From the NCBI RefSeq assembly GCF_964355755.1, contig NC_092677.1, positions 1,307,001 to 1,371,000 of the forward strand: 64,000 bases of DNA. The letters run 5' to 3'. Positions 1-64,000 of this stretch are shown here, in pieces. The notes under the pieces are model-generated. The model was not told the origin of the DNA, made no database searches, and saw nothing but the letters and a program-made list of their open reading frames with translations. The position numbers and the translations under genes were made by a program. Source of the DNA: Antedon mediterranea (lineage: Eukaryota; Echinodermata; Crinoidea; Comatulida; Antedonidae). Position 1 is the first letter of the stretch; each line of letters begins with the position of its first letter.

Positions 1-1299
1 GTGTCCCGCTCGATGGAATAAGTTAACAAGATCCTTTGACCTAGTTGCTTGGTGCAATGTACTTGTCAATCCAATATGTTTTGGTGTCCACTTCTTTCCT
101 TTGCTTATTCCATAAACCAAATCCTGTGCATTGCTCATAACCATACGTCGTGTTTGATCCTCATATTTCATTTCAGAACAATCTTCATTTAAATGGTCTT
201 GGCCTCCATATAATAATCTCAGAAACATATACAAACTATCAGGTATGCACTCGGCTTCATCTTTCTCACTAACTGCCAATCCTTCGTGACCAGGTTTCGA
301 AATAATATCGCCACGGATCTTTAATGCAACATGTACCAGAGATAGAAATACATCTTCTTGCTCTGGTTGGTACGTTGGAATCGTGATGTCTTCATTCGCT
401 TGAACTGACTGAGAAACCATATTATTTTGATAATGGATGGGAATTAGTAATGTTTGGCGATCTGATGAATTAACATTTAGAGGATGAAAAAAGTGAAATT
501 CAGTATTCAGTTGAGAAACAAGCTTCTCTTTAAATGTTGCCCTTCTGCTCAAATATGAATATGGGATATCTATGCACAAATTATTAGCTAATTCAACATA
601 CCGATTCCATACATCAATCAACTTAAAAACTAATCCTCTTCTAGCTGCCTTTTCAAGTTCATTGCAAAGCCAAACAAATGCAAGATCTCTTTTCACGCAA
701 TTTTTTTTAATTTTCTCTGTAGATCTATCAAATGCTTTCAAACACACTAAATGGTATTTTCCTTCGGATGCTATTAGGTCATTTACATCTGCTACTCTAA
801 CAGAAAAATTATAATCAAAAGGAGCAGCTTCGAGTATACGATTACTTAAGCCAAATGTCATTATAGAACAAAGACGGTCTTTAGAATCTTTTTGACAAAA
901 TATGCATTTTTCCCAGTCAACAACCGGCATATTTGAACGTCTTGAGAGCCTATCTGTTGTATTGTGAAAACTTGAAGTGGGTTTGGATGATGCGTCTAGC
1001 TCGTGTTGTTTTCTCTTATTTTCTAATCGTTTCATTCTGTCTTGATCAGTGAAATGGCAATAACACTGTTTATGCCATAATGTCTTTTGATCAACTTCAG
1101 TTGTAAAACTTAGTGAAACTCGATTCGTAATATCGTCATCATCGCCGAGCTGACATCTCTTTTCAGCTGCATCCTTTACAGTTCTTAAACCTTGCTCGCT
1201 TGCTTCTCTCAAATTATCATTAGCTTTACGTTTCTGACAAAATAGACACAGCTTATAATTTACTGGTCTTTGTTTTTTTAAATCACAAACTGACTCCAT
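1..1299 (-). CDS. Partial ORF of a Cys/His-motif protein, 3' end beyond window
   Basis: A single minus-strand reading frame is open from the ATG at 1299 to the window edge, 433 codons with no stop, so the 3' end is missing. Near the N-terminus is CLFCQK followed about 50 residues later by LWHKQCYCHF. A second copy of the pattern is CIFCQK followed by KYHLVCLKAF. Each is a CxxC plus HxxxC, consistent with zinc binding. The rest is a mixed hydrophilic protein ending LFHRAGH at the edge. The layout resembles multicopy uncharacterised proteins seen in cnidarian, fish and invertebrate genomes, some perhaps mobile-element derived; this is from memory, not a search. The lack of introns over 1.3 kb fits an element-borne or retrotransposed gene. 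The region just upstream (1300-1780) shows no clear promoter. Function unknown. Confidence 0.7.
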   Translation of the reverse strand, partial: MESVCDLKKQRPVNYKLCLFCQKRKANDNLREASEQGLRTVKDAAEKRCQLGDDDDITNRVSLSFTTEVDQKTLWHKQCYCHFTDQDRMKRLENKRKQHELDASSKPTSSFHNTTDRLSRRSNMPVVDWEKCIFCQKDSKDRLCSIMTFGLSNRILEAAPFDYNFSVRVADVNDLIASEGKYHLVCLKAFDRSTEKIKKNCVKRDLAFVWLCNELEKAARRGLVFKLIDVWNRYVELANNLCIDIPYSYLSRRATFKEKLVSQLNTEFHFFHPLNVNSSDRQTLLIPIHYQNNMVSQSVQANEDITIPTYQPEQEDVFLSLVHVALKIRGDIISKPGHEGLAVSEKDEAECIPDSLYMFLRLLYGGQDHLNEDCSEMKYEDQTRRMVMSNAQDLVYGISKGKKWTPKHIGLTSTLHQATRSKDLVNLFHRAGH

Positions 1300-2723
1300 G
1301 ATGTGGTCTTTATTACACCAAAAACTGATATTCCGTAGCTATAGCTTTAACCAAACTCTAAAGCAAGAAAAAAATTATTTTATTTAACATTTTTTTTTAC
1401 GTTACGTTATATAAAAGTTAGGCCTACTATAAAGTTTATTAAATAAAAAGTAAGACTAAATGGCGCGCCATATTAATACTTTTAATTTACGTGAACTTGT
1501 CTGTGTGGCAACCATAAGAGACGTACGCCCTTGTCAGCGCAATTAAGCTGAGACAACTTGCTAGCTACATACGTAGGCAAATAGTTGGGCCTAGCAAAGT
1601 TTTGCAAATATTATATACTCTAATTATATATATATATTTTAAAACTTACCTCATCTGGTTTGGAAATACAACAATTGCTCTTGAAACAACGGATGATAAA
1701 TTGTGAAAATATTATTTTGTTCGCTTTTAATTTAGGCCTACTAGTGATGTTAGATGAAAGAAATAGACCATAGGGGAATTTCTATGGCGGGCGAAAGACA
1801 CAATAATAAAATTTAAAATTCTACTGGGAAATTGAGATTTTTAATTTCTCACCATCAAATACTGTTGACAAACTTGTCTAAATTAAATATGCAAATTAAG
1901 CCTTTTTCATTTCAAGATTTCACATGGAATCAACTAGATGTGTAATCTAAAAGTTCGAAATAAATATTTAATTTTAATCACATAAACTTATACAAATTCA
2001 TAATATACAAATACGATACTATTATTATCGTATTTGTATATTATGTATTTCATCATTTTCGATAGCGGCCATTTTGAATATACAAATCAAGGGCATAAAT
2101 AACCATACTATTGGCCTTTCTTGGACGAAATGTGCCATTAGACTGGATAGAAACACACATTTTCTAAACAAAAACATAAAACAAAAAATAATTTCATAAG
2201 TCCAATATTTTCAGAGTTACCGTATAACATTTTATTTGACTAATAGTTCAAAGGTCAATAGTTGTAGAATCGGCCATTTTGTGTAAAAACTTGTCATTAT
2301 AATAAATATGAATGTATGATTTCTGAACAATTTGAGCCCCATTTCGTGTCTCTCCGATTATTGGTTACTGAGATACGATAAATCAAGGTCAAAGGTCAAA
2401 ATGTCAGAAATAAGACTTGCATCCATTTTTTGACAAAATGTTTCATTAAAGTGAATATAAAAACATATATTTAAAACATTTTGACACCAAAATTAATTAT
2501 CTGTGACTAGTGGTTCTCGAGATATAGGGTAATTATAAAAAATGGCCGCCATTTTTAATTATGCAAATTAAGGGCTTAGATGGCCGAATTTCGCTTGGGA
2601 TCCGCCATATTCGTAATCAGCGAGGTCGAAATATCCTAAATCAAGTGGATCCCAGCTTCTACCCAAAAATGCTTCTTGATTCGTTTTCTAGGCCGTTTTT
2701 TGAGAAATGGAACCTGTCTAAGA
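1300..2723. other. AT-rich noncoding stretch with a diverged internal repeat
   Basis: No supportable gene. A module around atggccgccatt followed by a word close to atgcaaattaag occurs near 2060 and 2540, and a related word lies near 1890, suggesting diverged tandem copies of an unknown repeat. A 20-bp inverted repeat lies at 1999-2045. Confidence 0.5.
1999..2045. repeat. Perfect 20-bp inverted repeat, 7-nt spacer
   Basis: The arms at 1999-2018 and 2026-2045 are exact reverse complements (arm begins CATAATATACAAATACG) around a 7-nt spacer. It could be the terminal hairpin of a small transposon or a fold-back duplication. No function is evident. Confidence 0.85.
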
Positions 2724-2772
2724 TGGGAAACTTAGTAATCCTGTTACACTGTCAATAGGTTGGTGGGAATAA
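2724..2772 (+). pseudogene. Relic of the 3' end of an I-set exon
   Basis: The words gaaacttagtaat and acactgtcaataggttggt match the ends of the I-set exons at 61016-61389 and 53483-53773. The homology continues into intron-like sequence (tcatattttattg-like words) to about 2830. Only the terminal strand of the domain and its donor region remain, so this marks an older array unit that was lost. Confidence 0.6.
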
Positions 2773-2830
2773 ATTTGTTATAACTTGTTGATACAAATCA
2801 AATCGTATTTTATTGGGATCATTCATAGTA

Positions 2831-2867
2831 CTAGAGGGTGAGCTCGCTTCGCTCGCTCTCCCTCTAG
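2831..2867 (-). repeat. Terminal hairpin of a Helitron-like element
   Basis: A palindrome with CTAGAGGG/CCCTCTAG arms around a GCGAGCGAAGCGAGC core ends, on the minus strand, in CTAG followed by T. That matches a Helitron 3' end (hairpin, CTRR, T flank). Its 5' end was not found. It is a different family from the copies at 4286-6117 and 46598-47914. Confidence 0.45.
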
Positions 2868-4285
2868 GAAGTGTAGATGATGGTTCTCGGAATGATAATG
2901 ACTCGGGTAAAAAGGTTTAGAAGGACATTCTGGCCTGGACAATTTCGGTCGGTTACCATTATTTAAATGCTTTTGATATTCGTAAAACCAAACCTACTCA
3001 CTAACCTGTTTCACAGTGTCTTACATGATTAATAGCGTTTTACGTATATGTTTGAAAAATTTCATCTGGTTGTGGAATAGGTATTAAATGAAATTTCTTT
3101 TTGAACAACCAAAAACTAATTTAAGCGAACTTACAGTACGTTTCGAAACCTATCAGGTTTCATTCTCAACTGGCGTTTCATCGTCTAGCGTTGTTAATTC
3201 CATGACGACGATGAGTCGGTATAGCGCCACCAATAGGTCCAAAAGGACGTGCCCCCTTCTCTTTCTTCAATAGTTGATCATATATGTGTGATAATTCGTG
3301 GGCTCCTTCATCTATGTTCATGATTTTGATGTATCCTGTTTTACGTATAGTGTTTATTGTAGATTTGAAAAGTGGTAAAAAAAGAATAACAAAAATGATT
3401 GGTAAATTGTAGATAACAGTTCGATGAAATCTACTAAAAATAATATAATTGTGATATAAATATAATACATTGTTGTGTGTATAAATGTTGATGGGCGTTT
3501 ATTAGATGGTATTTGGATGGGTGGGGGAGGGGCGGATTGGGGGGAGTGGCGATAATTATTTTAATTGATGTTTTATTGGGAAGGTGTTCCGGGCATTTAT
3601 TCAAATAAATACCATCCTAATTGGTATACTTAATACATTATTTCGCGACACAGTGAGCCGTTTTGGCCTAAGAAGGAAGACGCTTTAGACGGCTTGCAAC
3701 ATGGGCAGAAGTATCCCAGGGTCCTGTATGTACTATACTATACCTTCACACGCCCGGGTCCGCGTCCGAAAATAAACAAAAAAACAAAATTGCTATCGCC
3801 ACCAAGCACCAACGGCCAACTTAGTTGAAACAGGGAGTTGTTTTACAACTCCTTGGTGGAAACCAACGATGCAGGGAACTTGCAAGGTGATTGACACACC
3901 TTACCGTGAACCCGGAAATTACTTCTACCGCGCGTAGAGTTAAAATTTACCGATTGAAATCAGAAAATGTCTTATAAAACCCTTTATAATATCTTCCTAA
4001 GAAAAAAATATGGAACAATAGCGTAGTACTGAAAACTAATGTTATCAAATATACGTTTCGCGGTACATCTGAGATAGATAAGGTAGGTATCCAAGGCGGA
4101 GATTAGTAGCGAAGTTTTTTCATTGTGCTTGCCTATGTTAACCATAATTTATATATAGATACAGTAGGTATTTTTTGTAGGACCAAAGAGCAGGTCATAA
4201 TTATGAATGGAATATTCAAGTTTAATGTTATTTGGTAATGACAATACACAGCGAAAACCTAAATTTTTTTATTTAATTTTAGTTA
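2868..4285. other. Noncoding, no feature recognised
   Basis: A GC-richer patch near 3640-3780 may be the end of an unidentified repeat. Short ORFs here show no domain-like sequence. Confidence 0.4.
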
Positions 4286-6117
4286 CTAGATGGTAGTGCC
4301 CACAGCCAGATGGTTCTCGAATACACAGTAATTCCAGCGAGAAAACACTTTAGATTTCAAATGTACATACCGCAGGACTATAATACATTGTCGTTTACAG
4401 AAACAAATAAATAGAAACAATGATTTATGTAGTCAACCAAAAAATGAAAAATGAATTACTTCCTAAAGAGAAACTTGTCACACAATTTTTATTTGGACTC
4501 ATTTAAACAAACCCAATTTGTGTTTTGTATGTAACATTAGGGATGGGGATAGGAACAAAGAGGAAATTTTTTTTTAATATATTCGTATCCACTGAGTAAC
4601 GAAATATTTTTTTCACGCTGCTGCTTTAGCCAGGTACGTTCCAAGAGGACTACTCATTCAGAAGCTAAAGCAAGCAGCAGTTATAGTTCAAGAGGCCGAC
4701 GTTTTTGGTACTTTCTAAACTTGGACGGGTCATACTAAAATTACAAGCCCCAAAGCACATCTGGTAGAAGAGAGTCTGTCAACATAGGCCAGTATTATAA
4801 TAATTCACTGTCAAATAATCAAAACATTATTTCTGGTATTTACAATGAGTCCCATTTGACTGTCAATCTAGACCGATATATATAATACTGTAATTTGCTG
4901 TCAGATAATCATTGGATTATTATCAAAACAGTCCATATACAATTTGTTGACACTTGAAACCTCTAGGCTTGATGAAGTGACCCAGACTTGACCTTAGCAA
5001 TAAAATAAACTAAAGTGACAGAAATTGAGTCTGTTTAGTATAATAAAGTAATATTATTTATACATCATTTTTATTAATATAAATTATTTAATAAGCACAT
5101 CATCTTTTACAGATTCAGTATTTTTTATTTTTCAATTTCAATTGCACAATTATGACATATCAAAGTATGAATTCTTGTTGTATTTTACTTCAAATACAAA
5201 CGTTATTCACTTCTGTAATAAAACAATAATATTTATTCATGTATAAAAACAGAAAAGAAACGTTTAATTATAACCCCAAAACCATTGACTGACAGATAAT
5301 TTAAGTATTTTTTGCTTTAAATTACATTTTTTCAGGTAAATAATTGTTTGGTTAACGTGAATAACTTATGTGACAATAAAATGACACATTCAATCAATCA
5401 ATCAATCAATCAATTTATTTCTCAAATAAAAACAAAATACAGTTACATTTTTCTAGAAATAATAGATAATAAATGAGAAAAAGGGTACCCCAAAAACAAA
5501 TTTGAAATAAAAATTACTTTTCAGGGGACAATATATCTTTAAAACTGTTACGTCAACAAGCGAGCGGCGTTTGTTTGTAAGAAATAGTTCTTATTTATGT
5601 TTTATAGGCCAATAAATAATATACCACTAAATACAGTAAAACATTTGCGAATTAATACTTTGTTAAAACTGTCACTGTCATAGTCGATTAAAATAGTAAA
5701 GTACATGTAACGATACACCACTGTATTTTTTTAAAAGAAAATCGGCCTTTCTTCAACATTATGATGCTGTACTCGAGCTGTTTAACCGGTTTTCAGATAT
5801 TAAAAACAATTATCGTAGGAGGAGATAAGAAAATGCGAAGCATCCTCGTTATTATATGCGGGTATTTTTCAAGATGGACATCCATTAGACAGTGTATACC
5901 ACGATCGGAAAACCCCTATTTGGTGCAAATCGTTGAACGTAAATTTGTTTTAATTGTCAATAAATTATCTAACTCAATTTAATTAGTAAACAGGGTTACA
6001 TCAGGTGGTTAAAATCAGTTCCGAAAGTATGAACCAACTTTATATACCATCGAGTAAAAAGTCTAGAAGTAAGGCGCGATTTACCGATTTTTTCCCTTAC
6101 GTAAATTTATATATAGA
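4286..6117 (-). mobile_element. Non-autonomous Helitron, copy 1 (interrupted)
   Basis: Minus-strand 5' end is A|TCTATATATAAATTTACG (6117) and 3' end is CTAG|T (4286), the Helitron signature of 5' TC, 3' CTRR and insertion between A and T. The outer parts, 4286 to about 4620 and about 5600 to 6117, align with the copy at 46598-47914. About 1 kb between them is absent from that copy and includes a (CAAT)n tract, so another element inserted here. The terminal hairpin present in copy 2 is deleted. No protein is encoded. Confidence 0.65.
5389..5415. repeat. (CAAT)n microsatellite
   Basis: About six tandem CAAT units. On the minus strand this reads as a TTGA tail, which could be the 3' tail of a truncated L2-like LINE. 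Confidence 0.7.
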
Positions 6118-6299
6118 TAACAAGGCCATAAATACATGGCTGCAGTCGCGTGCGCAAATTTGAGTTAGTGTTTACCGACATTTAGTGTTTACCGACCAAC
6201 CGACCGACATAGTTTTAGTTGCACGCGACTAAAAAGCGGTTTTGTAATATGAATGCTTGACGTGTTTTACTAATATTACTTGTTTCTCTATTTCTTTAG

Positions 6300-6326
6300 C
6301 ATCGACGACAACACCTTTTATATCCA
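6300..6326 (+). pseudogene. Orphan 27-nt Ser/Thr linker micro-exon
   Basis: The exon has an AG acceptor and GTAAAT donor and reads STTTPFIS in phase 1. It matches the linker exons at 7715-7741, 54045-54071 and 61694-61720. The downstream intron sequence (tgcatgagtgcttaaaag) is also shared with 7870-7990. No Ig exon lies upstream and unit A begins 670 bp downstream, so it is a leftover of a lost or duplicated unit. Confidence 0.6.
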
Positions 6327-6994
6327 GTAAATCAACAACATGTAGGTTTTGTTTGCTTTTTGCATTTTTATTTCCGTAAACTTCCGGGTTTTTGCATTTG
6401 CGTTAAGCAAATAAAGGATTTAAATGAGAAAGGATATCCCCCTCTATCCCCATGATCTGCATGAGTGCTTAAAAGGGACAATAATGATGATTTGTATATT
6501 TGTCAACACTACATTATTGTAAATAGGTTTAAGACACATGGAAACACTAATCCTTCTGTATTTATTGTTTTGTTTATTGTGATATATATACTGTATATAT
6601 ATAAGTTGTAAGTACAAAGGTTCCAACTGTGTAATTACAATTACATTAAAATGTATATGTAATACATATCATATTAATGATGTTAGAATTGAAGTTTAAC
6701 GTAAATATTTCCATGCAAAAAACATATTGTGAGTGCAATTTCGGTGGTTTAGTTGTAAATGCTTTTATTATTATTGCCTACTTATTTTTATAATCTAAAT
6801 AAACGTGAACAAATATCATTTTAATGATAAAACATGACTAGCTGCATGGAGAGGGAATGAGCTCGTCAGACAGACCAGGACCACAGCATAGCCAAGAAAG
6901 AAAGGAATAACTGGCACCAGTTGGGAGAGGACTTTTCCCAGAAGTGGGGCGATATGAGGAAAGAAAGAAACATTAGCTTGACCATTCAGTTGGA
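6327..6994. other. Intergenic, with array-unit homology
   Basis: 6440-6550 is homologous to unit A intron sequence near 7870-7990 and to 61820-61920. 6838-6960 contains a short stretch whose translation resembles the end of a LINE reverse transcriptase, too degraded to call. Confidence 0.4.
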
Positions 6995-7385
6995 ATGGGG
7001 TTTTGCTTAATATTGTTAGTTTATTTGTTTTATTTTCTTTTAGTTACAAACGGTCAAACTGAACCTGTAGTCAATGTACAAGATGCTGTTGTCAAATTAG
7101 GTGACGATACTGTTATCAGCTGTTATTACACACTTAGTGGTACAAGAACACTTCAGGCTGTTCAGTGGTTCAGTAGCACATCAACAGGAGTTAGGTTAAA
7201 CCAACTTGTTAATAGTGCAGATACAAATTCAAATGGTAGATACGCAGTTGATACCACACAAACTGGTGTAGCTACTCTCACGATTGCAGACACAGTGTTG
7301 TCTGATGATGGATACTATCTATGTAGGATTATTGATTCACCTGCTATTGAAACTGGTGAAGATTATGGAAAACTTACTGTTCAAC
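6995..7385 (+). CDS. Unit A exon: V-set Ig domain with in-exon leader
   Basis: First recognisable exon of receptor unit A. The V-set domain has the B-strand Cys in VISCYY, a W in AVQWF, and DDGYYLC around the F-strand Cys. The exon ends CAA C|GTAAGT in phase 1. Paralogues suggest an acceptor AG at 7043-7044 preceded by a pyrimidine tract, with a separate upstream signal exon, but none was found for this unit. Reading from the ATG at 6995 instead gives a strong hydrophobic leader, MGFCLILLVYLFYFLL, so an unspliced leader is possible. The protein continues to the linker (7715), membrane (8119), 33-nt (8385) and tail (8562) exons, all in agreeing phase. Predicted product: a type I membrane receptor with one V domain. 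Confidence 0.75.
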
Positions 7386-7509
7386 GTAAGTATCGGAAAT
7401 TGATAAGAAATATGAGAAAAACTAAATCCCATGCAAGATCATTAATTTATTTTGCCTTTACAAACTAGTTTTGAATTAAATAGAATTCTCTGTTAGAACA
7501 ACAACAACA

Positions 7510-7556
7510 AAAACGGAAACTTAGTAATACATCCACACTGTCGGTAGGTTGGTTGG
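7510..7556 (+). pseudogene. Remnant of the I-set exon 3' end in unit A
   Basis: The words ggaaacttagtaat and acactgtcggtaggttggttgg match I-set exon ends in other units. The rest of the exon is missing, so unit A lost its second Ig domain by a deletion joining the V intron to the tail of the I-set exon. Confidence 0.6.
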
Positions 7557-7714
7557 AATAAACTGTTTATGCAATAATATCATTGTTTATAGTTTATCTT
7601 GTAATGAAAATAAAGCACAGGTACACAGTGAAAACTGGAAGTTTCAGTTTCAGTAATACTTATAATAATGAATGTTTTATTATCATTGCAATTGTTTATT
7701 TTCTATTTCTGTAG

Positions 7715-7741
7715 CATTAACGACAACTTCTTCTATATCCA
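7715..7741 (+). CDS. Unit A exon: 27-nt linker
   Basis: Acceptor TAG, donor GTAAGT, phase 1-1, reading LTTTSSIS. This Ser/Thr stalk is likely O-glycosylated. Because both the V exon and this exon are phase 1, V joins directly to the stalk without a frameshift. Confidence 0.65.
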
Positions 7742-7886
7742 GTAAGTCAACAACATGTAGGTTTTTTGCTATTTGCATTTTTATTTACGGGTTTATGTTT
7801 TTTATGTCCAGGTTTTGCATTTGTGTTAAGCATATAAAGGATAGAAATGGAAAGGGATATCCCCCTCCATCCCCATGATCTGCATG

Positions 7887-8083
7887 AGTGCTTAAAAGGG
7901 CAAATAATGATGACCTTTGTATATATTTGTCAACACTACATTATTGTAAATATGTTTAAAATCGCATGGTAACACTGTACTAATAATTAGTACAGTGTTA
8001 CCATGCGATTTTAAACATATTTACAATAATGTAGTGTTGACAAATATATACAAAGGTCATCATTATTTGCCCTTTTAAGCACT
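7887..8083. repeat. Perfect 98-bp palindrome with 1-nt spacer
   Basis: Arms 7887-7984 and 7986-8083 are exact reverse complements around one A at 7985. The left arm is ordinary unit intron, homologous to 6460-6550, so the right arm is an inverted copy of it. It sits in the intron between the linker and membrane exons of unit A. Confidence 0.9.
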
Positions 8084-8114
8084 TAAACTAAACAATTATT
8101 GTTTAGTTTTAAGT
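8081..8114. repeat. Second fold-back hairpin, overlapping the first
   Basis: 13-bp perfect arms (8085-8096 region and 8098-8109 region) around a 1-nt spacer at 8097, extended by 4 bp past a 1-nt bulge. It starts inside the last three bases of the 98-bp palindrome and ends at the acceptor of the membrane exon (8119). Confidence 0.8.
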
Positions 8115-8118
8115 ACAG

Positions 8119-8258
8119 AATTTCCAAAGAGTGAGGGCGTATGTAATTCAACTGGTCTTGTTGTTGGAATGACGTTTGTTGGTGTGCTCATTGGATTCAT
8201 TCTCAGTTTGATTGTGGGTTTTATTATCATCAGCAAAATAAGGAAGACAAAGTCACAG
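8119..8258 (+). CDS. Unit A exon: transmembrane segment
   Basis: 140 nt, phase 1 in and phase 0 out. It reads SKFPKSEGVCNSTG, then a membrane segment of about 25 residues (LVVGMTFVGVLIGFIL and on), then the basic stop-transfer KIRKTKSQ. Homologous exons at 17450, 54232 and 62300 are all broken, so this is the only intact copy of this membrane exon in the window. The acceptor (AAGTACAG) lies next to the fold-back hairpin. Confidence 0.75.
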
Positions 8259-8384
8259 GTGAAGTATGATTTAGAAAGTTGACCCAACAGCAAGAATATA
8301 GGAATAAAATAACTAAATGAAATAACGCATACTTTTGGTAATGGAAAAGTATTTTAACATTTAATATGATGTCTTATTTTAAAG

Positions 8385-8417
8385 GCACCGACATCGAAAA
8401 ACGCCAGCCAATCAGGG
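8385..8417 (+). CDS. Unit A exon: 33-nt cytoplasmic exon
   Basis: Phase 0-0, reading APTSKNASQSG, with AG acceptor and GTAAGG donor. Homologous 33-nt exons at 54474-54506 and 62571-62603 support it. Confidence 0.65.
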
Positions 8418-8561
8418 GTAAGGATGCTATACTTTAATTATTCACTTTACTCATCATCATCATCATTATTATTTTTACTATTGTCACCAATACAGCCAAT
8501 AAACGTTTACACTATTTTCATTCTTCATTATTCATGCAATAAACTTCTGTATTATTTTTAG

Positions 8562-8648
8562 CTGCAAGAGTATATGACTTATACTGGAGAGACAGATAAA
8601 AAAACAAACCACACATACCAAGATTTACAGAAGAAAGACGATAATTAA
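8562..8648 (+). CDS. Unit A exon: cytoplasmic tail with tyrosine motifs
   Basis: The terminal exon encodes 28 residues with EYMTYTG and HTYQDL and ends DDN-stop (TAA 8646-8648). YQDL is a YxxL motif, usable by SH2 proteins or endocytic adaptors; it is not a strict ITIM because the -2 residue is His. In unit E the equivalent codon is CAA and the frame continues QAVYVNV; B reads QAVYVNA. Unit A therefore appears to have lost a YVNV (pYxN, Grb2-type) motif to a C-to-T change. The lost tail is still visible to about 8690. Confidence 0.7.
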   Translation: MQEYMTYTGETDKKTNHTYQDLQKKDDN

Positions 8649-9671
8649 GCTGTATATGTAAATGTTAAAGCAAAGAAGGACAACAAATAATATACATGTT
8701 TAAAATAAAATAAGTATATTATTATAATCAATAGAATGATTGCAATGGTTTGAAACTACAATCACATACCTCTTGTTGATTGTTTTTATAGAAATAGAAG
8801 AAGTGTTTTCTTTCATTTTCTATAATAAAAATGAAATGTAAATGCTGCAATGTATCATCATTATCAACAACACAGCCTATAATAGTGAAATAATCTACCA
8901 ACGGTATATAGCAACAGTAAAGATAAAATTCGTAATGTAATGTAAAAATTAAAACCATATATATACTTGCAAAATATAAAAATAAGATTAATATAATTGT
9001 ATTTCTTGCTTTGATTTTTTGGAAATAAAACGTACTTGGTTGTAGACCGACTTTAATTTCTTTCATTTGAATTAAATGTATTAATGCATATATATATATA
9101 TACGGACTATACCAGCATAAGAAGAAAAATACTACAAAAAAACTATACACAATCATTGATTTGAACACCAATACACGTTTAATTGTATTATTGTTATCGT
9201 TCTTTAAGTTAATTCGCGATATGTATTTGTCGCTTACTGCCATTTTCAAAGAGTTTAGTAAGTTCAAATGGATTTGACACGGAAGGATCAAAATATAGGA
9301 ACAAAGAAGGTTTGGCATTGTTGGGGTAAATTTCTCTTTTAGGGAAGACATTAGAAAATACCTATAAAAAATAAATAGTAGTTAGAACTACTTTATAAAT
9401 ACAATTTTTAGAAAGTCATGTGTTTTTTACTTTATTTTAAATAATTTATACTGTTTAGAAAATTAATTTGATCATCTAGATTTAGACGGAAGTACAGTGC
9501 ACTATAATTATGAGGAAGTAAATATAATATATCAGTGTGAACGGCAATTCATCATAATCATAACAATAGCAGGAATAATCAGTATTTAAGTATACAATAC
9601 AGTGGAGTATGGTAGAGTGCGATACAATAACAGCGGAATAATCATCACCTTACGAAGCGGGACAAGGCGAA
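8649..9671. other. Flank between units A and B, conserved between units
   Basis: 8710-9360 is homologous to 54770-55060 and 59340-59960, and 9480-9671 to 60061-60290. This is the 3' flank of one unit and the 5' region of the next, so the duplicated block includes intergenic DNA. A 207-codon AT-rich ORF lies on the minus strand (9351-8728); its homologues are interrupted and it is not called a gene. Confidence 0.55.
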
Positions 9672-9729
9672 ATGGAAGGGAAATGTAAAAGTGCGATGAT
9701 TCTTCTGATTTTTCAACTTTGTGGTTGTA
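9672..9729 (+). CDS. Unit B exon: signal peptide
   Basis: ATG at 9672, reading MEGKCKSAMILLIFQLCGC and ending A|GTAAGT in phase 1. The V exon at 9864 is phase 1, so the two join in frame. Similar LIFQ-containing signal exons lie at 49038 and 63334. Confidence 0.7.
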
Positions 9730-9863
9730 GTAAGTACACATCTTTCTATCAACTATAGTGCATTGTACTTCCGTCCACATCAAGTTAACCAAATTAATCT
9801 TTAACAATAAATGATGATGATTTGTAGTACATTGAACGTTATGTTATTTCTTTTTTTTTTCAG

Positions 9864-10199
9864 TGGGCCAAAGTATCAACAAACTCACTGCCAAATCACA
9901 AGTTGCAATTGAAGGACAGGACGCCATTACATTACCATGTTACTACATACCAACAAACGCCGTGATCGGCAAATACTACTGGAAGAAAAACGAGATGGTA
10001 ATTGCAAGAAAGGACGACTCAGATGCTGCGTCTAGATACTCGCTGAGTAATCCAAAGCAGGGTGATACTGCAGGATATATTAGCTTGACTATAACAAATG
10101 TTAGCAGACGAGACGCAGACTCGTACACGTGTGGAGTAAACGACGAGTCTACTGGAGCTACTATACTCTTCCAGACGAAATGTACTTTAACTGTATATT
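9864..10199 (+). CDS. Unit B exon: V-set Ig domain
   Basis: 336 nt, phase 1-1, with a long pyrimidine tract and CAG acceptor and a T|GTAAGT donor. Key V-set residues are the Cys in TLPCYY, the Trp in YYWKK, a SLTITN strand and DADSYTCGV with the second Cys. The sequence differs strongly from the A/D/E/G V domains, so V types are diverse within the array. The next usable exon is the I-set at 16591, with a 5.2-kb DIRS element between. Predicted product: a secreted-pathway surface receptor; the gene's 3' half is damaged. Confidence 0.75.
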
Positions 10200-10517
10200 G
10201 TAAGTAATATGATAGTAATACAATTAAATTTATGCAAATATTAATGCGTATTCTTTCGGTTCTTATTGGAATAAATGTTGTGCAACACAGAATTAATTAT
10301 GTTTCTGCATCAACGACATTGCTTATCTTAATGACAGATTTGGTTAATTTATTTAATTATTTATAATTCCCAGCAATGTTTTAACTGTATATATGAACTG
10401 TTTTATAAGTTGTTTTGTGACTGTGTAATTTGGTAGTAGTCACTGTCATACTGTAGGCCTAGATTTAAAAGTAACACATCCAAATGCCAACTTCAAGTCA
10501 ATGGCTACCAGATGTCT

Positions 10518-10790
10518 CTGTGAGACGGTTATTTGAACCAGTACCAGTACCAGTTAAGCCATCTCTGTCAGTACTAGGTGATTTGGAAGTTGTAAGAGTG
10601 AGCAAAGTTGCAATGTCTTGCAGCTCGACAGTAGCTTATGAAAAATGACAAGAACATGGTTCCATGACAATAATATTTTGAAATTTGAAAATAATACACT
10701 AGAAATTGAAAATGTTGACAAAGAATGAACGACAGTACAGCTGCAAAGTGGAAAAACTAATTTTTATTTGGTGAAAATGGGAAAAATTGT
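10518..10790 (+). pseudogene. Degenerate Ig-like domain relic
   Basis: Across shifting frames one can read a Cys-containing strand (KVAMSCSS), a RTWFHDN stretch in place of the core Trp region, and RQYSCKVE at the F-strand Cys. Stops and frameshifts break it. It may be a third Ig exon of unit B or part of a lost neighbour. It lies just upstream of the DIRS insertion. Confidence 0.4.
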
Positions 10791-11169
10791 AACTCAATAA
10801 CACTAATTAGCCTTAGAGGTAAAAATGTTGTACGGTGGTTAGCCCACTGAGGAAAGGAAAATTACCACCGGAAATTTAGAAAAAAATTTAAAACAAATGG
10901 TCTGTGGTATTTTCGAAATACTATAGGTAAATTGAGAAAATTATACTGCAGTGACAGAGATTCAATTGCTTTTGGTCTTGTAAATGTAGTTCAGAGAATA
11001 AGTATACAAGTTATCTGTATCTTAGACACCAATAAACCAAGAAATATAATTATTGTACAATTTGGAATTAGTGTTAATAATATTCAAATAATACTTTTAA
11101 AAAGATACAGTATTTCTTGTAAAATAATTACACAAACCAGTAGTGGTGTTAGTAGTCTATGAGTGCTAG

Positions 11170-11323
11170 CTTACCTGTATAAACCGACAATAGCCCGTGC
11201 TCTCCAGAGGGAGGGCTTAGATACGAAAGTGAAAAGTTCCTAGAACACCCCTGCATTATAATGGACCCGTCCGCAACCACGCCCTCATGTGGGAACGTAC
11301 CAACGTACCACCGTCATCATTTT
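11170..11323 (-). repeat. DIRS copy 1: 3' inverted terminal repeat
   Basis: About 155 bp, reverse complement of 16168-16325. It begins near AGCTTACCTGTATAAACC. Confidence 0.8.
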
Positions 11324-11357
11324 CCGCGTACTTGACTGCGGGGACGGCGGGAGGGAG

Positions 11358-11455
11358 TTTATACAGGTAAGCTAGCACTCATAGACTACTAACACCACTA
11401 CTGGTTTGTGTAGTCTATATCGTGCCTAGCTTACCTGTATAAACCGACAATAGCC
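11358..11455 (-). repeat. DIRS copy 1: internal complementary region
   Basis: It holds the complement of the outer left end followed directly by the complement of the outer right end (…GGTTTGTGT|AGTCTATA…). In DIRS1 models this acts as the bridging template for circle formation. Confidence 0.75.
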
Positions 11456-11529
11456 AGATTAGCACCGGACTAGAACTAGTCGGCGGTGGGAGTAAGTTAA
11501 CAAAGAGCAGAGCAAGTGAGGTGTACATA

Positions 11530-12500
11530 CCTATAACCTAGGCTTTAGCACCGCTGCTGCTACTGGCGCCATGGTTGCAGAAATGTCCCTTAAATAATGC
11601 TCAGAAAACGAAGACTGTGTCCGCCACCATGCCGCTGTCATAATGTCTGATATAGAACCGCCAGCGTACAACGCGAAGTGCTGGACGATTCATAAGCGGC
11701 CCGAGTCGCTGCCACGACCCAGTTGCAATCGTGGATTTTGCGGCCGGCCGATACGGGGGCACCGATGTGACGAATAAGTGAGATATACCCTCTCGCAACG
11801 TCTCTGTACGGTGGATGTAGAATTTGAGTGCTCTTACCGGGCACCAGGATGTGTCCTCTACTACCCCCGAGAATGCGGACATTGATGGAACGAACACAGC
11901 CGGCGAAAAATTTAACGTCTGGGACTTGGCCAGAAAGTCCTTCCTGAATAATAACCGGACTCCACCACGCTCAAATCGTATATGGCCTGGCTCTAGCGTG
12001 AGCGCATGTAGCTCGCCTCAGCGTTTACATGAGGACAACGCCACCAGAAACGCTGTCTTAAGCGAGAGATTATATAATGAAGCCTTGCTCATTGGCTCAA
12101 ATGGCGGGCGAGTGAGTGCGGATAGAACGACGTTAACGTCCCAACGTGGAACTAAGACCTTAGACGGAGGTCGCTCTCTGAACATACCGCGTAACAACTG
12201 CGTGATTACTGCGGAAGTTGAAAACCGTCGAGCCATTCTTGAATGGCGGCGTAATGGCCGCAATCGCGGACCGGTAGCCTGACACCGTGCGCACTTGCAA
12301 GCATGATTCGTACAGGTAATGCAGAAAAGCGCAGATCTGACCCAAGGATATCGCCTTATGGTCTATGTTATCTTGTCCGCACCAGCGAAAGAAGTGTCGT
12401 AGACGGCTGTTGTAGACAGTGAGAGTCGACTCTCTTCCAGATGATATGCCCGAGTCTCTGAGCTGTTCCCTGACCATGGCCAAACAGTCAGGTTCAGGGA
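11530..12500 (-). pseudogene. DIRS copy 1: tyrosine recombinase relic
   Basis: Segments in three frames match the recombinase of the second copy, such as ESTLTVYNSRLRHFF, VSGYRSAIAAI and MSKASLYNLSLKTAF. A TGA at 12018-12020 replaces the CGA codon right after the first catalytic Arg (RRGE becomes R-stop-GE), probably CpG decay. Other frameshifts lie near 12160-12260 and 11830-11900. Inactive. Confidence 0.8.
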
Positions 12501-14298
12501 TTGTAGATTGATCGTCGAGAACCTCGCACGATTTTGCGTCAGTAGATCCGCGCGGACCGGAAGACGCAGCGGGTGATCGTAAAGAAGACTGGCAAGAAGC
12601 GGATACCACGCTCGACGAGGCCAGAACGGTGCGATCAACAGAACTCGGCATCGGAAGCGCTGAATGTGAGTCAGAACTATTGGTATGATCGATACCGGCG
12701 GGAACGCGTACGCCCATAAACCGTCCCATGACATGGACAGGGCATCCACCGCCCACGCACGTGCATCCCGGAATCGACTGCAGAATGTCGGGAGCTGCGT
12801 GTTCTCTGACGTCGCAAACAGGTCTATGTGCGGCCGTCCGAAGTGGTCGAATATTTGAGTGGCTATGCTCGGCAACAGACGCCATTCGGTCGGGCGTAAA
12901 GCGAGTCGGGACAGCGTGTCCGCGACTCATTCTGGCTGCCCGGAATATGCGATGCAGTCAGCGTTATTCTGTGCGCGATGCACCAGTGTATGAGCGTCCA
13001 TGTGTGGTAGCAAAGAGTCGGAGACTCCGTGCCTCCTTGTCGGTTGATGTACGCGACCACGGTTGTGTTGTCCGAGCAGACATGGACGTGTGAATTTTTT
13101 ATGTTTGGAAGTAGCGCTTTCAACGTTCGGTCTACTGCCCAAAGTTCTAAGAGATTGATGTGGGCTAACGCCTCCTCGGCACTCCAAACGCCGGAGACGT
13201 GACTCTGGTTGGAGCAACCGCCCCAACCCGCTTCGGACGCGTCCGTTTCTATTCGGGTGTCCGGAATTGATCTCTGAATTGATCTGCCCACTAACAATCG
13301 GCCGTCCGTTAGCCACCATTGGAGGTGCGTTACAATGAACGCCGACATCGGGACCACTTTGTCTAATGAGTCTGAACCTGGCCGGTAGAAGGCTAACAGA
13401 TGAACTACAGCGGCTGCATCCGTAGCCGACAAAACGGAACTAGATCTACAAAGCTGGCTGGGAAACCTAGCGTTCTCAGCCAGTCGTATGCTGTCGGAGC
13501 GGAAGCGGTAATCAGGCCTTGTATAGCAGCAAGGGCTTTGGTTACTCGTTTCTGTGAGGGGCACACTCTGCCCGACACGAGATCTATCTGCGCTCCGAGA
13601 TACATGGGATGCTGAGTCGGCACCAGGCACAACTTTTCCCGGTTCACTATGAACCCTACGCGTTCCGTTACGAGAAGGACGCAATTGAGACTGCTCACCA
13701 GCCGGTCCTTGGACTGAGCCACGATTAACCAGTCGTCTAGATACATGAATATGCGAATGCCGTGCTTGTGAAAGAACGCACCGAGCGCTCGAACTATGCG
13801 CGTGAACACGCGCGGAGCCGTTGATAGGCCGAACGACATCGCGACGAACTGGTGAAGACAATTGTTGATTCGAAACCGCAACCAACGTTGGTCTTCTTTT
13901 GCGATTGGTACGTGAAAGTACACATCTTTTAAATCTGTCGATGCGGCCCAGTCTCCTCGTCTTAGCCCTAACAGGATCGATGAGACTGTCTCCATCCGAA
14001 ACCTGCGGGGCCGAATAAATCGTTTGTTCAGACGTCTTAGATTTATAATTGGTCGCCAGTCCCCCGAGGACTTCTTGGTTAAGAATACGGTTGATTCGTG
14101 GCCCGAGCCCGCATGATGTTCTTCGACCCTTACTACGGCTCCTTTTTGGAGCAGCGCGGCAATCCCGTCCATAAGCACTCGTTGCTTTATTGGATCTTTG
14201 GGGATTGTGGTCGGACGAGGACCTCCACACACTGGAGGGCTCGTAAATTCTATGCGGTAGCCGTAGCTAAGTGTGGAGAGAATCCAGCTGTCTACCAT
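12363..14298 (-). pseudogene. DIRS copy 1: reverse transcriptase / RNase H relic
   Basis: The RT is open from 14298 to 13405 and includes the FMYLDDWLIV catalytic motif and DWRPIINLR. It stops in RLRMQPL-stop, where copy 2 reads on, with a one-base deletion beside it. The RNase H part (IETDASEAGWGG, CSDNTTVVAYINRQGG) then continues in another frame. A further shift after HIPGSQN is followed by the C-terminal IDLFATSENTQLP region (12875-12363). At least three lesions separate it from a working enzyme. Confidence 0.8.
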
Positions 14299-14380
14299 CA
14301 GCTACTCCCACTCTCGGACGAACCGTAGGAGACGACCTCCCACTGGTCCGGCCCCCGACGGCACGGACCTCGCCTGCACG

Positions 14381-15761
14381 TTACCGGCACCTGCGGTCAC
14401 CACGTCGCAAACCGCGGTCCCGACGTGCTCCCCTACCCGGCTTACCGCCACGCGCGGGGCGGGAATTACGGGGTCGCGACGGCCCAGGAGTCTGCCCAAC
14501 CTCAGACTGATTACGGACCGACGGCGGCGGTTGTGAGATCGATGGCACCACCGGCAGTGGGGCTGGAGGCGTTTTGCGTGATCTCGTCTCGCGACGTGCC
14601 TCTCGCTCGCGAGCCCACTTATTTTTCTTCTCGGCGAAATTACCGTAGAAGAGATCCACAGCACCGAACGACCCGCTAGTTGTGAAGCGGTCAATTGACC
14701 CTCCGCACGGTGGCCGAGGTCATTGAAATTGTCACTTGTTGGTCCACGACCAGGCCCGTAAACTGCTGAAGCAAGCAGATCACGTCCGCGTCAAGGTGCC
14801 GTGGATGGTCCGGATCCGCGAGGAATGACAGAAGGTAGCCCGACATCAAGACCGTTCGTAACGACCGCGATTAGCGCCTCCTCAGTTCTGGCGGCCGAAG
14901 GAGACAGAAATCTGCCGTTGGCGTCGAGACCTTGATCCTCGCGCGCACGCTTCTTTCGCTGCATCCGGGATCGGTGGTGCCGATATATAGCGTTGAAAAC
15001 TGGTCCTGCGGAGGCGGGAAGGCTGCTGCGAGATCTTGAGATGCAGCTCTACGGGTTTTAGGCTCCTTCGCTATAGCCTCTACCCTAACGACAAGTTCGG
15101 GATCCAGCGGCGCAACTGGACAAGTCGTGACCCGCTTCAATGGAGCACGCACCCCAAAGGTAGAGTACCTCTTCGAAGCCGGCGCGGGCGTCGGCGCGTC
15201 ATAGGCGTACTCTACTCAAATGTACAAAAGTACAGCAGGAACCACACGATTGACAAGAGCCTGCAAACCGTCTCCACCCTGTGCGATCCTCACTAGGCAG
15301 CGAGGTCATGGTCCTGTCACTGTCGTACCCACCGACATCCGGCGATGGGTGCGTCCCTCGACCTTGAAAGTACTGCGGAGGCAGAACTGGCACAGGAGGA
15401 TAATTAAGCGAGGATGCCGAGGGCACAACCTCCCTCGGTAGAGCTCGCACCGCTGCCGCGATGGCCTCCAGTACGGGTGGGAACAAACCCTCGTCCTGCG
15501 TACCACTCTGCGGTGGAGGCGCAGCGGCCGTTGCAAGCGCGCGGTCTCTTCTACTAGCGGGGCCACCTGAACCTCCACGGGTGCGGGGTCTACCACCCGC
15601 ACACGCCCCAACGGACGTCCGGACCGCGAAGCCGTCCAACGTACAAAAACGTCGCACGGCGACTCCTGGCTACAGGTGCGGCAGTGAATGCACAGCAAGT
15701 GGCGGTCCCACTTGACTGTCGCACGCTGGCCCCTGCATTGCCAACATTCAGACTTAGGCAT
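14381..15761 (-). pseudogene. DIRS copy 1: Gag-like ORF relic
   Basis: It begins MPKSECWQCRGQRATVKW with a Cys-rich N-terminus (CxxC repeats, CRTC) like copy 2 at 24985. The rest is spread over several frames with stops. Confidence 0.65.
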
Positions 15762-16167
15762 ATCCGGGCACAGAACGCAACCTAGCAAGATAAAGAACAA
15801 TACCACCTGACGACGGCTTTGTTGTTGTTTCACGCAACAGTGCGTCCACGCCTCAGCTGAGGCAGTCCAGGTGGCAATGCAAATTGCTTTTCCTTTGTCT
15901 TCCGGTAGCGTGGCCGTTCCGGCCTAAAATCCAACGAAGTGGGTGTTGTTTTCTCCTTCTTAATCTTCCTTATATCTAAGGAAGACCCTCGGATCAACGA
16001 TATATGAACAATATCAACTGCTGGTACTGCAACAGGCCGTGGGAATACACTCAATATCCTGGCCAAGTCAACTAGTAATCAGCGTAATAGAAATCTTTGT
16101 ATAGTATGTACAGTGTACAATCCTAACACTTGGTATCATACGACGTAACGCTCTCACGTTACGAAAG

Positions 16168-16325
16168 AAAATGATGACGGTGGTACGTTGGTACGTTCCC
16201 ACATGAGGGCGTGGTTGCGGACGGGTCCATTATAATGCAGGGGTGTTCTAGGAACTTTTCACTTTCGTATCTAAGCCCTCCCTCTGGAGAGCACGGGCTA
16301 TTGTCGGTTTATACAGGTAAGCTAG
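16168..16325 (-). repeat. DIRS copy 1: 5' inverted terminal repeat
   Basis: Partner of 11170-11323; ends just before the element boundary at 16339. Confidence 0.8.
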
Positions 16326-16590
16326 GCACGATATAGACTGGGTTGTAAAATGATGACAGTGGGTTATAACCCAATTAAAATTTTACTGAGACCTCTAGCA
16401 CGGGCTATAACAGAAGTGCCGGGCATGTGTCGCTATACAAAAAAGCAATTAATTTGGTAGCTACCCTATAACAACATAATAGGAAAAAGAGGATGTGAAA
16501 ACTCTAATATCTAATATTGTAATCATGCCTTTTCCTATTGTAAATTTTGCAAATGCTATTATCAATCCTATTTTAATTTCGCCATTACAG

Positions 16591-16881
16591 ATCTTGAAAA
16601 ACCAATTCTTAATCCAACACAATTGTTTACAAATATTGGTGAAACAGCAACATTCACATGTACTGAACCTGATGGTTTACCACCGATTAACATCACATGG
16701 ACCAAAGATGATGTCATCCTTGATTATTCTGATACACAAAAGTATCGGTTTTTTTATGCTACATTAACAATTAATAGAGTAGATGAAGAAGATGAGGGAG
16801 TTTATCAGTGTAAAGCAGAGAATGCTGCTTATCATGGAATGCAAGGAAAACTAAGCAATAATGTTACTCTCATCACATTAG
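16591..16881 (+). CDS. Unit B exon: I-set Ig domain
   Basis: 291 nt, phase 1-1, with TTACAG acceptor and G|GTGGGT donor. It shows the I-set hallmarks TATFTCTEPDG (first Cys), ITWTKDD (Trp), LTINRVDEEDEGVYQC (second Cys) and AENAAYHG. It joins in frame to the V exon at 9864-10199 and to the membrane exon at 17450. The same-length exon occurs in units D and E. Confidence 0.75.
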
Positions 16882-17142
16882 GTGGGTACGATTGGAATAA
16901 CAATAGTTCTATAACTGTTAACTGATACAGTGAATACATACTATTATATAAACATACATTTCATTCTTTCCTTACCAATTTTTTTTAAATAGTTTTACAT
17001 GGTATGGATAGCAATGGTGAGGTATACAGAGCACATCTAACACACAGCGAAAGTTTATTTTTTATTATGCATGCGTTTTAAAATATGAACGCATGATAAG
17101 TTTCGATAATAATGCTTGTTTATTTGTTTGTTTTTTTTTAAA

Positions 17143-17166
17143 CATTGACGATTACTTCTATATCCT
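17143..17166 (+). pseudogene. Unit B linker exon relic
   Basis: Homologous to the 27-nt linker exons, but a short deletion removes the donor (ATATCCTAAGT instead of ATATCCAGTAAGT) and the acceptor AG is gone. Skipping it keeps frame because flanking exons are all phase 1. Confidence 0.55.
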
Positions 17167-17449
17167 AAGTCAACAATAAGAAGTACGTTGCACTTTAAAT
17201 TGTAAATTTCCGGGTTTGGTGTCCACATAGACTAGCATGGAAATGTTTGTTTTGCTGCGAAACGATACCGAATGTTTCTTGATTTTGTTTCCTTAAAACC
17301 AATCAATGTCATTATCGGTTTTTGTTTTAATAGTAATAGCGAAAATTAGTAATAGAAGCCAACAAGCTGAAGAGAAAATATACATGTGTGTTCCTTGGAT
17401 CTGTACTTATACGCTCTTCATATTTATCACTTGTATTTTATTATAAAAG

Positions 17450-17550
17450 GTTCAACTTCGACGGGTCTTGTTGTTGGAATGACGTTTGTTGATGTGCTCA
17501 TTGGATTCATTATCTGTTTGCTTGTTGATTTTATCATCAGCAAATTATAG
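17450..17550 (+). CDS. Unit B exon: transmembrane segment with early stop
   Basis: Phase 1 in, reading STSTGLVVGMTFVDVLIG and then IICLLVDFIISKL, ending at TAG 17548-17550 where unit A reads KIRKTKSQ. Two Asp replace Gly inside the membrane segment. If used, the receptor would be anchored but tail-less. The stop is upstream of further exons, so transcripts could be unstable. Gene or pseudogene cannot be settled from sequence. Confidence 0.5.
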
Positions 17551-17707
17551 AAGACAAATCCACAGGTAAAGCATAATTCTGATTCAGAAAATAGAACCAT
17601 AAAATAAGAGTAAAATGCTCAATAATTAGTAAACTACCGCGGTACACCGCATAAGTAATGAAATGTATTAACAATAAAAAGTGCTTTTTGATGTTTTATG
17701 TTTTTTC

Positions 17708-17733
17708 TACATCGAAAAACGACAACCAATCAG
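17708..17733 (+). pseudogene. Unit B 33-nt exon relic
   Basis: The 3' part and GTAAGG donor match unit A, but the 5' part with its AAAG acceptor is deleted. Confidence 0.5.
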
Positions 17734-17872
17734 GAGTAAGGATGCCATACTTCAACTTTCATTACTCACTTTCACTTGTCATCATCATTATCAATGTCAC
17801 CAATAGGTTTACAAGATTGTATTTCTTTTCGTTTATGTTCATGCAATAAACTGCTCTATTTTTTTTAAACAG

Positions 17873-17985
17873 GCGTTATTATGACTTATACCAGAGAGAC
17901 AGATCAAGAAACAAACCACACATACCAATATTTACAGAAGAAAGATCAAGCTGTATATGTAAATGCAGAGAATGACAACAGATAA
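17873..17985 (+). pseudogene. Unit B cytoplasmic tail exon relic
   Basis: Homologous to 8562-8690. A deletion at the start shifts the frame. The remaining frame reads MTYTRETD, NHTYQYLQ and QAVYVNAEND before TAA at 17983-17985. This shows that the ancestral tail had the second tyrosine motif. Confidence 0.6.
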
Positions 17986-19033
17986 ATGATACAGTTAATA
18001 TATAGAATAATACAATTTTTAGGCCGATTATAAACATATTGCAGTGGCTTACTGTATTTTTTGCAGATAAATATTGTGAAAAATAAAAAAACACTTCATC
18101 ATTATTAAGGTTTCTTATGTTGATGGACGTTTCTATATATATGTTTTAGCTGATATGTTTGAAAGTTGCCTTACTCGAATTAACAGATAACATTTATATA
18201 ACGAGTTCTTATAGATCAGACGTAATTCCTAATATAAACCCGAGTTAGCCAGTATTTCATGTACGCGTCGCGGGTTAATGCGGGAAACGCGAATGTTACT
18301 TATGATGTCATGATATAATATCATATTTGTATAAAAATGATCAGGGTCCATCACTTCAACCACGTTTTATTATTTATTGGCCAACATTCGGTATGTTTAT
18401 TTATATTCTGACATAATGGCGGGAAATATTAATACATCCTGATATCACTAACAATCTTGCGAGTATTGAATGATACCACTAGGAGATTTGTTTTCTTGGT
18501 CCTCATCCTTGATTTTATCCAGCACCAGTTTTTTACCCAGCAATTAAACGTTTGCAATAAGGTAATGGTTTTGTGTTATGCTTTCATTAAATAAACTGAT
18601 TTTTTTATGTGGGTATAGTGGCTAGTTCCTTGTATTTTATCATATCCGTATGTTTCAAATTGACATATTGCAATGGATTAAAATATAAGACCAAGGTGAG
18701 GCTTAATTATTTACCCGCCGAGTAAATTGGCTTTATTTAGTAATTGCTAACTTTAGTGAGTAGGTACAGTATCTGGTCTGATGTAAAAACACACTAAAGA
18801 ATGTTATTGTAGCTTTTATTGTTCGATAAAACTAATAAAAATAACATACAGTGGATGTATTCTGTCTTACAAACCATATTAGGATTGAACTTGTGACTTG
18901 TCTGTGCAGTTGAGCGCGTTCTAACAAACACATTGTATATGGATCTACTTTAACAATAAGCCTAACTAGTTACTATATTGAAAGGGATAGGTGTAAGAAA
19001 TTGACGGATGACAACTAGGCATCCTGTTAGGAA
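17986..19033. other. Intergenic, partly duplicated at 31.5-32.7 kb
   Basis: Blocks around 18377 (ttattggccaacattcgg), 18485 (gatttgttttcttgg), 18650 and 18790 recur at 32721, 31769, 31945 and 32117. It is upstream sequence of unit C, with no coding feature recognised. Confidence 0.5.
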
Positions 19034-19082
19034 ATGTTTCCAGAAAATAAAGATATCTGTTTGTTTAGCATCCTCCTTCAAG
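19034..19082 (+). CDS. Unit C exon: first part of signal peptide
   Basis: ATG at 19034 reads MFPENKDICLFSILLQ and ends G|GTAAGT in phase 1. Joined to the V exon at 19554 it continues VLFCICYGVS, so the hydrophobic leader spans the junction. Exon length (49 nt) and phase match the signal exon of unit G. Confidence 0.5.
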
Positions 19083-19553
19083 GTAAGTACACAGTGACCA
19101 ACTGTACTACGACAGCACAACACCCTTAGTTAGCTGTAGCCACTATTCTTTGCCAGATTAATAAATCTTACGACTGTTTGATAACACACTTGGTTAGTTT
19201 TAGCCACTTGATGCTAGAATTGGCAGGACTACTAACTAGGTTTAGATTTTTTATGGAAGGTCCATAGTCGACAATTTCACTATTTTTTTCAAAATCTATA
19301 AATACCTGCCTGAGCATATTCGGCGACACGAATTATTGTAATAAATATAACTTTTTTCTTCTCGTTTCAATATGGTTATGTCCGACTTTCGCTATAAAAT
19401 TTATCTTTTAGAATTGTCTCTTTTGCTCTCCTAAGTTTCCTGAATTTTATACAAGCTTTCTTCTCTGTAGAAGATGAACGGTTTTTAAAGAGGATGCATT
19501 TTTGAATAATAATAATAATAATAGGCCTACTGATGTGTATTTTTTTTATTTAG

Positions 19554-19913
19554 TTTTATTCTGCATTTGTTATGGAGTGTCTGTAAATATCAACAACTTA
19601 GATGCTGTACATGAAGGCTCTGACACAAGAATGACATGTACATATACAAGAGACAGTAGTACTAGTTCAAGTGATCCTATTGTGACATGGAATAACATCA
19701 TAGACGGGGAAGCAGATAGAATATCAGCAACTCAGAGTGGATCTACAATCATAGAACCTTCGTACCAAGAGAGATTTGGCGTTGATAGAGATGATGATAA
19801 AATTCTTGTGATTACTAACACTTTGCGAATTGACAGTGGCACATATCAATGTGAAGTTGTTATATTTGATGACCCACCTGTTGATGATGGTACTGTGACA
19901 TTAAATGTGGTAT
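19554..19913 (+). CDS. Unit C exon: V-set Ig domain
   Basis: 360 nt, phase 1-1. The acceptor is TTTAG after a T-rich tract and the donor T|GTACGT. Domain marks are RMTCTYTRD (first Cys), IVTWNN (Trp), and DSGTYQCEV (second Cys). The loop between strands is long and rich in Ser and Asp. It is unlike the other V domains here. Downstream, past a DIRS insertion, come EGF-like exons of matching phase, so this gene pairs a V domain with EGF repeats instead of an I-set and membrane exon. Confidence 0.7.
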
Positions 19914-20295
19914 GTACGTATACGGTTAAATTCAAATATTTGTATACAGATACAGACGGTAGTCATAGTATATTTTTTAGTTGTTTATAATATAGTTTTA
20001 AAATAATTCAATTTCATAGTACTGTATTTATTTTTGGAATATAAAAATATTGTTTAGGCCTATATTACACAAACCAGAAATGGTGTTGGTAGTCTATGAG
20101 TGCCGCTTACCTGGATAAACACGACATAAGCCCTTTTCCACGAAGTGCGAAACAATTACGAAAAGAAGAATTTAGCGGTAGCTCACCTCCATGATAAATG
20201 GGACAGTCCGCTATAGCGCCCTCTAGTGGGACCACTCCCACGTAATACCGTCATCATTTCCCAAGACCTCTTGTCTGAGGGGACGGCGGGCGGGC

Positions 20296-20393
20296 GTTTA
20301 TCCAGGTAAGCGGCACTCATAGACTACCAACACCATTTCTGGTTTGTGTAGTCTATATCGTGCCTGCTTACCTGGATAAACACGACATAAGCC
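20296..20393 (-). repeat. DIRS copy 2: internal complementary region
   Basis: Complement of the left outer end joined directly to the complement of the right outer end, as in copy 1. Confidence 0.75.
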
Positions 20394-20461
20394 AGTGTAG
20401 CACCGGACTAGATATCTAGTCGGCGGTGGGAGACAAGTAACAAAATTTTACCAGTACATAC

Positions 20462-21514
20462 CTATAGACGAGGCTTCAGTACTGCTGTCGCCACTGGAGC
20501 TAGGTTAGCGGACACATCCGAAAGATAGTAAGAGGTGAATGTAGACTGTGTTCGCCACCATGCCGCTTCCATAATGTCAGCTACAGGGACACCCGCGAAC
20601 AACGCCCACGAAGTGGCAACCGCGCGCAATTGATGCATGTGTGCCGGCGGCGGTGTGTCCGATGACGTGTAAGCGTTTTGAATTGTAGATACGACCCACC
20701 TTGCTATGGTCGATTTAGCTGCGGCGCGGTGTGGCGGAACAGAGGTGACAAACAGGTGAGACACTCCGTCTCTAATTGTCTTTGTGCGGTGGATATACCA
20801 CTTGAGGGCCCTCACTGGGCACCAAAGTTTGTCTCCGTCAACCGCCGAGTAAGATGTGATGGTGGGGACGAACACAGCCGGCGGCGAATATTTCAACGTC
20901 TGAGTTTTTGCTAGGAAATCTTTCCTAAACACTAGCCTCACGCCGCCTCGCTCGAACCTCACATGCCCTGGTTCTAAGGTAAGAGCGTGCACCTCGCCTC
21001 GGCGTCTGCACGATGACAATGCGAGCAGGAACGCCGTCTTCAGCGAGAGATTGTAAAGAGAAGCCTTACTCATAGGCTCAAATGGCGGGCGTGTAAGAGC
21101 GGCTAGAACGACGTTGACATCCCATCGAGGAATCAAGACCTTGACTGGAGGTCGTTGTCTGAACATCCCCCGTATCAGCTGAGTGATAACGGAGGATGAC
21201 GAAATCGTAGAACCGTCTTTCAGTGTTGGTGTCACCGCCCCAATGGCGGACCTATAGCCTGAAATGGTGCGGACCTGAAGACCTGACTCAAATAGGTAAT
21301 GCAGGAAGGCGCATACTTGACCAAGGGTAACCAACCCTGGCGTTATTTGTTGGCGCCTGCACCATGTAAAGAAATGCTTTAATCGGCTATTGTAGACGGT
21401 AAGAGTAGATTCCCGACGAGATTTCGCCGCGAGGGCGGCAGGGCCATCTGGAATGCCTGAGTCTCGGAGCTGATCCCTGACAATGGCCATACAGTCAGGC
21501 GCAGGGATTGTAGG
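20462..21514 (-). CDS. DIRS copy 2: tyrosine recombinase (YR)
   Basis: The C-terminal 350 residues of a 952-codon open frame (20462-23320) form a tyrosine recombinase that would integrate the circular DNA intermediate. Visible are an N-terminal SAM-like region (LTVYNSRLKHFFTW, ISGYRSAIGAV), the first catalytic Arg in SCRRRGEVHAL, the HxxR box in HMHQLRAVATSW, and the nucleophile region WWRTQSTFTSYYLSDV. It overlaps the end of the RT ORF by about 135 bp in another frame. The upstream 600 codons of this frame overprint the RT ORF and are probably not protein, though DIRS elements are known for long overlaps. The start codon is uncertain. Confidence 0.85.
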   Translation of the reverse strand, partial: PTIPAPDCMAIVRDQLRDSGIPDGPAALAAKSRRESTLTVYNSRLKHFFTWCRRQQITPGLVTLGQVCAFLHYLFESGLQVRTISGYRSAIGAVTPTLKDGSTISSSSVITQLIRGMFRQRPPVKVLIPRWDVNVVLAALTRPPFEPMSKASLYNLSLKTAFLLALSSCRRRGEVHALTLEPGHVRFERGGVRLVFRKDFLAKTQTLKYSPPAVFVPTITSYSAVDGDKLWCPVRALKWYIHRTKTIRDGVSHLFVTSVPPHRAAAKSTIARWVVSTIQNAYTSSDTPPPAHMHQLRAVATSWALFAGVPVADIMEAAWWRTQSTFTSYYLSDVSANLAPVATAVLKPRL

Positions 21515-23682
21515 TTCTGTAGTGAGAACACAGCTCGGCCCTGCGTCAGCAGATCCTCTCGAACTGGAAGACGCAGGGGATGATCGTAGAGCAGGTCGAG
21601 AAGCAGTGGATACCATGCTTGTCGAGCCCAGCCCGGGGCGATCAGAAGGACCCGGCAAGGATGGCGCTGAATGTGCGTCAGAACAGTTGGTATTAGTGAG
21701 ATCGGTGGAAACGCATAAGCCCATAGTCCGTCCCACGGTATGGATAGGGCATCCACCGCCCACGCACGTGCATCCCGAAACCTTGTGCAGAAGGTCGGGA
21801 GCTGTGTGTTGTCTGACGTCGCAAACAGATCTATATGAGGCCGCCCGAAGTGGTCGAAAATCAGTGTGGCAATGCTGGGTAGAAGGCGCCATTCCGTGGG
21901 ACAAAGTGTTTGTCGGGACAGAGCGTCCGCCACAATGTTGAGGCTGCCCGCAATGTGGGCAGCCGAGAGTTTGATGTTGTTGCCTATGCACCACATCATC
22001 AGTCTCCAGAGGTGGAAGCATAACGTCGGTGACCTCGTGCCTCCCTGACGATTTATATATGCTACCACTGTTGTGTTGTCGGAATGGATAAGGACGTGAC
22101 GACCGGCCACGTGAGGTCGAAGGGCCTTCAAGGTCCTGACGACTGCCCAGAGTTCTAGGAGGTTGATGTGGGAGCGCGCCTCCTCGACCGTCCAAAGGCC
22201 GGAGGCGCGGAGTGCCCTGGAGCAACCGCCCCAGCCTGTCTCGGATGCGTCTGTCTCTATACGGACGTCCGGCAAAGATTTTTGAATCGGCATTCCCACA
22301 GTCAACCTGCCTTCTACCAGCCACCATTCGAGATGCGTCTGAATGAATGCATTCGACGGAACCACTTTGTGTAGGGAGTCTATGTGCGGTCGGTAATGAG
22401 CCAGCAGATGCAGCTGTAAAGGTCTCATACGTAGCCGGCAATACGGAACCAAGGCAACGAAGCTGGCCAGACAACCCAGTGCTCTGAGCCATTCGTAAGC
22501 CGTCGGAGCACGAGCAGATATTAGATTGCGTACTGCACTCATTGCAGACGCGATGCGTTGTTGGGATGGACACGCCAAGCCCGTCACGAGATTTATCTGT
22601 GCTCCGAGGTATAACGGGAGCTGTGTCGGCACCAGGCACGACTTCTCCCGATTGACAATGAAACCTGCCTGTTCCGTTACGAGAAGGACATATTGTAGAC
22701 TGCTCATCAGCCTGTCCCTGGACTGGGCCACGACCAACCAATCGTCGAGATACATGAATACTCTTATTCCATGTTTGTGGAAGAACGACGCCAGCGTTCT
22801 GACTATGCGTGTAAACACGCGAGGAGCCGTCGATAGGCCGAACGGCAAAGCGACGAATTGGTACAATTGGTCGAGGATTCTGAAACGTAGCCAACGTCGA
22901 TCTGCCTCTGCGATAGGAACGTGAAAGTACGCATCTTTCAGGTCTATCGAGGCTGCCCAGTCTCCTCGTCTTAGCCCCAGAAGGATGGATGAGACTGTCT
23001 CCATCCGAAACCTTTGGGGCCGAATAAACCGCTTGTTTAGACTCCTCAGATTTAAAATAGGTCGCCAGTCGCCTGTCTTCTTTTCTGTGAGGAAGACGGT
23101 CGACTCGTGTCCCGAGACGGCGCATCGTTCGTCGACTGGTTCTACTGCTCCCTTTTGGAGTAGAGAATTGAGGCCGTCCAGAAGCGCACATCTCTTTAGA
23201 GGCTCTGGCGGAATTCTTGTCGACCGAGCGCCCCCGCTCACCGGGGGGCTCGTAAATTCGATGCTGTAGCCGTTTTTTATGGTGGCGAGAATCCACCTGT
23301 CCTCCGACAGGGTCTCCCACACTCGGGCGAACCGTCCTAGGCGACCCCCCACCTGCCCGTCGATGTTGGGGACGGGCGTACCGATCGCGTCACCGGCGAC
23401 GCGCGAACGCACCCGGACGCCTGCCGCTCTTATGGCTGGCGTCATATCTTCCGGGCCTGCCTCGTGCAGGTCGGGGATATCTGTTGATGTCATGTGGGGT
23501 GCGAACGCGGGAAGAAGTAGAAGCCTGCGTATCAGGACGCGCCGGTGTCGGTACTGGCGGTTGCGTTGGCGGTACTGGAGCCGGAAAAGGGGGAGGCGGT
23601 CTGGATGGTCCCGAACGTCCACGGCTAGCCCGACGTTTCTGCGGGAATCTCGATCGAGTTTCACGACGTGCCTCCCGCTCAC
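21379..23682 (-). CDS. DIRS copy 2: reverse transcriptase-RNase H
   Basis: 767 codons. From about residue 120 comes IEFTSPPVSGG, then the RT palm with DWRPILNLR, SIDLKDAYFHVP, the QFVALPFGLSTAPRVF stretch and the catalytic FMYLDDWLVV. RNase H follows with IETDASETGWGG, INLLELWAV, HSDNTTVVAYINRQGG and HIAGSLNIVADALSR. The C-terminal IDLFATSDNTQLPTF domain is typical of DIRS elements; no DPPY methyltransferase motif is seen in it. The ORF overlaps Gag by about 290 bp and the YR ORF. No stop or frameshift is visible. Confidence 0.88.
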   Translation of the reverse strand: MSGRHVVKLDRDSRRNVGLAVDVRDHPDRLPLFRLQYRQRNRQYRHRRVLIRRLLLLPAFAPHMTSTDIPDLHEAGPEDMTPAIRAAGVRVRSRVAGDAIGTPVPNIDGQVGGRLGRFARVWETLSEDRWILATIKNGYSIEFTSPPVSGGARSTRIPPEPLKRCALLDGLNSLLQKGAVEPVDERCAVSGHESTVFLTEKKTGDWRPILNLRSLNKRFIRPQRFRMETVSSILLGLRRGDWAASIDLKDAYFHVPIAEADRRWLRFRILDQLYQFVALPFGLSTAPRVFTRIVRTLASFFHKHGIRVFMYLDDWLVVAQSRDRLMSSLQYVLLVTEQAGFIVNREKSCLVPTQLPLYLGAQINLVTGLACPSQQRIASAMSAVRNLISARAPTAYEWLRALGCLASFVALVPYCRLRMRPLQLHLLAHYRPHIDSLHKVVPSNAFIQTHLEWWLVEGRLTVGMPIQKSLPDVRIETDASETGWGGCSRALRASGLWTVEEARSHINLLELWAVVRTLKALRPHVAGRHVLIHSDNTTVVAYINRQGGTRSPTLCFHLWRLMMWCIGNNIKLSAAHIAGSLNIVADALSRQTLCPTEWRLLPSIATLIFDHFGRPHIDLFATSDNTQLPTFCTRFRDARAWAVDALSIPWDGLWAYAFPPISLIPTVLTHIQRHPCRVLLIAPGWARQAWYPLLLDLLYDHPLRLPVREDLLTQGRAVFSLQNLQSLRLTVWPLSGISSETQAFQMALPPSRRNLVGNLLLPSTIAD

Positions 23683-24985
23683 GCGCCCACTTATCTTCCT
23701 TCTGGGAGAAACTCCCGAAGAAGAGATCCTTAGCGCCGAAAGATTCCGATGTAGTGAATCTACGATATTGCGCTGGCGCGATATCTGTCCCCTGGAGGAC
23801 GTTGACCCGGCGAGCAGCGGCCGACGTAACGGAAATAAATGCTTGCTGATCAGCGATAAGACCAGTTATTTGCTGCAGCAAAGTGATGACCTCGTCATCG
23901 CGCTCTCTAGGGTGTTCCGGGTCCGCCAGGAACGACAAGAGATAACCAGAAATAGACGTCACGCGTACTGTCTCGCGGGCGGCTCTATCAACTGCGAGAA
24001 GCGTCTCTTCTGTCTTAGCAGCCTTCGGAGCCAAGTAGTTGGTCTTGCCAGCCTCTACGCCCTGGTCCTCTCGGACGCGGTCTTTGGCTGCATCAGGCAC
24101 TCCCGGTGCAATGATGTACTTATCAAATTGCGCTGACGGCACCGGAAACGCCGACGAGAGAATGTACGGTGCGGCTCTACGTGTCGTTGTTGAGTCGCGC
24201 GCAAACATGTCTAAGCGGTCGATCAGTTCTTGGTCGAGAGGCACCACCGGACAGGTAGTGCTTTTCCTAAGAGGCGTACGCACGCCGAAAGTAGAAAACC
24301 GCTTAGTTGAAGGCGTAGGCTTAGGCTCGCGGAGCGAGTAGTCGATTCCAAGATAGGCCAGTACCGCCGGAAGAACTCTGTTCACGAGCGCCTGTAAACC
24401 CTCCTCACCGGGCCCCCTAAGCGACGCGGCTCTCTCCTCATCCGAGAGCGTGACCATAGTGCGATCAGACAAATAGTCGTCTTCCATCGAAGCACCCTCA
24501 GAAAAGGGCGGTAGTGGTGTCTGAGGAGGGGGCACCGGATAATACGGAATCGGAGGACGCTGGGCTGGGGCTACCGTAGGCTCGTCCCTTGGTAAAGCCC
24601 TTACCGCCGCCGCAATGGCATGCAACAACGCCGGAGACAACTCATTAGGGTCCGGGGCTGCAGAGGCCGCAGCGGGAACAGGCGCGGCGCCGAGAAAAAC
24701 CTCCTTCGCAAGTGGAACGGAAGCCACAGGCTCTTCCTCGCGTTGCACGACATCGTGCGTAGCTACCACTGGAGCCGCCACAGGCGCGGACTCCTCCGGA
24801 ACACCGACCTCAACAGTGCGTTCCACGGGCCGCGGAAGCGACGCAAACTTGGCTGGCGTCCAGCGAACGCAAACGTCACACGGGTTATCCTGATTGCACG
24901 TACGGCACTTAATACATCGCATGTGGCGATCCCATTTCACCGTCGTCCGCGGGCCCCTACACTGGACACACTCTTGCTTAGGCAT
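23390..24985 (-). CDS. DIRS copy 2: Gag-like protein
   Basis: The open frame extends to 25015, but the ATG at 24985 (MPKQECVQCRG) is preferred because copy 1 begins MPKSEC at the same place. The N-terminus has CVQC, HMRCIKCRTC and NPCDVC, a Cys/His-rich zinc-binding-like module of about 40 residues. An Ala/Pro-rich middle and an Arg-rich C-terminus follow (KWAREREARRETRSR), consistent with nucleic-acid binding. Family assignment rests on position within the element. Confidence 0.75.
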   Translation of the reverse strand: MPKQECVQCRGPRTTVKWDRHMRCIKCRTCNQDNPCDVCVRWTPAKFASLPRPVERTVEVGVPEESAPVAAPVVATHDVVQREEEPVASVPLAKEVFLGAAPVPAAASAAPDPNELSPALLHAIAAAVRALPRDEPTVAPAQRPPIPYYPVPPPQTPLPPFSEGASMEDDYLSDRTMVTLSDEERAASLRGPGEEGLQALVNRVLPAVLAYLGIDYSLREPKPTPSTKRFSTFGVRTPLRKSTTCPVVPLDQELIDRLDMFARDSTTTRRAAPYILSSAFPVPSAQFDKYIIAPGVPDAAKDRVREDQGVEAGKTNYLAPKAAKTEETLLAVDRAARETVRVTSISGYLLSFLADPEHPRERDDEVITLLQQITGLIADQQAFISVTSAAARRVNVLQGTDIAPAQYRRFTTSESFGAKDLFFGSFSQKEDKWAREREARRETRSRFPQKRRASRGRSGPSRPPPPFPAPVPPTQPPVPTPARPDTQASTSSRVRTPHDINRYPRPARGRPGRYDASHKSGRRPGAFARRR

Positions 24986-25569
24986 GATGGTGCAAAACAC
25001 CTGTCTAACAGACACACAATCAACTACCTAACAACAGTCTCTTAACCTAGCGCCTGACTGATTCTGCTGTATAGCGTTGCCTACACTCGGCCGGTGACCC
25101 CGGTGAACTCTAAAGCTATTTCTGACTCGCTTGCTAGGCGAGTCAACGGATTGCAACGTATCAAATTCTCAAAATAACAATAAGAAACGATATTTCTGCC
25201 TTGTTTAAACAACAACGGCAACGTATTCCAACGTATCTAAATAATGTAAAGTTAAACTTAGCCTCGGCTAGCTAGACTATTCTAGTCTGTAGAATTCCTT
25301 GAAACTCGTCTTCTCTTCGAAAAACTTCGTGTCTGTCAACTACGACGATACGAAAAGAAATGATGACGGTATTACGTGGGAGTGGTTCCACTAGAGGGCG
25401 CTATAGCGGACTGTCCCATTTATCATGGAGGTGAGCTACCGCTAAATTCTTCTTTTCGTAATTGTTTCGCACTTCGTGGAAAAGGGCTTATGTCGTGTTT
25501 ATCCAGGTAAGCAGGCACGATATAGACTAACTAGATCGGTACCCAATATATTGCTTTGTTTAATTTCAG

Positions 25570-25653
25570 TGTCAAATAACTGTTCCAATCACGCTTGTTC
25601 TAATGGAGGTGTTTGTACACCGTCTTCTAGTTCTATGTGTAACAGGGTAACAG
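25570..25653 (+). CDS. Unit C exon: first half of an EGF-like domain
   Basis: Acceptor TTTCAG, phase 1, reading NNCSNHACSNGGVC and then SSSSMC, the first four cysteines of the 8-Cys EGF pattern. It leaves the pattern at ACA G|GTATGC, a usable phase-1 donor. The second half appears about 800 bp downstream, so either an intron or an insertion splits this EGF. Confidence 0.5.
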
Positions 25654-26465
25654 GTATGCTTATACCCAAATACTTGAATGATTTATCTGCTGAATCTGAC
25701 TTGAATCTGAGAAACCTTGTGGGACCCATTAAAGTAAAAGCTGGAATGATAAGTGACCATGCTATAAATAGATGAGTCACCTCATCCAAGTGGCGGGAAA
25801 ATGGTCATGAATATTTAGTGTATAATGTTTCAGTATGGGTCAGTTCATAAATGGACAAGGGATTTTGTTAATTGATTTGCATTTTTAATAGTTTCTTTTT
25901 TTGTATAACCGAACTTTAAATTGATAATTACATGTGTATGACTCGAGTTACAATACAATCGTTCTGTAAACTACGAAATAACGTTATGGTAAATGTATGT
26001 ACCATCGGTTAAAAATTGTCATAGTACCCAACTGGGAATGGATGACACTTACTAGTGCCTAGCCCAAAGTGAAGGTTTTCATCTCCTTCCGACTGGTTAC
26101 TAGGTAAGCATCTATATTTTTATCTCTCTTAATTTTAGAATTGTTTTACTATAGTTAATATAGTTGATTAGTTATTTGATGTTATACTATAGTTAATATA
26201 GTTGATTAGTTAATCGATTGTTATACTAGACACAACGCAATAGTAGCCTATACTGTCGTTAATGATACGATCACTGATGTTATCTTAAATAGTAACACTG
26301 TTTTTGTTCTATCTCCTTCCGACTGGTTACTAGCTTCAATAAAAGAATTTAACTTTTCCAAACCAAGAACTGTCTCTGTGGATGATTTTATTGTGTTTGT
26401 GCCAGTGCTGCAGCTCCTGAAAATACTACGCGATAAAGCTACGACGCTAGTAGTCTGAACCTGTT

Positions 26466-26524
26466 ACATATGGGATACACATGTTCCTGTCCACAGTGTT
26501 TCTTTGGACAATTGTGTGAAACTC
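26466..26524 (+). CDS. Unit C: second half of the split EGF-like domain
   Basis: Reads GYTCSCPQCFFGQLCET and ends C|GTGAGT in phase 1, which supplies the last four cysteines. No clear acceptor is seen directly upstream. It may belong to an insertion-disrupted exon. Confidence 0.4.
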
Positions 26525-26759
26525 GTGAGTTTTCACTACCGGGAAAGTACTGTAGATAACAAGCCAAATTATACATTGAGCCTTTTCAATAATAAAGAAA
26601 GTATATAAAACTAGATTTTAAGTCGTCGCTTGAGTCATACGTTAGAATACAAATTAAAATGTTTTACTGGAACATTATGTGAAAATACAAATTTAATTCA
26701 TGTACTTTACAGTATAAAATCATTTTTTTAACTCGAATAAATGTATTTGTTATCATCAG

Positions 26760-26882
26760 CGTCAAATGGTTGCTCCAACAACCTTTGTCAGAATGGAGCT
26801 GCTTGTAACACTGTTTCTGGTTCCTGTTCAGCATACACATGTACCTGTTCATCATGTTTTACTGGAACATTCTGTGAGACTC
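26760..26882 (+). CDS. Unit C EGF-like exon 1
   Basis: 123 nt, phase 1-1, CAG acceptor and GTAAGT donor. The domain follows C-x4-C-x5-C-x6-C-x4-C-x-C-x2-C-x5-C with CQNGAAC and FTGTFCET. Eight cysteines exceed the usual six of EGF; the extra pair (fourth and seventh) could form an additional disulfide. Like the exons below, it would be extracellular and add one rigid module per exon. Confidence 0.75.
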
Positions 26883-26996
26883 GTAAGTTATGTTTGTCTG
26901 CTTGCTTTTATCACAGTTCAAATACAAATTTAATCATGTACATTGCAGTATAAAATCATTTTTTGTAACTCGAATACATTTATTTATTATTAACAG

Positions 26997-27119
26997 CGTT
27001 AAATGCTTGCTCCAATAACGCATGTCAGAATGGAGGTACATGTAACGCCGTTGCTGGTTCCTGTACAGCATACACGTGTACCTGTTCATCATGTTTTACT
27101 GGATTATTCTGTGAAACTT
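26997..27119 (+). CDS. Unit C EGF-like exon 2
   Basis: 123 nt, phase 1-1, same 8-Cys spacing, reading NACSNNACQNGGTC and FTGLFCET. The following intron is nearly identical to the one after exon 1. A truncated exon end (ATGTGAAACTG|GTAAGT) remains at 27206-27220. Confidence 0.75.
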
Positions 27120-27450
27120 GTAAGTTATGTTTGTCTGCTTGCTTTTATCACAGTTCAAATACAAATTTAATCATGTACATTGCAGTATAAAATCATTTTT
27201 TTTAATATTATGTGAAACTGGTAAGTTCTATGTTTTTTCTGCTTTTCTTTATCAGAATTCAAATATGTATTTTACAGTCTATACTTTTCTGAAAACTGTA
27301 ATTTTCTCTTTTGTATAATATTCACTATCAGCGTCTGATGCTTCGACGCAAGTTCTATGTTTGTTTGCTTGTCAGCCCGTGACGACTGAATCTGCCCTAT
27401 AATTTTCCAGTATTTAATGTAACTAGAATGCATTCATTTTTTATTATCAG

Positions 27451-27570
27451 GAAATGCTTGCACTGGCAACATTTGTCAGAATGGAGCTAGTTGTGCCCAG
27501 GTTTCTGGTTCCTGTACAGCATACACATGTACCTGTCCAACATGTTATACTGGATCATTCTGTGAGACTT
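27451..27570 (+). CDS. Unit C EGF-like exon 3
   Basis: 120 nt, phase 1-1, reading GNACTGNICQNGASC and PTCYTGSFCET. It is most similar to exon 6 (29301), and their upstream introns also match, so both descend from one block. Confidence 0.75.
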
Positions 27571-27686
27571 GTAAGTTCTATGTTTTTCTGTTTGTTTTTA
27601 TTTACAATTCAAATACAAATTTAATTCATGTATTTTACAGTATAAAGCATGTTTGTTACTCAAATACATTTATTTATTATTATAAG

Positions 27687-27809
27687 TATTGAATGCATGC
27701 TCCAACAATGCTTGTCAGAATGGAGCTGCTTGTGTTCAGGTTTCTGGTTTCTGTACAGCATACACATGTACCTGTCCATCATGTTTTACTGGAACATTCT
27801 GTGAAACTC
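27687..27809 (+). CDS. Unit C EGF-like exon 4
   Basis: 123 nt, phase 1-1. The acceptor is ATAAG and the donor a weaker GTAAAT, so splicing efficiency is uncertain. It reads NACSNNACQNGAAC and SCFTGTFCET. Confidence 0.7.
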
Positions 27810-27922
27810 GTAAATTATGTTTGTCTGCTTGCTTTTATCACAGTTCAAATACAAATTTAATCATGTACTTTGCAGTATAAAATCATTTTTTTAACTCGAA
27901 TAAATGTATTTATTATTATCAG

Positions 27923-28045
27923 CGTCAAATGCTTGCTCCAAAAACGTATGTCAGAATGGAGGTGTATGTACCATTGTTGCTGGTTCTTGTACTTCTTACA
28001 CGTGTACCTGTCCATCATGTTTTACTGGACCATTCTGTGAAACTG
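27923..28045 (+). CDS. Unit C EGF-like exon 5
   Basis: 123 nt, phase 1-1, reading NACSKNVCQNGGVC and SCFTGPFCET, ending G|GTAAGT. A LINE fragment inserted 100 bp downstream in the intron. Confidence 0.75.
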
Positions 28046-28145
28046 GTAAGTTCTATGTTTTTTCTGCTTTTCTTTATCAGAATTCAAATATGTATTTTAC
28101 AGTCTATAGTTTTCTGACACTGTAATTTTCTCTTTTGTATAATAT

Positions 28146-29167
28146 AATTGCAGATCTTTCTACCTTGATCTCATCCCACATGCCACAATATGCTGACGAC
28201 ACTGTTCTCTATAGAGTAATCAAATCCCCAGTTGATTGTGACTTTTTACAGGCTGACCTCAACTCTATCAATAAATGGGGTGAAACAAATCGTATGTCCC
28301 TCAATCTTGGTAAATGTAAAGTCATGGAAATAACCCGCTCAAAAAACCACAACTCTTTCCAATATTTTATCCTTAATAATCAAATCGAAACAGTGTCCCA
28401 CTATAAATACCTTGGAGTTACTTTAACGTCGGATTTAAAATGGAACCAGCATATATCCCAATCTGTTATTAAATGTAACCGACTTGTGGGTTTTATTAAA
28501 CGTTGTGTTAAGACCAATGACCACCTTGTTCTTTTAAAACTTTTCACAACTATAGTAAGGCCAATCGTTGAATATGCAGCTCCCGTGTGGTTACCACATC
28601 AACAATGCACCATCAACCAAATCGAATCTATCCAAAGACGTTTCACTAGATCATGTTTTCCAGGCTATTTCCAAACTATATATTCCCTACGTCCATCTTA
28701 CGAAGCCCGACTTACCTTCCTCAAACTACCCCGGTTGACCATAGACTTAAATTTCTTCATGTTAAATTTGTTATTAAGTGTCTCTACGTAGATTTTCTGG
28801 TTGATGGTGCATTGTTGCCCACACCAGTTTCTCGTAAAAATTATAAACTAGTTTTTAGGCATAAGGGTTCTCGTACCAATACATTTTACCGCTCTGTTTT
28901 TATTTCCTTTCCAAGGTTGTTGGATACCCTCCCTATTGAAGTGACTAATTTGTGCCTTTTTGGTTCCTCTAAGTTTTTCCCTGCCTTTTTTAATGCATTT
29001 TGCTGTTAACTTGTTTTTGTCTGCACCAGAGGGAGAGTCGTCGCATAGTGACTTCTCACTTTTCTACAATCCGCCAGACTGGTGTTAGTTTTCTTGTCTG
29101 TATTTTTATTGTTTTATATGTTTTATATGTCTTCTGAAAAAATAAATGAATTGAATTGAATTGAATT
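28146..29167 (+). mobile_element. 5'-truncated LINE insertion, CR1/L2 type
   Basis: Flanked by an exact 9-bp target duplication, GTATAATAT, at 28137-28145 and 29168-29176, with a (GAATT)n 3' tail. The intact pre-insertion site survives in the paralogous intron near 27310-27330. It encodes only the end of a reverse transcriptase: the YADDTVLYR catalytic motif, then MSLNLGKCKVMEI and the C-terminal region in a second frame to 29009. It is inactive. Confidence 0.85.
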
Positions 29168-29300
29168 GTATAATATTCACTATCAGCGTCTGATGCTTCG
29201 ACGCAAGTTCAATATTTGTCTGCTTGTCAGCCCGTGCCGAATCTGCCCTATAATTTTTCAGTATAAATGTAACTAGAATGCATTCATTTTGTATTATCAG

Positions 29301-29420
29301 GAAATGCTTGCACTGGCAACATTTGTCAGAATGGAGCTAGTTGTGTCCAGGTTTCTGGTTCCTGTACAGCATACATCTGTACCTGTCCATCATGTTTTAC
29401 TGGAACATTCTGTGAAACTT
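29301..29420 (+). CDS. Unit C EGF-like exon 6
   Basis: 120 nt, phase 1-1, reading GNACTGNICQNGASC and SCFTGTFCET. Its differences from exon 3 are few, for instance YIC for YTC before the CPSC. Confidence 0.75.
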
Positions 29421-29536
29421 GTAAGTTCTATGTTTGTCTGTTTGCTTTTATCAGAGTTCAAATACAAATTTAATTCATGTACATTGCAGTATAAAATCAT
29501 TTTTTTAACTCGAATAAATGTATTTATTATCATCAG

Positions 29537-29659
29537 CGTCAAATGCTTGCTCCAACAATTTTTGTCAGAATGGAGCTGTATGTGTCCAGTTTTCTGGTTC
29601 CTGTACAGCATACACATGTACCTGTTCATCATGTTTTACTGGAATATTCTGTGAAACTG
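29537..29659 (+). CDS. Unit C EGF-like exon 7
   Basis: 123 nt, phase 1-1, reading NACSNNFCQNGAVC and SCFTGIFCET. The donor G|GTAATT is weaker than in exons 1-3. It is the last EGF recognised. Confidence 0.7.
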
Positions 29660-29705
29660 GTAATTGACCAATCGATTGGTGTTTGGGTATTTTATTTAAT
29701 TTCAG

Positions 29706-29719
29706 CTATCAGCAAATAA
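29706..29719 (+). CDS. Candidate short last exon of unit C
   Basis: After an AATTTCAG acceptor, phase-1 joining to EGF exon 7 reads AISK and TAA (29717-29719). No membrane segment for unit C was found downstream, so a secreted V-EGF protein is possible. The exon is too short to be sure. Confidence 0.25.
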
Positions 29720-29888
29720 GTTTGCCTAAAGGTAACCATCACAAGTTTGAAAATTACAAACACGATGAAGAAAGCTATGTATAGTATAAAGTTTAACTCA
29801 GATTGTTAATAGAGAAGACTGAATTGTGTATAAATGGTACTCTGAACTGGAGATGATGTATCTGTTTCTAACTTTAAATATTATGCAG

Positions 29889-30050
29889 GTGTTCTCCCCA
29901 TGGTTAAACGTGTTCTCTCCATGGTTAAACGTGTTGTCTCCGTGGTTAAACGTGTTCTCTCCATGATTAAACGTCTTCTCTTCATTGTTAAACGTGTTCT
30001 CTCCATGATTAAACGTGTTCTCTCCATTTTTAAACGTGTTCTCTCCCAAT
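29889..30050. repeat. 21-bp minisatellite
   Basis: About eight imperfect copies of gttaaacgtgttctctccatg. Because 21 is a multiple of three, both strands give 7-residue repeat ORFs (such as VKRVLSM), which are by-products. Confidence 0.85.
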
Positions 30051-31236
30051 CCGACCACTCTCTTTATAAAGAATACATTATTTCATCTCAGCCCCAACCC
30101 CTCCAACAACAAACAAAAATCAAACTATTTGTTTTAAATATTTGTCGTGTTTAATCTGAGACACACGCCCGTTGCCACATACGTTGGGAATCCTATTTGC
30201 ATAACAACACACGGCATACCAAGCCGTCTCGTACAACTTCGGTGACATATTAATTATCTTCTAAACACGTAACGAATTACTAATTCTCCCATCTAAAAGT
30301 ATACGTCAACCTAGTAAGTTAGTCGTACTAAATGACAAGTATTTTGTCCCTCAATCTATTGCCACTTATAATAAACATTTCTCACGATAATTTGCATACT
30401 CTTGGAAAGAACACCTGGATCATAATAGGAAATATTAAATGATATAGTGTTTATTGTATAATATAGTGAATCAACAGAGATTTTCTGATTTTTATTTGTA
30501 TAATAAATTATTATACCAATAAAAGATGAATGAACGACGTTGTAATGAACAAGGAACGCGCTAAGCACATATGAAATGTAATATTTGGGTTGAGGGAAAA
30601 TTAATATTAATTTATCGTATTATTGGATAAAATTCTAAAGCCGCACCGTAGTCTGTGACAATAATCAAACATAAAAAAAACCGTTGTATTCAATATAAAA
30701 TAGGTGTAAACAAAATCTGTGAACTTATTATAATGTTATACGTGCTCACTTTCATACTGATTCTGTATTCCAGCAATCGAGTATAGCAATAAACAAAAAT
30801 GTGTTGCAGTGGCGTCGTCAAGGACTGGGGGCCGTCGGGTGCCAACAACCCCCACGTAAATCTAATGTCACTTCTATCATAATTTAGCCTAGACAGTCAT
30901 TTTATTAGACCTACTGAGGGAACATTCAGTCTGATTTCCTCCTCTACTTTTCTACAATATGCTTGCTTGCGATGTCGTATCTGTTCTAATTCAGGAAGGA
31001 GAGGGGGTCCAATCCTAGCTAAACATATTAAAAATCTATTTTCGGATTACTCATCTTACTCAATTAATCATTAATATTCCCAAGTAATTCGAATATTAAA
31101 TCAAAGCCTAAAATCCAGAAAAAAAAACCACTTTGTTATTTCATTATTTAGCTAATTACCGCAAATTTCACTCCAAACACAGAAAACCAGTTGATCTGCT
31201 TTATTATAATAAAATCACCGGAATTTAAAGGACAAC
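30051..31236. other. Noncoding, no feature recognised
   Basis: AT-rich sequence without supported exons. Confidence 0.4.
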
Positions 31237-31498
31237 TTGACCGAGGACGATATTTTAACAACGTATTAGGAATGTACATATGATTTCAGAACAATCGCGA
31301 GATTACTAGAAATTTTCACGATTTGCCAGACTTTGCTAAAAAACTCATGACGTAAATTTTGCGATACACCTGTGACGTCACAGCAATTTACGGAGACGGC
31401 TGTACGGCGAGCGCGTGTGGCGATATCCATTATCTCGCAATGGTTTAGAAATCATATGTACATCCCTAATACGTTTTTAAAATATGGTCCTCGGTCAA
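31237..31498. mobile_element. MITE with about 65-bp inverted repeats
   Basis: The left arm TTGACCGAGGACGATATTTT and the right end are near-perfect inverted copies over about 65 bp (both include GTACATATGATTTC). The centre holds a TGACGTCA word and is noncoding. TTAA-containing sequence flanks both sides, which may hint at a TTAA target, but the left join is not clean. Confidence 0.75.
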
Positions 31499-32735
31499 TT
31501 TAATTAATTGATTGTGTATATATTTCGACATAACGGCATTAACAATACCAGTATATTGAGGTTTAGATTTGCGACGACCGAAATACGTCATGTTAATTCA
31601 TTCACTGTGCAAAAACTTCCTGATTTTATCAGTATGCGATCAACAGTTATGTTTGTGTGTTGTTTTGAAGTCGAGTCGATGAATATTAATAATGTTTATT
31701 GTATTAGTCTGTTGAGTAAACGCGACGACCCAGATAGACAAAATACTTTGGACTTCTCTCAGAGTGATTTGTTTTCTTGGGCTTATCTAACCACAGTACA
31801 TTTACAGCCACCTAACTCATGCAGTAAGGTAATTGACGGTTTCTATAATAAAGACCGATTGTATAGGCTAGGTTTACCAAGGAAATAACTCTTCCCTGGT
31901 TTACCATTTTCGTTATTATTATATTACAACATAATCGTATTTGTATGTTTCAAATTAATATACAGCGATGAAAGATCAAAGAATTATAAGACCTATTCAT
32001 GTTGAGGCTTAGTTATTATATCCGGGCGCATTATGCTGCATTCAGTTATTGAACGTTGGTGATAGGTAACTAACTTAAACCAGAATCTATAAAAACACAT
32101 TATAATTAGTCTGGTGAGAAAACACACTTACGAATATTATGTTGGTTTTTATTGTTAAGCTCTGTTTACACTTTCAAACTTTATATGTCAAAAAAATGTG
32201 ATATGCCCATATGAACATGATGATGTCATATCACTACCATATTTGTTGGGCATATCACCATCATATTTGTCAAACTAGTTTGATAGTGTTGTAGACAGAG
32301 CTTTAGATAACATGAAAAACCAGTGTATGTCACAGGTACAAAGTAATTTGTGTTGTATGTTGCCGTTTAGACGTGGGGAGTATAATACGTGTTCATTATT
32401 AATTTATTTGTTATTCCAATTTATAGGGTGTGTATTTTCAATATCCTGCTATTACAGTATGTTTACATATAATACATGTGTGTTTCATCCTTATTAACGG
32501 TACGTTTAATCATGAAGCTACAGTATGCAATTGTTCAATGATTTATGTAGAATAAATTTTCGAAATACAGGTATATTTCTTGATCGTAAAGTAAGAGCTT
32601 ATTAAAATGTGCACAATAAATGAATTAAATAATTAAACATTGATTAATAATTTTCTCCTAGTTTTATTTAGCACATGTACTTGTGTAATATTGACAGCTT
32701 GGGAGATGTTTTAATTATTTTATTGGCCAACATTC
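31499..32735. other. Duplicated segment related to 18.1-19.0 kb
   Basis: Shares blocks with the upstream region of unit C (31769, 31945, 32117 and 32721). A 126-codon ORF at 31508-31888 overlaps the homology but has no recognisable domain. It may mark a lost gene of the unit C type. Confidence 0.45.
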
Positions 32736-33288
32736 GGCATCTGATGTGGTGCTTTTGTAGAGTTAGGGAAAGGTAGGCAGGCAATAGTAATACAGCATCT
32801 CATGTGGTGCTTTTGTAGAGTTAGGGAAAGGTAGGCAGGCAATAGTAATACAGCATCTGATGTGGTGCTTTTGTAGAGTTAGGGAAAGGTAGGCAGGCAA
32901 TAGTAATACAGCATCTGATGTGGTGCTTTTGTAGAGTTAGGGAAAGGTAGGCAGGCAATAGTAATACAGCATCTCATGTGGTGCTTTTGTAGAGTTAGGG
33001 AAAGGTAGGCAGGCAATAGTAATACAGCATCTGATGTGGTGCTTTTGTAGAGTTAGGGAAAGGTAGGCAGGCAATAGTAATACAGCATCTCATGTGGTGC
33101 TTTTGTAGAGTTAGGGAAAGGTAGGCAGGCAATAGTAATACAGCATCTGATGTGGTGCTTTTGTAGAGTTAGGGAAAGGTAGGCAGGCAATAGTAATACA
33201 GCATCTCATGTGGTGCTTTTGTAGAGTTAGGGAAAGGTAGGCAGGCAATGGTAATACAGCATCTCATGTGGTGCTTTTGTAGAGTTAG
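32736..33288. repeat. 58-bp minisatellite, about 9.5 copies
   Basis: The unit runs from cagcatctSatgtggtg to ggcaatagtaata and is almost perfect. A single C/G variant (CTGATG or CTCATG) gives the order G C G G C G C G C C across copies. The high identity implies recent expansion. Confidence 0.92.
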
Positions 33289-34122
33289 ATTATGGTCTAT
33301 GGTATACTACTGTAGGCAATACATATGATGATGTTTTATTACTAAATTTCCCTTTGATCGGGCCATACTATGATATAATTATTTCTATAAATAATGTATC
33401 ATAGTTTATTTACAGTACAAAACAGAAACAGTTGAATAGAAAGTTGATTCATAGCAATTAACATGAACTAAAGGAGTTACATATTATATTGCTGGATTCT
33501 TGATAAGAGCTTAGTTCAGAAAACATCTTCCCATTTTATAGTACATTCTATACACCCTGGGTTACCACGGGCAGTTGGGTTGAAACCCTAAGATCAATCC
33601 TGCTTACAGGCCTGATTTAACTGAAGCAATATACGTTAGTAATCTATTCTATAATCTAATCTAAGAAAACCAGCAAAGAAATTATAATAATATTCACATG
33701 AATTAGTTCATATAATAATTATATATCAATGTAATTTAATTTTAAAGAACAAAATAAATTTAATAACATAATAATTTAAAACCGAGCTTCATAACCCACT
33801 ATACATTTATATTATTATTTGCACATACTCTTTCGAAACTATTTCAATCATAATAATTTGTTTGTTTAATTAAAAAAAAGATCTTTTAAAAAAAATCTTA
33901 AAAAATGTAAATTTTGCAAATCTCTATGGCTTTCAAATTATTTATAAAAGTTTTTGACAATACAAATGTTTCTTACACATCTCTTGTTGTATTTAATCTT
34001 TAAAAGCTAACGATTACTGTATAAAAATAAATTTCATATTTAAAAAAATCATCAGTTGTTATCCAGAAGATTTAAATATAACACAAATAAATATGAAAAT
34101 AGAAATGGATAATAATACTCAC
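33289..34122. other. AT-rich noncoding, possible downstream part of unit D
   Basis: Cytoplasmic exons of the minus-strand unit D would be expected here or further left, but none is clear. Confidence 0.35.
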
Positions 34123-34147
34123 TTATTGAAACAAGCTATTTTCTTAT
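34123..34147 (-). CDS. Candidate juxtamembrane exon of unit D
   Basis: Minus strand, ACAG acceptor and GTGAGT donor. Joined to the membrane exon at 35124-35183 it reads YKKIACFN, a basic stretch as expected after a membrane segment. Only 25 nt, no paralogue to confirm it. Confidence 0.25.
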
Positions 34148-34168
34148 CTGTACATGAAAAAAAAACAC

Positions 34169-34216
34169 ATAATAATAATAATAATAATAATAACAATAAT
34201 AATAATAATAATAACA
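34169..34216. repeat. (AAT)n microsatellite
   Basis: About 15 trinucleotide units with two AAC interruptions. Confidence 0.9.
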
Positions 34217-34333
34217 AATAGTGATTAAAGACGCTGTGGACTTACATAATCCTACCTGTATGGTATAAATCAATCTAACATGAAAACCACAATATTCCCT
34301 GCAAGAAACTTTTCAACAATTGTTGTTATACTA

Positions 34334-34749
34334 GAGAGGTTTCGCAATCTTACGAATACGATAACGAATACGGATACGTCACGCACACGTATTCGTTTTC
34401 GTAAGCCATAAAAAAATCTGTTTCGCATGGCAACGAAATATTGAGGCGCGTCCAAAATATGACTGCGGTAGATTTGAGCGAGGCCGCAGGTACGTGTTGC
34501 TTGGTGCTTGCTACTTTAGTAAATTACTTTCAATAAATCTATAATTATATTATAATCATGAATCATTCCTGATTCAAATGCAAAATGTGCAAAATAGATC
34601 AAAAACTATACTCGTTTTGTAGTTTTGAATATGACTGGTGATATTCGTCAACACGAATACGCTTTACGAATATGAAATGGGGATCAGCTCAAAAGTTTCA
34701 CAAATGTATGACGTATCCGTATCGTATTCGTAAGGTTGCGAAACCTCCC
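34334..34749. mobile_element. MITE with TA target duplication
   Basis: 416 bp. Left end GAGAGGTTTCGCAATCTTAC and right end (reverse complement) GGGAGGTTTCGCAACCTTAC form inverted repeats continuing through ACGAATACG-rich sequence. TA flanks both sides (34332-34333, 34750-34751), as for Tc1/mariner-type elements. It is noncoding. Confidence 0.75.
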
Positions 34750-35123
34750 TATTATCAAATTTGTTGCTGCCTTTTTTCAAATGTTTGTTTTTATATATCT
34801 TTGGCAATAATACGAATCCAGTATTGTTTGATTTTAAGATAATTCAAATAAAAATAATATTGGAGTTTAATGATCTACAGTACCAAACAGTGTGCAGTTG
34901 TATAGGTTCTTAAACATGCACAACAATTATATTAACTTTATTTGATTAAATAGAAATACAGTTCTCCATCCAAATCTAGAATAATCTATGATTTATTTTA
35001 TAAAATTAAGTTAGTAGTATTAGTAATGTTGTAAGATACTATTTCTGTCATATAAAAGTTTTATTTTGGATATTTTATATTCATTAATTCAAGTATTGTA
35101 GTGATCTACTAGTATCTACTTAC
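34750..35123. other. AT-rich noncoding
   Basis: Intron or 3' region of unit D; nothing recognised. Confidence 0.4.
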
Positions 35124-35183
35124 ACTGACAAACAAAAATTCCGATAAAAACCAACACCACTGATACTGCAGACACAACCCCAC
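35124..35183 (-). CDS. Unit D exon: transmembrane segment
   Basis: 60 nt, phase 1-1, ATAG acceptor and T|GTAAGT donor. It reads GVVSAVSVVLVFIGIFVCQ, a clean membrane helix. It joins in frame to the exon at 35916-35963. It is unrelated in sequence to the membrane exons of A, B, E and F. Confidence 0.65.
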
Positions 35184-35915
35184 CTATAAAAAGGTATCAT
35201 TACATAAAAAAATACAATATATTTTCTAAAATAAAAGTCACTCAGCAATGATGTTGAAACAAAATGTTTAAAGTAACAGCTTTCTAAATCAAGAAAATAT
35301 ATAACATGTCAATATGGATAAAAGTACTACAGCTTGACTTAGCTGGCCCTCCCACCTTTCTCCTAACGTCCAAACAATTTGATAATTATTAAAACTTTTG
35401 CAGCACTGGATAATCTTCTAACATAGCACCTCGGTTAAGTTTACTTACCAATACCGAAAGTTTTTGTTAATTATTATTTTTCCACACATAAACAAAATAA
35501 AAAAGATAATTATATCTATCAAATATTAGTAATAACAAATGTGAAAGGAGATCAAAATAAATATGTAAAGATTAGCCTTGACCACTTGAGCAATTGTGGA
35601 CATGACAAATAAAGTAAATTTAAAGAAGAAACCAAACAATATGAATAGTAGCGGGTCAATTTTAAAGTTCATAGTAATTGTGGCTAAGATTTAACTGCTT
35701 CTGGATTTGTCAAAGGATCTCATACCATTTCAACTAAGAAAATTTAAAATAAATAATAATAAATAATTCATTAATAAATTCATAGGTGTGATTACTTGGT
35801 TTTAAAAATATTTTGGGCAATGAGTAAAAGACATTCATAGTTTTGGATCATAAGCATTTTTAAATATCTTTCAATTGAAATATTTATGTTTTGGAGTTTT
35901 CCTAAAAAGACTCAC

Positions 35916-35963
35916 CTATTAAACCACCATTTACACCATCATTGGGATCAGTAGGATCAAAAG
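35916..35963 (-). CDS. Unit D exon: stalk before the membrane segment
   Basis: 48 nt, phase 1-1, TTACAG acceptor and GTGAGT donor. It reads FDPTDPNDGVNGGLIG, a Pro/Asp/Gly stalk leading into the membrane helix. Confidence 0.6.
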
Positions 35964-37304
35964 CTGTAAGTAATACAAAAAAAAATATTTTAAATAATAA
36001 ACAAACTTAGCAGCAATTATAAACATGAAAATTAAATTCTACAGTATATTAAAACCAGGTAACAAACTGTTTAAGTTTGACATTACTGTACAGTACGTAC
36101 ATTCACAAGTTTGTTTACACATTATACTTATTTCCAAGATGGACTGAGCAAAATGAGGCCAAGTATTTTTTTGCAACCTAGAAGGGTTTTAAACTTTTAA
36201 AAATTTTGCAGCTAATACTAAACATTACAAGCATACAATATAAAAAATATAATGTGTTTGAAGCATTTATATATGTAGTATAGTGTTACATAATATAGAA
36301 TATGTTTATTAGGTAAAAATAAACAGTATATTATAATTATTGAATATAGAATTGTATGACTAATATTTTTCAAACCTTTTTATTTAGTACATTACTTTCA
36401 AGTTTTGTCATTGAATGACAAAAGCTATAATAAAAATGGTGATAATAGCATTGATTGTTGTTAGCATAGCTTCTGTATCTAATGTACAGTGTATTATTAC
36501 AGTATTATTTATAGGGTTAGTGACTTTTACAGTATGTTTTTTATTTGAAATTGTTGTTAATGTTAATAACCATGGAGGAAAAGTTAGTTTAGCAATTGGA
36601 TTAACAATTATTTGATGAAATTTTCTTGAGTAAGTACTCAAATTAACTAATTAGATGACCATAATATATTACAGCCATAGCTTTTCAATAATTTTTATAA
36701 TTTTGTCAATATGAACTTTTAAGATAATCCCTGACAGCAATCAATTCCTAGACTTCAATGATAATCAACATTTTAAAATGGCCGGGAATTTCCCTTTTCT
36801 AAAAATTATACAGGAAGGATCTTGCTGTGGTAACACTAGCTTAAACCAATATAATTAAGTAAATTAACAATATAAAATAATACTAATTTCTACAAATCAA
36901 CATAACAAATTAAAAATAATAATTGATCACACAATTTCCAATAGAAATGAATACAGACAAATTGTACAAAAAGAATACAAGTGGCAACATTTTTAATAAT
37001 GTTTAAATTAAAATTAGACATTATGTTAGCAATACAATAAATGTGTATAAGCTGACAAATTTAGTTGGGTATGGTATGATGGACATCCATAGTTTTTAAG
37101 ATACTGTATACAAATGACTTAATTATTATCTGAATTAAAATTGAAATACATTCTCACTCATTTCACAATACAAAAATGAATGTATAATGACAACAATTTA
37201 ATGAAAAAATATAAATTGATATTTAAATTAACTTGTATACTGTGTCTACAGTATACTATCACAATAAAACCACCACAAATCCCAAAATGCCAAGATATTT
37301 TGTT

Positions 37305-37366
37305 TCATTTTTTAGCAACATACATGGGATCATAACACAATTCTGGCTTTGGAACAGGGGAGTTAA
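37305..37366 (-). CDS. Candidate alternative terminal exon of unit D
   Basis: After a TATACAG acceptor, phase 1 reads NSPVPKPELCYDPMYVAKK and TGA. It lies between the linker at 39530 and the stalk at 35963, so using it would end the protein before the membrane helix and give a secreted form. The two tyrosines (YDPM, YVAK) look more like a cytoplasmic tail, so it may belong elsewhere. No paralogue supports it. Confidence 0.25.
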
Positions 37367-38099
37367 CTGTATAATAGAAAAACAGGTTAGAAAGTGAGCC
37401 CTGATTTTTACACCATAGAAATCATATTGAAATTTACAACACCAGTATTTTGAATAAAAAGCAAGTAAAATGAATAAAGAGATGTACCTGTACAAAAACA
37501 ATTCATGTCAATGAATTTGAATTTATATAAATTATGCTGTATGAAATAGAATACAGAGTGATATCAACTGATTGGAAACTACTATATCACAAAGTGTAAT
37601 CTAAATCTAAAATAGGCCTACTAAATTATTACTATTGAATACTAAATAAACTAGTGCTGAACTAAAGCTGAATTCAAACTTGTTGTGAAATAGTGAAAAC
37701 TACAGTATATTAAATGAATATATAATAAATGGCGAAGGAAAATTAGGTGTAATTTGGGCTAATTACAACCAGTGTCTGAAGGTACTGTAGCTACTGTAAT
37801 CAGATTGGTTAAAAGTAGCTATACCTTTTTCTAAGCTAGCGAAAATATCATCATTAGTTTAAAATTAGAAAATGAAGCAATGGTAAATTAAGTTGAAAGT
37901 GGGAATTTGGGCCATCATAATAAAATATATATTCTAGTTCTTTTATTTACAAAAATACATATAAATATACAGATTCATAAAATTGGCCATAGCAATGTAA
38001 TTTGAAAAAAATTAAAATAAAGAATTTATACATCAAACAATACCATTTTGAACAACAATTTATGCAAAACATATAGAATAGCTCTTTAACATGAACATT

Positions 38100-39529
38100 T
38101 TAAGTGAAATTGCATGGGATTTGTATGAGAGAAAATGTATACAATTTGTTGCAAGCATCATTTATAACAGCAAATTATCTAAGGGACGGTGCCAAATTGG
38201 GAAGTTGACGAGTGGCCTCCCTCAAGGGCTATTACTGTATGGCGCCGCCCCTGTTATTAAAGAACATACCTAAAGTGGTAGACAATGTCATTGCAGTTAC
38301 TACACTCTCGGTTAGTGTTATATCCTCTGTGATACAAATTAAATATTAATCCATTTAAATTTGATATAATTCATTAAACACAATAATAATTTATAAAACC
38401 AACATACTGTATAGGGAATTACAGTATGTTTGGTCAAAAATCAAGTACCAGTACCAACTAAACCAAAGTAAATGTAAAATGTATGCTAGCCTTGTGTTTA
38501 ATATGAAAGCAAAACCTTCTACTAAGCTTCTAATGAAAACGGTGTACATAAATCTAAGATATAAAATATTAAGTCCAGAATTGCACAAAGATAATAACAC
38601 AAACTTGTACCACAAATGACTCAACATTATCCATAATACTTGTCCATAGCATACAATAGAATCTATTGAACACAAGTGTTGGTACAGAGGTTAATTGTCA
38701 AAGCTTTATTACTAGCTATATGGTAGAAATCCGGCTATGGTATACACTCACTATTCATCAATAACTAATGACTGAGAATTAAAGGTTCAGAATATTTTTA
38801 AAGTTGATTTGGAGTGTGTAGGGAGCTAACAGAAGATTAATATAAACAAATTACAAGCTACAGTAAGTAATACTACAGTATTTCAACTTGAGGATATAAA
38901 TGTTATCATGTTAAATTGTTGGGTACTGTAATTAACAGGAACTGTTCACACATTATTTTTAACGGGACTTAAAAATATCAAATAAAAAGTATGCATGGTA
39001 TTATTTTACCATTTCGGTTTGGGGTGGTGGAGAAATTAAAACATTTTTAACATTTTAACTTTCAATTGAAAAAAATGGAATACAACTGGTGCACAATTAA
39101 CCAAAACATTAATTTCTATTTTTCAATGGTTTTGCTATGGTTAATAATTTAACCCATGTCATCATAGTTCAATAATATATAATTAGTATATAATTATAAA
39201 TTAGTGTTCAATAATTAAGTTCTAAATCAGCGGAGAAGGTTCCCAAGATAATGTACTGTACAAATGTACAAAGAAAGTGAGTAATATAAGCATGATAGCA
39301 TATTAAAATACAGGAGCAGGGGGTGCAAGGGGTAGGCAGCAATGTTAAGGAGGTATATGTAGTCGATTGGGTGTCTGTATGTTTTCAATATTTTTATTTT
39401 TTCACACTCATGTTGTGAGCTAAATCCCCTATCTGCCCCTGTATTCAATTATGCGTGGTACTAGTACTACTATACTTGAATGTGCCATTTATACTATACA
39501 AAAATAGCCAATTACACATTACTACTTAC
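38100..39529. other. Unit D intron
   Basis: AT-rich, no exon or repeat identified. Confidence 0.4.
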
Positions 39530-39559
39530 TTGGTGTTGACATTTGTTCTGTAGTAGGGG
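39530..39559 (-). CDS. Unit D exon: 30-nt linker
   Basis: Phase 1-1, TTTTCAG acceptor and A|GTAAGT donor, reading TPTTEQMSTP. It is analogous to the 27-nt Ser/Thr linker of the other units. Confidence 0.55.
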
Positions 39560-39678
39560 CTGAAAACCAAATTTATTATTACTTTTATATTAGTTCTCAT
39601 AACTTGTCTACTGTAGAATTTAGAATAGAATTTGTAAGTAAAGGCAGTACTAGCATATGAATACAAATATACATGCAT

Positions 39679-40250
39679 ACAGGCCCGTATGCAACATTTA
39701 TAATGGGGGGGTGCGAGCGAAGCGAGCAACAATGGCCGCGGCAAAATTTGCGTTATTTGACGTTCTAAAGATTGATTTAAGACTCTTTGTTGTGGCTTGG
39801 GCTAGTTGAACGATGGACACCAGAACTTAACGCTTTCATGATGTTTAAAGGCCAACTCAGACAGCTTCCTTCCGGCGCCGTATTCGATAGTGTCTGTATT
39901 TCCAGACACGTCTTTACCACCGACGGTTAAGTTGTCTGTATTTCCAGCAAATTTTCGCGTACATGAAGCGCTAATTTTAGCTATTGCTTGTCGTCACATG
40001 ATCGACTGCGCATGTTTTACATCGAGTTTGTAGTCAGTTCAGATTCCGTAATTTAATTACCGGTATTTTTTCATTTTATATTAACATATTTTTGTTTGTA
40101 TACCATTGATAATGTAAATTTTGTATATATATAATGATATTGTCTTTAGTTAAACAAGACAAGAAAAAATACCAACCGAGGAAATAGTGGACCTTTTGGG
40201 ACTTGGGAGGTGCGTCTGCACCCAACGCACCCCCCCTGGCCTGGCATAAA
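39679..40250. mobile_element. Possible degenerate DNA transposon or MITE
   Basis: The left side has caggcccgtatgcaac followed by GGGGGGTGCG, and the right side has CGCACCCCCCCTGG, a short inverted pair of a kind found at ends of hAT-like MITEs. A GCGAGCGAAGCGAGC palindrome lies near the left end. Boundaries are uncertain. Confidence 0.35.
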
Positions 40251-40875
40251 ATATACTGCCATGCTTTCTATTTTGTTTTATTTTTGCAAAACCCCTCCCT
40301 CCCTTTACCACTTTATTTAATAATATTTATTCAGCAATTTTCATTGCAAATCAAGATCAACATCACAATCAATTGAATTTCTAACAAAATTAAAATCAGC
40401 GTGTCAATAACACTGATTTATATATATATATCCCAATTTTGACAGCAACACACTTAAAATAAATTGGTTCATTTTTTTTAAAACAGAACTAATTTCTTTA
40501 AATCTCTTAAAAAATTATTTGACCTCTATCATTATAAAAATTTTTGTGTAAAAATCACAATATGATTTCAATGGTTTCAAAATACATCTCACAATAAATA
40601 TATTACTTTTTTTCGACCACAGAGAAATGATAAGAAAAAAATAAAAAACAAAAGTAGCTAGAAATAAAAGTTTTAAATACTTAATAACACTCAATAATAA
40701 TTTGAAACAAAAATAATGATCAGAGCCCTTCATTTAAAAGGACACTGACACTTTTCCTGAGAGCAAAAAACAAAATTGAGGAAAGATATTGAATTATTTC
40801 CTCTTATTTATTTAAATGAAGGTTTGAATAATATATCCATGTTAAAGCTACAGGTACAAAATAAATTTTACTTAC

Positions 40876-41169
40876 AACCTACTGAGAGTTCGAGAGGATT
40901 ACTATGTTTTCCTTCTTCTCCACTGTAAGCAGCATTCTCTGCTACACAACGATAACTTCCTGCATCCATTTGATCAACTTTATTAATAATTAATATTGAA
41001 TCAGAAGATGGATATTTTTCTCCATCAGAATCATCAATTTCAACATCATTTTGTGTCCATCTGACAGTAATTGATGTTGGTTTACCGATAAGATTAGTAC
41101 ATGTGAATTTTGCGGTGTCATTTATCATGACAGATAATGTGTCCGACTTCAAAACGGGGGTGTCCAGAT
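40876..41169 (-). CDS. Unit D exon: I-set Ig domain
   Basis: Phase 1-1, TTACAG acceptor. The domain shows AKFTCTNLIGKP (first Cys), ITVRWTQND (Trp), ILIINKVDQMDAGSYRC (second Cys) and AENAAYSGEEG. Two donors three bases apart keep the same phase: GTAAGT gives 294 nt, and G|GTTGTA gives 291 nt as in units B and E. The closest relative is the unit E I-set. It joins in frame to the V exon at 43478-43813. Confidence 0.75.
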
Positions 41170-41298
41170 CTGTAATATAGTAACATAATATTAAATAGTT
41201 AGCTTTCGCATCAAGACGGTAAGCGAAAGGGGATGGTAAACAAATGGTAATTCATACAAATATTAATCAGCACATGTGTATAAAAGCCCAGTATACTA

Positions 41299-42362
41299 CC
41301 GTATATTTCGGTGTATAAGTCGCACTTTTGACACGCAAATTTGACCTCTAAATTAAGGGTGCGTCTTATACACCGAACATAAATGCCTCACCACACAGAT
41401 TGTACATATCGTCACCTCGTTGGCTAGGCCTGAGTAGGCTAGCGTAGGCCTAGCTTCAGTGTACTACAGTAACATAACGGCAACCTGCTTCTGCCTAGTT
41501 TTCAAGGCATTTTAGCGTGATGTTATACTAAATATGATGAAAAGATTTGTTCATTATGGAGCTGTTTTAGGCGCTCCGATAAAATTTCATTTGTAAACGT
41601 TTTGTTTGTTTTATCTTTATACTGGGTGACCTCTTCAGTCAAAGACTGATCTCCCAGAGGGCCCAGTTGGTGATCAGTGGCTGTGATGTACTAGTACACC
41701 GGGGTAACCCCCTACTCGTCTCGAAAGATGTACTAGGTTCTTTAAAGTGCACACGAGCAAGTTGTGTACACTGGACCTACGGTTTATAGTCCTTATCCGA
41801 GAAGACTCGTTCTACCACCAGAACCATGGAGTGAGTGAGCCTCGAACCCCTGCCGATGTTATGGCTACGTGATTACGGTTCCACTGTCTTAACCGCTCGG
41901 CCACTCACTCACTTAAACGTTTACGATTGGAATAGGCCTAGTATTTATTTATAGTTATACGCACGATCGCCGACCGCCGTACCCCCAGCGCAAGCCCTTC
42001 TTGGCGGCGGCCACATGGTGTACGGTATTCGACTAGTATATTCTCCCTCTCGAAATGATCGAGCGAGGCTAGCCCACACACGTGCGTGTTACACACAGTC
42101 ATGCACTCGATGTTGCGGGTGCAAAACTCATGAATAACAAGTTAGAAAGAACTTGTTGAGAAAAAACCTAAATAAAGGACGCCGTTGTAGATATAACAAA
42201 ATATATTATTACAATAATATTGATTACAATTTAAAAAAACATTGTTTTGATGAAATATAATGTGCGTCTTATACATCAACGATATAAAAAATACCGATAT
42301 TTTACTCTCAGTTAGGGGGTGCGTCTTATACACAGGTGCGACTTATACACCGAAATATACGG
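41299..42362. mobile_element. DNA transposon with TA target duplication, in unit D intron
   Basis: 1,064 bp with terminal inverted repeats CCGTATATTTCGGTGTATAA and GTGCGACTTATACACCGAAA at the two ends, and subterminal GGTGCGTCTTATACAC repeats. TA flanks both ends. It carries no transposase. A tRNA-derived SINE is nested inside it. Confidence 0.8.
41583..41912 (-). mobile_element. tRNA-derived SINE
   Basis: The minus strand begins with GTGAGTGAGTGGCCGAGCGG, an A-box-like tRNA head, and has GGGTTCGAGGCTC as B box about 60 bp on, a Ser/Leu-type tRNA pattern. The body contains CCCTCTGGGAGATCAGTC and ends near a T-rich tail. A second copy of the 3' part is at 42712-42795. Confidence 0.7.
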
Positions 42363-42711
42363 TATGTTTATTTGACAAATTAGATGTTGAAGGCGTTTCT
42401 CTCAAATTTGAACTTCATTCTAACACGTTGCCCTTGGATAGAAGAATATCTAGTTGGTGTGAAGAAATAAATGGTATTGTACTCTTTACAATAATTATCA
42501 AGAGCAAACTGTACCTCATTTATGTTTTCATCATGTACTGCTCTCTCTAACACAAGGGTAGAAGAGTTAAACAAACTGAAACATACATTTCATAATAATA
42601 TCTGGAGTGATTTTTCAAACACATCAATTGTAATGTTATGTTTTAGGGTCATCAACTATTTCCCTACTCAAGGAAGTAGAACTGATTTTTTATTGAAATT
42701 GAAATTGAAAT

Positions 42712-42795
42712 TGAAATATATATTTATACTGGGTAACCTCTTCAGTCAAAGACTGGTCTCCCAGAGGGCCCAGTTGGTGATCAGTGGCTTTTGTA
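42712..42795 (-). mobile_element. 3' fragment of the same SINE
   Basis: Shares the ctcttcagtcaaagactg and cccagagggcccagttgg words with 41615-41690. It is 5'-truncated, with a (TTTCAA)n tail at its 3' end on the minus strand. Confidence 0.7.
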
Positions 42796-43477
42796 AACTT
42801 ACACTAAGAGGGCTTTGAAAATACGAGCCGAAATTAAACATTTCCAATCTATAGTTTAAATCTGTATTACTGAGTAAATGCTCTCATGTATTCTGTATGA
42901 TATACTTGTTTACTTTAATTGTACATCTGAAGTATAATTTTAGATTTTTATTGTTAGTACTGTTTTACTTATTGTATTGTTAATATTTTCGGGGTAATGT
43001 TTCCACTTTTACAATGTATGTGTATATTTTTATAGATTTATTTTAATGTTGTTGTTTTGTTTACACAAAGCACCTATTATCATAGAGTGCCACCGATAAA
43101 AAGGTGCAAGTTCAAATAAATATTATTATTATCGCGACTGTATTTGGTCCATTTAACATTTGGTCTGATAGACAGAGCAACAACAAAAAATGGCTAGTCT
43201 TCATCCTCACAAGCCTTTTTAAAAGTTCTGATTAGGTTCAACCTTTTGAACTGCTAGCCTGGCAATAGCAGAACTTCTCAAACATCCACCATGACAACGT
43301 GTCAGGAAATAAGCGTCATGCTCAGTTTATTACCGTTCCCTTCGTTTACTGTCCTGATTCGAAAACTCCCCATAATATCTTAAATTCAACAGATGGCTGA
43401 CTAACTGTATCTTTGACTTTTTTTAAATAATAGTGATTATTTTAACTACAGATATGGACACATTTATTCATACTTAC
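42796..43477. other. Unit D intron with a LINE-like 3' end
   Basis: Sequence near 43080-43135 (caccgataaaaaggtgcaag followed by an ATT repeat) looks like a LINE 3' end. No exon. Confidence 0.35.
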
Positions 43478-43813
43478 ATTGAACAGTAAGATTTCCATTG
43501 TTTTTACCAGATAAAGTAGCTAAATCAACAATTCTACATAGATAGTATCCATCATCAGACAACACTGTGTTTGCAATGGTGAGAGTAGTTACACCAGTTT
43601 GTGTGGTGTCAGCTGTATATCTACCATTTTGATTTGTATTTGCAGTATTAACAAGGATATCTAACTGATCTCCATCTGAATTACTATTGTACCATTGAGC
43701 AGCATTAAATGTTGAACCACTGAGTGTATAACTACAGGTGATAACAGCATCTTCACCTATTTTAACATTAGCATCTTGTACATTGACAACAGGTTCAGTT
43801 TGACCATTTATAA
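43478..43813 (-). CDS. Unit D exon: V-set Ig domain
   Basis: 336 nt, phase 1-1, GTGTATATAG acceptor and T|GTAAGT donor. Domain marks are VITCSYTLSG (first Cys), AAQWYNSNSD (Trp) and SDDGYYLCRI (second Cys). It is very similar to the V exons of units A, E and G although it lies on the opposite strand. With the signal exon at 44216-44270 and the I-set, linker, stalk and membrane exons it forms an open frame, making D the best candidate for a two-domain receptor in the window. Confidence 0.78.
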
Positions 43814-44215
43814 CTATATACACAAAAAAATAAATGTACATAAAAAAAATCCATTGCTCCTGTACAAACAATAAAAAATAAACTTACTGTATGCTTTCAA
43901 ACTGTAATCACGAGTATGCCTTACTTTTTAAATTTAAGAGGCGAACAATTTATTGCACACCAAGTACATGGACCTGTTGGCAGTGTAATACTTCCATGTT
44001 TGCTATCCATGTTTTTTCTTTTTTAAATTGGCATACATACATATTTGGTTACAGTAATATACAATAATGTTGTGCATTTAATATATTATAACTTTGTGCA
44101 TTATAAATACATTGTTTTGATCAGTTATAAAACAACAAAAAATGTGTTTTATATCGATTATTATTTAGAAGTATAGTTAGCATTTATAGGAAGCATTTAT
44201 TAATACAAAATTTAC

Positions 44216-44270
44216 CATGGAAAGTAGCAACAGCAAACAAATTAATGAGTACACAATTTCTTGTAATCAT
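44216..44270 (-). CDS. Unit D exon: signal peptide
   Basis: ATG at 44270 on the minus strand, reading MITRNCVLINLFAVATFH and ending G|GTAAAT in phase 1, in frame with the V exon (VINGQTEP). Its sequence is unlike the signal exons of B, E and G. Confidence 0.6.
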
Positions 44271-44619
44271 CTTGCATCAACCTACTAAAAGTAAAATTTT
44301 GATTAATGACTATAAATAAAATATGAATGTATTTATTATTTTTATCAATTGTTCACACAATATTCATCAATACAATAAAATAGAATACTAAATTGATAAA
44401 ATAGACTCTATTTTATCAAAACCTTGAATCTCCACAAAACATTGTATATAGGATGACGTTTTTTGGTAAGTGTACAATGATTTGGAAAAATGCCACAGAT
44501 TCGAGTAAATCGGTATGATGGTGAATAAAAAAAAAAAAATTGTCCGAGAATCAAACTTGATCAAACCAACAAAATCACGAGATTCAGGGCCGCCACACCA
44601 CACTAATATGCCAACCAAT

Positions 44620-45000
44620 CAGTTGATCAAATTCGTGTTAAACTTTGTATACGAGTTTAGCTTAGGTTTGTGATAAGGTAAAGAATTCCATGTTTTTATG
44701 ATACGTAGCTCTAATAAACGTATTAAACCAAGATTTATACAGCTTAAAAGGATGACCCCTGTGTAAATGGCCAGCAACATTTTGGAAAGTGAAAAAAATA
44801 AGAAACAAACATTTTCGAGACCATGAACAATCTTTTTCAAGATTCAATAATGTCACCTCTACTACGTCTAGCTTCGAGTGACAATAGACCCAACCTAGAA
44901 AGCCGTTCCTGTGCAGAAAGATTTTTGAATCCTGGTACTACTACTAACTTTGTTTTTGGACCTTCTCAAGTTTAATAATATCCTTCTTCAAATGCAGAGA
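44620..45000 (-). pseudogene. CR1-type LINE 3' coding fragment
   Basis: Across frames the minus strand reads LEKVQK, PGFKNLSAQERLSRLGL, LEARRSRGD, FKLYKSWFNTF and WNSLPYH, the C-terminal end of CR1-like LINE ORF2. Stops and frameshifts make it inactive. No clear tail or target duplication was found. Confidence 0.6.
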
Positions 45001-45179
45001 CCGCTGTGCATATATTAAAACTAAATTTTAAGAAAAACTGAAGCCATAAGAATAAAAACAAAACACACAGATAATTAATTTTGATAATGAAATATAATTT
45101 ATAAATCACTTTCCTACATTCAAGTTAATAATAATACAGACTTTAAATAACTCTAAAAAAAGTATAGACATCCCTACAA

Positions 45180-45400
45180 CTGATTTATTAGTTAGAGGCT
45201 AGGCATATAGTATGCCTACGTACTAGACTATCTACATAGGCCTAGTGCTCGTACTAGCTTTAGAGGCTAGGCCTAATAGGCCCCTAGTAGGCCTACTTAG
45301 TACTAGAGTAGGCTAAGTGTTAGTCTTGGGATAACCTAGGCCTAGGTAGGCCTAGGGCCTAGCTAGGCCTACATAGTAGGCTAGATTAGATAGACGAAAG
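45180..45400. repeat. Cluster of AGGCCT palindromes
   Basis: The words TAGGCCTA, TAGGCCTAG and GTAGGCCTAC occur more than ten times in about 200 bp. The same word is scattered singly through the whole window. Confidence 0.75.
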
Positions 45401-45661
45401 GTTTGAAGTAGGCGATGTTTACGTACGGATTTACGATATGAAAATGTCTCGATAAGAGAAAAAGGCATATAAGACCAAACCACCAAAAATTACAAAAATA
45501 ACGTGATGACTAAAATGCTGCCCTAATGATGTGTGTATGATCGATAAAAGACCAAACCCATTTTGTATGGCGCGCCTACAGAGAAAAAATATCATTAACT
45601 ATAAAATAATAAATATTGACATGATGACACTCAACATCAAGATATTTGACATGATACAGAT

Positions 45662-46570
45662 GGCGCTAGTTCCGTTTCGCACCTGTCGTTTATTTCGACT
45701 CAAAATTGGTTGAGTAACTTTATCGTGAGTACCACACCTTAGAATTAGGCCTCAAAAATACTTTTACGAAGGAGATCACACAAAAAGTAAAAAATAATCC
45801 TTTAAATTGATGAATTTACAGACGTGTTTCTCGCACATCGGTTCGTGAATTTTGCATACTCCATGTTCAATGTTGTTGTTTATATGGAGTGCCAAAAGAG
45901 CAATCATAATAGAGGGCTAAAAGCTCAGTAAATTGCGTATACTTAATGCATTTATTGGTGAAAATTACGTTCAATTTTATCATATTTTGTCAATGTCAAT
46001 GCAACAAAAATAATACTGTTGATACTGTACATGGTTTTTGCAGGGCAGGAACTTTTAGGAATGAAATTCGACAAATTCATCATCATATTACATGTACTGT
46101 AGGGGTATACCTGATCTAAATAATATTCCTCTTAGTCTTAGTCTTACTCTTAGGCCTAGTGTTGCTATTTGAAAACAGCAAATTATTAGCAGTAAAATGT
46201 TACAGCATTTTTATTGACAAAATAATTATATTAAAATTAAACGTACGTGTATTTCAATAATAAATGCATCAAAAGAAGACGCATTCCACTGAGTTTTTAA
46301 CCATCTATTGTTGTTGCTCTTCTGGCGCTCCATAGAAACGAAAATATTGAACTTCGAGTAGGCCTATGCTAAATTCGCGAACGGTATGCGAGAAACATGT
46401 CTGTAAAATCATCAATTTAAAGGGTTTATTTGTTACTTTTTATGTGATTCTTCTTCATAAAAGTACTTATGAGGCCCAATTTTAAGGTGTGGTATTCACA
46501 ATAAGTTGCTTAACAATTTGGAGTCAAAAGGAAGTCGAAATAAAAACAGGTGCAAAACGGAACTAGCGCC
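45662..46570. mobile_element. Fold-back DNA transposon with 8-bp target duplication
   Basis: 909 bp. Ends are GGCGCTAGTTCCG and its complement CGGAACTAGCGCC, and the inverted arms extend about 250 bp (to about 45905 and from about 46310). The exact direct repeat ATACAGAT flanks it at 45654-45661 and 46571-46578. An 8-bp duplication fits hAT, P or Merlin-type elements; the GG start favours no single family. It is noncoding. Confidence 0.85.
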
Positions 46571-46597
46571 ATACAGATTACTAAAAATTTACAATAA

Positions 46598-47914
46598 CTA
46601 GATGGTACGCTCGCTTCGCTCGCGTACCATCTAGTTCGTGCCCACAGATGGTTCTCGAATACATAGTAATTTCAGCGTAAAAAAACTGGCGATTTCAAAT
46701 GTACGTACGGCAGGACTATAAAACATTGTCTTTTACAGAAACAAATAAATAGACACAATGATTTATGTAGTCAACCAAAATTAGCACCTAGAAACTTGTC
46801 ACAAATGAGTCCAAATTTGTTATTTGGACTCATTTAAACAAACCCAATTTTGTATCTATTAGAGTTTAGGGTTTTGTATCTAACATTAGAGTTGAGCGTT
46901 GGGGATGAGGATAGATACAAAGAGGAACAATTTTTTAATATATTCTTTATATTAAATGGTTCTTTAATATATTTCTTTATTATCCACTCTCAGTAACGAA
47001 ATATTTTTTTATAGGCCTATAAATAATATACCACTAAATAGAGTAAAACATTTCCGATTTAATACCTTATTAAAACTGTCACTGTCTTATGGTCGATTGA
47101 AATAGTAAAGTACATTTAAAGACCACTAATACGTTTATATTTTTGTAATTATTAATTAATACAAACGTTGAGAAACAACTGACAGTAATAAAGTATTATA
47201 TTATTATGTGTTTAATCTAAAAGTAGGGGCTACCCACACTCACAGTGATAAAGTTTATTAGTATATTTGTTTATATTATATTTAACAGTACCAACACACT
47301 TTTGATTCAAATGGCGATCAAAAGTGGTTAATACCTATTTGCAGTATTGTATAGCATTACAATACTATTTCTGTTTATTCTCCAAGGGTCTATAAATTTA
47401 CCTACTTGTGTTAAACCATGGAGGTATGCAAGTATGGTTAAACCAAATAATTTGGAATGTTCCATTCATCGCAAATCAATACATTTGTATAAACGTATAT
47501 TAAATCTATCAAAATAGTATTTTTTAAAGAAAATCGGCCTGTCTTCAACATTATGATACTCTACTCGAGCTGTTCAACCGGTTTTCAGCTATTAAAAGCA
47601 ATTATCGTAGGAGGAGATAGGAAAATGCGAAGTATCCTCGTATTATTGTGTACAGGTATTTTTCATGAGGACATCCATTAGACAGTGTATACCACGATCG
47701 GAAAACACCCCTATTTGGGGCAAATGGTTGAACCTAAATTCGTTTTAATCGTCAATAACTAATTATCTAACTAAATTTAATTAGTAAACAGGGTTACATC
47801 AGGTGGTTAAAATCAGTACCGAGATTATAACCAACTTTATATACCATCGAGTACACATTCTAGAAATAACGCGCGATTTACCGAATTTTGCCCTTACGTA
47901 AATTTATATATAGA
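46598..47914 (-). mobile_element. Non-autonomous Helitron, copy 2 (complete)
   Basis: 1,317 bp. Minus-strand 5' end is A|TCTATATATAAATTTACG at 47914. The 3' end is a hairpin with ACTAGATGGTACGC arms around GCGAGCGAAGCGAGC, ending CTAG|T at 46598. This is the full Helitron terminal signature and the best copy in the window. It encodes no Rep/helicase. Confidence 0.75.
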
Positions 47915-49037
47915 TATAAAGAAGCAATACCAAATATGGTAGGCCTAAATAGAAAAATAATGTAACTAACGATATTATTTTTTAAGACTTCAGCTCATCT
48001 CCCTCCACGGCCATTCTTGCGAACTGAAACTAATGCACGGTACTACAAACTACATATTCGCAATAATGATGGTTAAATTGTTACAGTGACAATCATTTGA
48101 CAGGGCCTTCTAAATCATCTAGTACGAACTCGAATTTTACGGTATTTTAAATAAGATTCAGAATAAGATTCACTATCTCTCTGGTATAAGATCTGAATCT
48201 GAAATTGGCTTTGAATATATGTGTTTACCAAGACCCCTTTTACCTTTATCAATTGCATCCATCTTCTGAAAAATCAAACGTCAGAATGTTCCAAATATTC
48301 TTTTTTTATTTGTCGCCCTCTTTTCAATTTATATTAACTATCAGTATAGTCAAAGATCGATCTTTGCTATACTGTATAGTTCAATCTTTTGCCATCGATT
48401 CATTTTAATTAATTTAATACAGTTGACTGTAGTATATGCACGCGCACATATATATATAATCACGATGATTAACCTATTTGATTAACAAAATAATTAACGA
48501 AAGTTTATTGTGCTTATTGATATAATGTTAACGTTAAAATAAGAAAGGAGGAGTGTAGTATATGCACGCGCACATATATATATGCGTACTGCGCATATGG
48601 TCTGACGAGGTTAGCCTACAAAACGTTCTATACTATTGTTCATGACTACTAGTTGGTTTCATTAAATACGTTCATTATTATACTCATCTCAACGTACTTA
48701 TTAATTTGTCTACGACGATACACGACATTGACATTATCCTCCAAACAGTGTTTACAGATTGTTTACTTTCTTGTTATGTAAAACTACTTGCTATAGGCCT
48801 ACTATATTGTGAACGATACATATAGGGATAGTGGGAATTAATCCAAACAATTGGACATGTACATAGTTACCACGAATAGTACTGTGTCACAAAGGAAGTA
48901 AAAACAAATGTAAATGAAACCGGATTCAGAAGACACAAGAACCACCACACCAGTCATATTATGTACTATAGAGTGTCAAGAGTGATATAATTTTGGATTT
49001 TCAGGTTGTTAGGCGCGGCGTGACCTTAACAGAAGGA
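47915..49037. other. Region upstream of unit E signal exon
   Basis: Includes a direct repeat of gtagtatatgcacgcgcaca near 48430 and 48556. 48960-49037 is homologous to 63250-63330, the region before the unit G signal exon, so it may hold the shared 5' UTR and promoter. Confidence 0.4.
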
Positions 49038-49091
49038 ATGGCGATATGTGTGTGTGCACTAATTTTCCTGATTTTCCAAATTAAAGTGAAT
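49038..49091 (+). pseudogene. Unit E signal exon with shifted donor phase
   Basis: Reads MAICVCALIFLIFQIKVN up to GTAAGT, almost identical to the unit G signal exon through LIFLIFQ. An indel after CAA makes it 54 nt and phase 0, whereas the V exon at 53029 needs phase 1. Splicing the two would frameshift the V domain. A functional unit E would need another leader. Confidence 0.5.
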
Positions 49092-49712
49092 GTAAGTAAT
49101 CATTTTTAATATAATTTTAATAACAATAAAATTTATTATGTTTAAATTAATATTACAAGTATATATAGAAGATAAGTGTGGCTTTAATTTGTTTGAATCG
49201 AAATTTAGAGTTTATGTTACCGAAACATTTAGCTTGTTGCAATTAAAGGGTAATCCGACCTGTTGTGTATAATATCACCGTGATAATATAATATTTTTTT
49301 AAAGTAAAATTTGTATTAGAATATCAAATTAATTTAGTACTGTACATTACTTGCGTTTTTTTATTGGTGAAAAAATAAGTCCCACAGGTTTAATCGGTGC
49401 ATGTTTTCAACGTTTATTAATTATTATTGTCTTTAACACTAAATAATATTTAATATACAAAAGTAATTTAATAACTAGAATTTAATTCGTCACTTTGACG
49501 AATTATAGGTGATGATCATTGTTATCCTTTTACTGAAATTAATTTTTTTTAAACATGCACGTACGTTAACATAGGATAAAAAAATGTTGATGTATACCAT
49601 CCTATTATATGCTTATAGTGCTGAGTTCTGCCTATTATATGCCATATACAATATGTACAGTATTAGGTGAAATTACGGGACACACATGTTCTAATTTTTT
49701 GGTATGATGGAA

Positions 49713-51139
49713 TCTATATATAAATTTACGTAAGGGCAAAATTCGGTAAATCGCGCCTTACTTCTAGAATTTTTACTCGATGGTATATAAAGTTGGTTCG
49801 TACTTTCGGTACTGATTTTAACCGCCTGATGTAACCCTGTTTACTAATTAAATTAAGTTAGATAATTAGTTATTGACGATTAAAACGAATTTAGGTTCAA
49901 CGATTTGCCCCAAATAGGGGTGTTTTCCGATCGTGGTATACACTGTCTAATGGATGTCCATCTTGAAAAATACCCGCCACAAAAATACGAGGAGGCTTCG
50001 CATTTTCCTATCTCCTCCTACGATAATTGTTTTTAATAGCTGAAAACTGGTTGAACAGCTAGAGTACAGCATCATAATGTTGAAGACAGGCCGATTTTCT
50101 TTAAAAAATACTATTTTGATAGATTTAATATACAATTATACAAATGTATTGATTTGCGATGAATGGAACATTCCAATCTCTGTTTCACAAGTGTCTATTC
50201 TCTCAGGCGTCGTAAAGGCAAGTACAGTACTGTATACTCGAAATTCGATCCATTTTTGTTTTCAATCTGTGCTGCAGAGGTTGGATATTATTTTTTTTAA
50301 ACGGATAAAGAGCTAGCGTTTTCACTCGCCGTATATTATGTACAAGTCTTTATTATTGCAGTTAAACCACCCACATCATCACCTTTCCCTCACTGGCATG
50401 AGTAGCGTTGTAAAACCAGTAGAGAATAGGCCTACGGTACATCACATGCCCTAAACGCAGAACAACTTTGGTGGGTAGGGTAGGAACCAACTTAAGTATG
50501 AATTGGCTCTAAGAAACAATTGAAAACCATTAGGCCTACTAATTAATTGAGTTAGATAATTTAATATTTATTGACGATTAAATCGAATTTATGATTTTCC
50601 CCGAATAGAGGTGGTTTTCACAAATTGTTTTACATTATATTATAAACATATACACGTCGTAGTGATGTATCGTTACATGTGCTGTACTATTTCAATCGAC
50701 TAGGACGGTGATAGTTTCAACAAGTATTACATCGCAATGTTTTATTGTGTTTAGTGGTATATTATTTGTAAAACATGAAAGCAATTAATATTTCGTTACT
50801 AAATGGATAAAGAATATATTTTAACATTGTTCCTCTTTGCACCCATCCTCTTCCCCATCCCTCAACCCTAATGTTACATACAAAACACAAATTAAGTTTG
50901 TTTAAATTTGACTTAAACAATTGGTCTTATTTTGTTACAAGTTTCTCTTTCGGAAGTAATAGGGTGCTAATTTTAGTTGAGTACATAAATCACAGTGTCT
51001 ATTTATTCGTTCCTGTAAACGACACACGGTATTATTGTCCTGCGGTACGTACATTTGAAATCGCCAGTTTTTTAACGCCGAAATTATTATGTATTCGAGA
51101 ACCATCTGTGGGCACGACCTAGATGGTACGCGAGCGAAG
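49713..51139 (+). mobile_element. Non-autonomous Helitron, copy 3 (inverted to copy 2)
   Basis: The 5' end A|TCTATATATAAATTTACG is at 49713. The body aligns with copy 2 in opposite orientation, and the 3' end is truncated inside the hairpin (GCGAGCGAAG). It lies in the intron between the unit E signal and V exons. Confidence 0.75.
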
Positions 51140-53028
51140 ATGACAAACTCAAAGATGACAATTTCGAAAGAAAATGAATTGAGCAAATAAATATAAGAAT
51201 TGGAAGAGAATCTGGCACGTAGAAGCGCTGTGCATAACTTTGACGAAAAAGATGAACAACTACTTCTTAACTTCATCTGGCCATATGTTAACGTCACAAC
51301 ATCCGATAGGCTTGATTTTTATATGAATTCATATCTATATTTCATCAGCTTTCATAATAGATTATAATCATCAAGGTAACCTTCAATTCTGAAGAGCTGT
51401 AAGGTATTCAAATTTACGGCAAAGGTGAAATTACACGACCTACGTAATTCAAGTTTTTACGCATGATGACGTCATCAAAATGAAAATGGTGTCAACTCAT
51501 GATAAAGATAATTAATTAAGCAAGCACATACTGAAATTTGTGTGAAATTCGAGCACACATAACCGAGATGCGCTCTGTTGAATGTGATAACCTACACAAA
51601 AAGATAAAAAGTGTAAAATGTGTACATGATATGAATTCATATTTACAACTCAATGGCTTCCCGAATAAGTTAAACAAATTGGGGGTCATCTTCCATTCTG
51701 AAGAATTATTTTCATTTTAAAAAGGCCTATTTTTCACAATTTTCAGAACTTTTGAGAAATTAATGTGCGCATTTTGTCATTTTTAACGTGCTCGTATAGC
51801 GTTATTTTAAGTCGGAATGGACTCAAAATCAGTGAATGTACTAAGAATTGTGAGTAGAATGTGATATGTACATCAAATTTTATTTTTACGTTTTTTAGGA
51901 ATCGCTTGCGCAGTAATTTTTTGAAACACGCAAAAGGCCTAATTCTTGCTCTAAATTGATCAAAACTTAATTTTGAGCTTTATAAATTTTAAATGCGCGA
52001 TTTCACGCGCATGACCCTACGTTCGCGTGCGTTTTTTTTTTTTTTGCTAATATTTTTACTCTTGACCTGAAGTTTACGTGTAGTGAATTTCATTATTATG
52101 TGATAATTAATTATGGAGATATGATTGATAATGTGATTTCACAAAATGGCGTATAAATGACGTCACGGATGAGTGATCACGCTGAAATGCTTATTAGGAC
52201 TAAGTTACAGTCCAATTGAAAGAAATTGTGAAATTTTGGTAATCATTGACATTTAACTTTTTGAGATATTTGTTACACAAAAAGTGTACAGAAAGAAGAA
52301 AAAGAAAAATAATAAAGATTTTATACAATAACAATAAGTGATCATTTTATTCTAAATGATCACCTAATTAGTTATATTCTAGGTATCAGTTTTTATTGTT
52401 TTCATATTCCGTTATGATAATTACTTTATTCCTATATACCATTTACTATTATGTACTAATTTGATTTTAGTTACTTTTTGTTTTTGTTCAGGCACTTTCA
52501 ACACAAGCTTTTGCTTTCCATAAATTGTGCCTCCTTCATAATACTGTATTGTTTTATTCATTTTAAAGATGAGAAGAAAAAAAATTGTATTGTTTTAACT
52601 ACCTTACTTCTCGTTATTATGAATTTTGTATTGTATTATTTATATTTTGTATATTATGAAGGAAATAAATGAAATATGTTGATATCAATTTTGCGGTTAG
52701 GCCTATAGTAGTTCTGAAAAGAAGTGGAGTTTCTCGACGATGAGTGTGATTCGACTGTCCTCAGGGTGAGAATGTAGGCAGGGTCCGGGGTAATGGGGAA
52801 TATAGTTGCCTTATTATAACCAACTACTTTTTTATTTATATTTGTTTTAAATTATACAAACTACACTAGCTGAAGATTCGTTATAGGTTGTTTTTTAAAT
52901 ATAAATTTATATAAATTAAATATAAGCCATGTTGTTATTGAAGGCGTATTTCACGAATTGTATTTATTGATTGTTTAATTCTTGTTTTCATTATACATTG
53001 CTTTACCCATTCATTTGTGTGTATATAG
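51140..53028. other. Dispersed-repeat sequence in unit E intron
   Basis: Segments around 51180-51420 and 51880-52000 resemble 55130-55345 and 58580-59300 (words such as gatgacgtcat and the ctgaagagct region), so an unclassified repeat family is present. No gene. Confidence 0.4.
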
Positions 53029-53370
53029 TTGTTACAAAAGGTCAAAATCCTGTTGTCAATGTGCAAGATGCTAACGTTAAATTAGGTGAAGATGCTGTTA
53101 TCATCTGTGATTACACACTTGATCCTACCAGAACTTTTCAGGGTGTTCAATTGTTCAATAGTAATTCAGATGGAGATAAGTTGGAAAAACGTCTTATTAA
53201 TACTTTACAGTCAAATAGAAATGGTAGATATACAGCTGACACCACACAGACTGGTGTAACTACTCTCACCATTGCAAACACAGTGTTGTCTGATGATGGA
53301 TACTATCTATGTAACATTTTTGATTCACTTCTTATCAGTGGTAGTCAACATGGAAATCTTACTGTTCAAT
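53029..53370 (+). CDS. Unit E exon: V-set Ig domain
   Basis: 342 nt, phase 1-1, GTATATAG acceptor and T|GTAAGT donor. Domain marks are VIICDYTLDP (first Cys), GVQLFNSNSD, where Leu replaces the core Trp, and SDDGYYLCNI (second Cys). The missing Trp is unusual for a V domain. The exon is otherwise open and close to units D and G. The unit as a whole has broken signal, membrane and tail exons. Confidence 0.65.
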
Positions 53371-53482
53371 GTAAGTATTAAAATGTGTCTCAATATCTAT
53401 ATTTAAAATATACTTTAAATAGTGCTGTATAATCATTACTAAAACGTATCTGTATATGTTGAATAAAGATCATTCATTACAG

Positions 53483-53773
53483 ATCTAGAAAACCCTGTTT
53501 TGGAATCAGATGCATTATCTGTCAAGATAAATGAAACGGCAACATTTACATGTACTAACCTTATCGGTAAACGAACACCAATTATTGTCAGATGGAAAAA
53601 AAATGGTAATGCACTTGATGATTCTGATGCAGAAAAGTATCCATCTTCTGATGCAACATTAATTATTAATAAAGTGGATGAAATGGATGAAGGAAGTTAC
53701 CAGTGTGTAGCAGAGAATGCTGCCTATAGTGGAGATGATGGAAAACCGAGTATTCCTCTTATACTCTCAGTAG
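53483..53773 (+). CDS. Unit E exon: I-set Ig domain
   Basis: 291 nt, phase 1-1, TTACAG acceptor, donor G|GTTGGT (weak). Domain marks are ATFTCTNLIGKR, IIVRWKKNG, LIINKVDEMDEGSYQC and AENAAYSGDDG. It lies only 113 bp after the V exon, the original compact spacing; in unit B the same interval holds a DIRS element. Confidence 0.65.
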
Positions 53774-54044
53774 GTTGGTTGCAATAAAGTTGTTAAACTA
53801 AAGATACAATATCATATTTTATTGAGATCATAGCTATAATTATTATATGGCACCCAAGGGTCTATCATAATTAGACGGATTATTTCAACAATTATGTATT
53901 ATGCGGTAATGGAAATAAAGCACAGCTACACAGTTTAATTATAAAAGGCCTTTTTATAATATAGAACAAGACAATATATACAACCAATAGATGCACTGAC
54001 TATGTTTAAATAACATAGTCATATTATACTTCCTATTTCTTTAG

Positions 54045-54071
54045 CATTGCCAACACCTTCTTCTACATCCA
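54045..54071 (+). CDS. Unit E exon: 27-nt linker
   Basis: TTAG acceptor, GTAGGT donor, phase 1-1, reading LPTPSSTS. It matches the linker of unit A. Confidence 0.55.
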
Positions 54072-54231
54072 GTAGGTCAACTACACGTACATTTCGTTTG
54101 TTTGCATTGCACTAATAGTTTTCCATTTTTAGGCCCTATAATTTTGTGAATAAAAAATATGACCTGTGTATATTTGTTATGTCACAATCACATGGTAACT
54201 CTGATCCTCCTTGTAAATCGTTCGTACACAG

Positions 54232-54350
54232 AAATTCCAAAAAGTGAGGGCATATGTAATTCAACTGGTCTTGTTGTTGGACGTTTGTTGGTGTGCTAAT
54301 TGGATTCATTACCTGTTTGCTTGTGGTTTTTATCATCAGCAAAATCGCAG
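54232..54350 (+). pseudogene. Unit E transmembrane exon, frameshifted
   Basis: Reads KIPKSEGICNSTGLVVG and then loses four bases (GGACGTTTG for GGAATGACGTTTG), shifting the frame to a TAA six codons on. The membrane helix is destroyed. A protein ending here would be secreted. Confidence 0.65.
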
Positions 54351-54473
54351 GTAAAGTATAATTCAGAAAGTAGAACCAAAAGAGTAAAATAGTTGAAGGT
54401 TTGGTGAAATACCGTCACAAGTAATGGCAAATGTATTATCATTCAATTTACTTTTGATGTTTTATTTTTAAAG

Positions 54474-54506
54474 GCACCGACATCAAATAATGACAACCAA
54501 TCAGGA
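54474..54506 (+). pseudogene. Unit E 33-nt exon
   Basis: Intact in frame (APTSNNDNQSG) but the donor is GTAACA and the upstream exon is frameshifted. Confidence 0.5.
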
Positions 54507-54630
54507 GTAACAATGCTATACTTCAACTTTAATTATTGGCTTTCACTTTGATCATTATCATCATTGTCACCAATACACAATAAATTGTGATTTATCTTAA
54601 TTTATTAATGATTCATTGTAATTCATTTAG

Positions 54631-54763
54631 CTGCAGAGGAGTATATTACGTGTACTGGAGAGGCAGATAAAGAAACAAACCACACGTACGAAGATTTACG
54701 CTGAAGAAAGACGATAACCAAGCTGTATATGTAAATGTTAAAGCAAAGAGGAACAAACAATAA
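54631..54763 (+). pseudogene. Unit E cytoplasmic tail exon, frameshifted
   Basis: Two 2-nt insertions relative to unit A shift the frame. The ancestral frame shows EEYITCTG, NHTYEDL and, after the second insertion, NQAVYVNVKAK before TAA. It preserves CAA where unit A has TAA. Confidence 0.6.
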
Positions 54764-55348
54764 TACATGTTCACTATAAAGTTAGTAATACATTATAATT
54801 ACAATGGTTTAAAACAATCACACTGATTTTAGTAAGTATGGAAATATAGAGCAACATGTGATGTAAAGATGAAAACCATAAGACATAATTGAACAATTTA
54901 AAAAAATAGAAAAATGTAAAAACGATACATTCAATTTTATTTCTAGTTTGATTTTTTAGAATTAAAATATATATTATATTACATATGTATGTATTAGACA
55001 GACATATAAGGTATAAGGAGAGCATAAGAAGGAAAATAAACTAGCCAAATTCTAATTTTGTATATGATGACATAAGTTTGTAAAGCATGTGAAAAACAAT
55101 TGATTGAAAAAGAACATATTAAAATCTAGGGCGAAATGGAGTAAGCATAAGCGCAATGCGCTCTATTAAATAAAATTACTATAGTACTAAAGCGAAAAAC
55201 AATTTTTAAATTCGAGTGGCCATACTGTGACGTCAAAACATCCGAAAGAGAAGCTATATGTTTTACATGAGTTGATATTTAAAATTCATCGGTTTCTATA
55301 ATACAATTTAATAAATGGGGTAGCCAGCCATCCTGAGGAGCTATAACC
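54764..55348. other. Unit E 3' flank
   Basis: 54770-55060 is homologous to the 3' flank of unit A (8710-9130). 55130-55348 belongs to a dispersed repeat into which the LINE was inserted. Confidence 0.5.
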
Positions 55349-58300
55349 AATTCAATTCAATTCAATTCAATTCATCGACATTTTTATTCCATAATCAAAA
55401 TAAAAACATATACAAATACAATACAAATAATAAGATAATGGAATGGGATACAAAATAAGCACAAGTGCTTTAAGCATGTAACCCTAACAAAAAGATCAAA
55501 CAATTAGTACAAACAAAAAGAACAAACCAAAATAACATAATGTGATTTACTTAACTTAAATATTTCTATTGTTATAATATTGCTTTAATCTCTGTTTAAA
55601 CAAACTTAAAGTGGGAGATTGTTTTATATAGTCTGTTAAATTGTTCCAAATATGTGTTCCTTGGTAGGAAATACATTGCTGTCCGACTTTGGTGCGTTTT
55701 AGTTGTGGACAGTAGTTTGACCTGTTTCTAGTTGAGTAATTATGGAATGAGGCAGATGTACTAAATAAGTTATTAAATGATTCAGGTAATAGATTATGTT
55801 TATATTGATACATAAATATAGCAGTGTGTTTCGTATAAAGGTCAAAAATATTTAATGTATGGGTTGAAATAAAAAGTGGATGAGAAGGATGCATAAAATG
55901 AACATGACAAATATTTCTAAGTGCTTTTTTCTGGAGAATATGTATACGGTTTAAGTTTGTAGCAGAAGTAGCACCCCATACTGTGATAGCATACGTTATT
56001 CTAGGTAATATAAGTGCATTGTATACCGTTAACAAGATTTTACATGATAACATAGACTTCACTTTGTTTAAGACACCAATTATTCTAGAAATACTGTTTG
56101 CTACCTCATTTACATGAAAATTAAACGATAAAGTTTCATCCAGAAATAAGCCTAGAAATTTAACTTCAGTAGCTTTTACTATACATTCATTTCCCATCCT
56201 CAATTCTAGTGAGGTAGTGTCAGCTGACTTATTTCTAGCCTTAAATATAACATATTTTGATTTGTTTACATTTAGCGTTAATTTGTTAGCAATAAACCAG
56301 TCCGAAAGTATAGATAACTCCTGGTTCATTGTATCAAAAGCTTGAGTAATATCATTGTGACTATAAAACACATTTGTGTCATCTGCATACATAATCATGT
56401 CTACATGGTTACATGCTAGACTAATATCATTAATGAATATAAGAAATAATAATGGACCCAATATGGATCCCTGAGGAACTCCAGTGTTTACTGTCATTTT
56501 ACTAGATGCAGTATTAACAATAAATGTGTATTGTAGTCTTTTTTTAAGATAGTTTGAGAACCAGTTTAGCGGAACTCCTCTTATACCATAAAATCTTAAC
56601 TTATCTAATAATATATCATGATCGATTGTATCAAACGCTTTTGATAAATCAAGGAAAACTCCTAGTGTGAACTCTTTATTCTCAATAGCGTTTGTGATTT
56701 TTTCAATCGATTGTATTAAAGCATGACTAGTTGAATGGTGTTGTCTAAATCCATACTGTGTTTTACTCAGTACGTTATATTTTGAGAGGTAACAAATCGT
56801 TTGATCATACACAATCCTCTCAAATATTTTGGAAAAAAAGGGTAAAATGGAAATAGGCCGATAATTATTTATATCGGAGATGTCACCATTCTTAAATACC
56901 GGGATAACTTTAGCAATGTTTATATCAGCCGGGACACAGCCCGATGATAATGACGTATTAATAATATGCAATAAAGGTTTTAAAATAAACGGGGAAGCAG
57001 ATTTTATGAGTTGGGCACTTATACCATCATGGCCAGGAGAAGTATTCTTTGTGTTTTTAATATAGTGGTTAAGTTCATGTTCAGTAACAGGCTTAAAAAA
57101 CATTGAAGAGGTAAAATTTCCCTTTAAGAAAGTTCTGTGGGTGATTTCTTCATTTTGACATTCATGCCTAAATTTATTATTTAGTTTTTCTCCAATATTA
57201 ATAAAAAAAGAGTTGAATGCATCAGCTTTCTCATCATTATCAGAGAAAGTCTCAGTACCCAATTTTATTTTTGTAGGCAAATTGGTAGTCTTTTTCCTAC
57301 CCATTATATCATTTAGGATTGTCCACGTTTTTTTAATATCTTGTTTATTTCGTTCAAACTGGACCATATAATATTCTTTTTTCCGATTTCTAATAGTAGT
57401 GGTTAACTTGTTTATAAAATGTATGTACGTACTTTTATTAGTAGTGGTGTTATTTTGTTTGTACTTTTTATATAATTTATGTTTTTGAGAGATAGCTCTG
57501 GCAATTTCAGCTGTGATCCAAGGAGATTTTAACTTGTTCGCCTTATTTCTAATTCGTTTTAAAGGGAAACAATTATCAATTGTTTTATTTAAAGTGTTTG
57601 TAAAATTTTGATAAGCAACATTCGCATTATTTGAGAATAGCACATCATTCCACTGATTACTTTGTAATTCTTGCAAAAAATACTCCGTTTGTTGAGGAGA
57701 GTATTTTCGTTTATATACAAATCGAGGATATTGCTTATTATGTTTTTCCAAAGTATCTACACAGAATATTGGGAAGTGATCAGAAATATCAGTAATAAGT
57801 ATTCCACTTTTAAGGGACGTAGTAAAAGAATCGATGTTGCAATAAATGTTATCAATTATTGAAGCACAATTATCGGATATTCTAGTAGGACTTTTTATGA
57901 TTGGCTGAAATGACTGAGAAAATATTGTGTCTAAGTGTGATTGGATAGTGTTGTCGGTAGATTGTTGGAGTAAGTTTATGTTATAGTCTCCCACAAGGTA
58001 AGCTTTCTTTTTTTCTAGATTAATCATTTGCATTACACATGTTAATTCATCATCAAACTTTTGCAAGGAACGTGAGGGTGGTCTATAAACTATACCACAA
58101 ATAACATTATTTCCTGATTCTAACTCAATCTCAATAAAAATAGTCTCTGCTTCAGTCATACAAGATGACAGATCATTTCTAATAATATATGTTAGTTTGT
58201 TGGTAACATAGAACGCTACCCCACCACCTCTCTTATCTTTCCTATCATTGTGAATCAAACTGTAGCCTGGTAACTGGTATAGATTAATATTATCTTTTTC

Positions 58301-58580
58301 GGTTAACCAGGTTTCACTGAAGGCAATGACGGAGAAGGCATGTACGAGTGAGTCTAAATAGTTTGAGATTAAGTCAAACTTATTAACAACACTACGACAG
58401 TTTAGTCCAAATATAGAAAAGTTTGATGATAAATTAGAATGTTCAATTAAATATATGTATATTTTTGCACAAATCTGCATCGAATTATTTATTTTTAGCA
58501 TACGATTATTAAAGTTTAACATGCACGTGTGTTGTTAATTTGCAATCAAAGTTCATCAAAATGAATGAAATCTACTACAA
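55349..58580 (-). mobile_element. CR1/L2-type LINE with intact ORF2
   Basis: The minus strand ends in a (GAATT)n tail at 55349-55374, the same tail as the LINE fragment at 28146-29167. The ORF2 is complete. The 5' end is unclear; agctat words on both sides (55339 and about 58582) are a weak candidate target duplication. No ORF1 is seen, so the element may be 5'-truncated. Confidence 0.75.
55556..58522 (-). CDS. LINE ORF2: endonuclease-reverse transcriptase
   Basis: 988 codons without interruption. Residues about 30-260 form an APE-type endonuclease (GLNCRSVVNKFD, AFSETWL, GIVYRPPS, VGDYNINLL, ISDHFPIF), which nicks the target. Residues about 480-760 form the RT: VIPVFKNGD, NYRPISILP, FLDLSKAFDTIDHD, VPQGSILGPLLFLIFIND and the catalytic YADDTNVF. 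The C-terminus has WGATSATN, LQKKALRNI and HIWNNLTDYIKQSPTL. The domain order and the tail repeat fit the CR1/L2 group. An uninterrupted ORF suggests a recent insertion. Confidence 0.9.
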   Translation of the reverse strand: MLNFNNRMLKINNSMQICAKIYIYLIEHSNLSSNFSIFGLNCRSVVNKFDLISNYLDSLVHAFSVIAFSETWLTEKDNINLYQLPGYSLIHNDRKDKRGGGVAFYVTNKLTYIIRNDLSSCMTEAETIFIEIELESGNNVICGIVYRPPSRSLQKFDDELTCVMQMINLEKKKAYLVGDYNINLLQQSTDNTIQSHLDTIFSQSFQPIIKSPTRISDNCASIIDNIYCNIDSFTTSLKSGILITDISDHFPIFCVDTLEKHNKQYPRFVYKRKYSPQQTEYFLQELQSNQWNDVLFSNNANVAYQNFTNTLNKTIDNCFPLKRIRNKANKLKSPWITAEIARAISQKHKLYKKYKQNNTTTNKSTYIHFINKLTTTIRNRKKEYYMVQFERNKQDIKKTWTILNDIMGRKKTTNLPTKIKLGTETFSDNDEKADAFNSFFINIGEKLNNKFRHECQNEEITHRTFLKGNFTSSMFFKPVTEHELNHYIKNTKNTSPGHDGISAQLIKSASPFILKPLLHIINTSLSSGCVPADINIAKVIPVFKNGDISDINNYRPISILPFFSKIFERIVYDQTICYLSKYNVLSKTQYGFRQHHSTSHALIQSIEKITNAIENKEFTLGVFLDLSKAFDTIDHDILLDKLRFYGIRGVPLNWFSNYLKKRLQYTFIVNTASSKMTVNTGVPQGSILGPLLFLIFINDISLACNHVDMIMYADDTNVFYSHNDITQAFDTMNQELSILSDWFIANKLTLNVNKSKYVIFKARNKSADTTSLELRMGNECIVKATEVKFLGLFLDETLSFNFHVNEVANSISRIIGVLNKVKSMLSCKILLTVYNALILPRITYAITVWGATSATNLNRIHILQKKALRNICHVHFMHPSHPLFISTHTLNIFDLYTKHTAIFMYQYKHNLLPESFNNLFSTSASFHNYSTRNRSNYCPQLKRTKVGQQCISYQGTHIWNNLTDYIKQSPTLSLFKQRLKQYYNNRNI

Positions 58581-60285
58581 AAGCTATGAAAAACAAAAAT
58601 CAACAAGTGCGTGCGCAAAACGCAAACAATTTAGGAAATTTTGAAATGCTCAAAATGACCTGAAATGTACGTGTACTCGCTTATTTTTTTGCGTAGCACA
58701 TCATTTTATCATGTAAAAAGTTGATCCATATATAAAATACACTTTCGTAAAATTTCAGTGAAAGATACATTTTTGTTGAGCAACCATAACATTTCATAAA
58801 ATCACTTGTAACAGCGCGACCGTAAAGGTCATATAAAAAAGTTCAGTTAGAGGTCAATCTTTTGACAACATTATACGATGTTATGTTAACAAGAATTAGA
58901 GATACACGTGCAACAAAATTCTGTGAAAGAAATAAGAACTAGACATGAACTCGTCACTTTGACGAGTTAGTTATCCGCACGACAAACGTCACATACGCTA
59001 GAAAATGCAACAGAAAAAAGATTACGCCATTATGACCTGAAGAAAATAATAATATGTTGTTGGTGCTAAATTCTGTTCAGTTTGTGCACTATATAATATA
59101 TAGAGTATACACAGTATTTGATACTTTATACATACTACATACAGTGTAGCATAGGTGAAATTACAAGACCCACTTTTTATTCATATTGTTAACATGATGA
59201 CGTCATTAATATGAAACATGAAGATAACAGTTTCGGAAGAAAATTGTTTTAGAAACAAGAAATTAAATATTGAAGAAATTCTAAAACGTTGAATCGAGAT
59301 ACGTGCTCTTTTAACAAGTGCGGATAACCAATAAAATAGATATATTATTATTATTTAATAGAATATCATTACAATGGTTTGAAACTACAATCACATACCT
59401 CTTGTTGATTTTATAATAGAAATAAAGAGAATTCATAACCTAGAGAAAGTGTTTTGTTTCTCTTGATTTAACTCTTTAACGCGTAAATTAATAACAAGGA
59501 AATGTGAATGCTGCAATTTGTATCAACATTAACTAAACAAAATATACACAAGTACTTATAGTGACATTGTATATACCAATGGAATATAACAACATGTGAT
59601 GTAAAGATGAAAACAATAGGCATACTTGAAAAATTGTATTTCTTGTTTTGATTTGTTGGAATTAAAACTTGCTTGTATTTACACCAACTTTGATTCGTTA
59701 CTTTGAATTCAATGTTTGAATGCATTATTAGTACATTGACATATAATTATTCCAGCATAAGAAGGAAAATAAACTAGACAGTCAATAATTTTAACACCTA
59801 TTTTAATTTAATTTGCCTTCAAGATGTTGCTTGCTGCCATGGTTTTTCAAAGAATTGAATAATGTTCAAATTGATCTTTAAACGGAAAAAATTAATTCTA
59901 GGGACAAATTGGACCGGGTTTGGGTGCAACTGAGGTTCATTTCTGTTTTTAAGGTAGACATTTTAGAAATACCAGTTTGAGTTTGCACTGTTTGAACGCA
60001 TTGTATAAATAACGCCTAACACCAAGTGTTTAAATAATGGTAACTAATTGAAAAGATTAATTTGATCATCATGATTTGGACGAAAGTACATTACACTATA
60101 ATTATGAAGGAAGTAAAAATAATATATTTCAACAATGAACGCCAATTCATCTCAATCATAACAACGATAGGAACAACAACAACAACATTATACAATACCG
60201 TAGAGTGTGGAAGAGTGCGAGACAATAAAAGTGAAATAGTCACCACCTAATAAAGCGGAAAAGATTTCCATATTCTATAGAACTG
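58581..60285. other. Dispersed repeat and duplicated unit flank
   Basis: 58581-59330 resembles the repeat at 51140-52360. 59340-59960 repeats the 3' flank of unit A, and 60061-60285 matches the region before the unit B signal exon. A hairpin CTCGTCACTTTGACGAG lies at about 58949. Confidence 0.5.
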
Positions 60286-60340
60286 CGATGAAAGCAAATG
60301 TACAAGTGCGATAGTGCTGTTGTTGTTGTAAATACAAATA
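60286..60340 (+). pseudogene. Unit F signal exon relic
   Basis: Aligns with the unit B signal exon (aatgtacaagtgcgatagtg against aatgtaaaagtgcgatgat), but has an in-frame TAG and GTAAAT in place of GTAAGT. Confidence 0.55.
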
Positions 60341-60404
60341 TTTAAAAAAGATTCACAAAAGGCCGCAATCGTAAATCGGTATTTTTTCGGATTTTTTATT
60401 TTAG

Positions 60405-60715
60405 TTGCAGATAGAAGTGGTCAAACACAGTGACAGTGGATGCTGCAACAGCCAATGTAGCAATGATGTGTACTCCTACATTTCTGACAGGAGATTCATT
60501 GCTTACTGGCTTAGTCGACAGGTGATGATAGTGGTCAACAAGAATTAGGAAGTCCTCTTGTGATTTCTACAACCAACCAATGGTCGATACAGCTTGTTCA
60601 ATAATAATCTGATAAATAATTAATGTTGAAAGAGATAATGCAGGCAACTATTGTTGCGCTGTTAATACTAATTTAGGAAATGATGGTGAAACCTTTGCAG
60701 CACTCACTGCCAATT
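60405..60715 (+). pseudogene. Unit F V-set exon relic
   Basis: TTAG acceptor and T|GTGAGT donor remain. Across frames one reads VTVDAATANVAMMC, LVISTTN and DNAGNYCCAVNT. At least two frameshifts and stops break it. It is closest in layout to unit B. Confidence 0.65.
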
Positions 60716-61015
60716 GTGAGTAGTAGATGATGCATTTTATACAGAATTAACCCTTATTGACTTTCAAAGTGAGATGATGCTTAAAAATATAAAATATAAA
60801 ATCAAATGCCTATTAATTATCTGGTTGGGGTGCACTGTGAGTAAAAAATACAAATTAAGTTCAGGACAAAGTACAAAAAGAGCAAATGTGGCTGTCATAA
60901 AATATCATAAAAATACAGCTAGTTATGTGTCATACATTTAAGGATATAATTACATTTAGGTCTAATATTTGAACAATATTTTAAAATTGTTAAATGTAAA
61001 CTTTCCATACACAGA

Positions 61016-61389
61016 TCTTGATGAACCAGTTTTTAACCTAATGTCTGTCAACGATGAAACCGCAACATTTAAATGTACTGAACCGGATGGATTGCCAACA
61101 CCAATTACCACCACATGGATCAAAGATGACGTCAGACTTGAGATACTGTCGGTCGTCGTCTTCGTGCAAGGGTGCGTAACTAACGGCTTTGTTGACTGTG
61201 TATGATTTCACGCTTTAGATAGCGAACATTTGATTATATTCGTCGTCTCCTAACCGTCGTGTTTCGTAAAGTCCAAATTAACAATTAATGACGTTGATGA
61301 TGCAGATGAAGGAGTTTATCAGTGTAGAGCAGATAATGCTACTTACAGTGGAACAGATGTGAAACTTAATACTGCTACACTGTCAATAA
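61016..61389 (+). pseudogene. Unit F I-set exon, disrupted
   Basis: The start (TATFKCTEPDGLPTP, TTWIKDDV) and the end (LTINDVDDADEGVYQC) are good I-set sequence. About 130 bp of unrelated sequence from about 61138 to 61275 replaces the middle and brings an in-frame TGA at about 61203. Confidence 0.7.
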
Positions 61390-61693
61390 GTTGGTAGGAA
61401 AATAAACTTTCTATAACTGTTAATAACCAATTACCTGTCGTAATATGGTCCTTTATGGCTAATATTCCTATTATGCTATGTAGTAATTAATTTAAAGCAC
61501 AGCAGCCACACAACGAAAACTGGAAGTTGGGGTAAAATGTTTGGGAAAAAGAATGGGAAATGAATTCTCAACTTTTGCATTGATGGGAAACAATAAGGAT
61601 TTTTATTTAGTTTATTTTAGTAATATAAGAGGCTTTTGTAATGAATGCATGACGTGTTTTACTAATATTGCTTGTTCTTTTCTATTTCTTTAT

Positions 61694-61720
61694 CATTGAC
61701 GACAACATCTTTTATTTCCA
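61694..61720 (+). pseudogene. Unit F linker exon with lost acceptor
   Basis: Reads LTTTSFIS with a GTAAGT donor, but the acceptor AG has become AT (TTTATCATTG). Confidence 0.6.
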
Positions 61721-62117
61721 GTAAGTCAACTACACGTAGGTTCTGTTTGTTTGCATTGTATTTATTGTAAATTTCCGGGTGTTTGCATTTGCATAAAGCA
61801 AATAAAGGATAGGAATGCCCTCATCCCCAGGATCTGTATTAATGCTTAAAAGGGCTACCTTTTTGTATATATTTTTCAACACTACATTATTGTGTATTAA
61901 AACACATGGCATTGAACATTTTGTTTTTGTGGTCCTATTTATTGTTTAGTTGTATTTCTTTCCCGGATTTTGCGAAAAGCAAATAAATGATAGTGAATCT
62001 GGGGTGGGTGCTCAAAAGATCTGCATGAGTGCTTAAAAAGTAAAATATGACCTTTGTATGTTTGTCAACATTTTACATTATTGTAAAACACATGGAGACA
62101 CTGATCCTTCTCTCTTA

Positions 62118-62296
62118 AGCGTGGTTCCCACTAGCGACGTCACACAAGGACGTAACGCAACGCAAGTGAATTGACCAATCACAAGCGATGGCTTATTCGC
62201 TTGTGATTGCTAACTGTCTATAACTTCGCTTGTCATTGGTTAAAACACTTGCGTTGCGTTTACGTCCTTGCGTTATGTTCTTGTGGGAACCAAACT
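62118..62296. mobile_element. Harbinger-like MITE at the unit F membrane exon
   Basis: 179 bp with ends AGCGTGGTTCCCAC and GTGGGAACCAAACT (inverted repeats extending through CTTGCGTTGCG-like sequence) and a TTA direct repeat on both sides (62115-62117, 62297-62299), as for PIF-Harbinger elements. It inserted at or just before the acceptor of the membrane exon. Confidence 0.8.
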
Positions 62297-62299
62297 TTA

Positions 62300-62435
62300 A
62301 CGAGTGCGGGCGTATGCATTCAACTGGTCTTGTTGGAATGACGTTTGTTTGTGTGCTCATTTGATTCATTATTTGTTTCTTGTGGGCTTTATTATCAGCA
62401 AAAGTAATAATAAATAAAAAATAAAAAAGTCAAAG
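62300..62435 (+). pseudogene. Unit F transmembrane exon relic
   Basis: Reads STGLVGMTFVCVLI and then TGA (62362-62364), with the acceptor region displaced by the MITE. Confidence 0.65.
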
Positions 62436-62570
62436 GTAAAGAATATTCTGAATCATAAAGTAGAATTACAAAAAAGGAGTAAAATTCTCAAAGGTTACAT
62501 GAACTACGGTACACTGCACAAGTAATGAAATGGATTAACATTAAGTTCTTGTTGATGTTTTATTTTAAAG

Positions 62571-62603
62571 GTATCTACATCAAAAAACAACAACAAATTA
62601 GGG
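62571..62603 (+). pseudogene. Unit F 33-nt exon
   Basis: In-frame VSTSKNNNKLG with AAAG acceptor and GTAAGG donor. The tail exon that should follow is missing; a Helitron copy lies there. Confidence 0.5.
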
Positions 62604-62649
62604 GTAAGGATGCCATACAACTTTCAATACCAATTTTCACTCGTCATTA

Positions 62650-63073
62650 TCTATATATAAATTATTTTACGTAAGGGAAAAATTCGGTAAATCGCCCGTA
62701 CTTCTAGAATTTCTACTCGATGGTATATAAAGTTGGTTCGTACTTTCGGTACTGATTTAGCCACCTGATTTAACCCTGCTTATAAATTAAATTGAGTTAG
62801 ATAATTAGTTATTGACAATTAAAAAGAATTTAGGTTCAACGATTTGCCCCAAATAGGGGTGTTTTCCGTGGTATACATTGTCTAATGGATGTCCATCTTG
62901 AAAAATACCCGCACACAATAATACTATCTCCTTCTACGATAATTGATCAGCTCGAGTACAGCATCATAATGTTGAAGAAAGGCCGAATTTCTTAAAAAAA
63001 TACTATTTGGATATATTTAATATATACGTTTATACAAATGTATTAATTTGCGATGAATGGAACATTCCAATCC
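62650..63073 (+). mobile_element. Non-autonomous Helitron, copy 4 (3'-truncated)
   Basis: Starts A|TCTATATATAAATTATTTTA and aligns with the first 420 bp of copy 3, then ends after ggaacattccaatc. Confidence 0.65.
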
Positions 63074-63312
63074 GTTTGAAGCTTTAAATTCCTCGGTAAA
63101 TAGAGGGCGCATTATTTCGTAAGAAGACAGCACTTTACAAATATTGGAAATATGCTTGTTCACAAAAAGTAATCTAAACATTGGGCCTCCGTACAGTATC
63201 ATGGAGGAAGTAAACACAAATGTAAATCAATTCGCATTCAGAACCATCAGTGTCCTGAGAGACAAGAGTGAAAGTATCATTTTGGATTTTCAGATTGTTA
63301 GGCGTGACCAGC

Positions 63313-63382
63313 ATGTCCTTCTTAACAGAAGTAATGGCGATATGTGAATGTGCACTAATTTTCCTGATTTTCCAAAGCGACT
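63313..63382 (+). CDS. Unit G exon: signal peptide
   Basis: Reads MAICECALIFLIFQSD from the ATG at 63334, ending T|GTAAGT in phase 1. An in-frame upstream ATG at 63313 adds MSFLTEV. The paralogue at 49038 lacks the upstream ATG, so 63334 is preferred. It joins in frame to the V exon (FINGQNPVVN). Confidence 0.7.
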
Positions 63383-63567
63383 GTAAGTAGAAACTTAATT
63401 GTCATATATGTTATTAGTAGGGTCCTACTATTATTTCAACATAGACTATAAGACTGAAATGGCAATGGACGGTGACGTAGTAACCAATTTTTATTTATTG
63501 TATTGTTTGTATTAATTGATTGGTTTCATTAAATATATTACCACGCATTCATTTTCTGTGTATATAG

Positions 63568-63915
63568 TTATAAATGGTCAAAATCCGGTTGTCAATGTAC
63601 AAGATGCTAACGTTATATTAGGTAAGGATGCTGTTATCACCTGTAGTTATACACTCAGTGGTTCAAGAACATTTAATGCTGCTCAGTGGTACAATAGTAA
63701 TTCAGATGGAGATCAGTTAGACATCCTTGTTAATACTGCAGATACAAATCCAAATGGTAGATGTACAGTTAATATCACAACAACAACTCCTCAAAGTGGT
63801 ATAGCTACTCTCACCATTGCAAACACAGTGTTGTCTGATGATGGATACTATCAATGTAGAATTATTGATTCATCTACTTTCTCTGGTGAAAACAACGGAA
63901 ACCTTATTGTTCAAT
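63568..63915 (+). CDS. Unit G exon: V-set Ig domain (gene continues past window)
   Basis: 348 nt, phase 1-1, GTATATAG acceptor and T|GTAAGT donor. Domain marks are VITCSYTLSG (first Cys), AAQWYNSNSD (Trp) and SDDGYYQCRI (second Cys). It is nearly the same as the unit D V domain, with an insertion of a few Thr-rich residues (ITTTTPQSG). Signal and V exons are both intact, so G may be a working gene. The rest lies beyond 64000. Confidence 0.75.
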
Positions 63916-64000
63916 GTAAGTATTAATAAATCCACGAATGATATACTGTATATTTAAGTCATTTAAAAAATAAATTTTGTAAAAAAGGCAACCATCATTT

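Follow-up and report, generated by a model that had tools for sequence, protein, structure and literature searches.

An immunoglobulin receptor complex with diverged V exons and a common tyrosine-tail module in an ambulacrarian, most likely crinoid, genome

The DNA analysed here, a stretch of 64,000 nucleotides (the window), carries a row of immunoglobulin (Ig) receptor exons, and raises the question of what kind of gene family they belong to and what its diversity reflects. A preliminary description saw in it a fast-evolving array of Ig receptors with tyrosine tails in an invertebrate; modelled genes, counts over the whole genome and patterns of substitution now uphold that view. With a probability of roughly 0.68, judged from sequence, we read the array as recognition receptors that are diversified in the germline and feed one common, probably activating, output in an ambulacrarian that is most likely a crinoid.

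The exon plan of the main receptor class (class I) runs signal, V, I-set (about 291 nt), 27-nt linker, membrane, 33-nt exon and tail, with phase 1 after the signal exon, 1-1 for V, I-set and linker, 1-0 for the membrane exon, 0-0 for the 33-nt exon and 0-stop for the tail. This plan, proposed earlier, can be read base by base, phases included, in unit G, the only intact unit among the window's seven. Its signal exon (63313..63382; gene model) and V exon (63568..63915; Pfam V-set, 2.1e-13) lie on the plus strand, and the unit runs past base 64000 to C8:1372312, with its I-set, linker, membrane, 33-nt and tail exons outside the window; it splices to one open 343-aa protein. Signal exons were settled for alpha-type genes only. 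An intact class I product is a single-pass protein in which an antibody-like V domain and a single I-set domain are carried on a short Ser/Thr stalk, followed by a membrane helix and a 42-residue tail. The helix is uncharged and glycine-rich, and inspection by eye found no charged residue for adaptor pairing in the intact membrane exons. When 39 units in 300 kb were tested, 21 kept all exons after the signal exon, splice sites and frame, and 18 failed a test, some owing to motif limits. The 21 are a lower bound, because the I-set motif missed real I-sets (e.g. C8:1385828 and 1517127). Thirty-three units were counted with all four exons, with C8:1275825 mis-grouped, its I-set lying 3′ of its tail.

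The other units in the window are less complete, and all except unit D lie on the plus strand. Unit A consists of an alpha-type V exon (7044..7385; V-set, 1.8e-08; splice model), the 27-nt Ser/Thr linker exon (7715..7741; splice model), a membrane exon (8119..8258) matched at 100% by a copy at C8:1189544, a 33-nt exon read from sequence (8385..8417) and a tail exon (8562..8648). The V and linker exons lie about 330 nt apart with no I-set in the gap, and YVNV is lost because the tail stops after 28 codons; a tail copy at C8:1189994 ends where that of unit A ends. Unit B has a B-type V exon (9864..10199; V-set, 2.4e-07), whose ends were set from a copy at C8:1191301, an I-set exon (16591..16881, end approximate; I-set, 6.7e-14), for which no donor of the usual form was found, and decayed membrane and tail exons (17455..17979; genome exon matches). 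It is decayed and split between V and I-set by a transposon-like element with open frames on the minus strand (11601..16000, ends approximate). The B-type V has 6 genome matches, unit B itself included. Unit D, on the minus strand, comprises an I-set exon (40880..41170; I-set, 3.2e-11) and an alpha V exon (43470..43832; V-set, 1.6e-10), both given by match limits, and no minus-strand membrane or tail match was found for it on C8. Unit E retains an alpha V exon (53029..53370) and an I-set exon (53483..53773), each with a Pfam match and a splice model, and a linker exon (54045..54071) and 33-nt exon (54474..54506) read from sequence; its membrane exon (54232..54350; membrane-exon match) is frameshifted, as is its tail exon (54639..54763; tail match) after YEDL. 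Unit F is reduced to an I-set fragment seen by eye (61010..61205), with no Pfam match at E 0.1, and a membrane-exon fragment (62308..62361; membrane-exon match).

Unit C is, by its exons, a different gene, V plus EGF-like, outside the receptor plan; no I-set, membrane or tail exon was found in it. Its C-type V exon (19577..19912, plus strand; V-set, 2.7e-08) has 25 genome matches and is followed by seven EGF-like exons recognised by cysteine pattern (26771..29625, plus strand). EGF-like matches lie 3′ of at least 5 of 7 close C-type V copies, among the best 150 of 1805 EGF-like candidates. A Pfam scan gave no match for one window EGF-like exon nor for two alike exons in L042, and a later L042 exon matches Pfam EGF at 2e-06. 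Within the gene lies a minus-strand element with two long open frames (20462..25027); one piece gave a weak Phage_integrase match (0.0039, below cut-off) and the second piece scanned matched no Pfam family. By eye, its open frames resemble those of the element in unit B, and we take both to be DIRS-like. The window thus does not hold at least seven units of one plan, as had been supposed: the I-set is missing from A and the membrane and tail exons from D, F survives only in part, and C is another gene. That units occur at all stages of decay is borne out.

The window sits inside a receptor complex on a single contig (C8) of a 354-Mb genome. This complex spans more than 1 Mb and contains two receptor classes, which the window alone could not reveal. 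At C8:1.12–1.63 Mb the class I tyrosine tail occurs at least 63 times; 48 of the 63 copies, counted from the tail match list, cover at least 39 of 42 residues without a stop. A sister class (class II) with a similar tail occupies C8:0.62–1.09 Mb. The interval C8:1.02–1.66 Mb holds at least 68 of at least 107 genome-wide I-set matches (best 150 of 193 candidates scored), as well as 67 of the 72 for the membrane exon, the matches being exon pieces, two from some genes. This clustering is far beyond chance. In this complex the V-EGF-like genes are scattered among the receptor genes. Neither tRNAs nor RNA families at gathering threshold were found in the 64-kb window.

The history of the V exons is partly separate from that of the 3′ halves. 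This split between diverged V exons and a common 3′ half, introns included, goes beyond the preliminary description. Between V types, identity in intron 2 was 0.25, which is chance (0.26 when shuffled), with V nucleotide identity of 0.50; further 3′, identity was 0.77 in intron 5, 0.71 in intron 6 and 0.68 in the 3′ flank (shuffled 0.34–0.39). With intron 2 at chance and introns 5 and 6 alike, recent duplication alone is insufficient. On neither the I-set nor the membrane-tail tree do alpha, gamma and beta form single clades. V type was nevertheless strongly clustered on both, requiring 4 and 6 changes where the least possible is 3 and the shuffled mean is 11.0 (as low in 0/200), and exchange between V types must have been limited, because this clustering persists.

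Identity by exon shows the same division: 28% between alpha and gamma V and 46% over all V pairs, against 66% for I-set, 82% for the membrane exon and 88% for the tail. The earlier claim of diverse V domains on conserved 3′ exons therefore stands for the receptors, though not for C, which is another gene. Units A, B, C, D, E and G pass the Pfam V-set cut-off (PF07686; 26 bits), as do beta (27.0), class II (43.2) and a C11 copy (40.6); the gamma domain scanned reached 20.5, below cut-off, and delta had no V-set match, and both passed PF00047. The second domain of B, D and E exceeds the I-set cut-off, with Ig_2, Ig_3 and I-set as leading matches. Four of 55 V matches were removed from the count, 2 as frames judged non-Ig and 2 as I-set mis-hits. 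The modelled V fold, of modest confidence (pLDDT 65.5), is closest to antibody and TCR V domains, and the nearest by sequence is pIgR. Both canonical cysteines are kept in most V domains; by eye, V exons end in GxLTV or alike, with no FGxG J-like strand.

Amino-acid change is concentrated in the CDR-like loops and the tail is conserved. Median dN/dS, from pairs that are not independent, was 0.22–0.36 (about 0.3) in the tail versus 0.61–1.15 in V. In CDR-like loops pN was 0.196 versus 0.092 in framework (0/5000 permutations as large); pS was also somewhat higher (304/5000). In I-set and membrane exons dN/dS was likewise raised, at 0.5–0.8. Since pN/pS in the loops was 1.04, relaxed constraint fits as well as selection. 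Positive selection proper (dN/dS >1) was rejected as a general claim; only delta V (median 1.15, 6 genes) and the delta CDR3-like loop (5 distinct sequences) show it.

The class I tail has the layout YMTY-x11-YQDL-x9-YVNV, with all three motifs in 41 of 45 tail matches of at least 36 aa (62 matches in all). Class I tails do not fit the canonical ITAM, having V at +3 of the last tyrosine: the strict form Yxx[LI]-x6-12-Yxx[LI] occurs in 2/45 tails, and a form that also accepts V at this position in 43/45. Because the strict consensus fails, the activating reading is weak. A canonical ITIM ([SIVL]xYxx[ILV]) was found in 0/45 class I tails, and an ITIM-like SAYVNV in both class II tails read. Class II has the same three-tyrosine layout on other Ig domains, its V-Ig-Ig ectodomain including an Ig domain and one that is Ig/PKD-like but weak, scoring below cut-off.

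If the receptors work as we propose, the V loops would bind varied ligands, and receptor clustering would lead a Src-family kinase to phosphorylate the tail. YQDL plus YVNV may then act ITAM-like, through Syk-type tandem SH2 domains, and/or YVNV may recruit Grb2 via its pYxN form, so that the shared tail would provide a single activating output for all. The repertoire would have arisen by tandem duplication with steady loss of copies, some exchange or conversion would have made 3′ halves common to V types, and each animal would inherit a fixed receptor set. From this architecture we infer that the array may serve innate immunity or allorecognition. A more specific version is possible but improbable: at least four diverged V cassette types would be joined by germline recombination to one I-set/membrane/tail module, with an inherited repertoire, a single LAT-like or ITAM-like output and linked V plus EGF-like partner genes, in a crinoid histocompatibility-type complex.

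We consider it unlikely that the locus is an allorecognition (histocompatibility) complex, in which receptors and linked V-EGF-like genes, as ligand or partner, would govern contact between self and non-self in the manner of Botryllus fuhc or Hydractinia ARC. Adult crinoids are not known to be colonial, which counts against it, and the single class I tail form, lacking ITIMs, differs from the mix of ITIM, hemITAM and core motifs described for Botryllus FcoR (PMC12065747). The interspersed V-EGF-like genes favour it, as does the Botryllus locus, reported likewise to mix Ig genes with a receptor family of 53 loci (PMC12065747); tyrosine-tailed Ig arrays are described in both known systems (PMC12065747, PMC11999971).

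Still less probable is a family without an immune role that serves adhesion or recognition in gamete, neural or tissue contact and has expanded by local duplication, its V diversity being largely neutral. I-set domains are typical of adhesion molecules, and the loop pN/pS near 1 fits relaxed constraint equally; against this, change is concentrated in CDR-like loops, where the synonymous difference is much weaker, and the multi-tyrosine tail is conserved across two receptor classes. That the array is mostly dying, with few working genes and 3′ likeness due to recent duplication only, is very improbable: one intact unit of seven in the window, two transposon-like insertions and the 18 failures among tested units would fit, but the 21 intact units, the constraint on the tail and the contrast between intron 2 and introns 5 and 6 do not.

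Teleost NITRs have tandem V and second Ig domains, a membrane helix and a tyrosine tail, are multigene and fast evolving, and carry a J-like FGxG strand in V. The germline-diversified receptors proposed here share that domain order, helix, tail and multigene array, and differ in having no FGxG, no class I ITIM and no charged membrane residue. Hydractinia Alr domains are unusual, whereas the canonical cysteine pair is kept here in most V domains, the likeness being by description only. Alr is described as a 41-gene family with V-set and I-set domains (PMC11999971) and ITAM/ITIM-type motifs (PMC12065747). The fester co-receptors (FcoR) of Botryllus schlosseri, at the fuhc locus beside other Ig genes, with 53 loci so far, are similarly a multigene Ig receptor family with a variable Ig domain and tail tyrosine motifs; they are described as V-sushi-C2-C2 (PMC12065747), whereas the receptors here are V-I-set or V-Ig-Ig, with one class I tail form. 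No sushi domain was seen in the receptors here. Sea urchin IgV-IgC1 receptors are also echinoderm membrane receptors with V-type Ig, in an account that, as far as consulted, describes no such array or tail (PMC3308324); by Pfam, the receptors here have I-set rather than C1 as second domain. Oyster CgIgIT2, whose tail carries an ITAM, is an Ig receptor that recognises microbes and signals via ERK; it has five Ig domains and is not described there as an array (PMC11999971), unlike the V-I-set array here. Among the matches listed, mostly non-subscription literature, none was a paper describing an echinoderm array of this kind.

A colonial tunicate, a hydroid and fish are known to have large families of Ig receptors with signalling tails. 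If the present array is from a crinoid, sister group of the other echinoderms, it would supply a further case, placed between chordates and cnidarians, from which to ask whether deuterostomes inherited V-type Ig recognition repertoires from their common ancestor or gained them repeatedly. The split between diverged V cassettes and a shared signalling module lends itself to a direct test between individuals.

All of the at least 104 homeobox matches (best 150 of 163 candidates scored) fall on C1–C11. The chromosome number of Antedon is about 11, and 36–46 is the diploid range described for most echinoderms; a hemichordate was rejected, two species having 23 chromosomes against about 11 large contigs here. 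A mitochondrial COX1 gave no match in the genome. On C2 the gene order of the Hox cluster is Evx, 11/13c, 11/13b (inverted), 11/13a, 9/10, 8-1, and the cluster is ambulacrarian in type. Hox11/13a-c and 9/10 beside Hox8-1 are an ambulacrarian mark. An ordered Hox cluster is likewise described for a sea star. A hydrozoan Alr complex, first considered for its array and for a hydroid genome of 17 chromosomes, was dropped when the Hox cluster proved ambulacrarian.

Gene models were drawn on the window and on 25 fetched pieces of the genome (300,501 bases). With fragments counted, these contain 51 plus-strand V exons, 61 membrane matches and 62 tail matches, assembled as 65 units or fragments; in 33, one of them mis-grouped, V, I-set, membrane and tail exons occur together. 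Of the 39 units carrying V, membrane and tail exons, 21 were intact in every respect (8 alpha, 9 gamma, 3 beta and 1 delta by V type) when open frame, phase and splice sites were checked along with the linker and the 33-nt exon, the failures reflecting genuine decay and also limits of the I-set motif used. A signal exon with donor GTAAGT, in two related forms, was present for 8/8 intact alpha genes, the V type to which this finding applies.

The preliminary description had read at least seven window units on this plan. Unit G is the sole intact one, its exons joining in the splice model into an open 343-aa protein. Unit A has V, linker, membrane and 33-nt exons and a shortened tail without an I-set; D is V and I-set only, in the opposite orientation; B is interrupted by a transposon-like element, E has frameshifts, and F is a fragment. 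Unit C drops out of the receptor plan, since EGF-like matches come after the C-type V in 5/7 close copies among the matches listed. Pfam recognised V-set in A, B, C, D, E and G and I-set in B, D and E. The window also holds two transposable elements (20462-25027 and 11601-16000; weak integrase match in one), which we take to be DIRS-like, and a LINE encoding both endonuclease and reverse transcriptase, plus a reverse transcriptase fragment (55556-58534 and 28126-28791).

Across the genome (354,431,138 bases, 18 contigs), exon matches concentrated around the window, which occupies 1307001-1371000 of contig C8; all match counts are of exon pieces and are lower bounds. The alpha V exon gave at least 57 matches, 49 within C8:1.00-1.66 Mb; the I-set exon at least 107, 68 within C8:1.06-1.66 Mb (5/68 on the minus strand); and the membrane exon at least 72, 67 within C8:1.02-1.63 Mb. 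The tail search returned 80 rows, 67 within C8:1.12-1.63 Mb, all 67 on the plus strand; merging split halves left 63 distinct places, 48 of which keep at least 39/42 tail residues without a stop by the tail-search count. The gamma, C-type and B-type V queries gave at least 49, 25 and 6 genome matches. Receptor exons are paired at equal match scores about 125-133 kb apart (C8:1385307/1516606, 1397549/1530931, 1389173/1522558, 1188424/1313995), explained either by a segmental duplication of recent date or by an assembly in which haplotypes are duplicated. At C8:1267803-1267958 a microsatellite lies inside a receptor copy, whose I-set exon runs into a stretch read as poly-tyrosine. A second, distant Ig cluster occupies C8:4.71-5.78 Mb (35 I-set matches, ~30-40% identity); one fetched piece of it reads as V followed by two Ig domains and has a frame containing YQAL-x9-YQEL, the strict ITAM spacing.

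Segment identities were compared among the 21 intact units, using 40 of 67 pairs within V types and 60 of 143 between types, gaps scored as differences, with six shuffled pairs per segment as control. Within types, between types and shuffled, identity was 0.54, 0.38 and 0.36 upstream of V; 0.83, 0.50 and 0.29 in V; and 0.49, 0.25 and 0.26 in intron 2. From there the values were 0.84, 0.76 and 0.30 for I-set, 0.66, 0.57 and 0.37 for intron 3, 0.88, 0.81 and 0.30 for the linker, 0.68, 0.44 and 0.24 for intron 4, 0.91, 0.89 and 0.32 for the membrane exon, 0.84, 0.77 and 0.34 for intron 5, 0.93, 0.90 and 0.41 for the 33-nt exon, 0.83, 0.71 and 0.39 for intron 6, 0.94, 0.92 and 0.34 for the tail, and 0.73, 0.68 and 0.36 for the 3' flank. 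Because introns and flank are alike though protein function does not constrain them, the 3' halves have a recent common ancestry, or have been homogenised, across V types, while the V exons diverged long ago. V exon and 3' half of one gene have thus followed histories that are in part distinct.

The I-set tree (23 units) grouped three alpha with four gamma genes (96/95) and set six other alpha genes apart (100/100). Those six were again separate on the membrane-to-tail tree (100/100), where beta genes fell in three places, one joined with two alpha genes (98/98). V type was strongly clustered on the two trees, requiring 4 and 6 changes where the minimum possible is 3; shuffled V types averaged 11.0 changes, and were as low in 0/200 on both. 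The trees with this clustering call for a small number of exchanges or conversions, rather than free exchange. Either exchange of V cassettes or conversion among the 3' halves would account for the pattern. The fuller reading is that V cassettes of at least four types were joined by germline recombination to a shared I-set/membrane/tail module with a single LAT-like or ITAM-like output and linked V plus EGF-like partner genes, forming a histocompatibility-type complex of a crinoid; the clustering makes it less likely, and we put its probability at a little under one in five.

Median dN/dS (Nei-Gojobori, within V types, pairs not independent; sequences compared: 36 for V, 30 for I-set, 34 for membrane and 30 for tail) was 0.74, 0.61, 0.69 and 1.15 for alpha, beta, gamma and delta V, 0.52-0.72 for I-set, 0.59-0.83 for the membrane exon and 0.22-0.36 for the tail. 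Pooled over the four V types (453 codons, 155 in loops placed from two cysteines and a tryptophan), pN was 0.196 in CDR-like loops vs 0.092 in framework (as large in 0/5000 permutations), pS 0.188 vs 0.146 (304/5000), and pN/pS 1.04 vs 0.63, beta CDR3 being an exception at 0.53. V change is thus concentrated at antibody-type binding positions; with pN/pS near 1, and 1 inside most bootstrap ranges, selection above neutrality is not demonstrated. Among PDB sequences (best 60 of 182 distinct), the unit G V domain matched pIgR best (E 5.8e-09), with TCR and antibody V chains also present. Its predicted structure, built from four window sequences (mean pLDDT 65.5), had antibody and TCR V domains as nearest folds; the top Foldseek match reached E 6.0e-04 and a query-length TM of 0.56.

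In the 45 array (class I) tails of at least 36 aa, all three tyrosine motifs occur in 41, and 44 have a spacing of 9 residues between the last two. A relaxed ITAM, with V allowed at the last position, fits 43/45, the strict ITAM only 2/45 and the ITIM consensus 0/45. A sister class II at C8:0.62-1.09 Mb combines V with an Ig domain and with a weak Ig/PKD-like domain under Pfam cut-offs; its membrane helix is related, and its tail has the same layout (YMDY, TYQDLQ, AYVNVKA; read in two fetched pieces). Searches gave 13 such tails there, one on C7 and, from the class I query, two on C6 and one with a stop at C8:8.16 Mb. Both class II tails that were read carry the ITIM-like SAYVNV; their last spacing is 8 in one and 10 in the other. 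YVNV also fits the pYxN form bound by Grb2-type SH2 domains and is LAT-like. Given these motif results, we infer an activating role for the tail only tentatively. V loops would bind a ligand (candidates are microbial, self or V-EGF-like proteins), clustering of receptors would open the tail to a Src-type kinase, and the tail tyrosines would recruit SH2 proteins. With many V domains and one conserved tail, varied input and common output is the most likely arrangement.

Teleost NITRs are among the nearest systems; they, Botryllus FcoR and urchin IgV-IgC1 each fail a feature tested against these receptors. The other nearest systems are Botryllus FcoR (53 loci; PMC12065747), Hydractinia Alr (41 genes; PMC11999971), sea urchin IgV receptors (PMC3308324) and oyster CgIgIT2 (PMC11999971); none is demonstrated to match, and no Alr sequence was compared. 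FcoR, according to PMC12065747, comprises mixed activating and inhibitory sets, whereas the receptors here share one conserved tail.

The V plus EGF-like gene class recurs, interspersed in the receptor array, at window 19577-29625 and C8:1196088, 1580624, 1612976 and 1633811; a membrane exon was not recognised in these five copies. C-type V followed by EGF-like exons was also read in a fetched piece, L042. The repeated exons are called EGF-like by cysteine pattern only, with a Pfam match in 0/3 scanned; a later L042 exon matches EGF (2e-06). C-type V copies at C8:1215913 and 1599975 have no EGF-like match among the matches listed. A short tandem repeat lies 3' of the EGF-like exons (window 29798-30082) and is longer in the sister copy (around C8:1586829-1587415).

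Elsewhere, a complete ordered Hox cluster with Evx lies at C2:7793581-8206132. By our reading of the homeodomains the order is Evx, Hox11/13c, 11/13b (inverted), 11/13a, 9/10, 8, 7, 6, 5, 4, 3, 2, 1, an ambulacrarian set. A search of the genome for COX1 gave no match. Crinoids probably have 11 chromosomes. Here, 104/104 homeobox matches among those listed (150 of 163 candidates scored) fall on contigs C1-C11, and the highest coordinates matched on these contigs add up to no less than 336 of 354 Mb, which argues for about 11 chromosomes. Published accounts give most echinoderms 36-46 diploid chromosomes, a poor fit to about 11, and two hemichordates 23; they describe Hox clusters as rearranged in sea urchins and a brittle star and ordered in a sea star. 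The animal is thus an ambulacrarian and probably a crinoid. At C8:12532856-12535357, four homeobox matches lie within one 3044-aa open frame, probably a multi-homeodomain factor.
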